Shown here: positions 1-36,865 of the stretch, piece after piece
Layout of the letters: every line of letters begins with the position of its first letter
Numbering within the stretch: position 1 is the first letter of the stretch
Source of the DNA: Desulfocapsa sp.
GTDB lineage: Bacteria; Desulfobacterota; Desulfobulbia; Desulfobulbales; Desulfocapsaceae
Length of the DNA: 36,865 bases
Assembly (NCBI GenBank): GCA_030145625.1
Contig: JAQYVF010000048.1
Location: 1-36,865 of the forward strand
Direction of reading: 5' to 3'
Notes under the pieces: model-generated
Databases searched by the model: none
Told to the model about the DNA's origin: nothing
The model's input: only the letters and a program-made list of their open reading frames with translations
Translations under genes and position numbers: made by a program

Positions 1-18
1 ATAATGCATACTGTTCAT

Positions 19-106
19 AAGAGACCTCCTTGTGGCTAATGATTCTGTGCGACTTGATGTCGTCACAGCCAGCTCCTATGCTATTCTACCACACAGGAGG
101 TCTCTT
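19..106. repeat. Short inverted-repeat pair, possible IS or MITE relic
   Basis: A perfect 12-bp inverted repeat (AAGAGACCTCCT at 19-30, AGGAGGTCTCTT at 95-106) encloses 64 bp. Pairing continues inward as TGTGG/CCACA with one offset base. The span has no convincing open frame. The 10-mer CACAGCCAGC inside it (64-73) recurs at 179-188, where the transposase remnant begins, so the two may be joined by a deletion. It could be a MITE-like leftover, two IS ends brought together, or a hairpin; the sequence does not decide. Confidence 0.45.
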
Positions 107-177
107 TGTGTTTCGTTCCCTCTACTTATACATTCAAACACCATACTTAATTAAGAACTCAAACTGATTAAACGTGG

Positions 178-554
178 GCACAGCCAGCCTTTGAGCTAGC
201 CTTGAAAACGTATACAGACAAGTACTCTAAGGCAATGGAGTGTTTGAAAAAGATAAAGATGAAATGCTGGCTTTTTATGATTTTCCAGAGGCATATTGGC
301 AACATATTCGAACTTCGAATCCAATCGAAGCAACATTTGCCACGGTTCGCCTGCGGACTGCAAAAATAAGAGGATGTGTTGCCAGACATACAATCTTGTC
401 CATGGTCTACAAACTTGGCCAGAGTGCTCAGAAAAGATGGCGTAGGCTGAGAGGATTTAAGTTGCTGGCAGAGGTGATAAGAGGGGTTTAATTCAAAGAT
501 GGGGAACGAATTGATCAAGTAGAAGAAGGTGAACTCAGCAGGGCGGTCGTTTGA
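178..554 (+). pseudogene. Decayed IS256-family transposase, C-terminal part
   Basis: This is the C-terminal third of an IS256 (Mutator-type) transposase. It shows the family landmarks DEMLAFYDFPE, HIRTSNPIEATFATVRLRT and SAQKRWRRLRG. It is broken twice. An early piece (AFELALKTYTDKYSKAMECL, from about 178) is in a different frame from the rest, so a frameshift lies near 246-250. In the second frame TAA at 489-491 stands where relatives have a Lys codon (GV-K-F), and beyond it the frame continues as FKDGERIDQVEEGELSRAVV to TGA at 552-554. The N-terminal two thirds, with most of the DDE catalytic residues, is missing. The AT-rich sequence at about 566-600 resembles the right end of such elements. 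Non-functional. Confidence 0.85.
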
Positions 555-618
555 TCATTAATTTCTCAACTACCAGATTTGACTATAACTCTCTAACTGG
601 TGAGTCTGGCCGGAAGAA

Positions 619-771
619 TTATTTTTTCTTATTGTATTCGTGTTCATACTGTTTGCTGACCTGATTAAACAGGGCGCAGTATTCCTGGATCAGTTCTCTG
701 CGATCTGAGGGTGTCAGTTTGAAGTAGATTGGGCTTAACATGAGTACCCGTATGGCTTCCTGTTGGGTCAT
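619..771 (-). CDS. Small 50-residue hypothetical protein
   Basis: A 50-codon frame runs from ATG (769-771) to TAA (619-621). It is preceded by a purine-rich GGGAGGGAGGGAGAGG tract at normal Shine-Dalgarno distance. The product starts MTQQEAIRVLMLSPIYFKL, has a predicted helical middle (SDRRELIQEYCALF) and ends in a charged QYEHEYNKKK tail. There is no signal peptide or membrane segment. Its composition is that of a small soluble alpha-helical protein, and I have an unverified impression that similar short proteins occur in related anaerobes. It lies between a dead transposase and a truncated coding fragment, so it may belong to an accessory element. Function unknown. The strong ribosome site and clean frame are the main support. 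Confidence 0.6.
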   Translation of the reverse strand: MTQQEAIRVLMLSPIYFKLTPSDRRELIQEYCALFNQVSKQYEHEYNKKK

Positions 772-870
772 TGCCTCTCCCTCCCTCCCTGGTGGGCCAA
801 CTTATTGCTTTAGTCTTAATTTCCCTATTGTTGCTAACAAGATAAGGAAAAATAAAAAAAATTTTCTGCG

Positions 871-1092
871 TTACTTTCTACAATCAAGACTCTTGTCATC
901 TTCAAGGGCTTTCTGGAGTCCCTTTCTCGAAGGTGATTTTCTTCCTGTATACTTCTTATCGACTTGTTTCTTACAATAGTTTACCTGGAATGTGCTCTTT
1001 TTCCTAGCAAAATTTAATAGTTCTTTGAGGCAGGGATGTTCGGCAGGGTGTGATAATTGCGTTCCGTATCCGAGAATGTCCTTGACAGATGC
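871..1092 (-). pseudogene. Truncated minus-strand coding fragment, unknown
   Basis: A 73-codon open frame on the minus strand reads like real protein (for example KDILGYGTQLSHPAEHPC, later RKSPSRKGLQKALEDD) and stops at 871-873. It has no ATG or GTG. A stop codon lies immediately upstream at 1093-1095, so the 5' end of the gene is missing. Codon choice fits coding sequence better than the plus-strand frame that overlaps part of it. I do not recognise the family. The lysine-rich C-terminus would suit a nucleic-acid-binding or mobile-element protein, but that is a guess. The small gene at 619-771 follows on the same strand, so both may be debris of one element. Confidence 0.45.
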
Positions 1093-1127
1093 TTAGTGAT
1101 GCTTTTATTTAGTCATGCTAAATAAAA
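1082..1127 (+). promoter_or_regulatory. Candidate marR promoter and 25-bp operator
   Basis: TTGACA at 1082-1087 is a perfect -35 hexamer. About 17-18 bp downstream the -10 region (TATTTA, 1106-1111) is weak and lies inside a near-ideal palindrome: TTTTATTTAG (1103-1112), 5-bp spacer, CTAAATAAAA (1118-1127). A regulator bound there would cover the -10 element. The palindrome lies 33 bp before the MarR-family start codon. MarR proteins usually bind such repeats in their own promoters, so autorepression of the efflux operon is the natural reading. Binding itself is inferred. Confidence 0.6.
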
Positions 1128-1160
1128 TATAAATTATGCGGAGAGAGTTAATAAGGAAGA

Positions 1161-1649
1161 ATGGTCACTGATAAAACAATAGAACAGGCGCGCTCCATAG
1201 CGATGGCAGGGCGAAAATTGAAAAGCAGGATGTTTGCCATCCAGGCCAGAGTCTGCGAGGAATGTGCTCCGTGTAAAGGTGAGGAGCTTTCTGCGGCCCA
1301 GATGCATACCCTGATGACGGTTCAAGGTTGCGGTGAGACTACTATTACCAATCTGGCAGTTCTCCTCGGGGTTTCTGCTCCTTCGGCTTCATGCATGGTG
1401 GATCGTTTGGTGGACAAGGGTTTGCTTCATCGGGAACGGAGTCTGAAGGATCGGAGAAAGGTGGTGGTTCATCTCTCTGAACAGGCTGTCAAGCATATGC
1501 AGAAGATGGAAGAGGCAGTACTGGCCACCTTTGTTGAGCTGGTGGAAAAGGTGGGCCCTGAGACTGCAGAGAAATGGTGCGAGGTGTTTGCTCGTGTGGA
1601 TGAGGTCCTGGCAGCTGGAGAGCAATGTAAGGTGAAAGATGATGAGTGA
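1161..1649 (+). CDS. MarR-family transcriptional regulator of the efflux operon
   Basis: A 162-residue winged-helix regulator. The central region carries the MarR DNA-binding signature: TNLAVLLGVSAPSASCMVDRL as the helix-turn-helix, then GLLHRERSLKDRRKVVVHLS as the wing. Helical dimerisation segments flank it. An unusual feature is a cysteine cluster near the N-terminus (C32, C35, C38 in CEECAPC), plus C57. This spacing could bind metal or sense oxidants, but that is inference. The start at 1161 has AAGGAAG just upstream; the gene overlaps the next one by 8 nt, indicating translational coupling. The palindrome at 1103-1127 is the likely operator. As the first gene of an RND efflux operon, it is probably a ligand-responsive repressor of the pump. 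Confidence 0.9.
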   Translation: MVTDKTIEQARSIAMAGRKLKSRMFAIQARVCEECAPCKGEELSAAQMHTLMTVQGCGETTITNLAVLLGVSAPSASCMVDRLVDKGLLHRERSLKDRRKVVVHLSEQAVKHMQKMEEAVLATFVELVEKVGPETAEKWCEVFARVDEVLAAGEQCKVKDDE

Positions 1650-2859
1650 ACAACTAGAAAAGTCTGTACGTGGAACAGTAATTATTCGGGTTGTAGCCTG
1701 CCTGTTGATTCTGGCAGTCAGCTTTGGCGGGTTTCGTTTTTTGAAAAGCAGAAAAAAGGCACCTGCCCAGGCAGAGTTGGTAGAACGTCCTCTCAAGGTG
1801 GAAGCAGTTTCTGTAGCCTTTATTGAGGTTCCGGTACTGATTGAGGCCCATGGTGAACTGCGTTCCATTCGCAGAGTGGATATTGCTGCTGAAGTTGCAG
1901 GGAGTGTGGTTGAGGTTCATCCCCGGCTACAGACCGGCGAAGTGATCCCGGAAGGAGAACTGCTCTTTGCCATCGATGATCGTGACTACCGGACTGAATA
2001 TGAGAGCAATAAGGTGCGTCTTGGTATTCTTACCCGAGACAAGGAGCTGACCCAAAAAGATTTACAGCGGGTACGGACTCTTTTTGAGAAGAATAAGGTG
2101 GGGACCAGGGCTGGGGTGGAAAAAGCTGAGCAGGCAGCCAATACTGCTGCTGATCGCCTGGCTCAGGTCAGACAGGCTATGACCCGTGCTGAAATCAATC
2201 TGGAACGTTGTCGGGTGAAGGCTCCTTTTTCCTGTAGGATCACCAGTAAAAATATAGAAAAAGGGCAATATGTGTCTCCGGGTAAGATCGCCCTTGGTCT
2301 TGCCGATGATTCGGTCTTGGAGTTGGAGGTGCCGGTGGACAGCCGAGATGCCTTGCAATGGCTCCAGTTTGCAGGTGCTGAGAGTGGTGGCAAGGCAACC
2401 GAGGCCTGGTTTTCCAGACTGCAGCCGGTGCAGTGTAAGGTGAACTGGACAGAGGATCCGAAGAACCAGGCTGTGGGGATTCTGGACAGGGTCAGTCTCT
2501 TTGATGAAAAGACCAGGACAGTAAAAGTAGTCCTGCGCATAGAGGGAAAACAGTTTGAAGATCGACTTGAAGTGCTTCCCCTGGTTGCCGGGATGTTTTG
2601 CCGAGCAGAGATCCCCGGACGTTCATTGCAGCAGGTGGTAGAGCTGCCGCGCTGGGCCGTAAGTTTTAAGAACACCGTTTATGTGGTACGGGAAGACCGG
2701 TTGGAAACAGTTCCGGTGAAGGTGGCCAGGGTCCAGGGAAACAAGGCCTATATCAGTGAGGGGCTGGCGGAAGGTGACATGGTGATTACCACCCGTTTGG
2801 CCAATCCCCTGGAGCGCAGTTTGGTCGAGATCAGTAGTCAATCCGACGGGGAGAAGTGA
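1642..2859 (+). CDS. RND efflux periplasmic adaptor (membrane fusion protein)
   Basis: A 405-residue HlyD/AcrA-family adaptor that links the inner-membrane RND pump to the outer-membrane channel. An N-terminal membrane anchor (about residues 13-33) is followed by a lipoyl-like half domain (IAAEVAGSVVEVHPRLQTGE), an alpha-helical hairpin from about 110 to 195, the second lipoyl half (VKAPFSCRITSKNIEKGQYV) and beta-barrel and membrane-proximal domains ending with EGDMVITTRLANPLE. No lipobox is seen, so it is membrane-anchored. Two ATGs occur at 1639 and 1642; the second has better spacing from AAGGTGA. The gene overlaps marR, and its TGA shares a base with the next ATG. The substrate cannot be read from the sequence. 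Confidence 0.92.
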   Translation: MSEQLEKSVRGTVIIRVVACLLILAVSFGGFRFLKSRKKAPAQAELVERPLKVEAVSVAFIEVPVLIEAHGELRSIRRVDIAAEVAGSVVEVHPRLQTGEVIPEGELLFAIDDRDYRTEYESNKVRLGILTRDKELTQKDLQRVRTLFEKNKVGTRAGVEKAEQAANTAADRLAQVRQAMTRAEINLERCRVKAPFSCRITSKNIEKGQYVSPGKIALGLADDSVLELEVPVDSRDALQWLQFAGAESGGKATEAWFSRLQPVQCKVNWTEDPKNQAVGILDRVSLFDEKTRTVKVVLRIEGKQFEDRLEVLPLVAGMFCRAEIPGRSLQQVVELPRWAVSFKNTVYVVREDRLETVPVKVARVQGNKAYISEGLAEGDMVITTRLANPLERSLVEISSQSDGEK

Positions 2860-5800
2860 TGAATAAGTTGCTTGCATCCTTTGCCAGGAATACGGTTTTT
2901 GCAAATATTCTTCTCGGGCTCATCTTTTTTGTCGGATTTCTTGCTACCACGTCCATGGTCCGGGAGAGTTTTCCCGAGTTTTCCATTGATATGATTTCCA
3001 TCACGGTTTCTTACCCCGGGGCAGATCCGGAGGAGGTAGAAGAGGGCGTCAATCAAAAGATTGAAGAGGCCCTGGAATCTGTGGAGGGGATCAAACAGTA
3101 CACCACCAAATCGGCAGAAAATGTGGCTTCGGTTACCATCGAGGTAAAGGAAGGGCATGATACTTCCGAGGTCCTGGATAAGGTTCGCTCCCATGTCAAT
3201 GCCATATCCACCCTGCCTGTTGATGCGGAAAAGCCCATTATTCGTGAGATTGTCCGGAAGCAGGTGGTCATGCTGCTCTCGCTTTCCGGGGATTTAACTG
3301 AGAAGCAGCTGAAACAGTGGGGGGAGCAGATCAAGGACGAGGTGAAGCAGCTACCGGAAATCTCGCAGGTGGAGGCCTACGGTATCAGGGAGTATGAGAT
3401 TGGTATCGAGATCTCGGAGGAGCGTTTGCGCCGGTACGGGCTGACCTTTGATCAGGTGGCCTCTGCCGTGCGTAAATCAAGCCTCAATCTGGCTGGTGGG
3501 ACGTTGCGAACTACCGGTGAGGAAATTCGGATACGGACGGTGGGTCGTAAGTACACAGGGCAGGAATTGGCACAGATTGTGGTTCTGGCCCGTCCCGGCG
3601 GTGAGATAATCACTCTGGACCGGATTGCCGAGATCAAAGACGGTTTTACTGAGGATCCTATCTTCGCCTCCATCGACGATAAACCAGCCATGTTTGTCCA
3701 GGTCTCTAAGACTGAGGACGAGGATGCCATCAAAATTTCTGATGCCGTTGCACGTTTTGTGGAGAAAAAACAGGAGCTACTTCCTCCCGGGACCCATGTT
3801 TCTGTCTTTTATGACACCACGGATTCCCTGAGAGCCCGAATTAAGCTCCTGACCCGCAACGGCGTAATCGGACTCTGTCTTGTCTTCTTTATGCTCTGGC
3901 TCTTTCTCGATCTGCGTCTGTCGTTTTGGGCAGGAATGGGGATTCCTATTTCCATTGCCGGGGCCATGTTTATCCTCTGGTCCATTGGTGCCACCATTAA
4001 CATGATTTCCCTTTTCGGTCTGATCATGGTTCTTGGTATTGTGGTCGACGATGCCATTGTGGTGGGTGAAGCCATCTACGTTCACCGAAAACGAGGTGAG
4101 CCTCCGTTGCAGGCTGCTATAAATGGGGTCTCAGAGGTGGCCATGCCAGTACTTGCGGCTGTTACAACAACCATTGTCGCCTTTATTCCGCTCTCTTATG
4201 TGGGAGGGGTTATGGGAAAATTTATTTCCATCCTGCCCATGGTGGTCGTCTCCTGTCTCCTGATTTCTCTGGTGGAGTCTCTTCTTCTGCTTCCGGCACA
4301 TCTCAGTCATCTGCCGGACCTGAATCGTCATCGCAAACAGTGGAAACCTTTTGAGCTCCTGGGAAGGTTCCAGAGGGGCGTGAGCAGTGGCCTGGAGAGA
4401 TTTATTGAAAAACGTTATGTCCCTTTTATTACCGGGGTGTTGAACTGGCGCTATGTCTCGCTCTCGCTTGCCATTGCAGTGCTTATGCTCAGTGTAGGAT
4501 TGGTTCAGGGCGGGCTGGTTAAATTTCAGGTTTTTCCCAAGCTTGATGGCTTTGTTATCACCTCCACAGTGGAATTTCCGGAAGGGACTCCTCCTGAACT
4601 CACCGGCGAAGCCTTAAAAGAGATCGAGGCCGCCTTCATCCGCGTGGCTGAGAAAACAGAGACCATAAGTGGAAAGCCATTGGTGCGTCAGCGTTTGATG
4701 CTGGTGGGACAGGCCCTGTCCGGCACCATGGGTTCCAGCGGTCCGCACCTGGGCTCCATTCAGATCTTACTCCTTCCTTCTGAGGATCGTGGTATCCATT
4801 CCAATGATTTGCTTATTGCCTGGGAAAAGGAGCTAGGTATAATTCCCGGAGTGAAAAGCCTGACTTTTGAGGGAATGGCGGCAGGACCCTCCGGGGCCGA
4901 GTTAGAGGTCTGGATGCAGGGCCGGGACATGGCTGCTCTGGTTAAGGCCTCAGAAAGTCTGCAGGAGAGCCTGTCGGAATTTCAGGGGGTGTATCAAATC
5001 CGTTCCGACTATAGTCAGGGAAAGAACGAACTGCAGCTCACTCTGAAACCCGAGGCCACTACTCTCGGTCTTTCGGTGGATGATCTGGCCCGGCAGGTTA
5101 ATGCCGGTTTTTATGGCAGGGAGGCATTTCGTCTCCAACGGGGGAGTGATGATATCCGGGTCAAGGTTCGTTACACTGCCGATGAACGAAGTCGTATTTC
5201 CGATTTTGAGAAGATGCGTATTCGCACCGCTGACGGGAGTGAGGTACCGCTTCTTTCAGTGGCAAACATCAGTTTTGCGCCCGGGTATTCCACTATATCG
5301 CGTACTGATGGCATGCGTCGTATTGTAGTCACCGCCGAGGTGGACAGTCATAAGGCCAATTCTGGAGAGATCTTCGCAGAGCTGGCTCGCACTACCTTTC
5401 GTGAACTAAAAGGTGAGTACCCGGATCTCTACCTCTCCATGCAGGGTTCCAAGAAAAATACGCGTGAATCCTTTTCTTCGCTGAAAATCGGATTTCCAAT
5501 CGCCCTGGTTGGTATTTTTGTCATCATCGCCACTATGTTTCGTTCCTATGTCCAGCCATTTATCATTCTTTTCACCATTCCTTTCGGTATTATCGGGGCC
5601 ATTGCCGGTCACTTGATTATGGGCTACAACCTGTCCATGATGTCGATTTTCGGTATGGTGGCCCTCTCTGGCGTGGTGATAAATGATGCCATTGTGCTCA
5701 TTGAGCGGGTGAATAATAATCTGGAAGAGGGGATTCCATTTTTTGATTCCATCATCCAGGGTGGAGCCAGACGTTTTCGGGCCATTTTTCTCACCTCCAT

Positions 5801-6047
5801 TAGTACCGTCGGGGGATTGGCTCCATTGATTATGGAGACCGATATGCAGGCCAAGTTCCTGATTCCCATGGCCCTGTCAGTGGCCGGAGGCGTGATCTTT
5901 GCCACGGGCCTGACCCTGGTGCTGATTCCCAGCCTGCTGGTGATTCTCAATGACCTGCGTCGAGTGGTGGTCAAGGGAATAAGTGGCGACTGGGTGTCAC
6001 GAGAGGCGGTTGAACCCAGAAGGAAGTTGACTGATGAACGGAAATAA
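2859..6047 (+). CDS. RND-family efflux transporter, inner-membrane pump
   Basis: A 1062-residue resistance-nodulation-division permease of the AcrB/HAE-1 type, the proton-driven motor of the tripartite pump. TM1 is at the N-terminus (NTVFANILLGLIFFVGFLA), followed by the first large periplasmic loop (PGADPEEVEEGVNQKIEEAL), the central TM2-6 bundle with the proton-relay segment GIVVDDAIVVGE, a second periplasmic loop, and a C-terminal bundle containing GVVINDAIVLIERVN. Length and topology are standard. ATG at 2859 overlaps the adaptor's stop (TGATG), so it is preferred over a GTG one codon earlier. The adaptor-pump-channel order behind a MarR gene suggests inducible export of a toxic or hydrophobic compound; the specificity is unknown. 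Confidence 0.95.
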   Translation: MNKLLASFARNTVFANILLGLIFFVGFLATTSMVRESFPEFSIDMISITVSYPGADPEEVEEGVNQKIEEALESVEGIKQYTTKSAENVASVTIEVKEGHDTSEVLDKVRSHVNAISTLPVDAEKPIIREIVRKQVVMLLSLSGDLTEKQLKQWGEQIKDEVKQLPEISQVEAYGIREYEIGIEISEERLRRYGLTFDQVASAVRKSSLNLAGGTLRTTGEEIRIRTVGRKYTGQELAQIVVLARPGGEIITLDRIAEIKDGFTEDPIFASIDDKPAMFVQVSKTEDEDAIKISDAVARFVEKKQELLPPGTHVSVFYDTTDSLRARIKLLTRNGVIGLCLVFFMLWLFLDLRLSFWAGMGIPISIAGAMFILWSIGATINMISLFGLIMVLGIVVDDAIVVGEAIYVHRKRGEPPLQAAINGVSEVAMPVLAAVTTTIVAFIPLSYVGGVMGKFISILPMVVVSCLLISLVESLLLLPAHLSHLPDLNRHRKQWKPFELLGRFQRGVSSGLERFIEKRYVPFITGVLNWRYVSLSLAIAVLMLSVGLVQGGLVKFQVFPKLDGFVITSTVEFPEGTPPELTGEALKEIEAAFIRVAEKTETISGKPLVRQRLMLVGQALSGTMGSSGPHLGSIQILLLPSEDRGIHSNDLLIAWEKELGIIPGVKSLTFEGMAAGPSGAELEVWMQGRDMAALVKASESLQESLSEFQGVYQIRSDYSQGKNELQLTLKPEATTLGLSVDDLARQVNAGFYGREAFRLQRGSDDIRVKVRYTADERSRISDFEKMRIRTADGSEVPLLSVANISFAPGYSTISRTDGMRRIVVTAEVDSHKANSGEIFAELARTTFRELKGEYPDLYLSMQGSKKNTRESFSSLKIGFPIALVGIFVIIATMFRSYVQPFIILFTIPFGIIGAIAGHLIMGYNLSMMSIFGMVALSGVVINDAIVLIERVNNNLEEGIPFFDSIIQGGARRFRAIFLTSISTVGGLAPLIMETDMQAKFLIPMALSVAGGVIFATGLTLVLIPSLLVILNDLRRVVVKGISGDWVSREAVEPRRKLTDERK

Positions 6048-7452
6048 TAAGAAGAGGAAAGTAGACGTGAGAGAAAAAACAATTTTTCTTCTGGTATTGT
6101 TGATAGGTCTGACGGGTGGCCCCCTTGCAGTTACAGCCGAGACCTTGGATGAACTGCAAGTTTTAGATTTGGAGACAGCTCAACACATTGCCCTGGCGGA
6201 CAATCCGACACTTGCAGCAGCCGCAGAGCGTGTGGAACAGGCCAGGCAACGGATCGATCAGGCGCGTGCCCTGTATTGGCCCAGTATCGATGCCGGAGGT
6301 TCTGCTGCTGCAAACAGATTGTCTGAAAATGATGCGGCATCCCAGTCTTTGCTTATGGGGGGAAGCAATGTGGATCGGGACAGCGAAAAATATCAACTTT
6401 CCCTGGCCGCTTCCTGGCTCCTGTTTGACGGCTTTTCCCGGAAATTTTCTAACCTGATAGCCGATTATGGGCAGCAAGGGAGCGAACAGGCGAGAAGAGA
6501 TGGCATGCGTCTTCTACTCCAATCCGTGGCCGAGAGTTACTATGGGGCCCAGCTGGCCTCATACAATAAGGCCATTGGTGAGGCGGATTATGAATTTAAC
6601 TCCAAACAGCTGGATGAGGCCCGTACCAGTATGGAAGCTGGGGCGGGATCACTTTCTGCGGTGCTTAACTTTCAGGTGCAGATGAATAACGCCCGTACCG
6701 ATATTCTGCTGGCTGAGCGAGATTATGAACTGGCCCTTTACGGCTTGGCGGTTTTGTTGGGGAGAAAGAGTGGACAGATGCCCGAGGGGCTGGAGCTGGC
6801 AAAGGTGGAGATGGTGGAGAAAGACCAGTTTCACGAATTGTCCGTAGAACAGTTGTTGCAGGCTGCACTGGGCAATCGTCCGGATCTGTTAGGTCAGGAA
6901 GTAAATTTGCAGCGGGCGGAATCCACTGTCGGGGCCAACCAGGCTGCTCTCTATCCTCAGATTTCCTTGAATGGTTCCGTTGATGGTAAACGGACAGAGG
7001 ATGTGGATTTTGAGGGCGCTGATTTTGGCTCTGCCCTCTCTGTCAATCTCTCCTATAATCTGTTTCGAGGTGGTGCTGATCGAGCTCGTATTGCCGAGGC
7101 AAAGGCCTCCAAGCGGGAGGCGGCCAGGCTTTTGGAACAGCAGAAAAACCAAGTGTTGAGCGACGTACGACAGGCTGTTACCAGGCTGGAACAGGCCCGC
7201 GAGCAGCTCCTGCTGCAGCGTACTTCAGTGAAACTCGTGGAGCAGACCCGGGACCTGGTTCAGGAAGGCTACAGCGTGGGACAGGAATCGTTGGCGCGCC
7301 TGAATGAGGTACAACGGGATCTGGTGCGGACCCAGTCCCGCCTGGCCTTGGCCCTTGTTGCCCTCTACACCAATCGACAGGGCCTGACGACGGCAACCGG
7401 AGAGTCCCTGCTCCCCTATATGGGTGACCAGACAGTACAGAACAGGTATTAG
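6034..7452 (+). CDS. TolC-like outer-membrane efflux channel
   Basis: A 472-residue outer-membrane efflux protein (OEP/TolC family) forming the exit duct of the pump encoded just upstream. It has a signal peptide (about residues 15-35, ending near AVTA-ET). Two structural repeats follow: LDLETAQHIALADNPTLAAA begins the first, and VEQLLQAALGNRPDLLGQEV begins the second. Both contain long helices for the periplasmic tunnel and amphipathic strands (ISLNGSVDGKR, SALSVNLSYNLF). AAGGAAG lies a few bases before ATG 6034, which is 14 nt inside the pump gene, so the two are co-translated. No hairpin with a T-tract follows the stop at 7452, so the operon's terminator was not identified. Confidence 0.93.
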   Translation: MNGNNKKRKVDVREKTIFLLVLLIGLTGGPLAVTAETLDELQVLDLETAQHIALADNPTLAAAAERVEQARQRIDQARALYWPSIDAGGSAAANRLSENDAASQSLLMGGSNVDRDSEKYQLSLAASWLLFDGFSRKFSNLIADYGQQGSEQARRDGMRLLLQSVAESYYGAQLASYNKAIGEADYEFNSKQLDEARTSMEAGAGSLSAVLNFQVQMNNARTDILLAERDYELALYGLAVLLGRKSGQMPEGLELAKVEMVEKDQFHELSVEQLLQAALGNRPDLLGQEVNLQRAESTVGANQAALYPQISLNGSVDGKRTEDVDFEGADFGSALSVNLSYNLFRGGADRARIAEAKASKREAARLLEQQKNQVLSDVRQAVTRLEQAREQLLLQRTSVKLVEQTRDLVQEGYSVGQESLARLNEVQRDLVRTQSRLALALVALYTNRQGLTTATGESLLPYMGDQTVQNRY

Positions 7453-7554
7453 TACTATGAAGATATTTCAGTGTGTTAACTTTGATCAAAAAAACTGTAA
7501 TTCTCTATCAGTGACTTGTTTTGGTGACAATTGGCACCCTGAGGATAAATTGTA

Positions 7555-7745
7555 GGGTCCCTTGAGAAAATAAAATTTTCGTTCAAAATCGAGGCATGAG
7601 AAAAATTTTACCACAGGTGCCCTGCAAGAATCACCCTAACTACGGGTACAAGTACCCTTGGAGTGCATATGATTGATATTCCGATGATAAAATCCTACTC
7701 ATAACGAAGAGTCTGGGCGGAAAGGCTATTTTGCAAGGTGGCCTG
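7555..7745 (+). repeat. Long hairpin repeat, copy 1, with extra apex sequence
   Basis: A copy of the dispersed imperfect palindrome described at 32459-32602. The left arm contains TTTTCGTTCAAAATCGAGGC and the right arm ends GCAAGGTGGCC. It is about 191 bp instead of 144 because some 47 bp (about 7619-7666) interrupt the apex between CAGG and CATATG. The extra piece contains its own palindrome GGGTAC-AA-GTACCC. It lies 100 bp after the TolC-like gene. Confidence 0.8.
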
Positions 7746-8089
7746 TGCTCCAATTGTCATTTGAATGGTATTTGACTGATCTTTTTCCAGGGGCAAACAA
7801 AGAGTTAGTTGCCATCTTTTTTTAATCCTCGCAACCAGTTCCGATAGTGCTCAATGCGCCTTGGGCGCAGTTTCTATAGAGCTGTCAGCCGCTCCCAGTA
7901 CCTCGGAGCTTCCTTCAACCACATTTGTAACTCTGGGGGCGACATCGGTTGTCCCGCTGTTCTGCAAAACTCTCTGAGGGGCATCTTCTTCTTAATCCAG
8001 AGCATCATCAAAGTCGCCACCAAAGGGTGCGTCACCGCCGATATTTTCGATGATGACACGGTGGTCGAATCCTATCCGAGAAAAACCAG
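7746..8089 (-). pseudogene. Decayed coding sequence between two repeat copies
   Basis: This stretch differs from the AT-rich sequence around it by a coding-like base pattern. The best frame is on the minus strand, with purine-first, pyrimidine-last codons. It reads through GFDHRVIIENIGGDAPFGG and VVEGSSEVLGAADSSIETAP but is broken by TAA at 7992-7994 and TGA at 7851-7853. It then continues as ALSELVARIKKRW up to the edge of repeat copy 1. No start codon is evident, and both ends coincide with repeat copies. Two other frames (plus 7854-8135, minus 7874-8059) are open but look like shadows. I do not recognise the protein. Non-functional. Confidence 0.4.
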
Positions 8090-8233
8090 AGGGTACCTTG
8101 AAAAATTAGAATTTTCGTTCAAAATCGAGGCATGAGAAAAGTTTTACCGCAGGCATATATTTGATATTATGAGGATAAAATTTTTCTCATAACGAAAAGT
8201 TTGGGCGAAAAGGCAATTTTGTAAGGTGGCCCG
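8090..8233 (+). repeat. Long hairpin repeat, copy 2, full length
   Basis: A full-length, about 144-bp copy in the same orientation as copies 1 and 6. It starts GGGTACCTTGAAAAATTAGA and ends GCAATTTTGTAAGGTGGCCC. It is nearly identical to the copy at 32459 through the left arm and most of the right arm. With copy 1 it brackets the decayed gene at 7746-8089. Confidence 0.85.
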
Positions 8234-8420
8234 GAGGCAATCTTCGTGAAAGCATGATGCTTGTTTGTCATGGTCAACGTACTTGTATTGCGTTGTGAAT
8301 GGCATTTTTGTCAGTTGTTATTTGTTTTTGTTTCTCACAGCAATCTTCATGAGAAACGATGGGTTAGTTCGGTAAAGGTTTTACCGGATTGTTGAGTTTG
8401 GACAACTTTGTTGTATTTGA

Positions 8421-8572
8421 GGTGTATTAAATTTGTTTGAAAAGAAGCAGTTTGATATAACTTAGTAGGTGGAAGAGTAGTTGACCGTACCAAAATTAAC
8501 ATACTTAAGCAGCATAATAAAAAGATGCGCTTTTTGGGATATGAAGAAATTGATGATGAAGAGGAATTGTAA
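8421..8572 (+). pseudogene. Possible frameshifted small coding remnant
   Basis: The plus strand from 8456 to TAA at 8570-8572 reads YNLVGGRVVDRTKINILKQ, then KKMRFLGYEEIDDEEEL, with an acidic C-terminus typical of a real protein end. An overlapping frame just upstream reads VLNLFEKKQFDIT before stopping, so a single-base indel near 8455 could join the two. No start codon or ribosome site was found. Family not recognised; this could be chance. The rest of 8234-8746 shows no convincing gene. Confidence 0.25.
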
Positions 8573-8720
8573 GAAACATCAATCAAAAGGATAGGCATGT
8601 CACTTTTATCCTTTTTTAAAGTAGGTAGTGGGGTGTAAAAAGTACTATAAAATTAAATTGTTGCAATGCAATTAAAGTTTGGGGTTCATAAGACCTTACT
8701 AGAGGGTTTCCCCATATTTG

Positions 8721-8741
8721 TATAATTTTAGCGGAAAGAGG
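8721..8741 (+). promoter_or_regulatory. Candidate wspA -10 element and ribosome site
   Basis: A perfect TATAAT lies at 8721-8726 and AAAGAGG at 8735-8741, 5 nt before the wspA ATG at 8747. The expected -35 region (8696-8703, TTACTAGA) is poor, so an activator may help. A TTGCA-A-TGCAA palindrome at 8661-8671 is a possible activator or repressor site. The implied leader is very short. Confidence 0.35.
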
Positions 8742-8746
8742 CTGCG

Positions 8747-10387
8747 ATGGCGTTTCAATTTGCAAAAAAAGTAAGTGTTCGATGGCGGTTGCTTGGTTTT
8801 ATCTTTTGTCTGCTGTTCTTTATTGCGCTTTCCGGTACAGGCGGACTGCTCGGCATGCGTGATACGAAGCTTTCTTTATCCATGGTTTACAACAGCAATG
8901 TAAAACCCATAGAAGAAATGCGGCAAATTAAAGAATTGCTGATGTATGACGTTTCAAATTCAGTGGAAAAGGTACTGTATGAACAGATAACTTGGGGTGA
9001 AGCCGTCAAAAGAGTAAAGGCAGCCACGTTAAAAATTGATAAAAAGATGAATGAATTGATATCCGTTGCTAATGAAAGCGGTAATGGTGCTGATAATTGG
9101 CTATCCAAAGATCTTTCCATGTTTGATAATAGTAAAACAATGGTCATGGAAGTGCTTGCTGTTTTACAAGAAAACGATACAGCTCAGCTTCACGGATTTT
9201 TTAATCAACGCTTGGAACCTTTTCTCGAAGATTTTGATATAAGAATCAACAGCTTGATATCAGGAAGAATAGCTGCTGTAAAAAAAGAGTATGAGCGGTC
9301 AGAGAAAAGATATGCCTGGTCCAAGGGGGCCTTTTGGGCAACAATTGTGGTGGGAGCCTGTGTCGCTCTTTCGGTAGGTTTTTTTCTGATGCAAAGCATT
9401 AATGATCTGTTAAAGCGTCTCACCAAGGCCATTAATGTAATGATGAAGGGGGATCTGACCCATAAACTGGATTATGATATAGATGATGAATTCGGAGCTC
9501 TGATTGAAGGCTTCAATCAAATGACGGATTATCTTGAGGACCTGATTGTGCAGATTCGACATGCTGGAATTCAGGTTACCAGTTCCATAACGGATATCGC
9601 TGCCAGTACACATCAGCAGGAGGCCACTGCGAATGAACATGCTATCACAGTAAGCGAAATAGCAGCTTCCACCAATCAAATTGCCGCCACCTCGGATAAT
9701 TTGATGACAACCATGAAAAAGGTCAATAGTTTGACCAAAAATGCGGCAGTGGCGGCCGAAGATGGTCATGCAGGTCTGATTAATATTGATGAGACAATGG
9801 TACAGATGGAAAAATCTACCGGATCCATTGTCAATAAGCTCTCGGTTTTAAGTGAAAAGGCAGATGATATAGCTGGCGTGGTTAAAACCATCAATAAATT
9901 GGCTGACCAGACGAACCTGCTGTCTCTTAATGCCGCTATAGAAGCGGAAAAGGCCGGAGAATACGGCATGGGATTTTCTGTGGTGGCTACTGAAATCCGC
10001 CGATTGGCGGATCAGACTGCCGTGGCCACTTATGATATTGAACAGATGGTACAGGGAGTACAGTCTGCGGTATCCTCAGCGGTTATGGGGATTGATAAGT
10101 TTGCAAAAGATGTACGGGTAAGTGTCGAAAACATCCGGGAAGGCAGTGGAAAGATGGAGGTCGTTATTGAACGGGTTCAGATCCTTAGACCTCACGTAAA
10201 TACAATCAGTGATGGCATTGAAGCCCAGTCACTGGGGGCAAAACAGATAAGCGAAGCCACCGGTCAGATTAATTCTGCTGCCCAACAGGGTGCAGAATCG
10301 ATCCGCCAGGTGAGTCTGACTATAGAACGACTTCAACAGGCCGCTCAAGGCCTGCAGAAAGCGGTTTCCAAATTCACAGTGGAATAA
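8747..10387 (+). CDS. wspA: Wsp methyl-accepting receptor (surface-sensing MCP)
   Basis: A 546-residue transmembrane chemoreceptor. TM1 is at about 13-36, a roughly 155-residue periplasmic helical domain of the four-helix-bundle type follows, TM2 is at about 194-216, then HAMP (about 217-270) and a long cytoplasmic coiled coil. The hairpin tip at about 382-424 carries the MCP signature (LADQTNLLSLNAAIEAEKAG, then FSVVATEIRRLADQTA) that binds the kinase and coupling proteins. The C-terminus (KFTVE) lacks the NWETF-type CheR tether. It is the first gene of a seven-gene operon whose order and domains match the Pseudomonas Wsp system, where WspA responds to surface contact. The stimulus here is inferred by analogy. 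Confidence 0.92.
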   Translation: MAFQFAKKVSVRWRLLGFIFCLLFFIALSGTGGLLGMRDTKLSLSMVYNSNVKPIEEMRQIKELLMYDVSNSVEKVLYEQITWGEAVKRVKAATLKIDKKMNELISVANESGNGADNWLSKDLSMFDNSKTMVMEVLAVLQENDTAQLHGFFNQRLEPFLEDFDIRINSLISGRIAAVKKEYERSEKRYAWSKGAFWATIVVGACVALSVGFFLMQSINDLLKRLTKAINVMMKGDLTHKLDYDIDDEFGALIEGFNQMTDYLEDLIVQIRHAGIQVTSSITDIAASTHQQEATANEHAITVSEIAASTNQIAATSDNLMTTMKKVNSLTKNAAVAAEDGHAGLINIDETMVQMEKSTGSIVNKLSVLSEKADDIAGVVKTINKLADQTNLLSLNAAIEAEKAGEYGMGFSVVATEIRRLADQTAVATYDIEQMVQGVQSAVSSAVMGIDKFAKDVRVSVENIREGSGKMEVVIERVQILRPHVNTISDGIEAQSLGAKQISEATGQINSAAQQGAESIRQVSLTIERLQQAAQGLQKAVSKFTVE

Positions 10388-10404
10388 CCGACACGGAGTA
10401 AGAC

Positions 10405-10848
10405 ATGCTGCTTCTGCTCTTTGAAACAAGCGATGGTCGCTATGCCCTGGATTCAAAACAGATAGTTGAAATAATACCCTATCTCGTACCCAAGAAAATC
10501 CCCGGGGCGCCTGATTATGTTGCCGGTATTATCAATTACCGAGGTGAACCAGTGCCGCTATTTGATCTCTGCATTCTTTCCGGGGGAACTTCATGCAGGC
10601 ATTTTTACAGTACGCGTATCATCTTGGTGCATTACCCGATGAGCCAGGAAAAAGATCGTCTTATCGGAATGATAGCTGAGCGAGCTACGGATGTTTTCAG
10701 ATGCAGCGAAACAGATATAAGATCATCTGGAATTCTGCTTGGCAAGGGTTCAACTTCGGGTGCCATAAAGTCAGATCAGGATGAATTAGTACAGTTGTAT
10801 AATGTGCCGCGTATGATTTCGACAGATGTTGTGCGGGAGCTGTTTTGA
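10405..10848 (+). CDS. wspB: Wsp CheW-like coupling protein
   Basis: A 147-residue single CheW domain: LLFETSDGRYALDSKQIVEI at the start, then the family's core GAPDYVAGIINYRGEPVPLFDL. CheW-type proteins bridge the receptor tip and the histidine kinase in signalling arrays. The ATG at 10405 has GGAG 6 nt upstream and lies 17 nt after wspA, so the two are co-transcribed. Position directly after the receptor and before the CheR-TPR gene identifies it as WspB rather than WspD, which is the second CheW gene of such operons. Confidence 0.9.
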   Translation: MLLLLFETSDGRYALDSKQIVEIIPYLVPKKIPGAPDYVAGIINYRGEPVPLFDLCILSGGTSCRHFYSTRIILVHYPMSQEKDRLIGMIAERATDVFRCSETDIRSSGILLGKGSTSGAIKSDQDELVQLYNVPRMISTDVVRELF

Positions 10849-10921
10849 ATAAGGGGGACGCATAACTAAGTCATTGGCATAGACGCCTGATTTAGTCGTT
10901 TTGATTGAATGGAACTATAAA

Positions 10922-10973
10922 ACCAGCCAGTCTCAATTTGAGTATTTTGCTGGTAATATTGACACATTATAAT
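10922..10973 (+). promoter_or_regulatory. Nested hairpin and possible internal promoter before wspC
   Basis: The 173-bp wspB-wspC gap is the longest in the operon. ACCAGC (10922-10927) pairs with GCTGGT (10949-10954), and inside it CTCAA-T-TTGAG (10932-10942) is a second inverted repeat. TATAAT at 10968-10973 follows, with only a poor -35 (TTTGCT, 10946-10951). It may attenuate or re-initiate transcription, giving different levels of the receptor genes and the enzymes. There is no T-tract after the hairpin. Confidence 0.35.
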
Positions 10974-11021
10974 AACCCGTAATGATTGCCTGGCATGAGT
11001 GACAATCAGGATCATATTTGA

Positions 11022-12263
11022 ATGCAAGTGGCGAAACAAAAAATTGCCGATCTACTTGAGAAGACAATCGGCTTAAATGTAACATCTTTTAGCAACGCAA
11101 CCTTTCAAAGGGCATTAGGAACCCGCATGAAGGCTTTAGGAACAGATGATTTTACCGCATATTTCGGCCAGGTTTCTGTTTCACCGGAGGAGTTGCGAAT
11201 GTTGGTCGAAGAGGTGGTGGTCCCGGAAACCTGGTTTTTCAGGGACCAGGAACCTTTTGTTTTCCTTGCCGATTTTATTTCGAAGTCGAAAAAAAAGCTG
11301 GCTAACGTCAACTTTCGCATATTAAGCCTTCCCTGTTCAACCGGAGAGGAGCCCTATTCCATAGCCATGACTTTGATGCAGGCGGGTCTTGAACCTTCAG
11401 ATTATTCTATTGACGCTGTTGATGTCAGCGAACAGGTTTTGGCATTTGCCCGGGAAGGTGTCTATAAGAATAATTCATTTCGGACAAACGATCTTACTTT
11501 CAGAGAAAAATATTTTTACAAAGTAGGGGATGAATTCGCCATTAAAAAAAAGGTCCGTGAAAACATCCGTTTTTTTCAGGGAAATATGTTACAGCCCGGC
11601 TTCCTGGAAAATTTGGGACGTTATGATGTCGTTTTCTGCCGCAATGTCCTTATTTATTTTAACCAAGATGCCCAAAAACACACGATCGAATCCATTTTTA
11701 ACCTCCTCAGGCCTGATGGGCTTTTATTTACCGGACATTCGGAAGCAAACCTTTTTATTGAAACAAGGTTCCATCCAGTCTCACATTCTATGGCTTTTTC
11801 CTTTTATAAAAAAAGTGTTGGGCAGTCCAAATCGGTTCGACAGGAGTCTTCCAAAAGCAGTACGCAGGCGAACAGGCCGTCCATGTCTTCACCATTATCT
11901 TACCGACAGCCCAAGCCATCTCTTGTGTGTCCTCAGAAACCAAAAAAAGATGAATACGAATTTGTTCAGCAATTAGCTGATGAAGGCAAGCTGGAAGAAG
12001 CTGCTGGTCGCTGTGAAAAGTATATGCGGCTCAATGATCATTCAGCAAAATGGTATTGCCTTCTTGGGATTATTCGTGACAGCCAGGGGAACCAGGAAGA
12101 TGCCATGGAGCTCTTGCGAAAGGCTGTTTATCTTGCCCCGGATAATGTTGAAAGTTTGATTCAGTTGTCATTACTCACAGAACGTGCTGGAGATTTTAAG
12201 AGAGCATTAAATTACAAAAGGCGGGCCAAGAAACTCCAGCAGGAAGGAAATAACAGTGACTGA
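11022..12263 (+). CDS. wspC: Wsp CheR methyltransferase with TPR domain
   Basis: A 413-residue chemoreceptor glutamate methyltransferase. The CheR N-terminal helical domain is at about 5-75, with VVPETWFFRDQEPF leading into the SAM-binding Rossmann domain (ILSLPCSTGEEPYSIAM, about 100-116; YDVVFCRNVLIYFN, about 201-214). A variable linker follows, and two to three TPR repeats occupy about 312-405. The CheR-TPR fusion is the WspC architecture. It methylates WspA for adaptation, opposed by WspF. The Shine-Dalgarno is weak. The preceding nine-codon ATG-to-TGA mini-frame abuts the ATG (TGAATG), which could allow translational coupling. The end overlaps wspD by 8 nt. Confidence 0.92.
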   Translation: MQVAKQKIADLLEKTIGLNVTSFSNATFQRALGTRMKALGTDDFTAYFGQVSVSPEELRMLVEEVVVPETWFFRDQEPFVFLADFISKSKKKLANVNFRILSLPCSTGEEPYSIAMTLMQAGLEPSDYSIDAVDVSEQVLAFAREGVYKNNSFRTNDLTFREKYFYKVGDEFAIKKKVRENIRFFQGNMLQPGFLENLGRYDVVFCRNVLIYFNQDAQKHTIESIFNLLRPDGLLFTGHSEANLFIETRFHPVSHSMAFSFYKKSVGQSKSVRQESSKSSTQANRPSMSSPLSYRQPKPSLVCPQKPKKDEYEFVQQLADEGKLEEAAGRCEKYMRLNDHSAKWYCLLGIIRDSQGNQEDAMELLRKAVYLAPDNVESLIQLSLLTERAGDFKRALNYKRRAKKLQQEGNNSD

Positions 12264-12951
12264 AGAAAAGAAAACAGAAGCCTTGATGGTTGTTGATGAT
12301 TGCTGGAATAAAATCGGTGTCTGGAGTAATTCGTCCAGACTTTGCTCCGAACTTGAGACGATTATCCATTGCCGGAATTGTCCTGTTTATTCTTCTGTCG
12401 GTCGTAACTTGCTGGATCGCCCTGTACCTGAAGAATACGGTAATGAGTGGACGTCGGCTTTTTCAAAAATCACAGCACAGGAAAAAACAATTATTCACAC
12501 TGTGTTTGTTTTCCGAGCCGGGGGGGATTGGCTTGCCCTACCGGCTAAACTTATTCAAGAGGTTGTTGATATGGGGGTGATTCACAGTCTTCCTCATCGC
12601 AGCAGTACTATCCTGCGGGGTGTCGTCAATGTTCGCGGTAAACTGGAGCTTTGTTTCTCGATAGGTGCAGTACTTGACATTGAGCGTTTTGAGAAAGTTG
12701 TCGACAGAGGCGATAGAAATGTCTCTCCTGTCCGGTTAGTTGTGGCGGAACGGGAAGGCGAAAGGATCGTCTTTCCTGTAAGCAGTGTGTATGGATCTTT
12801 CCGTTATACAGAGGGGATGCTGCAGCAGTCACCTGTTACAATTTCCGGCTCAAAAGCAGCCTATACTAAAGGGATTCTGTGTGTGGAAGATTTTGATGTG
12901 GGCATCCTCGATGACCAGCTTCTTTTTGGTGCCCTAAAGAGGAATATGTAA
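12256..12951 (+). CDS. wspD: Wsp second CheW-like coupling protein
   Basis: A 231-residue protein with the distinctive WspD N-terminal region. DDCWNKIGVW is followed by the cysteine motif HCRNCPVYSS (about residues 45-54). A CheW domain follows from about 80 (FVFRAGGDWLALPAKLIQEV, then RGVVNVRGKLELCFSIGAVL). The cysteines are typical of WspD proteins, and their role is unknown. It starts at GTG 12256 with AGGAAGGA upstream, overlapping wspC by 8 nt. Its stop (TAATG) shares a base with the wspE start. It couples receptor and kinase together with WspB. Confidence 0.9.
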   Translation: MTEEKKTEALMVVDDCWNKIGVWSNSSRLCSELETIIHCRNCPVYSSVGRNLLDRPVPEEYGNEWTSAFSKITAQEKTIIHTVFVFRAGGDWLALPAKLIQEVVDMGVIHSLPHRSSTILRGVVNVRGKLELCFSIGAVLDIERFEKVVDRGDRNVSPVRLVVAEREGERIVFPVSSVYGSFRYTEGMLQQSPVTISGSKAAYTKGILCVEDFDVGILDDQLLFGALKRNM

Positions 12952-15900
12952 TGACCGGTACTGGTAACGACCTGAACTCTATGTCCATGATGAATCTTTT
13001 CTGTCAGGAGACGGAAAATCATTGCGCCGGCCTCTCAAGCAAGCTTCTTTCCTTAAAAAATAACTCTGCTGATAAGGAATCCTGGCACCCGTTCATACAG
13101 GCTACACATTCAATAAAGGGCGCTGCTCAGATTATGGGTTTTGAAAGTGTTGTCAACCTGTCCAGCAGTATGGAGAGTGTTTTTGCTGGAGCCCGGAAAG
13201 GCCGGATCGTCCCAGGAAAGGACGATATTGATTTGCTGCTTAAGGCATTGGATACGTTTGAAAAAATAGCGAATGTCGAAAGTGACAAAGTCGAGGGCTG
13301 GCTTGCCGGACAGAAGACAGAGATTGAAAAACTTACAAATGATATTATGGCTGTCTCAGAGGAAAGAAGAGAAAAGAAGGTGGTGGCAAAAGAAAAGGAT
13401 TCAGCCAGCAAAGGTGATAAAGGCTTTTCTCCTACCGGGAAATCAAAAGGGAACAACACAAATAAGACAAAAGAATCACCTCCGGACCTGAGTTCTCTAT
13501 CCATGATGGACCTTTTTCGGCAGGAAGCGGAAAATCATTGCGCTGCCCTTACTGATAATCTTCTTGCCCTTGAGAAGAATTCATCAGATTCAGAGGTGTT
13601 GGCATCACTCATGAGAGCTGCGCATTCCATAAAAGGCGCAGCTCGGATAATGAATCTGCAGAGTATTGTTGACCTGGCCCATGCTATGGAGGACATCTTT
13701 GTTGCAGCCCAGGAGAATAGGGTTGCAATTGGCACAGAGGATATTGACCTGCTGTTTAACGGCGTGGATAAGCTGGAGGAATTAGGGCATGCCCCAAACG
13801 ATGAAGTCAATGACTGGCTGGCCGGAGAGAAGGAAGAGATAGAAAGACTTGTAGGTGAATTTTCACATCTGGTTGCCAAAGACAAGGAAGAAAAAACGTC
13901 CCTGGATAAAGGACCTCCAAGAGAAGACTCCGTCTCGGCTGCCAAGGTAGAAAAAGGAGATACAATAGACCTGAGTTCCATGTCCATGCTGGATCTTTTC
14001 CGCCAGGAGGCGGAAACTAATTGTTTAGTCCTTTCGGATAATCTCCTCGCCCTGGAAAAGAACCCTGAAGATTCCGAGGTATTGGCTTCGCTCATGAGAG
14101 CTGCACATTCCATAAAGGGTGCCGCCCGGGTTATAAATCTTCATAGTATCGTCGGTCTGGCCCATACCATGGAAGATGTATTTGTCGCAGCACAGGAGGG
14201 AAAGGTTGGCTTGGGCCGTGATCATGTTGACATGCTGCTGAACGGGACGGACCTGTTCGCTGCTATTGCCGAACATCCCAATGAGCAACTTGATGCATGG
14301 TTTAAAGAGCAGGAAAGAACGATTAAGGACCTGGAGAAAATATTCACGGAAATGGCTGCAGGCAAAGTCCCTGGAACAGTGCCCCGAGCCCCTGCAAAAT
14401 CGCAACAGATTCCGGTAAAGAAAAAAAGAGGCACGGATCAGGCGGAAACGGGAAAACCCGCAGACCGTTCTATGCGGGTATCAGCGGATGGTATGAATCG
14501 TCTTATGGGGTTTGCCGGGGAAGTGCAGGTTGAGTCTCGTTGGCTACCATCTTTTTCCCGGAAAGTTCTGCGTTTTAAGCACAGGCAGGATGAAATCTAT
14601 CGTCTCCTTGGTAAAAGTGTTGATACCTTTGGTTCTGGTTCGCTAGAGGATTTCAGTATAAGCGATTTTCGGGCAATAGTAGCCAAGATGAATTCCTGCC
14701 GCAGCCATCTTAACGAAATTCTAGAAGAAATTGAGGACCATTCCCGCCGTTCAACAGAAATTTCCCATCACCTGTATGAAGAAGTCCTTGCCAATAGAAT
14801 GCGGCCCTTTACCGATGGAATTACCGGTTTTCCGCGTATGGTACGAGATGTTGGCCGTGAACTGGGCAAGAATGTTGAATTTAAGATTATCGGAGAAGAA
14901 ACTCTGGTTGACAGGGATATCCTCGATAAAATAGAGGCGCCGCTTAACCATCTGATACGAAACGCCATTGACCACGGCATAGAATTACCCCAGCATCGAA
15001 TTGATGCCCGTAAACCTGAACTCGCCCTCATTAGTCTTGAAGCCAAACACAGTGCGGGAATGTTGAGCATTATTGTCAGCGATGATGGCTGTGGCATTGA
15101 TATTGAAAAATTACGTGATGCAGTTATTGCCAAAAAGATGCTCGGTGAAGAAATGGCGCATCAATTGAGAGAGGCGGAGCTGCTTGAGTTTATCTTTTTA
15201 CCAAATTTCAGTACCCGCGATGTGGCAGGTAAAGTGTCAGGACGAGGAGTCGGTCTGGATGTTGTGCATAGTGCGGTGCAGGAGGTTCGGGGAATTATCC
15301 GTACCTCCACCGAATTAGGGGTTGGCACAACCTTTGAAATGCAGCTTCCCTTAACCCTGTCAGTAATGCGATCTCTTCTAGTTGAAATCAGTAACGAGGT
15401 ATATGCCTTTCCCCTTGCAGCAATAGATCGCGTCATCAGGATGCAAAGGGATGATGTCAGGGAAATAGAGGGACGGCAGTATATTTCTTTTAACCAGGAG
15501 CGTGTCGGACTTGTGTCTGCGACCCAGGTACTTGAGAAAGAAGAGAAAACAGATCATCAGGATGAGCACGATGAGCTGCTCATCCTGGTAATCAGCGACC
15601 ATTATCACCGATACGGGCTGATCGTTGACGAGTTCATTGAAATACGAGATCTTGTTGTGCAGCGGCTGGACCCGCGCCTGAAAAAGGTTCAGGATATAAG
15701 TTCGGTGGCTATTCTCGAGGACGGTATACCGGTATTGATCGTTGATGTGGATGATATGATCAGGACCATAGATTCACTGATTTTAGGCAACAGGTTGAGG
15801 CGAATCGACAGGGAGGAATTTTTCATTGAACGTCCCGTAAAACGGATCCTGGTTGTTGATGATTCAATAACTGTACGTGAAGTAGAGAGGAATATGCTTT

Positions 15901-16214
15901 TTGTGAAGGGCTACGATGTGATGACAGCGGTTGATGGATTGGATGGCTGGAATACCCTGCGCAGCGAGGAATTTGATTTAGTTGTAACAGATGTTGATAT
16001 GCCTCGCATGAATGGAATTGAGCTGGTAACCCAAATGCGCCAGGATGCAAACTTCTCAACTCTGCCGGTGATAATTGTTTCGTATAAAGATCGGGAAGAA
16101 GATCGTAAACGCGGCCTTGAAGCGGGAGCAGATTATTATTTAACCAAGGGAAGTTTCCAGGATGAAGCCCTTGTCAAGGCAGTGGAGGATTTGATAGGTG
16201 CAGCGTCAAAATAA
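12951..16214 (+). CDS. wspE: Wsp hybrid CheA kinase with three Hpt domains
   Basis: A 1087-residue CheA-type kinase with a C-terminal receiver. Three tandem Hpt domains at about 10-120, 180-290 and 342-450 each keep the phosphorylatable His in HSIKGAA (H53, H225, H386). A charged linker and dimerisation region follow. The HATPase domain is at about 655-800 (N-box HLIRNAIDHGIE, G-boxes DDGCGID and GRGVGLDVV), then a CheW-like regulatory domain (about 803-945) and a receiver (about 964-1083, acceptor D1014 in VVTDVDMPRMNG). Pseudomonas WspE is about 750 residues with one Hpt, so this protein is expanded. Hpt2 and Hpt3 are nearly identical over long stretches, suggesting recent duplication. It should phosphorylate WspR and WspF. 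Confidence 0.93.
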   Translation: MTGTGNDLNSMSMMNLFCQETENHCAGLSSKLLSLKNNSADKESWHPFIQATHSIKGAAQIMGFESVVNLSSSMESVFAGARKGRIVPGKDDIDLLLKALDTFEKIANVESDKVEGWLAGQKTEIEKLTNDIMAVSEERREKKVVAKEKDSASKGDKGFSPTGKSKGNNTNKTKESPPDLSSLSMMDLFRQEAENHCAALTDNLLALEKNSSDSEVLASLMRAAHSIKGAARIMNLQSIVDLAHAMEDIFVAAQENRVAIGTEDIDLLFNGVDKLEELGHAPNDEVNDWLAGEKEEIERLVGEFSHLVAKDKEEKTSLDKGPPREDSVSAAKVEKGDTIDLSSMSMLDLFRQEAETNCLVLSDNLLALEKNPEDSEVLASLMRAAHSIKGAARVINLHSIVGLAHTMEDVFVAAQEGKVGLGRDHVDMLLNGTDLFAAIAEHPNEQLDAWFKEQERTIKDLEKIFTEMAAGKVPGTVPRAPAKSQQIPVKKKRGTDQAETGKPADRSMRVSADGMNRLMGFAGEVQVESRWLPSFSRKVLRFKHRQDEIYRLLGKSVDTFGSGSLEDFSISDFRAIVAKMNSCRSHLNEILEEIEDHSRRSTEISHHLYEEVLANRMRPFTDGITGFPRMVRDVGRELGKNVEFKIIGEETLVDRDILDKIEAPLNHLIRNAIDHGIELPQHRIDARKPELALISLEAKHSAGMLSIIVSDDGCGIDIEKLRDAVIAKKMLGEEMAHQLREAELLEFIFLPNFSTRDVAGKVSGRGVGLDVVHSAVQEVRGIIRTSTELGVGTTFEMQLPLTLSVMRSLLVEISNEVYAFPLAAIDRVIRMQRDDVREIEGRQYISFNQERVGLVSATQVLEKEEKTDHQDEHDELLILVISDHYHRYGLIVDEFIEIRDLVVQRLDPRLKKVQDISSVAILEDGIPVLIVDVDDMIRTIDSLILGNRLRRIDREEFFIERPVKRILVVDDSITVREVERNMLFVKGYDVMTAVDGLDGWNTLRSEEFDLVVTDVDMPRMNGIELVTQMRQDANFSTLPVIIVSYKDREEDRKRGLEAGADYYLTKGSFQDEALVKAVEDLIGAASK

Positions 16215-16253
16215 GAACAAAATAAAATCGAAAGTGTCTTCTGCGAGGTGCAT

Positions 16254-17279
16254 GTGAATCTTGCAATAGTCAATGATCTGCCCATGGCTGTTGAGATACT
16301 TCGGCGGTTTGTTACAGTCAAAGGAAAGCATGAGATTATCTGGGTGGCAGAAAACGGTAAGATTGCGATTGAGAAATGTGCTCACCAGGTACCTGACCTG
16401 ATTTTGATGGATTTGGTCATGCCGGTCATGAACGGAGTTGAATCAGTCCGGTGGATTATGAAGTTGAGCCCCTGCCCGATCCTGGTGGTGACGGCAAGCG
16501 TTGAGAGTAACTCTGGTTTAGTATTCGAGGCTATGGGTGCGGGAGCTCTTGATGTTGTGGCTACCCCGATTCTGGATGCGGACAAAGGAGAAGGAGGCCA
16601 GGAGCTACTTCAGAAGATCGATAGGATTGGAAAGATTGTCGGAATCAATGGGCTATCTGTTTCTCAACCCCGGAATCAGGCATGGGGAACAAGACCAAAA
16701 CTGGAGAGCAGAGGGGAATGTCTGGTTGCAATCGGTAGTTCAACCGGAGGCCCAAGGGCTCTATTGAATATCCTGCAGACAATTCCTGCGGATTCAACTG
16801 CTTCCTTTGTCGTAATTCAGCATATGGATGAGTTGTTTTCCGGAGGTATGGCGAAGTGGCTTGATAAGCAGGTAAAAGTTAAGGTACGAGTATTAAAAGA
16901 AGGGGAGCTCCCGCAACCGGGAGTGGTTCTGATTCCGTCTACCGACAACCATGTAGTAATGTATCCCAATAAATCAGTTGGCTATTCAATTGAACAGAAA
17001 GAGAGTTTTTATCATCCTTCAGTGGATGTCTTTTTTAACAGTGTGGCCCGTTACTGGCGCGGGAGATGTATTGGGATAATTTTAACAGGGATGGGGAGAG
17101 ACGGGGCGGAAGGGCTACTTGCCCTTCGTCAACAGGGCTATGTTACCATCGCCCAAGATCAGAAAAGTTCAGTTGTTTTTGGTATGCCTAAGGCAGCAAT
17201 AGAAATGGATGCAGCCCAGAAAATCCTACCGATTGATGCTATTGGTTTAACAATTAATGATTTATTAGCAGCGCAATAG
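16254..17279 (+). CDS. wspF: Wsp CheB-type methylesterase
   Basis: A 341-residue response regulator-methylesterase. The N-terminal receiver has the acceptor Asp in ILMDLVMPVMNG. The C-terminal CheB domain carries the catalytic Ser (AIGSSTGGPRALL), His (VIQHMDELFSGGM) and Asp (ILTGMGRDGAEG). It removes methyl groups from WspA. In Pseudomonas, loss of WspF locks the pathway on. I prefer GTG 16254, giving MNLAIVND as in other WspF proteins. GAGG (16245-16248) is properly spaced for it but would overlap the alternative GTG at 16248. The gene follows wspE by 39 nt and precedes wspR by 10 nt. Confidence 0.92.
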   Translation: MNLAIVNDLPMAVEILRRFVTVKGKHEIIWVAENGKIAIEKCAHQVPDLILMDLVMPVMNGVESVRWIMKLSPCPILVVTASVESNSGLVFEAMGAGALDVVATPILDADKGEGGQELLQKIDRIGKIVGINGLSVSQPRNQAWGTRPKLESRGECLVAIGSSTGGPRALLNILQTIPADSTASFVVIQHMDELFSGGMAKWLDKQVKVKVRVLKEGELPQPGVVLIPSTDNHVVMYPNKSVGYSIEQKESFYHPSVDVFFNSVARYWRGRCIGIILTGMGRDGAEGLLALRQQGYVTIAQDQKSSVVFGMPKAAIEMDAAQKILPIDAIGLTINDLLAAQ

Positions 17280-17289
17280 TGAGAAGATA

Positions 17290-18315
17290 ATGGCTGAGCT
17301 TAATGTTGAAAACGGAAAGAAGCTCAATGAGATAACGTCGTATAGAATAAGGGTTCTTCTGGTTGATGATCAGCCGATAATTGCCGAGGCAGTAAGAAGG
17401 GCCCTAGCCGAGGAAGACATAGATTTTCATTATTGCCAGGATCCTACCAATGCAGTGAAAATGGCCACGGAACTGTTGCCGACTATTATTCTTCAGGACC
17501 TTGTCATGCCTGAGATTGATGGACTTACCATGGTGAAATTCTATCGGGCCAGCCCTGTCCTTCTCCATGTACCTATTATCGTTCTTTCAACGAAGGAGGA
17601 GCCTGAGATAAAGAGTAAGGCTTTTGAGTTTGGAGCCAATGACTATATTGTCAAGCTGCCGGATAAGATGGAGTTGGTTGCACGTATTCGTTATCATTCC
17701 CAGTCCTATATCAACCAGAAGCAACGTGACGAAGCCTTTGATGCCCTGGTGAAAAGCCAGAAAGAGCTTGCCGCGGCCAATGCAATTTTACAAAAACTCT
17801 CATCGCTGGATGGCCTGACCGGTATCCCGAATCGCAGGCGATTTGATGAAGTGCTGAAAGCAGAATGGCAGAGGTCAATACGTCACGCCACTTCTATTTC
17901 ACTTATAATGTTGGATATCGATTTTTTTAAGTTATTCAATGATACATACGGTCACCAGGGGGGAGACGATTGTTTGAAACGGGTAGCCAAAACCCTGGAT
18001 GAATCGGTGTCTCGCGAAACAGATATGGTGGCTCGCTATGGAGGTGAGGAATTTGCGGCGATCCTGCCTGAAACTGGTGTTAAAGGCGCTTTAGTCGTGG
18101 CCGAGGAAATGCGGGCAAATATTGAAAAACAAAATATCTCTCATGAAAGTTCCAAGGTCGCTGATTATGTAACAATTAGTGTGGGGGTGGCCACGTGGGT
18201 GCCTGAACGTTACTCGAAGTCGGATGAACTTATTGCTCTGGCTGATCAGGCCCTGTATGCGGCCAAGGAAATAGGTCGAAACCGGGTGATAAGCGCCGGT
18301 GTAAAATTGGAGTAA
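17290..18315 (+). CDS. wspR: Wsp output diguanylate cyclase (REC-GGDEF)
   Basis: A 341-residue response regulator that makes cyclic di-GMP. The receiver is at about 20-135 with acceptor D70 (IILQDLVMPEIDG) and the conserved Lys at 122. A helical linker (about 140-172) joins the GGDEF domain (about 173-338), which begins SLDGLTGIPNRRRFDE and contains the active-site GGEEF at 251-255. The inhibitory I-site RETD (242-245) is intact five residues upstream, so product feedback is expected. It is the last gene of the operon. Phosphorylation by WspE should activate it. No phosphodiesterase or c-di-GMP effector is encoded nearby, so targets lie outside the window. Confidence 0.94.
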   Translation: MAELNVENGKKLNEITSYRIRVLLVDDQPIIAEAVRRALAEEDIDFHYCQDPTNAVKMATELLPTIILQDLVMPEIDGLTMVKFYRASPVLLHVPIIVLSTKEEPEIKSKAFEFGANDYIVKLPDKMELVARIRYHSQSYINQKQRDEAFDALVKSQKELAAANAILQKLSSLDGLTGIPNRRRFDEVLKAEWQRSIRHATSISLIMLDIDFFKLFNDTYGHQGGDDCLKRVAKTLDESVSRETDMVARYGGEEFAAILPETGVKGALVVAEEMRANIEKQNISHESSKVADYVTISVGVATWVPERYSKSDELIALADQALYAAKEIGRNRVISAGVKLE

Positions 18316-18317
18316 TC

Positions 18318-18391
18318 TCCTGCTGGCGGAAATTTTGAAGATGCCTGCAGGAAATAGCCTCCAGAGTGAGAGCAGTCCTTTACCACTGCTC
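18318..18391. terminator. Hairpins between convergent wspR and secreted-protein gene
   Basis: Two hairpins lie in the convergent gap. TCCTGCTGGC (18318-18327) pairs with GCCTGCAGGA (18343-18352) with one mismatch. GAGCAGT (18370-18376) pairs perfectly with ACTGCTC (18385-18391) around an 8-nt loop. Neither is followed by a T-run, so they are terminator-like at best. Confidence 0.35.
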
Positions 18392-18468
18392 CCTATGCTA
18401 CTGAGCCAACAGGAAAGATTCTCTTCTTTATGACCATATCCTTCCCTCCTTTTTCGCTTGCTGATTTG

Positions 18469-20694
18469 TTAGCGCCTGCCACCACCTCTACTTCCCCCGC
18501 CACCTCTTGAGGGACGGGTTTGAGGACGACTGCTTCGTTGTTGTTGGCTACGTCTGGCTCCCTGTTCACGTGCTTGATGAGCACGGTTGAGATTTTGCTG
18601 TTGGCTGTTGCTCTTCTGCACTGGTTTCTGAGACTGATTGAGATTTTGTGTAGTCTGTCTAGTTTTTTGTTGTTGACCTTGCTGCTTCCAGCTTCCGTCT
18701 GTCTTGCGCTGGTGGACATTGCCTTGTGCATCAGAATACATGTCATTTCTTCGCTGTGTTGCTCCGGTTGACATGTTTCTGGCATTGTTTGGTGTCGTGT
18801 TGCGGGCAGTGTTTCTATTTATCTGTGCTGTTGTTGCCCTGTTTCCTGTCTTGGCCACGGCTTTATGTTGGGGTGAATGAATTCCGGCATGTTTCTGGGA
18901 ACGGTAGATGTTTGAAGATCGATATGCTCCGGCCCTTGCTCCGGCCCTTGCTCCGGCCCTTGCTCCGGCCTGATAACCTCTATTGTATCCTCGATTGTAA
19001 CCGCGGTGATAGCCTCGGTGATAGCCGTGGTAACGGGCAGGCCCCCAATATCCTCCATGCCAGCGTGACCAGCTGCCAAAGCCAATACCAAAGGTAAAGC
19101 GTCCGGTACTGTAGCCTATGCCAAAACTCCATCCTCCCCATGGGTTGTAGCGAACACCTACATTCCAGGTTGCCGGTCGGGGATAATAATAGTGATAATA
19201 CCAGGGAGAATAGTAGTAACCGGTTCCGTAGAAAACAGTGCTGGAATAGACATAGGTTCCTGTGTATCCAGGCAGATAGCCCACATAGATCACATCGGGC
19301 TGGACATCGTAAATATAGACATACTTGACATTATATACGGGTGATTCCGGGGGGATCTCCTCCACACCTTCAGGCCGTTCGGTTGCAACCTGCCATGGCC
19401 CGCTGGCATTATCCGCCACATACCAGACAGCATCAACACATGCGTAATACTTTGTTCCAGCTTGGATTACCTGCTGTTCAGAGTTTATGGCGTATAGGAG
19501 ATCAGTTCCGGGGATTTTCTTAAACTGGGGTTGACCGTCATAGCTCACTTTTATGGAGACCTGATCACGTTCTACTCTGGCGGTTTGCGGTATGTAAGCA
19601 TTTAACACGGCTTCACTCGCTTCATCAGTCCCGGCGATTGCGTAGCGAATGTCTGCCAGTTCTGAATCTACAGGGATCTTTTTAAAATCATCCGGCAATT
19701 TGTCTGAAGCCACATATTTCCAAGGACCATTCAGGTTAGCCGCCTGGAACCATCTCCCGGAAAGCAGGACATAGTATTGTTTTGCATTGTAACGCAGGAT
19801 AGTATCATCAGTATTTGTCACATACTTGATGGAAGTGTTTTCTATTTCCTTAAACGCTACTTCACCCTGGGTGGAGATCAGTTCGGCGGGTTCTGTAACG
19901 ACGAGCAGAGCAGGGATTATATCATTTTTCGCTTCAGTTCCAGTCTGGGTTTCAGCCTCTGGTGGCTTTGGGGCAAGTTTTGCTACTTCTGCCGGAACTG
20001 AGGTGGTGAATTTCCAGGAATCCTTGAGGCTCGCGGCTTGATACCAGCCGTTTTCTGCAGCATAGATGTAATAACTGTTTTTTGTTTTATCGGTGACAAT
20101 TAAAAAAGGAGTGTTAACAACCCGCTGCAGAGTTGAATTTTCAATATCTTTGAACTGGGGTTTGCCATCAATGGAGATCAGAACAGTAGCTTCATTTTTG
20201 TAGATAATTGTGGGAGGTGCAGTGGAAAGCTTCTGCGAAGCAATCCCTTGCTTTTCTGCAAGTTCAAGCATGGGCAACAGACGATCAAGGCTTATGGTGA
20301 GATCCTTCCCTACCACAGAGTCTTCGATTATCTCAGCAAGTATACTCTCCTGGGCCGGGGTAGATCCTGTGAAACGTACCCGTGGCACCCGTACTTTCTT
20401 TAAGGTAACTATTCGGGATTCGCGATCGGTTTCCACTCTGGAAACGATCCATATGGTACCGAATACCGGTTCTTTCTCACCAGCGAGCGTAAGGGAAACG
20501 GCTGCCCGGCCACTTAAGGTATCTTTCTCTAAGGTATCAAACTGGGGTTGATAAACTAGCACATTTCCCTGCTGGGCAGAAATTTCTCTCGGCCATGTTG
20601 CTTCTTCAGCAACTACCTGTCCGGGAATGAAGAAAAGGAATGCCAATAGAACGAATACGACTTGATTTGAAAATGTTGTTTTAGGCAGCATCAT
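18469..20694 (-). CDS. Large secreted protein with triplicated module and basic tail
   Basis: A 741-residue exported protein with a signal peptide (about 1-29, ending GQVVAEE). After an N-terminal region come three copies of a ~60-residue module with a shared pattern (G-x-P-x-F-K-x-I, then YYx, then WYQAxxLxGPW): about 170-230, 280-335 and 390-440. A Tyr/Gly/Trp-rich segment follows (YVGYLPGYTG, YYYSPWYYHYYYPRP, NPWGGWSFGIGYSTG). The tail has RGY repeats, four AGAR units and a Gln/Asn/Arg-rich stretch ending GGGGSRGGGRR. Proteins with this layout are sometimes named carbohydrate-binding family V/XII; function is unproven. The basic tail could bind polyanions. It converges on the Wsp operon, so a role in matrix or adhesion is a guess. 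Confidence 0.75.
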   Translation of the reverse strand: MMLPKTTFSNQVVFVLLAFLFFIPGQVVAEEATWPREISAQQGNVLVYQPQFDTLEKDTLSGRAAVSLTLAGEKEPVFGTIWIVSRVETDRESRIVTLKKVRVPRVRFTGSTPAQESILAEIIEDSVVGKDLTISLDRLLPMLELAEKQGIASQKLSTAPPTIIYKNEATVLISIDGKPQFKDIENSTLQRVVNTPFLIVTDKTKNSYYIYAAENGWYQAASLKDSWKFTTSVPAEVAKLAPKPPEAETQTGTEAKNDIIPALLVVTEPAELISTQGEVAFKEIENTSIKYVTNTDDTILRYNAKQYYVLLSGRWFQAANLNGPWKYVASDKLPDDFKKIPVDSELADIRYAIAGTDEASEAVLNAYIPQTARVERDQVSIKVSYDGQPQFKKIPGTDLLYAINSEQQVIQAGTKYYACVDAVWYVADNASGPWQVATERPEGVEEIPPESPVYNVKYVYIYDVQPDVIYVGYLPGYTGTYVYSSTVFYGTGYYYSPWYYHYYYPRPATWNVGVRYNPWGGWSFGIGYSTGRFTFGIGFGSWSRWHGGYWGPARYHGYHRGYHRGYNRGYNRGYQAGARAGARAGARAGAYRSSNIYRSQKHAGIHSPQHKAVAKTGNRATTAQINRNTARNTTPNNARNMSTGATQRRNDMYSDAQGNVHQRKTDGSWKQQGQQQKTRQTTQNLNQSQKPVQKSNSQQQNLNRAHQAREQGARRSQQQRSSRPQTRPSRGGGGSRGGGRR
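18926..18970 (-). repeat. 12-bp tandem repeat coding for AGAR units
   Basis: The 12-mer GCTCCGGCCCTT is repeated three times plus a fourth partial copy, with no mismatches. It encodes the AGARAGARAGAR stretch in the tail of the secreted protein. Because it is an exact multiple of 3, copy number can vary without a frameshift. Confidence 0.85.
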
Positions 20695-20762
20695 CTGTAA
20701 AACCTCTTTTCAATGTGTTGTTTTTTTGTATTCAAAGTCTCATCCTGCAGAGGGGATAACTT

Positions 20763-20838
20763 TAGGCTACTTCGGAAAATTGCCATTTTGTCCAAGCTCT
20801 TCGTCACAGCAAAAAATCTAATTTTTCAAGGTACCCTT
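20763..20838 (-). repeat. Long hairpin repeat, copy 3, apex deleted
   Basis: A 76-bp derivative. The outer right arm (TAGGCTACTTCGGAAAATTG, then TTTTGTCCAAGCTCTTCGTC) is joined directly to the outer left arm (AATCTAATTTTTCAAGGTAC). The central ~65 bp of the standard element is missing. It lies in the 68-145 bp upstream of the secreted-protein gene, probably within its leader or promoter. Confidence 0.7.
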
Positions 20839-21165
20839 TAGGATATTTAAAAAAGAAGTTCATCCCTAGGCGGAAAGAGGCTTGATCTTTTCCAGCATCA
20901 CTCTCAATAAGCTTTCCTGGCAAAAAATGGATCTCTGTCGCAATATTTTTATTTATTTTCCAGTTTACACCTAATTACATCTGAGTGCCAATAAACCTTG
21001 ACTCTCTTGCAAGTTGCCGACATACAAATTGTAGGCCACCTTGCAAAATTGCCTTTTCGGCCAAATTTTTCTCATACCTCTATTTTGAATGAACATTCTA
21101 ATCTTTCAAGAAATTCTGTATTTGTTCCTATGTAAAAAGTATCATTAGTATTGGCCTGCGAAGAA
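20839..21165 (-). pseudogene. Decayed outer-membrane beta-barrel gene remnant
   Basis: On the minus strand, 20839-21030 reads RFIGTQM, then TAA at 20975-20977, then LGVNWKINKNIATEIHF and ASFRLGMNFFFKYP. This has the alternating pattern of a C-terminal barrel strand. A second in-frame piece, NTNDTFYIGTNTEF (about 21117-21165), lies on the far side of repeat copy 4. The final strand runs straight into copy 3. The pattern resembles the C-terminal end of alginate-export-type (AlgE-like) porins, an impression only. There is no start and at least one internal stop. This remnant, with copies 3 and 4, accounts for most of the 546-bp gap 20695-21240. Confidence 0.5.
21031..21115 (-). repeat. Long hairpin repeat, copy 4, apex deleted
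   Basis: An 85-bp derivative. The right arm (TAGGCCACCTTGCAAAATTG, CCTTTTCGGCCAAA) is followed by TTTCTCATACCTCTATTTTG and the left arm (ATTCTAATCTTTCAAG). About 55 bp of the central region is missing. It separates the two pieces of the decayed beta-barrel gene, so it may have inserted into it. Confidence 0.7.
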
Positions 21166-21240
21166 ACAAGTTACTTCTAAAATAGAGGCCGGAGCCTTGA
21201 GTGCATCGCTGAACAATTACTCCTGCTGTTATCATTATAA

Positions 21241-23064
21241 TTATCGGAAAATTAGAAAGCAGAGCCAGACAATAATTGTTGGCGGTATGCTTGCCTTCAA
21301 AAGGCCGAGTGCGGAAACGCCGTCCTGGAAATATTTTTTCAAGATCGATTGTCCAGCAGGGTTAGGAGCATTGGCAATAACGGTCAGGCCGCCTCCAGCT
21401 ACGGCCCCAGATACCACTGCGTATTTCAGTTCATTGGTAAATCCCGGAACCAGAGTGCTGAGGTAGGTGATGGCCGCATTGTCATTAAATGCGGTGAGAA
21501 TGGTTGCCCCAAACATCAGCGGGATTTCATTCAGGCTACCCAGAACCGGGGCAATCCACCATCCCTGCACTCCCCCATGCACGACCAGAGCTCCGAGAAA
21601 AAAGCCGACAAGTATGGGTGGAATAAGATCAATGCGGTTTTGGTAGGGGGAAGTTACTACAGTAAAGCCCAGAAAAAAGAGCAGGCCCGGGATGAAGAGC
21701 TCAGGATGATGGGCATTAGAGATAATCCAGGCCATAAAAAGAACATGAATACCTGTCACCCAGGCAGGAACCTTATCATCACGGCTGTCCCAACTGGGGT
21801 CAATAAAGGGCGCACGTTTTTCCGGGGGCAGAATGCCTGGCAGCACCTCCTGTATCTTCTGTAATTTGAGTTCCTCAAAACGTTGGTCAAATGCCTCTTT
21901 TACCAAGGCAGGGTCAGCGCCGTTTTCAATGATCCTGGGTAAATACTGTTTTTCTAGGCGGTCTTTGATCTCCGCCAGAACCTTTTCTGCCTGGTGCTCA
22001 AAATTTTCTTTGAGATTCATCTCCTGGTTGACAAGAAGGCCGATTTTTTCAAACTCAACCATCATGTCGGTTCGGCGCATGAAAGTGCGCTGGATTTTTT
22101 CTTTCAGGCTTCGTATCGTGTGTTCTGTTTCAAGTACTTTCAGTTCGCTGCGAAAAATGAAAAAATAAAGGGTGGTTGAGATGGTTATCCCCAGAACTGC
22201 CTTCCAACCAAAATGGCTCAGCATATAGAGCAGTCCCCAGTCCCAGACACCTGCAACCATAAGAACTGGAGGGGCGGCAAAATGTGTCAAGGTGCCGCCC
22301 ACCGAGATATTGACAAAGAGCAAGCCGATGGTTGCATACTTAAATTTTTCAGAGGGGTGCAGGTCATATAATTTTGTTGCAAGGAGCAGGGCAGAGATTG
22401 TCATGGCGGCAGGTTCGGTGATGAAGGAACCAAGTATAGGGCCCATAGTCAAAATAGTCAGCCACCAGGCAGCCAAACTGCCTCCGAGCATAGCGGCAAT
22501 GAACTGCATAGTGGATTCCACCAGTTTCAAAATCGGCCTGCTTGCCGCAAGTATCATCACTGTCACCACAAACAGGGACTCGGTGAAATTGACATTATAG
22601 CTGATGTAATTGATCATCGTTGAGCGATCATAGAAAATGATAATGGCCTGAATGAGGATAATAACCCATAGGCCGAAAACCACCTCCACCTCACCAAGGA
22701 AATGAAAAAGTTTGGCCCAATGGTGGATTGAATATTTGTGTACTTCTTCTTTTTTAATTTTTTCCTGATGTTCGTCCTCCCATTTATGGGCAATGGCCAG
22801 GAATTTACTGGTCATAAAGGTATGAATGATGGCGCAGAAAAAAATGATGGTGGCGATCAGATTGAATGGTTCCTGTTTGATCCGGTTTTGCAGGATGGAA
22901 AAGACATCAGCAATCTCGACGTCATTATAGCTGTCAAGGCTCCGAGGGAAGGTCGTATCATTATCAGAAACGGGGTGAGCTGCAAAAGCACCTGTGCTGC
23001 TCATAAGTGTGATAACAAAGAAAGAGAGAAAAAGGATAATGGATGCTTTGTATGTATTCGACAT
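21241..23064 (-). CDS. Putative Na+/H+ antiporter (PF07399-type)
   Basis: A 607-residue polytopic membrane protein of the putative Na+/H+ antiporter group. An N-terminal signal-like segment (about 6-28) is followed by about a dozen hydrophobic helices in two halves separated by a charged soluble loop (about 310-420, coiled-coil-like: MNLKENFEHQAEKVLAEIKD). Conserved-looking segments include MGPILGSFITEPAAMTISALL in the first half and ILTAFNDNAAITYLSTLVPG in the second. Their buried acidic and Asn residues fit ion binding. ATG 23064 is preferred; the longer frame would need a TTG. The gene follows the TPM lipoprotein gene by 57 nt on the same strand, so both are probably co-transcribed. The transported ion is inferred from the family name only. 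Confidence 0.8.
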   Translation of the reverse strand: MSNTYKASIILFLSFFVITLMSSTGAFAAHPVSDNDTTFPRSLDSYNDVEIADVFSILQNRIKQEPFNLIATIIFFCAIIHTFMTSKFLAIAHKWEDEHQEKIKKEEVHKYSIHHWAKLFHFLGEVEVVFGLWVIILIQAIIIFYDRSTMINYISYNVNFTESLFVVTVMILAASRPILKLVESTMQFIAAMLGGSLAAWWLTILTMGPILGSFITEPAAMTISALLLATKLYDLHPSEKFKYATIGLLFVNISVGGTLTHFAAPPVLMVAGVWDWGLLYMLSHFGWKAVLGITISTTLYFFIFRSELKVLETEHTIRSLKEKIQRTFMRRTDMMVEFEKIGLLVNQEMNLKENFEHQAEKVLAEIKDRLEKQYLPRIIENGADPALVKEAFDQRFEELKLQKIQEVLPGILPPEKRAPFIDPSWDSRDDKVPAWVTGIHVLFMAWIISNAHHPELFIPGLLFFLGFTVVTSPYQNRIDLIPPILVGFFLGALVVHGGVQGWWIAPVLGSLNEIPLMFGATILTAFNDNAAITYLSTLVPGFTNELKYAVVSGAVAGGGLTVIANAPNPAGQSILKKYFQDGVSALGLLKASIPPTIIVWLCFLIFR

Positions 23065-23121
23065 TTTATCTTTTTTTTGTAAGCAATTCAACCAGTGCTA
23101 ATTGGTTGGGTAGTTTTCCCT

Positions 23122-24153
23122 TTACTCATGGGGGTAGCCGTTCTTATCAAAATTGAGGTCTGTAAAGGCGTAGGAATAGGGGTGGTCTCCTCTGAAGTGG
23201 TACTGGTTTTTCTGGTTAAAGCCGATAGCCTGCTGCATGGCATTGAAGTCTAATCGCCATTTTCCTTCTTTTTCTTTAAAAAACCAGGGATGGCATTGTC
23301 GCTGTTGAACCGGATAACGGATCACGGCCAGCTGTTCGTCATGATTATAAAAAACTTGAGACGAGTATGCGCTGCAGCGCTGAATACCTTGTGCCGCATT
23401 GCGCATTTGCACAGGCGTTACAGTCCATTCTTTGAGCATGGCTCTGGTCGCATCTGTATAGATGTTCAGTTCCGGGTCCTTGTTGCCATTGGCCATGGCT
23501 GTTTGATAGACTAGGAGGGTGGCTCGGGGATCATTGCCGGGGTGGATCATTTCTGAATGTAGAGTCGGCGGAGAGGCAGCAATGGTTTCTGTATTGCCGA
23601 TCCTGGCCTCTGCAGTGGCTCCGCCACCTGTGGGAAGGGTTGTTCTTGGAGGAACCTGAAAGTCTTTACCCAAAGATGCCTGGCGGGCGCGTTCATAGAT
23701 CATTTCGCTGGCTGCCAGGACCCCGTCTTTTATGCGTCGCTCCTGGAAAAAGTAAACCATATGCTGCTGCTGGATATATCCGCTGAAGGCATCTGTGTAG
23801 ATCCCCTCCAGGTCGCCGGATATCTCCAGGCGAGTTAGGTCATTTCCGCTGTCAATGAGGAGGAGGATTACTCTCCCCTGTCTGCTTTGTGTTGTTGCTG
23901 CCAACTCCTCCATAAGACTGTTGGCTCGGAGATTGAATGCTTCACGCTCCGGGGTACGATCTTCCAGGATGAGACGAAAATCAATGTCATGGTCCTGAAG
24001 CAGGGCTGTATGGTAGTGTTGGAGAGCGGTTTTTTCATTCAGACTGAGCATTCCTGCCTCGTCTGTCACGGTCTGTGGATCACTGTTGCCGGAACTATTG
24101 CATCCGGTTAGGAGGAGGCAGAGAAGAAAGAGAGAAATGATACAATTTTTCAT
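23122..24153 (-). CDS. TPM-domain lipoprotein
   Basis: A 343-residue lipoprotein: the signal peptide ends in the lipobox LLTGC (Cys18). Residues about 28-160 form a TPM domain (the fold of TLP18.3/Psb32-type proteins), visible as VTDEAGMLSLNEKTALQHYH, later RQGRVILLLIDSGNDLTRLE and DAFSGYIQQQHMVYFFQE. A roughly 120-residue C-terminal domain with two Cys (CSAYSS, QRQCHPWFF) follows a flexible linker; I do not recognise it. ATG 24153 is chosen because it places the lipobox correctly. The longer frame would start at a GTG inside a repeat copy. It probably heads an operon with the antiporter. Role unknown; TPM proteins often act in envelope quality control. Confidence 0.75.
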   Translation of the reverse strand: MKNCIISLFLLCLLLTGCNSSGNSDPQTVTDEAGMLSLNEKTALQHYHTALLQDHDIDFRLILEDRTPEREAFNLRANSLMEELAATTQSRQGRVILLLIDSGNDLTRLEISGDLEGIYTDAFSGYIQQQHMVYFFQERRIKDGVLAASEMIYERARQASLGKDFQVPPRTTLPTGGGATAEARIGNTETIAASPPTLHSEMIHPGNDPRATLLVYQTAMANGNKDPELNIYTDATRAMLKEWTVTPVQMRNAAQGIQRCSAYSSQVFYNHDEQLAVIRYPVQQRQCHPWFFKEKEGKWRLDFNAMQQAIGFNQKNQYHFRGDHPYSYAFTDLNFDKNGYPHE

Positions 24154-24208
24154 GGCGGCGAGGCCTTGGTTGATGGTTGTACAGCACGTCAGAATCTCTT
24201 TTCTTTTG

Positions 24209-24352
24209 CTGGCCACCTCGTATAATTGCCTTTTTGTCCAAGCTCTTCATCACAACCAAAAAAAATAATGCTCACATATCAATTATATGCTGCGCTTATC
24301 TTTTCGTCTGCTCCTCGGTCTTGAACAAAAAATCTAATTTCTCAAGGTACCT
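24209..24352 (-). repeat. Long hairpin repeat, copy 5, full length, diverged
   Basis: A 144-bp copy in inverted orientation relative to copy 6: GGCCACCTCGTATAATTGCC at the left edge and AATCTAATTTCTCAAGGTAC at the right. The central part has drifted most. It lies 56 bp upstream of the lipoprotein ATG and may contribute to its leader. The rest of the 393-bp gap, 24353-24490, shows nothing I can call. Confidence 0.75.
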
Positions 24353-24490
24353 TACTGCTTAACTCGTTGGGGTTGTGTCATCTGATTTTGGGACTTTAAT
24401 TATTTCTTCAGTTATTTTAAGGGAAACGGAAGGCTTTGTAAAGTGCAGTGGTGTGGATGTGATGAGCTTGGAAGGGGGGGAGACATGGAG

Positions 24491-24521
24491 AAGCCCGTCA
24501 GATGCAGTAGCTGACGGGCTT
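24491..24521 (-). terminator. Hairpin downstream of the rubrerythrin gene
   Basis: AAGCCCGTCAG (24491-24501) and CTGACGGGCTT (24511-24521) form a perfect 11-bp GC-rich stem with a 9-nt loop, 26 bp after the rubrerythrin stop on the minus strand. No T-run follows on either side. It is the only strong structure there and is the likely end of the peroxide-defence operon. Confidence 0.55.
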
Positions 24522-24546
24522 GTTGTATGTAGTGTGGATTTTGTTT

Positions 24547-25122
24547 TTACCAGTTCTCGCCAAGCAGCTCAAAATGGGCCTGAGCATGGTCACAGGCCGT
24601 ACAGACCTCCGGTGCATCTTTACCCGTGTGGAGGTAACCGCAGTTGCGGCAGCGCCAGGTCATATCTTCATCGCGTTTGAAGACACGGCCCGCCTCAATA
24701 TTGGCCTTGACTTCCACATAGCGTTTCTCATGCTGTTTTTCGGCCACGGCAATGGCCATGAAAATGACGGCTATATCATCAAACCCTTCCTCGCGTGCCG
24801 TCTTGGCAAAACCGGGATACATCACTGTATGCTCATAATTCTCACCGCCGGCAGCCTCAGTTAGATTCTCAACGGTCGTGCCGATGACGCCCGCCGGGAA
24901 GGTCCCGGTGATCTCTACCTCACCTCCTTCCAACAGTTTGAAGAGGCGTTTGGCGTGTTCTTTTTCCTGGTTGGCGGTTTCAGTAAAAATATCGGAGATC
25001 TGTACATATCCCTCTTTTTTGGCCTTGGAGGCAAAATAGGTGTAACGGTTACGGGCCTGAGACTCGCCGGTAAAGGCGGTAAGGATATTCTTTTCGGTTT
25101 GGCTACCTTTGAGTGATGGCAT
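24547..25122 (-). CDS. rbr: Rubrerythrin
   Basis: A 191-residue rubrerythrin, a cytoplasmic di-iron peroxidase that reduces hydrogen peroxide. The ferritin-like domain (about 1-145) carries the iron ligands E20, E53 with H56 (ETANQEKEH), E94 or E97 (GGENYEH) and E128 with H131 ([10 protein letters not shown]). The C-terminal rubredoxin-like domain has its four Cys at 158, 161, 174 and 177 (CRNCG, CTACDHA). Length is normal for the family. ATG 25122 has AAGGA upstream. It lies 54 nt after the ankyrin gene, behind the catalase and the PerR-like regulator, consistent with a peroxide-induced operon. Confidence 0.97.
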
Positions 25123-25176
25123 GGTATTTTCCTTTTGGTGTTGAGGTTAATAGACCTTAAGTTTTTGTAGCATGTT

Positions 25177-25692
25177 TTATTTGGAGAATAAAGAACCCAG
25201 TGAACGGAATGTTCCGGTAAATTTGGCAAGGCTCTGGGCTGAGATACCCAGTAATGTCTGGGAATTTTGGTCTGCACCCTGCTCAAGAAGGTATTTCACC
25301 ACCTCTCGGTGGCCGAACATGGCAGCAAACATGAGTGGCGTCTTGCCGCCACCGTTATCGGCGTTGATGTCTGCCCCGGCATGAAGCAGCAGGGAAACTA
25401 ATGGCATATTGCCCTTGAAGGCTACGCCCCCCAAAGGGGTCTGGCCATGATCGTTGCGGCGATCGACATCGGCCCCGTGTTTGAGGAGCATGGAGGCGGT
25501 TTCTTCCTGGCCGTTATAGGAGGCCAGCATGAGGAGGGAATTGCCTTTGGAGTCGCAGAGGTTTATCGGCAGGCCGGCGATAAGCATTTTCTCAAGCTCG
25601 GCCGTATCACCACTCCTGGCCATATCCACAGCCATGAGCTGGAGCTCGGCGTAACGTTTTTCTTCCTCTTCAGTGAGGGACTGGGTAGCCAT
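25177..25692 (-). CDS. Ankyrin-repeat protein linked to catalase
   Basis: A 171-residue soluble protein of about four ankyrin repeats. Clear repeat cores are GNSLLMLASYNGQEETASML with HGADVDRRNDHGQTPL, GNMPLVSLLLHAGADINADN and KTPLMFAAMFGHREVVKYLL with QGADQNSQT. ATG 25692 (MATQSLTEEEEKRYAEL) is chosen; the upstream extension lacks homology-like sequence and overlaps the spacer. It lies 101 nt after the catalase gene. The catalase-ankyrin pairing is known from Pseudomonas (KatB-AnkB) and Campylobacter, where the ankyrin protein supports catalase activity or haem loading. A similar helper role is inferred here. Confidence 0.88.
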   Translation of the reverse strand: MATQSLTEEEEKRYAELQLMAVDMARSGDTAELEKMLIAGLPINLCDSKGNSLLMLASYNGQEETASMLLKHGADVDRRNDHGQTPLGGVAFKGNMPLVSLLLHAGADINADNGGGKTPLMFAAMFGHREVVKYLLEQGADQNSQTLLGISAQSLAKFTGTFRSLGSLFSK

Positions 25693-25793
25693 GTCGCGTA
25701 TTGGAAATAAGTTGGAATTGTTTGTGAAATTGTGGCAAGTCCGTTCGTTAGTACGGACTTGCCACCGTGGCATTTTACCTTTAATTATCTGCG

Positions 25794-27239
25794 CTATCCC
25801 TTCCAGTCAACGCCAAGAGCAGTAGCAACACCGGCAGCATAGGTGGGGTCTGCCTTATGGAAGTGTCCCAGCTGGCGCTGGACGATATCGGCGGGTACAC
25901 CGTCCATGGCTGCAGCCAGGTTATTAAAGAGTTGACTCTTCTGGTTATCACTCATCAGGCGAAAGAGGTCTCCTGGCTGAGTATAATCATCGTTACCCTC
26001 GCGATGGTTGTACCGGTCGGCATCTCCGGAAATTTTTAAGGGTGGTTCACGGAAGCTCTCGTCCTGAGCCGGGCCGTCAAAGCTGTTGGGCTCATAATAG
26101 GTATCTGGGCCTCCAGGGGCGTCGAGACGCATGGACCCGTCCATATGGTAAGTGTTAACGGGGCTGAGTGGTTTATTGATGGGAAGCATCTCATAATGGG
26201 TTCCTACCCGGTAGCGATGGGCGTCGGCATAGGAAAATATTCTGGCCTGCAGCATCTTGTCAGGCGACCAGCTGATGCCGGGCACGATATTGGAGGGGCT
26301 GAATGATGCCTGTTCCACTTCGGCAAAATAGTTTTCCGGGTTGCGGTTGAGCTCAAGGACACCGACATCAAGGCAGGGATAATCCTTGTGGGGCCAGACC
26401 TTGGTGAGATCAAAGGGATTGAGATGGTATTTTTCAGCTTCCATCTCCGGCATGATCTGGACCTGGACATTCCATTTGGGAAAGTCGCCTCGCTCAATGG
26501 ATTCAAAGAGATCACGTTGGTGGCTCTCACGGTCCTTGGCGATGATTGCCTCCCCTTCGCTGTTGGTCAGGCACTCAATGCCCTGTTGGGTTTTGAAATG
26601 GAATTTGACCCAGAAGCGCTCCCCAGCATCATTGATGAAACTGTAGGTATGGGAACCGTAGCCGTTTACATGACGGTAGCTCCTGGGGAGGCCACGGTCG
26701 GAAAAAAGAGTGGTGACCTGATGCAGGCTCTCCGGCGACAGTGACCAGAAATCCCACATGGCAGTATTACTGCGCAGGTTTGATTTTGGGTGGCGCTTTT
26801 GGGTGTGGATAAAGTCGGGGAATTTGAGAGGGTCACGGATAAAAAAGACCGGTGTGTTGTTGCCCACCAGATCAAAATTACCCTGTTCGGTGTAGAATTT
26901 CAGGGCAAATCCGCGCACATCACGCTCGGCATCGGCGGCACCGCGTTCTCCGGCCACTGTGGAAAAGCGCAGGAAGACCGGGGTCTCTTTGCCAATATCG
27001 GAAAAGAGTTTGGCTTTGGTGTATTGGCTCAGGTCGTGGGTGATACGCAAGGTGCCGTGGGCGCCGGAACCTTTGGCATGGACGACTCGTTCCGGGACAC
27101 GCTCTCTATTTTGGTGAGCCAGTTTTTCGAGAAGCTGATAGTCCTGCATAAGAACCGGTCCGCGGGCACCTGCAGTGAGAGAATTCTGGTTGTCGGCAAT
27201 CGGGTTGCCCCCTGTCGTGGTCATTGATTTGGAACTCAT
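25794..27239 (-). CDS. katA: Monofunctional haem catalase
   Basis: A 481-residue small-subunit (clade 3-like) catalase that dismutates hydrogen peroxide. The distal His lies in [13 protein letters not shown], the distal Asn in [20 protein letters not shown], and the proximal haem-ligand Tyr in [15 protein letters not shown]. The C-terminal helical region ends [22 protein letters not shown] 27239 is preceded by a perfect AGGAGG at 5-nt spacing; a longer frame upstream is not supported. No signal peptide, so cytoplasmic. It heads the catalase-ankyrin-rubrerythrin run, and a 7-1-7 palindrome 126 bp upstream is a plausible PerR operator. The symbol is by family resemblance. Confidence 0.97.
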
Positions 27240-27364
27240 TACAACCTCCTTTGTTTCAGTGAGTAGTGATTGGTTCTTCTTGTCTTGGCCCTGACAGGGT
27301 CGGCTGTAACTGCGCACAGGCCCTGTGTTTTTGGAATAAATATTGTTTGGTAATATATATGTAC

Positions 27365-27379
27365 TAAGAAACTTTCTTA
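27365..27379 (-). promoter_or_regulatory. Candidate PerR/Fur box upstream of catalase
   Basis: TAAGAAA-C-TTTCTTA is a perfect 7-1-7 inverted repeat, the geometry of PerR and Fur boxes. It lies between the PerR-like gene's stop and the catalase start. A TATATT-like -10 (27352-27357 on the minus strand) lies 17 bp downstream of its edge, so the box would cover the -35 region. Binding is inferred. Confidence 0.55.
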
Positions 27380-27410
27380 CGCGAAAGTCAAAAAAAATGG
27401 TCAGTAGGGT

Positions 27411-27863
27411 TTAATTCTTGGCAGAACAATTATTGCATATTCCCTCAAGAATGGCATTCCTTTTTGATACTTTTCCCCATTCGCCCAGCACTGCAGGTAC
27501 CGGAGTTTCATCAAAAGAGTCCCATGTGAAATCTGTGATAGCCCCACATGTACTACAGACGGCATGATGATGACAGACCATTTTCGCCTCGAATCGGGCC
27601 TGGCTTTCAATGGTCTGTACTCGGGTAATAAGGCCATGTTTTTCCAGAGTGGCCAGCGTCCTGTATACCGTATCAAGAGAGATGGTATGCAGCCTCTCCA
27701 AGATACGCTTGTAGAGCATCTCGGCAGAAGGGTGGTCTGCGGCCTGAACCAGTTCTCGATAGACCTCAAGACGTTGGTGTGTCACTTTCAGATCTGCCGT
27801 CCGGCATGCCTTTTCAAATTCCGTCATCCTTTGTGACAGGGTATGTTGCATTGCATTTTTCAT
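27411..27863 (-). CDS. Fur-family peroxide regulator (PerR-like)
   Basis: A 150-residue Fur-superfamily repressor. The winged helix (about 24-85) contains TISLDTVYRTLATLEKHGLI. The regulatory-metal region has H44, E92 at the place of the PerR Asp85, the HHH cluster 98-100 and D111. The structural zinc site is made of two CxxC pairs, C103-C106 (CSTCG) and C143-C146 (CNNC). Neighbourhood (catalase, rubrerythrin) argues for peroxide sensing over iron or zinc sensing. Oxidation chemistry cannot be read from sequence; the Asp-to-Glu change at a metal ligand is worth noting. No clear Shine-Dalgarno is seen for ATG 27863, and a second in-frame Met lies at codon 5. Confidence 0.88.
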   Translation of the reverse strand: MKNAMQHTLSQRMTEFEKACRTADLKVTHQRLEVYRELVQAADHPSAEMLYKRILERLHTISLDTVYRTLATLEKHGLITRVQTIESQARFEAKMVCHHHAVCSTCGAITDFTWDSFDETPVPAVLGEWGKVSKRNAILEGICNNCSAKN

Positions 27864-27869
27864 ATGTTT

Positions 27870-27898
27870 GTGTGTGATAATAGTTATTGTTCACACAC
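27870..27898 (-). promoter_or_regulatory. Inverted repeat upstream of the PerR-like gene
   Basis: GTGTGTGA (27870-27877) and TCACACAC (27891-27898) are perfect 8-bp arms around a 13-nt AT-rich spacer, 7 bp before the regulator's start codon. It could be an operator or a leader hairpin that limits translation. The rest of 27864-28288 holds a 20-bp palindrome at 28044 and no recognisable gene. Confidence 0.45.
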
Positions 27899-28043
27899 TA
27901 GGAGATTTTTTTGGGGATGTCAATTATAATTTTCTTTTTTTTTAGATGTTCAAGTATCCTTTCTGTGGTCGCTATTGTTACGACTTGCTGGTGTGTCAGT
28001 AATTGAGGAGAGTGGTAGATAGACTTCTTTCTTCTGCGAATGG

Positions 28044-28063
28044 TTTTCATTGTACAATGAAAA
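28044..28063. promoter_or_regulatory. Perfect 20-bp palindrome
   Basis: TTTTCATTGTACAATGAAAA is perfectly self-complementary with no spacer. It lies mid-way in the 425-bp divergent gap between the PerR-like gene and the SGNH-hydrolase operon. A dimeric repressor or activator site is likely; which regulator is unknown. Confidence 0.5.
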
Positions 28064-28288
28064 ATTACGGGGTATTTTTAAAACTCTAATTTTTAGATTC
28101 AGGTCCAGGCCAATAAGAAATTGTTTGTAGTCTATGTCGTTGGTATTGTGGTAGTAATGTCGTGGTGTATGGGCGGTAATAACTTTGTGGCAAGGAAATA
28201 AATGCGAAATAGCAAGGTGCTACCTGGATTGCTTCTTGTCTCGCTGAGTTTGAATGGCAAGCAAAATTCTTTTTGAGTTACATTAAAA

Positions 28289-28954
28289 ATGCATAGAAAA
28301 ATTTTTGCCATAGGCGACAGCCACTCCAGGCGCTGTTTTGAAAATAATGACTGGATTGCAGATTCCCGAGTCTTGGTCGGCTATAACAAACTGGATGGAA
28401 AGACAGCGTATAATCTGGAACGGCATGAGAAAAAACTGCTGCAGATTTTAGAGCCTTTACGAGAAAAGGAACTGATCTTCTGCTTTGGTGAAGTGGATAT
28501 TCGTATTCATATTAAATACAAGCAGCAGCAGTCAGGCATATCTGTGGAACAACTCATCGACAAGACTGCTGCCCGCTATATCTCATATGTCAGCAGGCTA
28601 CGGCAGCAGGGATACAGGGTACATGTGTTTAATGTGGTGCCCACCGGAGACTATCAGGGAGCCGAGGCCATGAAATGGAAAAAGGGGCTTTCCTATCCCT
28701 TTACTGCAAGCTATGAGGAACGCACTGACTATACCCTGAAGCTGAATCAGTGCTATCGGAGCTACTGCCGTGAGTTGCAGATTCCTTTTATCGATATTTA
28801 TCAGTATTTGGTTGATGAACGGGGGCAGCGAAGACAGGAACTGGTTTTTGATTTCGCTCACCTCAATAATCAGTGTGCCGACCTGACCCTTCAACACCAT
28901 CACTTTCCTTTGGTCAGTTCTGTACAGAACGATGGCGAGGCATTGAATGTTTGA
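28289..28954 (+). CDS. SGNH/GDSL-type hydrolase
   Basis: A 221-residue protein with SGNH-hydrolase motifs. Block I is FAIGDSHSRRCF with the likely nucleophile S11. FCFGEVDIRIHI (about 64-75) is in the block III position, in the GEVD-R form seen in a subgroup of these proteins instead of GxND. D188 with H191 (FDFAHLN) forms the block V pair. No signal peptide, so cytoplasmic. Members hydrolyse esters or remove acyl groups from lipids and glycans; the substrate is unknown. The start has only a weak ribosome site. It overlaps the following aminotransferase gene by 8 nt, forming a three-gene cassette. Confidence 0.75.
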   Translation: MHRKIFAIGDSHSRRCFENNDWIADSRVLVGYNKLDGKTAYNLERHEKKLLQILEPLREKELIFCFGEVDIRIHIKYKQQQSGISVEQLIDKTAARYISYVSRLRQQGYRVHVFNVVPTGDYQGAEAMKWKKGLSYPFTASYEERTDYTLKLNQCYRSYCRELQIPFIDIYQYLVDERGQRRQELVFDFAHLNNQCADLTLQHHHFPLVSSVQNDGEALNV

Positions 28955-30113
28955 CAAGAGTGAGAGTCTTTTTCCTGTGAAAAAAAACAGTCTGTTTCTT
29001 GCCCATTGCGCGATCTCTCCCCTGCAACAGCAGGCAAAAGAGGCGGCGCAAGGTTTTCTTGAAGCCATGGCTGCAGGAGGGATCAGTGGCTTACCCCCCT
29101 ATTACAACCTGTTGCCCCAATTTCACAAGAAAGGTGGGAAACTGCTGCAGACTGATCCTAAAAATATCTCCTTTGTCCATAATACGGCAGAGGCCATGTG
29201 TCTTCTTGCCAATGGGTATCCCTTTCAAGCCGGAGATGAGGTCGTCAGCTATATTCATGAGTTTCCAAGCAATCATTATCCCTGGCGTTTGCAGGAAAAA
29301 AGGGGGGTAAAACTGGTGTTGCTGGGGGACTGCGATCCCTTAGGGTCTTTAGGAGATGTAGATGCGCCACGTGGCTGGTCCATGGAGGAGCTGGAGAGCA
29401 GGGTCACATCCCGGACGCGGATAATAGCACTTAGCCATGTTCAGTTTGCCAGCGGCTATGCAGCAGACCTCAGGGCGTTGGGTACGTTTTGCAGAGAGCG
29501 GAGTATTGACCTGATTATCGATGGGGCACAGAGCCTGGGCTGTCTGCCCCTGTATCCCGAAGAGTATCATGTGGGAGCTGTGGCGGCATCGGGATGGAAA
29601 TGGCTGATGGGGCCCTTTGGTGCGGGTATCCTCTATACCAGCCCGGCTCTCAGGGGAAAAGTCGAACTCACCATGGTTGGCCCTTATTGTATGCAGCAGG
29701 GTCTGGATTATCTTGATCATCGCTGGAACCCATATAAAGATGGCCGCAAGTTTGAATATTCCACCCTTGCCTGGGAGCATGTGGCAGCACTGAATGGTGT
29801 GCTGGACTCCACATTTCTTCGCTATTCCATGGAGGACATTCGAGATGAGGTCTTTCGCCTTCAGGATTTGTTTTTAGAACACTTGGATCAGAAGCTGTTT
29901 CGAGTGCTGCTTTATCCGAAGGAGCATCGATCCGGGATCCTCACTCTGCTGTCACGCGGCAATAGTGAAGAGCTGGTGGAAAGGGTTGGAAAACAGGGGT
30001 TGGTGTTGACGGCCCGATCAGATTATATACGAATTGCTCCGCATTTTTATCTGAGTGATAATGATATGAAAGGGGCGGCAGAACTTTTAAACAGGGAGGC
30101 AGGAAGTAGATGA
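28947..30113 (+). CDS. Class V aminotransferase / cysteine desulfurase-like enzyme
   Basis: A 388-residue PLP-dependent fold-type I enzyme of aminotransferase class V. The cofactor residues are readable: H78/N79/T80 near the phosphate site (SFVHNTAEAM), H164 in ALSHVQFASG, D192 and Q195 in IIDGAQSLGCLPL, and the Schiff-base lysine K218 in SGWKWLMGPFGAG. The mobile Cys loop of true cysteine desulfurases is not obvious. The family covers aminotransferases, desulfurases, kynureninase-like and isopenicillin-epimerase-like enzymes, so the reaction is open. It is translationally coupled to both neighbours (8-nt overlap before, ATGA after), implying a joint pathway with the SGNH hydrolase and the dehydrogenase. 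Confidence 0.85.
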   Translation: MFDKSESLFPVKKNSLFLAHCAISPLQQQAKEAAQGFLEAMAAGGISGLPPYYNLLPQFHKKGGKLLQTDPKNISFVHNTAEAMCLLANGYPFQAGDEVVSYIHEFPSNHYPWRLQEKRGVKLVLLGDCDPLGSLGDVDAPRGWSMEELESRVTSRTRIIALSHVQFASGYAADLRALGTFCRERSIDLIIDGAQSLGCLPLYPEEYHVGAVAASGWKWLMGPFGAGILYTSPALRGKVELTMVGPYCMQQGLDYLDHRWNPYKDGRKFEYSTLAWEHVAALNGVLDSTFLRYSMEDIRDEVFRLQDLFLEHLDQKLFRVLLYPKEHRSGILTLLSRGNSEELVERVGKQGLVLTARSDYIRIAPHFYLSDNDMKGAAELLNREAGSR

Positions 30114-30865
30114 GAAAAACAGCATGTATCACTGGAGCAACCTCAGGGTTTGGCAAGGCATGTGCGGAAATCTTTGCAGAAAAAGGTTGGAATCTGGTAC
30201 TCTCCGGACGGCGTGCAGAACGTTTGCAGGAATTGAAGGAGAATCTTACAGGTGTTGAAGTTCATACCGCTGTTTGCGATGTTCGGGACAAAGTCCAGGT
30301 GCAGGCAATGATAGACGAACTGCCTGAGTCTCATAGTGCAATTGATCTCCTTGTCAATAATGCTGGACTGGCCCTGGGTATGAATCCGGCCCAGGAAGCG
30401 GACCTGGAAGACTGGGAGACCATGGTTGATACAAATATCAAGGGGCTGATGTATATGACTCGAGCTCTATTGCCTGCCATGGTTGCCCGCGGGCAGGGGC
30501 ATGTCGTTAATATGGGTTCTATTGCCGGTTCCTGGCCTTATCCGGGTGGAAACGCATACGGGGGCACCAAGGCCTTTGTGGAGCAGTTTTCCAATAATCT
30601 GCGTGCTGATCTGCACGGCACGGGAGTGCGGGTCTCTAACGTTGAGCCGGGAATGGCGGAGTCTGAATTTTCAGTGGTCCGTTTTCAGGGGGATCAGACA
30701 AAGGCCGATGCAGTGTATGAGGGTACCGAACCGCTAACTCCCAGAGATATTGCAGAGATTGTTTACTGGATCGCCGATCGTCCGTCTCATGTTAATATTA
30801 ACCGGGTGGAAGTTATGCCTGTGTGTCAGAGCTGGAGTCCGTTTGCCATTCATCGGAAAGAATAG
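30110..30865 (+). CDS. Short-chain dehydrogenase (YdfG-like)
   Basis: A 251-residue classical SDR oxidoreductase. The cofactor-binding glycine motif is TGATSGFG (8-15), and an Arg pair follows the second strand (LSGRRAERL), favouring NADP. NNAG is at 83-86, and the catalytic S137, Y150 and K154 lie in GSIAGSWPYPGGNAYGGTK. The overall pattern, including FSVVRFQGDQTKADAVYEG and the ending NRVEVMPVCQSWSPF, is that of the YdfG group, which oxidises serine, allo-threonine and 3-hydroxy acids. Start ATGA overlaps the aminotransferase stop. The pairing with a class V PLP enzyme suggests amino- or hydroxy-acid chemistry, an inference only. No terminator is apparent after it. Confidence 0.9.
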   Translation: MRKTACITGATSGFGKACAEIFAEKGWNLVLSGRRAERLQELKENLTGVEVHTAVCDVRDKVQVQAMIDELPESHSAIDLLVNNAGLALGMNPAQEADLEDWETMVDTNIKGLMYMTRALLPAMVARGQGHVVNMGSIAGSWPYPGGNAYGGTKAFVEQFSNNLRADLHGTGVRVSNVEPGMAESEFSVVRFQGDQTKADAVYEGTEPLTPRDIAEIVYWIADRPSHVNINRVEVMPVCQSWSPFAIHRKE

Positions 30866-31015
30866 AGGGAGGCTGGTTGCAGGGTTGGCAAGAGAATTAA
30901 CGATTCGGAAAGAATTGCAGAAATCTTCACTAATTGCTAGACTGAAACAAGTTGATTACTGAGCATTGTTTAGCCAGATATACAATATTACACCTATATG
31001 ACGAAGGAGGGGGAA

Positions 31016-31858
31016 ATGGGTAGGAAGTGTCTGATAGTTTTCATGCTGGTCTTGCTGCTGCCGGTGGGAGCACTTGCCGGGAATAAGAGTCCCTGGGAGG
31101 TGAAGCTGCCGTTTAAGAGTGCAACCATTCATTATACGATCAGTGGCGTAGAAAATGGTAGTGAAATTAAGTATATTCGTGACTATGGTCGCGAGGTTGC
31201 CACCTACCATACCACAAAGACATCCATGATGGGAATGACCATGGTGAGTGAAACTGTGGATATATACACCCCGGACTGGCAGTACCATTTTGACCTGAAT
31301 GAGAAGACGGGAACCAAGAGTGTAAATCCTCAGAAATATATGATTGAGGAGTACAAGAAGCTCTCGAAGGCTGAACGGAAACAGGTCGAAGAGAATTCAG
31401 AAAAGATGGGAACATCCGTTGCTGATGGGTTTGGCGGAAGTGTCCAGCAAAATGCAGAAAAGATCCTGGGGTACAACTGTGATCGGGCCGAGATGATGGG
31501 TACTGTGTCTTATAGTATTCACGCCAGCGGTATTCCTCTTCGCCTCGAGAGTAATATGATGGGGATGAGCATGAAGATTGAGGCGACCTCAGTGGATGAA
31601 GGAAGGGTGCCCGGCAAATTTTTTCAGATTCCTCAGGGAATTGAGCCGCAATATGATCCACAGTCCGATGCCATGGCCCGTGAGATGGCCAGGCAGACCA
31701 TTGCCATGCTGAAAGATCCGGAAAGTGCCAAGAAAAAGGGCGGAGTACCCAGTATGCAGGGGCCGGGACAGCAGCAGTTGACTCCGGAAGAACAGGAGCA
31801 GATGGAGCAGGCCATGGATATGTTGAAAGGGATGTTCGGCAATCCGAACCAGCAGTAG
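31016..31858 (+). CDS. Exported Met/Gln-rich hypothetical protein
   Basis: A 280-residue exported protein. The start at 31016 is chosen because AAGGAGGGGGA (31004-31014) sits just before it; an upstream in-frame ATG (30998) would place that ribosome site inside the gene. The signal peptide is residues 1-19 (LLLPVGALA-GN). The mature part is beta-rich with Met-rich stretches (TSMMGMTMVSE, SNMMGMSMKIEA) and ends in a Gln/Glu/Met-rich tail (QQQLTPEEQEQMEQAMDML). It resembles DUF4412-type periplasmic proteins, an uncertain assignment. The methionine clusters might bind a soft metal such as copper, but that is speculation. A strong terminator follows. Confidence 0.7.
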   Translation: MGRKCLIVFMLVLLLPVGALAGNKSPWEVKLPFKSATIHYTISGVENGSEIKYIRDYGREVATYHTTKTSMMGMTMVSETVDIYTPDWQYHFDLNEKTGTKSVNPQKYMIEEYKKLSKAERKQVEENSEKMGTSVADGFGGSVQQNAEKILGYNCDRAEMMGTVSYSIHASGIPLRLESNMMGMSMKIEATSVDEGRVPGKFFQIPQGIEPQYDPQSDAMAREMARQTIAMLKDPESAKKKGGVPSMQGPGQQQLTPEEQEQMEQAMDMLKGMFGNPNQQ

Positions 31859-31876
31859 GCTAGCACACTCGATCAC

Positions 31877-31926
31877 AAAAATGGCCTGGCTGGGAAATGA
31901 ATATCCCATACCAGGCCATTTTTTTT
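31877..31926. terminator. Bidirectional rho-independent terminator
   Basis: AAAAATGGCCTGG (31877-31889) pairs with CCAGGCCATTTTT (31911-31923), with an inner TGGGA/TCCCA stem. A run of T follows to 31926, and there is an A-run on the opposite flank. It ends the plus-strand gene at 31858 and the convergent minus-strand gene at 31962. Confidence 0.92.
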
Positions 31927-31961
31927 GGAAAATAGAGTGGAGAATCTAAGTGGCTGGTGCT

Positions 31962-32429
31962 TTAAAATGTGCTGTCAATTCCTCCAAATGGGCGTCGAGA
32001 TTTCTGGGGGTTCATTGGTGTGTAGATGGTGACCGTGCCGTTTTCTTCTTTAATCGTTGTCCAGTCGGCCCAATTTATTGAGTACCAGAGGCCAAGCTCT
32101 TTTCCTTCGGCAGAATAGATGACGTAGCCGTCGTACTGGTTACGTATTCCCCGAAGATCGGGATCGATTATCCGCATCCAGGAGCAGAGTTGTTTTTGAT
32201 CAAGGGCAATCGGTTTCCATAGTCCCTTTTCAAAGGTAAATTCTTTTTTGACTGCGAGAATGACATTGGGTTGTGCTTCCGGACCGTTATAGTAGTAGTC
32301 ATATCCTGGGAGTACGATACAGGCCTCAAAGTTTGAGGTGATTTCTTTGTTTAGCTTCAGGTTTCCTGTTTTCCCAATCTGACAGGAGGAAAGAAGAAGG
32401 ATAACAGCAAGGAGAAAGAGTGTTTTCAT
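31962..32429 (-). CDS. Small lipoprotein, unknown function
   Basis: A 155-residue lipoprotein with a lipobox LLSSC (Cys16). The mature protein contains ACIVLPGYDYYYNGPEAQP, WKPIALDQKQLCSWMRIIDP and a Trp-rich ELGLWYSINWADWTTI stretch, so it is probably a compact beta-rich domain. I do not recognise the family. ATG 32429 is chosen because it positions the lipobox. The longer frame (to 32492) begins inside repeat copy 6, which contributes the spurious N-terminal codons. No strong ribosome site is seen. It converges with the exported Met-rich protein at a shared terminator. Confidence 0.65.
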   Translation of the reverse strand: MKTLFLLAVILLLSSCQIGKTGNLKLNKEITSNFEACIVLPGYDYYYNGPEAQPNVILAVKKEFTFEKGLWKPIALDQKQLCSWMRIIDPDLRGIRNQYDGYVIYSAEGKELGLWYSINWADWTTIKEENGTVTIYTPMNPQKSRRPFGGIDSTF

Positions 32430-32458
32430 AGTCGCACCATAATAGGGAAGAAAGAATA

Positions 32459-32602
32459 GAGGGTATCTTGAAAAATTAGAATTTTCGTTCAAAATCGAGG
32501 CGTGAGAAAAATTTTACCGCAGGCATATGTTCGATATTCCGAGGATAAAGATTTTCTCATAACGAAGATGTTGGACGAAAAGGCAATTTTGCAAGGTGGC
32601 CT
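32459..32602 (+). repeat. Long hairpin repeat, copy 6, best-preserved
   Basis: The reference copy, about 144 bp. The outer left arm (CTTGAAAAATTAGAATTTTC, GTTCAAAATC) is complementary, with a few mismatches, to the outer right arm (GTTGGACGAAAAGGCAATTT, TGCAAGGTGGCC). Inside, TGAGAAAAATTTTACC pairs with GGATAAAGATTTTCTCA, leaving an apex around CATATGTTCGATATTCC. The whole unit can fold as one long imperfect hairpin. It encodes no protein. It lies between two lipoprotein genes and directly upstream of a promoter. Five more copies occur in the window. Confidence 0.88.
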
Positions 32603-32620
32603 AGAATTAGAAGGGCCTTC

Positions 32621-32649
32621 TTGACACGCTTTCTTCTAAAAGTTATCAT
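32621..32649 (+). promoter_or_regulatory. Strong sigma-70-type promoter for DUF4136 lipoprotein
   Basis: TTGACA (32621-32626), 17-bp spacer, TATCAT (32644-32649; 5 of 6). It lies 19 bp after repeat copy 6 and gives a leader of about 120 nt before the gene at 32780. Confidence 0.65.
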
Positions 32650-32779
32650 TTTTTGTCTTAAAGTCAATTTTGATAGATTGATAATTTTAAAAGGCTTTTT
32701 TTTGAGTATCCCTTGAAAAGTAGAATGTCAGGGTGCCTAAATAGGTAAAGGCCATCAATTTCAGAAAGAGGAGTCTTTC

Positions 32780-33352
32780 ATGAACCGTCCTGTTTTTTTT
32801 GGGCTCGTTGTTGCTCTCTTGTTTCTCAGTTCCGGATGTTCCACTCTCAGTGTGAACACAGACTACAATCCGGCATATGATTTTTCAGCATTGAAGAGCT
32901 ACGCCTGGCTGAATAATGGTCAGATTTCCAGTAGTGATGCCAGGGTCAATAATGCTCTGATTGTTGATAGGGTGCGAAAGGCCGTAGAGCAGACCCTCGC
33001 TACCAGAGGATATGTGAAAACGGATAGTGCTTCAGCTGATTTCATAGTGAGTTGGCTTGGGGCCATTGATAAAAAATTACAGGTGGACACCATTGACCAT
33101 TTTTACAGCCCTTACGGATACGGTTCTCTCTATCGTGCTCCGGCCTTGGGTGGTTCGATGCCTACGGTCAGAACCTATGAGTACGAGGTTGGAACCTTAA
33201 TTATTGATATTCTGGATCCGGATCAGCATAAATTGATCTGGCGCGGAACCGGTGAAGATCGTCTCAAGGGGAATAAAAAACCGGAAGAGGTCACCAAGGG
33301 GATTGATGAGGCAGTGGCGGCGATTATGAAAGATTTTCCTCCTGCACAATAA
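32780..33352 (+). CDS. DUF4136-family lipoprotein
   Basis: A 190-residue lipoprotein with lipobox LSSGC (Cys20). The mature domain matches the DUF4136 layout: a start of the NTDYNPAYDFSALKSYAWL type, a helix with RVRKAVEQTLATRGYVKT, then SADFIVSWLGAIDKKLQVDT, and a late VGTLIIDILDPDQHKLIWRG strand-turn. Such proteins are anchored in the envelope and have no established activity. GAAAGAGGAG precedes ATG 32780. The promoter at 32621 should drive it alone; the next gene has its own structured leader 65 bp further on. A family name is the most that can be supported. Confidence 0.85.
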   Translation: MNRPVFFGLVVALLFLSSGCSTLSVNTDYNPAYDFSALKSYAWLNNGQISSSDARVNNALIVDRVRKAVEQTLATRGYVKTDSASADFIVSWLGAIDKKLQVDTIDHFYSPYGYGSLYRAPALGGSMPTVRTYEYEVGTLIIDILDPDQHKLIWRGTGEDRLKGNKKPEEVTKGIDEAVAAIMKDFPPAQ

Positions 33353-33416
33353 ATTGGCAGTTTGTAAAAGAAATCAGCCGAAATTTCCAATTATATAAGG
33401 ATGTTTTTGTTTTCTG

Positions 33417-33491
33417 ATTCCCGCTAAAACTCAGCTAACTATGGTGCCCAAAGGCAGACCAAAACAGGTGAAGATGAGTTTTAGAGGGAAT
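33417..33491 (+). repeat. Long inverted repeat in the leader of the cation ATPase
   Basis: A 17-nt arm at 33417-33433 (ATTCCCGCTAAAACTCA) pairs with 33475-33491 (TGAGTTTTAGAGGGAAT) with one mismatch, around a 41-nt loop. It ends 25 nt before the ATPase start codon. It could be a MITE-like insertion or a structured leader controlling translation. It differs in sequence from the long hairpin family. Confidence 0.6.
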
Positions 33492-33516
33492 TAAATTTCA
33501 TTGTGGTGACTATTCT

Positions 33517-36159
33517 GTGCAGTTTTCACAGCAGACAGGAGAAGAAGTTCTCGCAGTTCTGAACTCTTGCGATGATGGGTTGACCGGCGAAGAGGTTCGT
33601 GAACGTCTCCTGAAAAATGGTCGCAATGTTCTGCAGACCGGTAAGCCTATTAATCCATTCCTTCTTTTTCTCGATCAGTTCAAAAGTTTCATCATCTATA
33701 TTCTGCTCTTTGCCGTTGTTTTTTCTCTCATTATTGGAGAGTACGTAGACTCCATTCTTATCCTCGTCATTCTCCTGGCCAATGCCTTGATTGGTTTTTT
33801 TCAGGAGTTGAACGCCTATCGTTCCCTGGAGGCTCTGAAAAAGATAACAGCACTCCATGCTACTGTTCTCCGCGAGGGGAAGAGAGATATTATCGATGCT
33901 GCGGACTTGGTTCCTGGTGATATCCTTGTGTTGGAGGCAGGTGATAAAGTCCCGGCAGATGCGCGTCTGCTGGAGTCGGTACGATTGAAGGTGGAAGAAT
34001 CTGCCCTGACCGGCGAGAGTGTCCCGGCAGAAAAAAATAATCGAGTGATTCCTGACAAAAAACAGATAGGGGATCAGCGGAATATGCTGTTTTCTTCCAC
34101 TTCGGTGGTGGCCGGCAACGGGCGGGCAGTGGTTGTTGGCACAGGAATGGAGACGGAGATTGGTCGCATAACAACCCTTATCACCAGTGTTGGTGAGGAG
34201 ATGACTCCCCTGCAGCGGCGACTGCACAGGTTTGGCAGAAGGCTGGGGGTGGTTATCCTGGGTATCTGTTTGGCCGTTTTCTGTCTCCTCAGTCTTCAGT
34301 CCTTTTTCAGAGGGACTTTCAGTACCGACACCTTCGTCTCATTTCTCTTCATTGCCATTGCCCTGGCCGTGGCTGCGGTACCCACAGCCTTGCCTGCCGT
34401 GGTTACCATTGCCCTCAGTGTGGGAGTCAAACGTCTGTTGAAAAAGAAGGCCCTGGTGCGCAGGCTTTCTTCTGTGGAGACTCTGGGCAGCTGTGATGTG
34501 ATCTGTACGGATAAAACCGGTACTCTCACCGAGAATCAGATGACTGTTCGCTATGGCTGGACCCTGGCAGGGGAAGTGGAGTTACACGGGACTGGTTACA
34601 AACCGGCAGGTGAGGTCACTGGAGAACCTGTGAAGTTGTTATTTCGAGCCGGAGTTCTCTGTAATAATGCCAGCCTGCGTGAGGATGACGGTATCTGGGA
34701 GTTGATCGGTGACCCGACGGAAGGGGCTCTGCTGACAAGTGCAGGCAAGCTTGGCCTTGTCGGAGAAGGGGAGCGCATTGACGAAATTCCCTTTGACTCC
34801 GATCGGAAGATGATGAGTGTGCTGGTTCGTGATCAGGAAGAGGGTTTGGCGGTTTTCAGCAAAGGGGCGCCAAGCCATCTTTTGGAACTGTGCGAGTACT
34901 ATTACAGAGGGGGAGAAATTCTTCCCCTGGATCAGGGTGCAAGGGCAGAGATTGAGGCCCGCAATGATCTCTATGCCGGGCAGGCCATGCGGGTCCTGGC
35001 CTTTGCCTGGAAAGAGGTGGAGGAAAAAGAGCCGTTTGCTGAAGATGGGCTGGTTTTTCTTGGTTTTCAGGCCATGATAGATCCCCCAAGAAAGGATGTG
35101 CTTCAGGCCATCAAAACGACGTCTGAGGCAGGGATACGGGTTATTATGGTGACCGGCGATTACCAGGCCACTGCCCAGGCCATTGGCAGGGAGATCGGTA
35201 TAGAAGGTGAGGTCTGTTCGGGCCAGGAGCTTGATGTTATGGATGAAGAAGCCCTTATTACAGCCTTAACGAAAGGCACCAATGTCTTTGCCAGGGTGAT
35301 TCCCGAGCACAAACAGCGTATCGTCACGGCCCTGCAGAAAATGGGGCATACCGTAGCCATGACCGGGGATGGGGTCAATGATGCTCCGGCCTTGAAAAAG
35401 GCAAATATCGGCATAGCTGTGGGCAGCGGTACAGAGGTGGCCAAGGAGGCCTCGGATTTTGTCCTCCTTGATGATAGCTTCAGTCATATTGTCAATGCGA
35501 TACGGGAAGGGCGTGGCATTTATGATAATATCCAGAAATCTATAATGCTTCTCCTCTCCGGTAATTTCGGTGAGGTACTGATCATTTCTCTGGCAGTGAT
35601 GACGGGGATGAATCTGCCACTCACTGCCATCCTTCTCCTCTGGATCAATATGATCACAGACGGGGCACCAGCCCTGGCCTTTAGCGTAGACCCCTATGGC
35701 ACCGATATCATGACCAGGCAGCCGAAAGTGGGTAATGAAAGCATTCTGCCCCTGGATAAACTTTTGCTGATCGGTGTACTGGGAAGCATTGGGACTGGAC
35801 TTGCACTGCTCCTCTTTGTGACCCATGGTGGAATGGACAGTGACAGCGAAAAGCTGCGTCTGGGGCAGACCATGGTTTTTAACTTTGTGGTTCTTTATGA
35901 GGTGGTACTGGTCTTTGTGATCCGCAGAGATTACCAGGTGCCCCTCTTTTCCAACAGTTGGGTATGGGCTGCGGCTGGTCTATCGATTCTTCTCCAGTTT
36001 GTGCTCATGTATACGCCACTTCAGGAAATTTTCAAAATTGTGGCACTGGACAGCAGGCAACTGCTTCTTTTGGTAAGCGCTGCTTTTTGTTTTTATCTCC
36101 TCTGCCGAGGCTATGCTGCTTTGCAGAACACTTTTGCGAGAAGGCAGCAACAGTCCTAG
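33517..36159 (+). CDS. P-type cation-transporting ATPase (P2A-like)
   Basis: An 880-residue P-type ATPase of the calcium-pump type. The N-terminal cation-ATPase domain is at about 1-65. The actuator domain carries TGES (165-168), the phosphorylation site is D332 in CDVICTDKTGTLT, the nucleotide domain has a KGAPS motif, and the hinge is MTGDGVNDAPAL. Ten membrane helices are expected. M5 (GNFGEV), M6 (NMITDGAPA) and M8 (LYEVV) keep the calcium-site residues, but M4 reads PTALP instead of PEGLP, so the glutamate equivalent to SERCA E309 is Thr290. The ion is therefore uncertain: calcium, manganese, sodium or other. The GTG start has only a weak GGTGA upstream. A large inverted repeat precedes it. 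Confidence 0.92.
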   Translation: MQFSQQTGEEVLAVLNSCDDGLTGEEVRERLLKNGRNVLQTGKPINPFLLFLDQFKSFIIYILLFAVVFSLIIGEYVDSILILVILLANALIGFFQELNAYRSLEALKKITALHATVLREGKRDIIDAADLVPGDILVLEAGDKVPADARLLESVRLKVEESALTGESVPAEKNNRVIPDKKQIGDQRNMLFSSTSVVAGNGRAVVVGTGMETEIGRITTLITSVGEEMTPLQRRLHRFGRRLGVVILGICLAVFCLLSLQSFFRGTFSTDTFVSFLFIAIALAVAAVPTALPAVVTIALSVGVKRLLKKKALVRRLSSVETLGSCDVICTDKTGTLTENQMTVRYGWTLAGEVELHGTGYKPAGEVTGEPVKLLFRAGVLCNNASLREDDGIWELIGDPTEGALLTSAGKLGLVGEGERIDEIPFDSDRKMMSVLVRDQEEGLAVFSKGAPSHLLELCEYYYRGGEILPLDQGARAEIEARNDLYAGQAMRVLAFAWKEVEEKEPFAEDGLVFLGFQAMIDPPRKDVLQAIKTTSEAGIRVIMVTGDYQATAQAIGREIGIEGEVCSGQELDVMDEEALITALTKGTNVFARVIPEHKQRIVTALQKMGHTVAMTGDGVNDAPALKKANIGIAVGSGTEVAKEASDFVLLDDSFSHIVNAIREGRGIYDNIQKSIMLLLSGNFGEVLIISLAVMTGMNLPLTAILLLWINMITDGAPALAFSVDPYGTDIMTRQPKVGNESILPLDKLLLIGVLGSIGTGLALLLFVTHGGMDSDSEKLRLGQTMVFNFVVLYEVVLVFVIRRDYQVPLFSNSWVWAAAGLSILLQFVLMYTPLQEIFKIVALDSRQLLLLVSAAFCFYLLCRGYAALQNTFARRQQQS

Positions 36160-36217
36160 TCTCAGCAGTGTAGAGAAATGCAAAAGCAAATGCTGGATTG
36201 GGGTAAAGAAAAAGGTG

Positions 36218-36246
36218 TTGACAGCCCATCTCCAGTCGTTTATATT
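36218..36246 (+). promoter_or_regulatory. Consensus-like promoter ahead of the tRNA-Asn fragment
   Basis: TTGACA (36218-36223), exactly 17 bp, TATATT (36241-36246). The first 5' end would be near 36253, about 70 nt before the tRNA fragment. This is probably the original tRNA promoter, now driving a short non-coding transcript that ends at the terminator at 36371-36407. Between it and the tRNA piece, TGCTTTT-TT-AAAAGCA (36302-36317) is a small palindrome. Confidence 0.65.
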
Positions 36247-36324
36247 TGCCGCCTACGGGTTGAGGGCATCTGTAACGATGTGGTTGTAAACTGCCTGTTG
36301 TTGCTTTTTTAAAAGCAGCGTTAA

Positions 36325-36358
36325 TCCTCGATAGCTTAGTTGGTAGAGCGACCGAGCG
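36325..36358 (+). pseudogene. 5' fragment of a tRNA-Asn gene
   Basis: TCCTCGATAGCTTAGTTGG followed by TAGAGCGACCGAG matches the acceptor-strand, D-arm and start of the anticodon stem of bacterial tRNA-Asn(GTT). The D-stem GCTT/GAGC is intact with one G-U pair. The match fades at about nucleotide 28-32, before the anticodon. No anticodon arm, T-arm or CCA follows; the sequence goes into an A-run and a terminator. It is therefore a truncated tRNA gene, possibly cut by integration of the element whose recombinase lies next to it. Confidence 0.75.
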
Positions 36359-36370
36359 CAAAAAAACGAT

Positions 36371-36407
36371 AAAAGGCGGTAAGCTACTGAGCTTACCGCC
36401 TTTTTTT
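36371..36407. terminator. Strong bidirectional rho-independent terminator
   Basis: AAAAGGCGGTAAGCT (36371-36385), loop ACTG, AGCTTACCGCCTTTT (36390-36404) and a T-run to 36407: a perfect 15-bp stem with U-tract. The A-run on its left flank lets it also end the minus-strand recombinase transcript. Confidence 0.95.
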
Positions 36408-36478
36408 ATTGTTTTCGCGTACAAGGTGCTTTTTTGCTAATTGCTGTTTTGCCTTGTTTTATGTTTTATGTCAGTACG

Positions 36479-36865
36479 TTACGCTCTTGTACGATTTTGG
36501 TTTTTCAGCTTGTACTTCTTCCCTCTAGCTAGGTTGATTCTTGCCTCATGACTACCTGTTTTTGTTCGTGGAAACGGATAGTTAATGATTGCGTAAGTGT
36601 TGTATAGGGTGATTGATGTGATTACGCCCTGGATGGCTTTGCGTTGGTTGTGGAAGTCTATGAGTTTGAACTCTTCAGGGGTAAAAGTAATGCTCTCCCA
36701 GTCTGGTTCTTTTGGTGCATTTGCCTGAGAATCGAGTTGATTGTTAAGGTCTATTAGTTCATGTTTGATCGTATCGATTTGACCTTTTGCATCGCTGAAA
36801 TCGATAACCCCTGCAGCAATGGCAGATACTATATTTTCTTTCTTTTTTTCCGCAGTTTTTATTTG
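36479..36865 (-). CDS. Large serine recombinase, C-terminal part (runs off window)
   Basis: The minus strand is open from the window edge to TAA at 36479-36481, 128 codons with no start inside the window. The sequence is that of the C-terminal end of a large serine site-specific recombinase. It has a coiled-coil segment (KKKENIVSAIAAGVIDFSDA, then IDTIKHELIDLNNQLDSQ), a short helical domain (TPEEFKLIDFHNQRKAIQG), and the terminal strand motif INYPFPRTKTG with EARINL common in these enzymes. The catalytic N-terminal domain and zinc ribbon would lie beyond 36865. Such enzymes integrate phages and conjugative elements. Next to a truncated tRNA gene, it probably marks one end of such an element. 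Confidence 0.8.
   Translation of the reverse strand, partial: QIKTAEKKKENIVSAIAAGVIDFSDAKGQIDTIKHELIDLNNQLDSQANAPKEPDWESITFTPEEFKLIDFHNQRKAIQGVITSITLYNTYAIINYPFPRTKTGSHEARINLARGKKYKLKNQNRTRA

Follow-up and report, generated by a model that had tools for sequence, protein, structure and literature searches.

In the window, i.e., the whole stretch of 36,865 nucleotides analysed here (Desulfocapsa sp., contig JAQYVF010000048.1), we found two intact 141-bp copies of a repeat, one diverged near-full copy, one 189-bp variant and two internally deleted copies, located as follows:

7555-7743, plus strand: 189-bp length variant with additional sequence close to the apex of the hairpin; flanks TGTA/TGTG, three of four letters agreeing
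8091-8231, plus strand: full 141-bp copy; flanks CAGA/CGGA, three of four letters agreeing
About 20763-20838, minus strand: internally deleted copy; right arm 20764-20804, left arm 20812-20837
About 21031-21115, minus strand: internally deleted copy; right-arm match 21033-21071, left-arm match 21058-21111
24211-24351, minus strand: diverged near-full copy, profile positions 2-141; 72% identity with 32461-32601
32461-32601, plus strand: full 141-bp copy, running GGGTATCTTG...GCAAGGTGGCC
32457-32460: left target duplication TAGA of copy 32461-32601, read from the flank
32602-32605: right target duplication TAGA of the same copy, read from the flank

An earlier note on this DNA had described a family of long hairpins in both orientations, and the inventory bears this out with refined borders. 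A frame of 93 amino acids (7854-8135), without Pfam match, overlaps a repeat; the other overlaps concern the upstream starts, possibly wrong, of frames 23122-24216 and 31962-32492. As far as the window was inspected, it shows no cognate transposase, as the earlier note had stated. RNA folding of 32460-32602 gave -51.8 kcal/mol (z = -6.45) and none of 200 shuffled sequences was equally stable, in agreement with the hairpin claimed. The copy at 24211 folds poorly when read on the plus strand of the window (z = -1.89, equalled by 5 of 200 shuffles) and well when turned to the orientation of the element (z = -5.48).

The family extends beyond the window. In the own genome all 150 scored candidates reach at least 96 bits with the covariance model and, since 150 of the 2220 candidates named at first look were scored, the copy number is given as at least 150. 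Exact matches to the left-end pattern GGGTAYCTTGNAAAATT and the right-end pattern GGNNACCTTGNAAAATT number 94 and 88 in this genome, as compared to 0 for the reversed-pattern control of the former and 0 for the control of the latter. Therefore, the family is not due to chance, and the element has the terminal inverted repeats of a MITE; it is also short, non-coding (141 bp correspond to 47 codons at most) and high in copy number. The target duplications that had been thought of are present as well: among 37 own-genome copies with both flanks, 33 have a perfect 4-bp duplication, which identifies the repeat as a MITE. Further length classes, besides 141 bp, are 166-168 and 188-190 bp, and exact 4-bp duplications border 11 of 14 differently sized copies (83 and 166-190 bp) elsewhere in the own genome. 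The window repeats are thus copies of a short mobile DNA hairpin present at no fewer than 150 genomic sites. Of the earlier description "MITE or REP/BIME-like", the first part stands on the inverted repeats, the 33 of 37 duplications and the IS5 tips described below; the second part is not supported, given the target duplications and a unit of 141 bp, as compared to 20-40 bp for REPs in the available portion of PMC3733652.

A full-length IS with the same ends, which the earlier note had considered worth seeking, was found in relatives; the own assembly has none over the cut-off of the family. These IS5-family elements of 1302-1334 bp have tips in common with the repeat and, in part, 4-bp duplications:

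Genome G023: IS5-family element of 1302 bp, duplication TATA
Genome G052: IS5-family element of 1314 bp, duplication TAAA
Genome G024: IS5-family element of 1332 bp, duplication GGAA

Duplications were seen at four of six further copies of a 1334-bp form in G024; three of six IS copies having both tips showed none. All four transposase proteins match NF033581 (IS5 family) at 257-280 bits (cut-off 140), which places the partner transposase in that family, and they carry Pfam DDE_Tnp_1 and DUF772. A transposase above the NF033581 cut-off occurs in only 6 of 56 relatives, and the repeat in 42 of them. As regards movement in trans, same-end elements exist in relatives, and no transposase of the own assembly exceeds the cut-off. 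When the interiors of six IS copies were searched with a profile of the repeat body, built from 47 copies, nothing matched at E 10 or better, i.e., internal sequence from a parent IS was not detected among them. Since only the tips are shared, the repeat resembles an IS5 MITE, yet it is no simple deletion product of these IS copies.

The end pattern alone gave, in 56 genomes, mostly matches without partner ends; those at contig ends of genome G011 led to the IS5 element. Two candidate partners were rejected, namely the four Pfam DDE_Tnp_1 matches of the own genome, none of which lies between element ends, and a 2.7-kb pair of opposite ends on contig C200, which consists of two separate short copies. 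A short 189-bp copy lies upstream of one of the own-genome DDE_Tnp_1 genes.

With the covariance model, the element was detected in 133 of 192 sampled genomes of the class, the own genome counted, and in 72 of 395 genomes of the phylum sample, again including the own; 63 of the latter lie outside the host order and span 29 families. No exact match to the own-type body pattern was found in viral contigs, and no match to the window copy among phages and plasmids. A plasmid search with four other copies returned one matching record, from Deltaproteobacteria bacterium Smac51, whose plasmid contains four element copies and an annotated IS200/IS605 transposase gene. Rfam covariance models gave no gathering match in the window and, over six loci, a single below-cut-off match lying outside the element, which places it in no Rfam family. 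No such element was found in the literature searched, to which most subscription papers did not belong. Phylum spread and end exchange are both beyond what the window alone could show.

Outside the order, the hairpin body persists, its base pairs showing many compensatory changes, and the tips and the duplication length differ. Counting only copies that have the body, the tip types are:

Tip type A: 4-bp duplication in 83 of 113 copies
Tip type B: 6-bp duplication in 19 of 34 copies, 7 bp in 3
Tip type C: 4-bp duplication (CTAG) in 4 of 8 copies
Tip type D: 5-bp duplication in 4 of 10 copies
Tip type E: 2-bp duplication TA in 3 of 4 copies

Related bodies are found with five or more tip types, whose duplications measure 4, 6, 4 (CTAG), 5 and 2 bp, and the total length is about 139-143 bp across them. 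When 19 bases were removed from each end, 27 of 27 bodies of types B, C and D matched the body profile of type A with E values of 7e-11 or lower, as compared to one match, at E 7.5, in the reversed controls. In genome G380 the body shows 91% identity to a type D body and 76% to a type B body, and the left tip 59 and 100%, respectively. This body is closer to that of another tip type than to that of its own, which indicates that tips and body parted; tree support is moderate. Identity with the own tip is 60% for type B tips and 72% for type D tips, so that part of the tip change may be gradual divergence. Partners of type B and C tips, sought in 16 genomes, yielded only further short elements and chance matches; no transposase was present at the eight type B/C tip loci whose frames were examined, and none of the tip types B to E could be assigned an autonomous partner.

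The fold was analysed in 47 copies, and 38 of 52 pairs, in a structure derived from the consensus of these same copies, vary on both sides. Cells with changes on both sides number 360, as compared to a mean of 105 in shuffles and 39-111 in slid controls, counts that are not independent because the copies share ancestry. With strand-neutral pairing in 79 copies, the 55 helical pairs contain 331 G.T and 71 A.C (36 pairs vs. 11, sign test p = 0.0003), and the plus strand is predicted to be more stable in 75 of 79 copies. The bias is smaller over all 68 strand-neutral pairs (355 vs. 183 in the 79 copies; 39 pairs vs. 14, p = 0.0008), owing to two positions at which A.C predominates, namely 41-101 in 62 and 37-105 in 41 of 79 copies. 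It had looked weak in single copies, the own consensus having three G.T and one A.C and several copies having more A.C than G.T pairs, and the larger alignment of 79 made it clearer. Mismatches are conserved as well, with G40.A102 in 45, A21.G122 in 40, A38.G104 in 39 and G59.A82 in 38 of the 47 copies; frequent G.A mismatches occur at positions 20-21, 33-34, 46-47 and 59, spaced 13 nt. The excess of G.T over A.C on one strand suggests selection on a single-stranded fold, probably of RNA, to which some mismatches do not conform; G.T and tandem G.A pairs are stable in single-stranded DNA too. The element showed no orientation bias relative to co-directional genes (30 with and 27 against, by a crude frame finder that gave no result on one or both sides for 17 of 106 copies), and this speaks against a cis role on mRNAs. 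An attC site, a k-turn and an IHF site were considered by eye and dropped.

We consider it probable that the repeat is a MITE with IS5-type ends, having a hairpin body kept in the phylum, changing tips and a selected single-stranded fold. In this lineage, such a non-autonomous DNA transposon would be mobilised in trans by IS5-family (NF033581-type) DDE transposases, which would recognise ends like GGGNNCCTTGAAAAAT and give 4-bp duplications; both ends and duplications were seen. The body, about 105 bp between the tips, would form one long hairpin that persisted throughout the phylum under changing tips. Since it is the transposase that sets the duplication length, related bodies have probably been served by different transposases. 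The compensatory changes, the bias of G.T over A.C and the conserved G.A mismatches argue for selection on a single-stranded fold that the plus strand of the element adopts, most likely as RNA. As the preferred candidate function, read-through RNA would form a hairpin broken up by G.A mismatches and thereby make the insertion tolerable to neighbouring transcription, permitting a high copy number. More tentatively, selection may act on the body itself as its unit; the body would be a satellite of the whole phylum, switching to the ends of the host's active transposase, with a fold that has its own role as RNA or single-stranded DNA.

It seems unlikely that the repeat is an ordinary IS5-derived MITE in which the tips alone matter and the palindrome of a passive body is kept by template-switch (quasi-palindrome) replication correction. 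Tips and duplications that agree with IS5-family elements, and the lack of orientation bias, suit this reading, and palindrome correction can yield paired changes without selection. However, correction should remove the conserved G.A mismatches, which are kept in 38-45 of 47 copies; moreover, no bias of G.T over A.C is predicted, and a passive body should not remain recognisable under changing tips. Rather improbable is a stand-alone non-coding RNA gene family repeatedly captured as cargo between different transposon ends. This would account for the strand bias and for a body conserved and covarying across tip types, whereas the near-constant length of 139-143 bp resembles tip replacement in place, at least 150 copies per genome are unlike an RNA gene, and the element has no Rfam match. 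A plus strand acting as single-stranded DNA, e.g., as a replication hairpin or HUH (Y1) substrate like REP/BIME or IS200/IS605, would be compatible with the strand bias, the G.A mismatches and the gene annotated on the Smac51 plasmid with its four copies, but it is very improbable in view of the tips common with IS5-family elements and of the fixed-length target duplications, which to our knowledge are not expected of HUH transposases.

Bacterial MITEs, as far as we know, have mostly been reported for one species or genus at a time, with the ends as the defining feature. In this family it is the ends that vary and the body that stays constant. Cargo and transposase of a MITE are thereby uncoupled, which suggests that a non-autonomous element may survive its partners by acquiring new ends. 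The family also points to a conserved fold with a candidate job of its own, and a single covariance model would allow the annotation of many unexplained intergenic hairpins.

Among known systems, ERIC (RU-1) is, in the available text of PMC2229807, a 127-bp non-coding enterobacterial repeat that has duplications and is transcribed into a long stem-loop. The element is likewise a short non-coding repeat with duplications and a long stem-loop, and differs from ERIC in the 7-bp terminal repeat and TA ends given there. E. coli genomes carry ERIC according to the same text, and a blastn search of 20,395 E. coli records with the window copy gave no match at E 0.01, i.e., no homology to ERIC was found. 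CIR repeats of alphaproteobacteria (about 110 bp) are also short, with a phylogenetically conserved RNA structure, but consist, as that text describes them, of two arms and a linker with no terminal repeat (PMC2229807), whereas the element has one long arm and transposon tips. The Chunjie MITE of Geobacter uraniireducens resembles it in having length variants inside one genome and differs in its 178-235 bp, being set apart by description only, in the available part of the review PMC10969869. Finally, IS5-family IS and their MITEs share with the repeat the GGGNNCCTTGAAAAAT-type tips, the 4-bp duplications and, in relatives, the IS5-family transposase; unlike them, the repeat has a body that is absent from six IS interiors and occurs with four other tip types.

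Sequence comparison of the window copies showed that the six places named in the earlier note belong to one repeat family, and the element borders (GGGTA...GTGGCC) gave a length of 141 bp. The copies are the following:

Copies of the element in the window
8091-8231, full-length copy, 141 bp
32461-32601, full-length copy, 141 bp
24211-24351, minus strand, diverged, nearly full copy
7555-7743, length variant of 189 bp with an additional stretch close to the apex
About 20763, copy without the middle
About 21031, copy without the middle

The window gave no Rfam matches. By eye, the additional apical stretch of the 188-190-bp copies (fetched loci L077-L091 and window 7555-7743) resembles a second small hairpin (GGTGCCCTGCAAG...CCCTTGGGGTGC). 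Near the left window edge, positions 240-491 encode what remains of the C-terminal part of a Mutator/IS256-type transposase (PF00872, E 1.3e-6). A chemosensory cluster occupies 8747-18315 (methyl-accepting protein, CheW-like, CheR, CheW-like, CheA, CheB-like and receiver-GGDEF protein), of which CheR (PF01739) and CheA were checked against Pfam and the other members were assigned by eye; the CheA combines a receiver domain with three Hpt matches.

When the element's own genome (4.98 Mb in 229 contigs) was searched by pattern, further copies were found: the left end occurred exactly 94 times and the right end 88 times, as compared to 0 for either end with reversed patterns. A covariance model built from 38 copies (R1) matched all 150 scored candidates, each with at least 96 bits, so that the genome holds at least 150 copies (150 scored out of 2220 first-look candidates). 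The 39 best-scoring copies differed from their own consensus by a mean of 2.7%, a value that would be higher over all copies, and all 39 measured 141 bp, with a measurement that could return at most 141 bp. Further length classes (166-168 bp, 188-190 bp and one copy of 83 bp) carried an exact 4-bp target-site duplication in 11 of 14 cases. Of the 39 best-scoring copies, 37 had both flanks, and 33 of these showed a perfect 4-bp duplication directly beyond GGG and GGCC, commonly at TTAA, TAAA or TTTA, which bears out the MITE reading of the earlier note. Among all collected copies with the tips of this genome (type A), the duplication was exactly 4 bp in 83/113, flanks agreed at each other length tested (2 to 8) in at most 6/113, and the body, about 105 bp between the tips, was present in 113/113.

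None of the four DDE_Tnp_1 hits in the own genome was a transposase with the element's ends, and NF033581 gave no match there at its cut-off (one weak match, E 8e-8); over the cut-off it matched in only 6 of 56 genomes. In G011, a related genome, contig ends carry a near-identical tip that continues differently and leads into a transposase start, and the 33 residues of this start, used as query, matched in 11/56 genomes. The full-length IS with the element's ends, a search for which the earlier note had proposed, was found in relatives as IS5-family elements of 1302-1334 bp:

IS copies with both tips in related genomes
G023, IS element, 1302 bp, duplication TATA
G052, IS element, 1314 bp, duplication TAAA
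G024, IS element, 1332 bp, duplication GGAA
G002, 1116 bp, degraded, without duplication
G033, 1322 bp, without duplication
G024, 1334 bp, without duplication

Six additional copies of the 1334-bp form are present in G024, four of them with duplications. The IS tips differ by at most three letters from GGGNNCCTTGAAAAAT, the repeat's own tip being GGGTACCTTGAAAAAT. The four IS-encoded proteins compared with NF033581 all scored as IS5-family transposases (257-280 bits, cut-off 140), with Pfam DDE_Tnp_1 and DUF772 domains. We conclude with strong confidence that the element in its own genome is a MITE with IS5-type ends. Its body gave no match at E 10 to the interiors of six IS copies and hence did not arise from these by simple deletion.

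The hairpin described in the earlier note was confirmed by RNA folding of 32460-32602 (-51.8 kcal/mol, z -6.45, with none of 200 shuffles equally good), as compared to -32.6 (z -4.08) for the complement. In an in-order alignment of copies (A1), 23 of 37 pairs showed both-sided change, with 99 both-sided cells (shuffles 23, slid controls 9-26). In a second alignment of 47 copies with five tip types (A3), the values were 38 of 52 pairs and 360 cells vs. 105 and 39-111, both structures being derived from the same copies and hence favoured over slid versions; 93.7% of A3 cells were paired vs. 77.4% in shuffles. Inside the tips, 19 of 34 pairs occurred as at least two Watson-Crick types. To avoid the bias of RNA energy rules, the consensus of 79 copies was also paired with its own reverse complement, both strands being treated alike. 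Over the 55 pairs classed as helical, with a Watson-Crick share of at least a quarter, G.T was counted 331 times vs. 71 for A.C, with G.T in excess in 36 pairs and A.C in 11 (sign test p 0.0003); pairs 28-115 and 29-114 contributed 109 of the 331. The plus strand, the element's own orientation, was predicted to be more stable in 75/79 copies. Over all 68 pairs the excess shrinks (355 vs. 183; 39 pairs vs. 14, p 0.0008), because C.A and A.C predominate at 41-101 (62/79) and 37-105 (41/79), as does C.T at 64-78 (53/79). Purine-purine combinations on the plus strand make up many of the conserved mismatches (G40.A102 in 45, A21.G122 in 40, A38.G104 in 39 and G59.A82 in 38 of 47 copies), tandem G.A at 33-34 and 46-47 being frequent, not universal, and RNAalifold scored the alignment at -42.6 and the complement at -17.0. 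The G.T excess, the mismatches and this asymmetry fit an RNA, and also a single-stranded DNA. With moderate confidence, we consider a one-strand fold of the element to be under selection.

A crude frame finder placed a frame on each side of 89 of 106 copies. Between two co-directional genes, 30 copies lay along and 27 against the genes; the remaining copies were between divergent (18) or convergent (14) genes. Among these 89 copies no directional influence on neighbouring genes was apparent. This argues against the element acting in cis on mRNAs, so that the preferred function, a read-through RNA hairpin that would make insertion tolerable to neighbouring transcription, stays at the level of inference. 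In the portions of the literature consulted, including PMC10969869, PMC4853749 and PMC2229807, no description of such an element was found.

Copies were detected by blastn in 42/56 genomes and by the covariance model (E 1e-5) in 133/192 genomes of the class sample, own genome included in both counts; the matching class genomes listed all belong to one order. In the phylum sample 72/395 genomes matched, 9 within the order and 63, from 29 families, outside it. Matches in 51 of these 63 reached 1e-12, and chance may account for some of the 12 weaker ones. The body pattern of the own type had 0 exact matches in viral contigs, and a window copy used as query had no match in phages, plasmids or 20,395 E. 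coli records. Four other copies used as queries matched one plasmid record, CP026659.1 (Deltaproteobacteria bacterium Smac51, cockroach hindgut), with four full copies of at least 79 bits and one partial copy (34 bits).

Outside the order, copies of about 139-143 bp retain the body; some have tips near type A, and many have different ones:

Tip types other than A (C, D and E are defined from few copies)
Type B, GTGTCCATCC(A/G)GAAAT, 6-bp duplications, often TANNTA, in 19/34 copies with body (23/41 if seven type-B-tipped elements without a body-profile match are added), 7 bp in 3
Type C, GAGGCTGTCCGAGAAT, exactly 4 bp, CTAG, in 4/8
Type D, GAGACCTTTGAAAAA, 5 bp in 4/10
Type E (Smac51), GAAGTCATTTCATAAAT, TA in 3/4, TTA in the remaining copy

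With 19 bases trimmed at either end, all 27 type B, C and D bodies matched the type A body profile (E 1e-26 to 7e-11), as compared to one match at E 7.5 among reversed controls. A body-only tree of 47 copies required 6 tip-type changes vs. a mean of 21 with shuffled labels (lowest 18), with type B spread over three parts of the tree and type A over several. The clearest case of tip and body disagreeing is genome G380, whose body shares 91% identity with a type D body (G533) and 76% with the type B body of G402, a member of the same family, whereas its tips are 100% (left) and 94% (right) identical to those of G402 and 59% to those of G533. The node joining G380 with type D bodies has a support of 0.83 (FastTree) and 85 (IQ-TREE), most other printed nodes being weaker.

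Three short sequences (L242, L250 and L256) share a GTGTCC tip around an unrelated interior (ACCCTAA...CCCTCCCCCTTGATGGGGGAGGG); in the last two the second tip is present, with TAACTA or TATATA flanking both sides. Four elements of 174-176 bp (L245, L252, L253 and L259) carry a second, GTTTCC-like tip about 36 bp inward of the GTGTCC tip. In L253 the covariance model matched the inner part (57 bits), and the body profile had no match in these four, which are possibly an intermediate of end exchange.

Identity to the own tip is 60% for type B, 34% for C and 72% for D, so that for types B and D the change may have been gradual. Target duplications take their length from the transposase, and related bodies must therefore owe their movement to several transposases. 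That the hairpin body has been conserved across the phylum while its ends changed is well supported, and for one of the five tip types a candidate partner is known.
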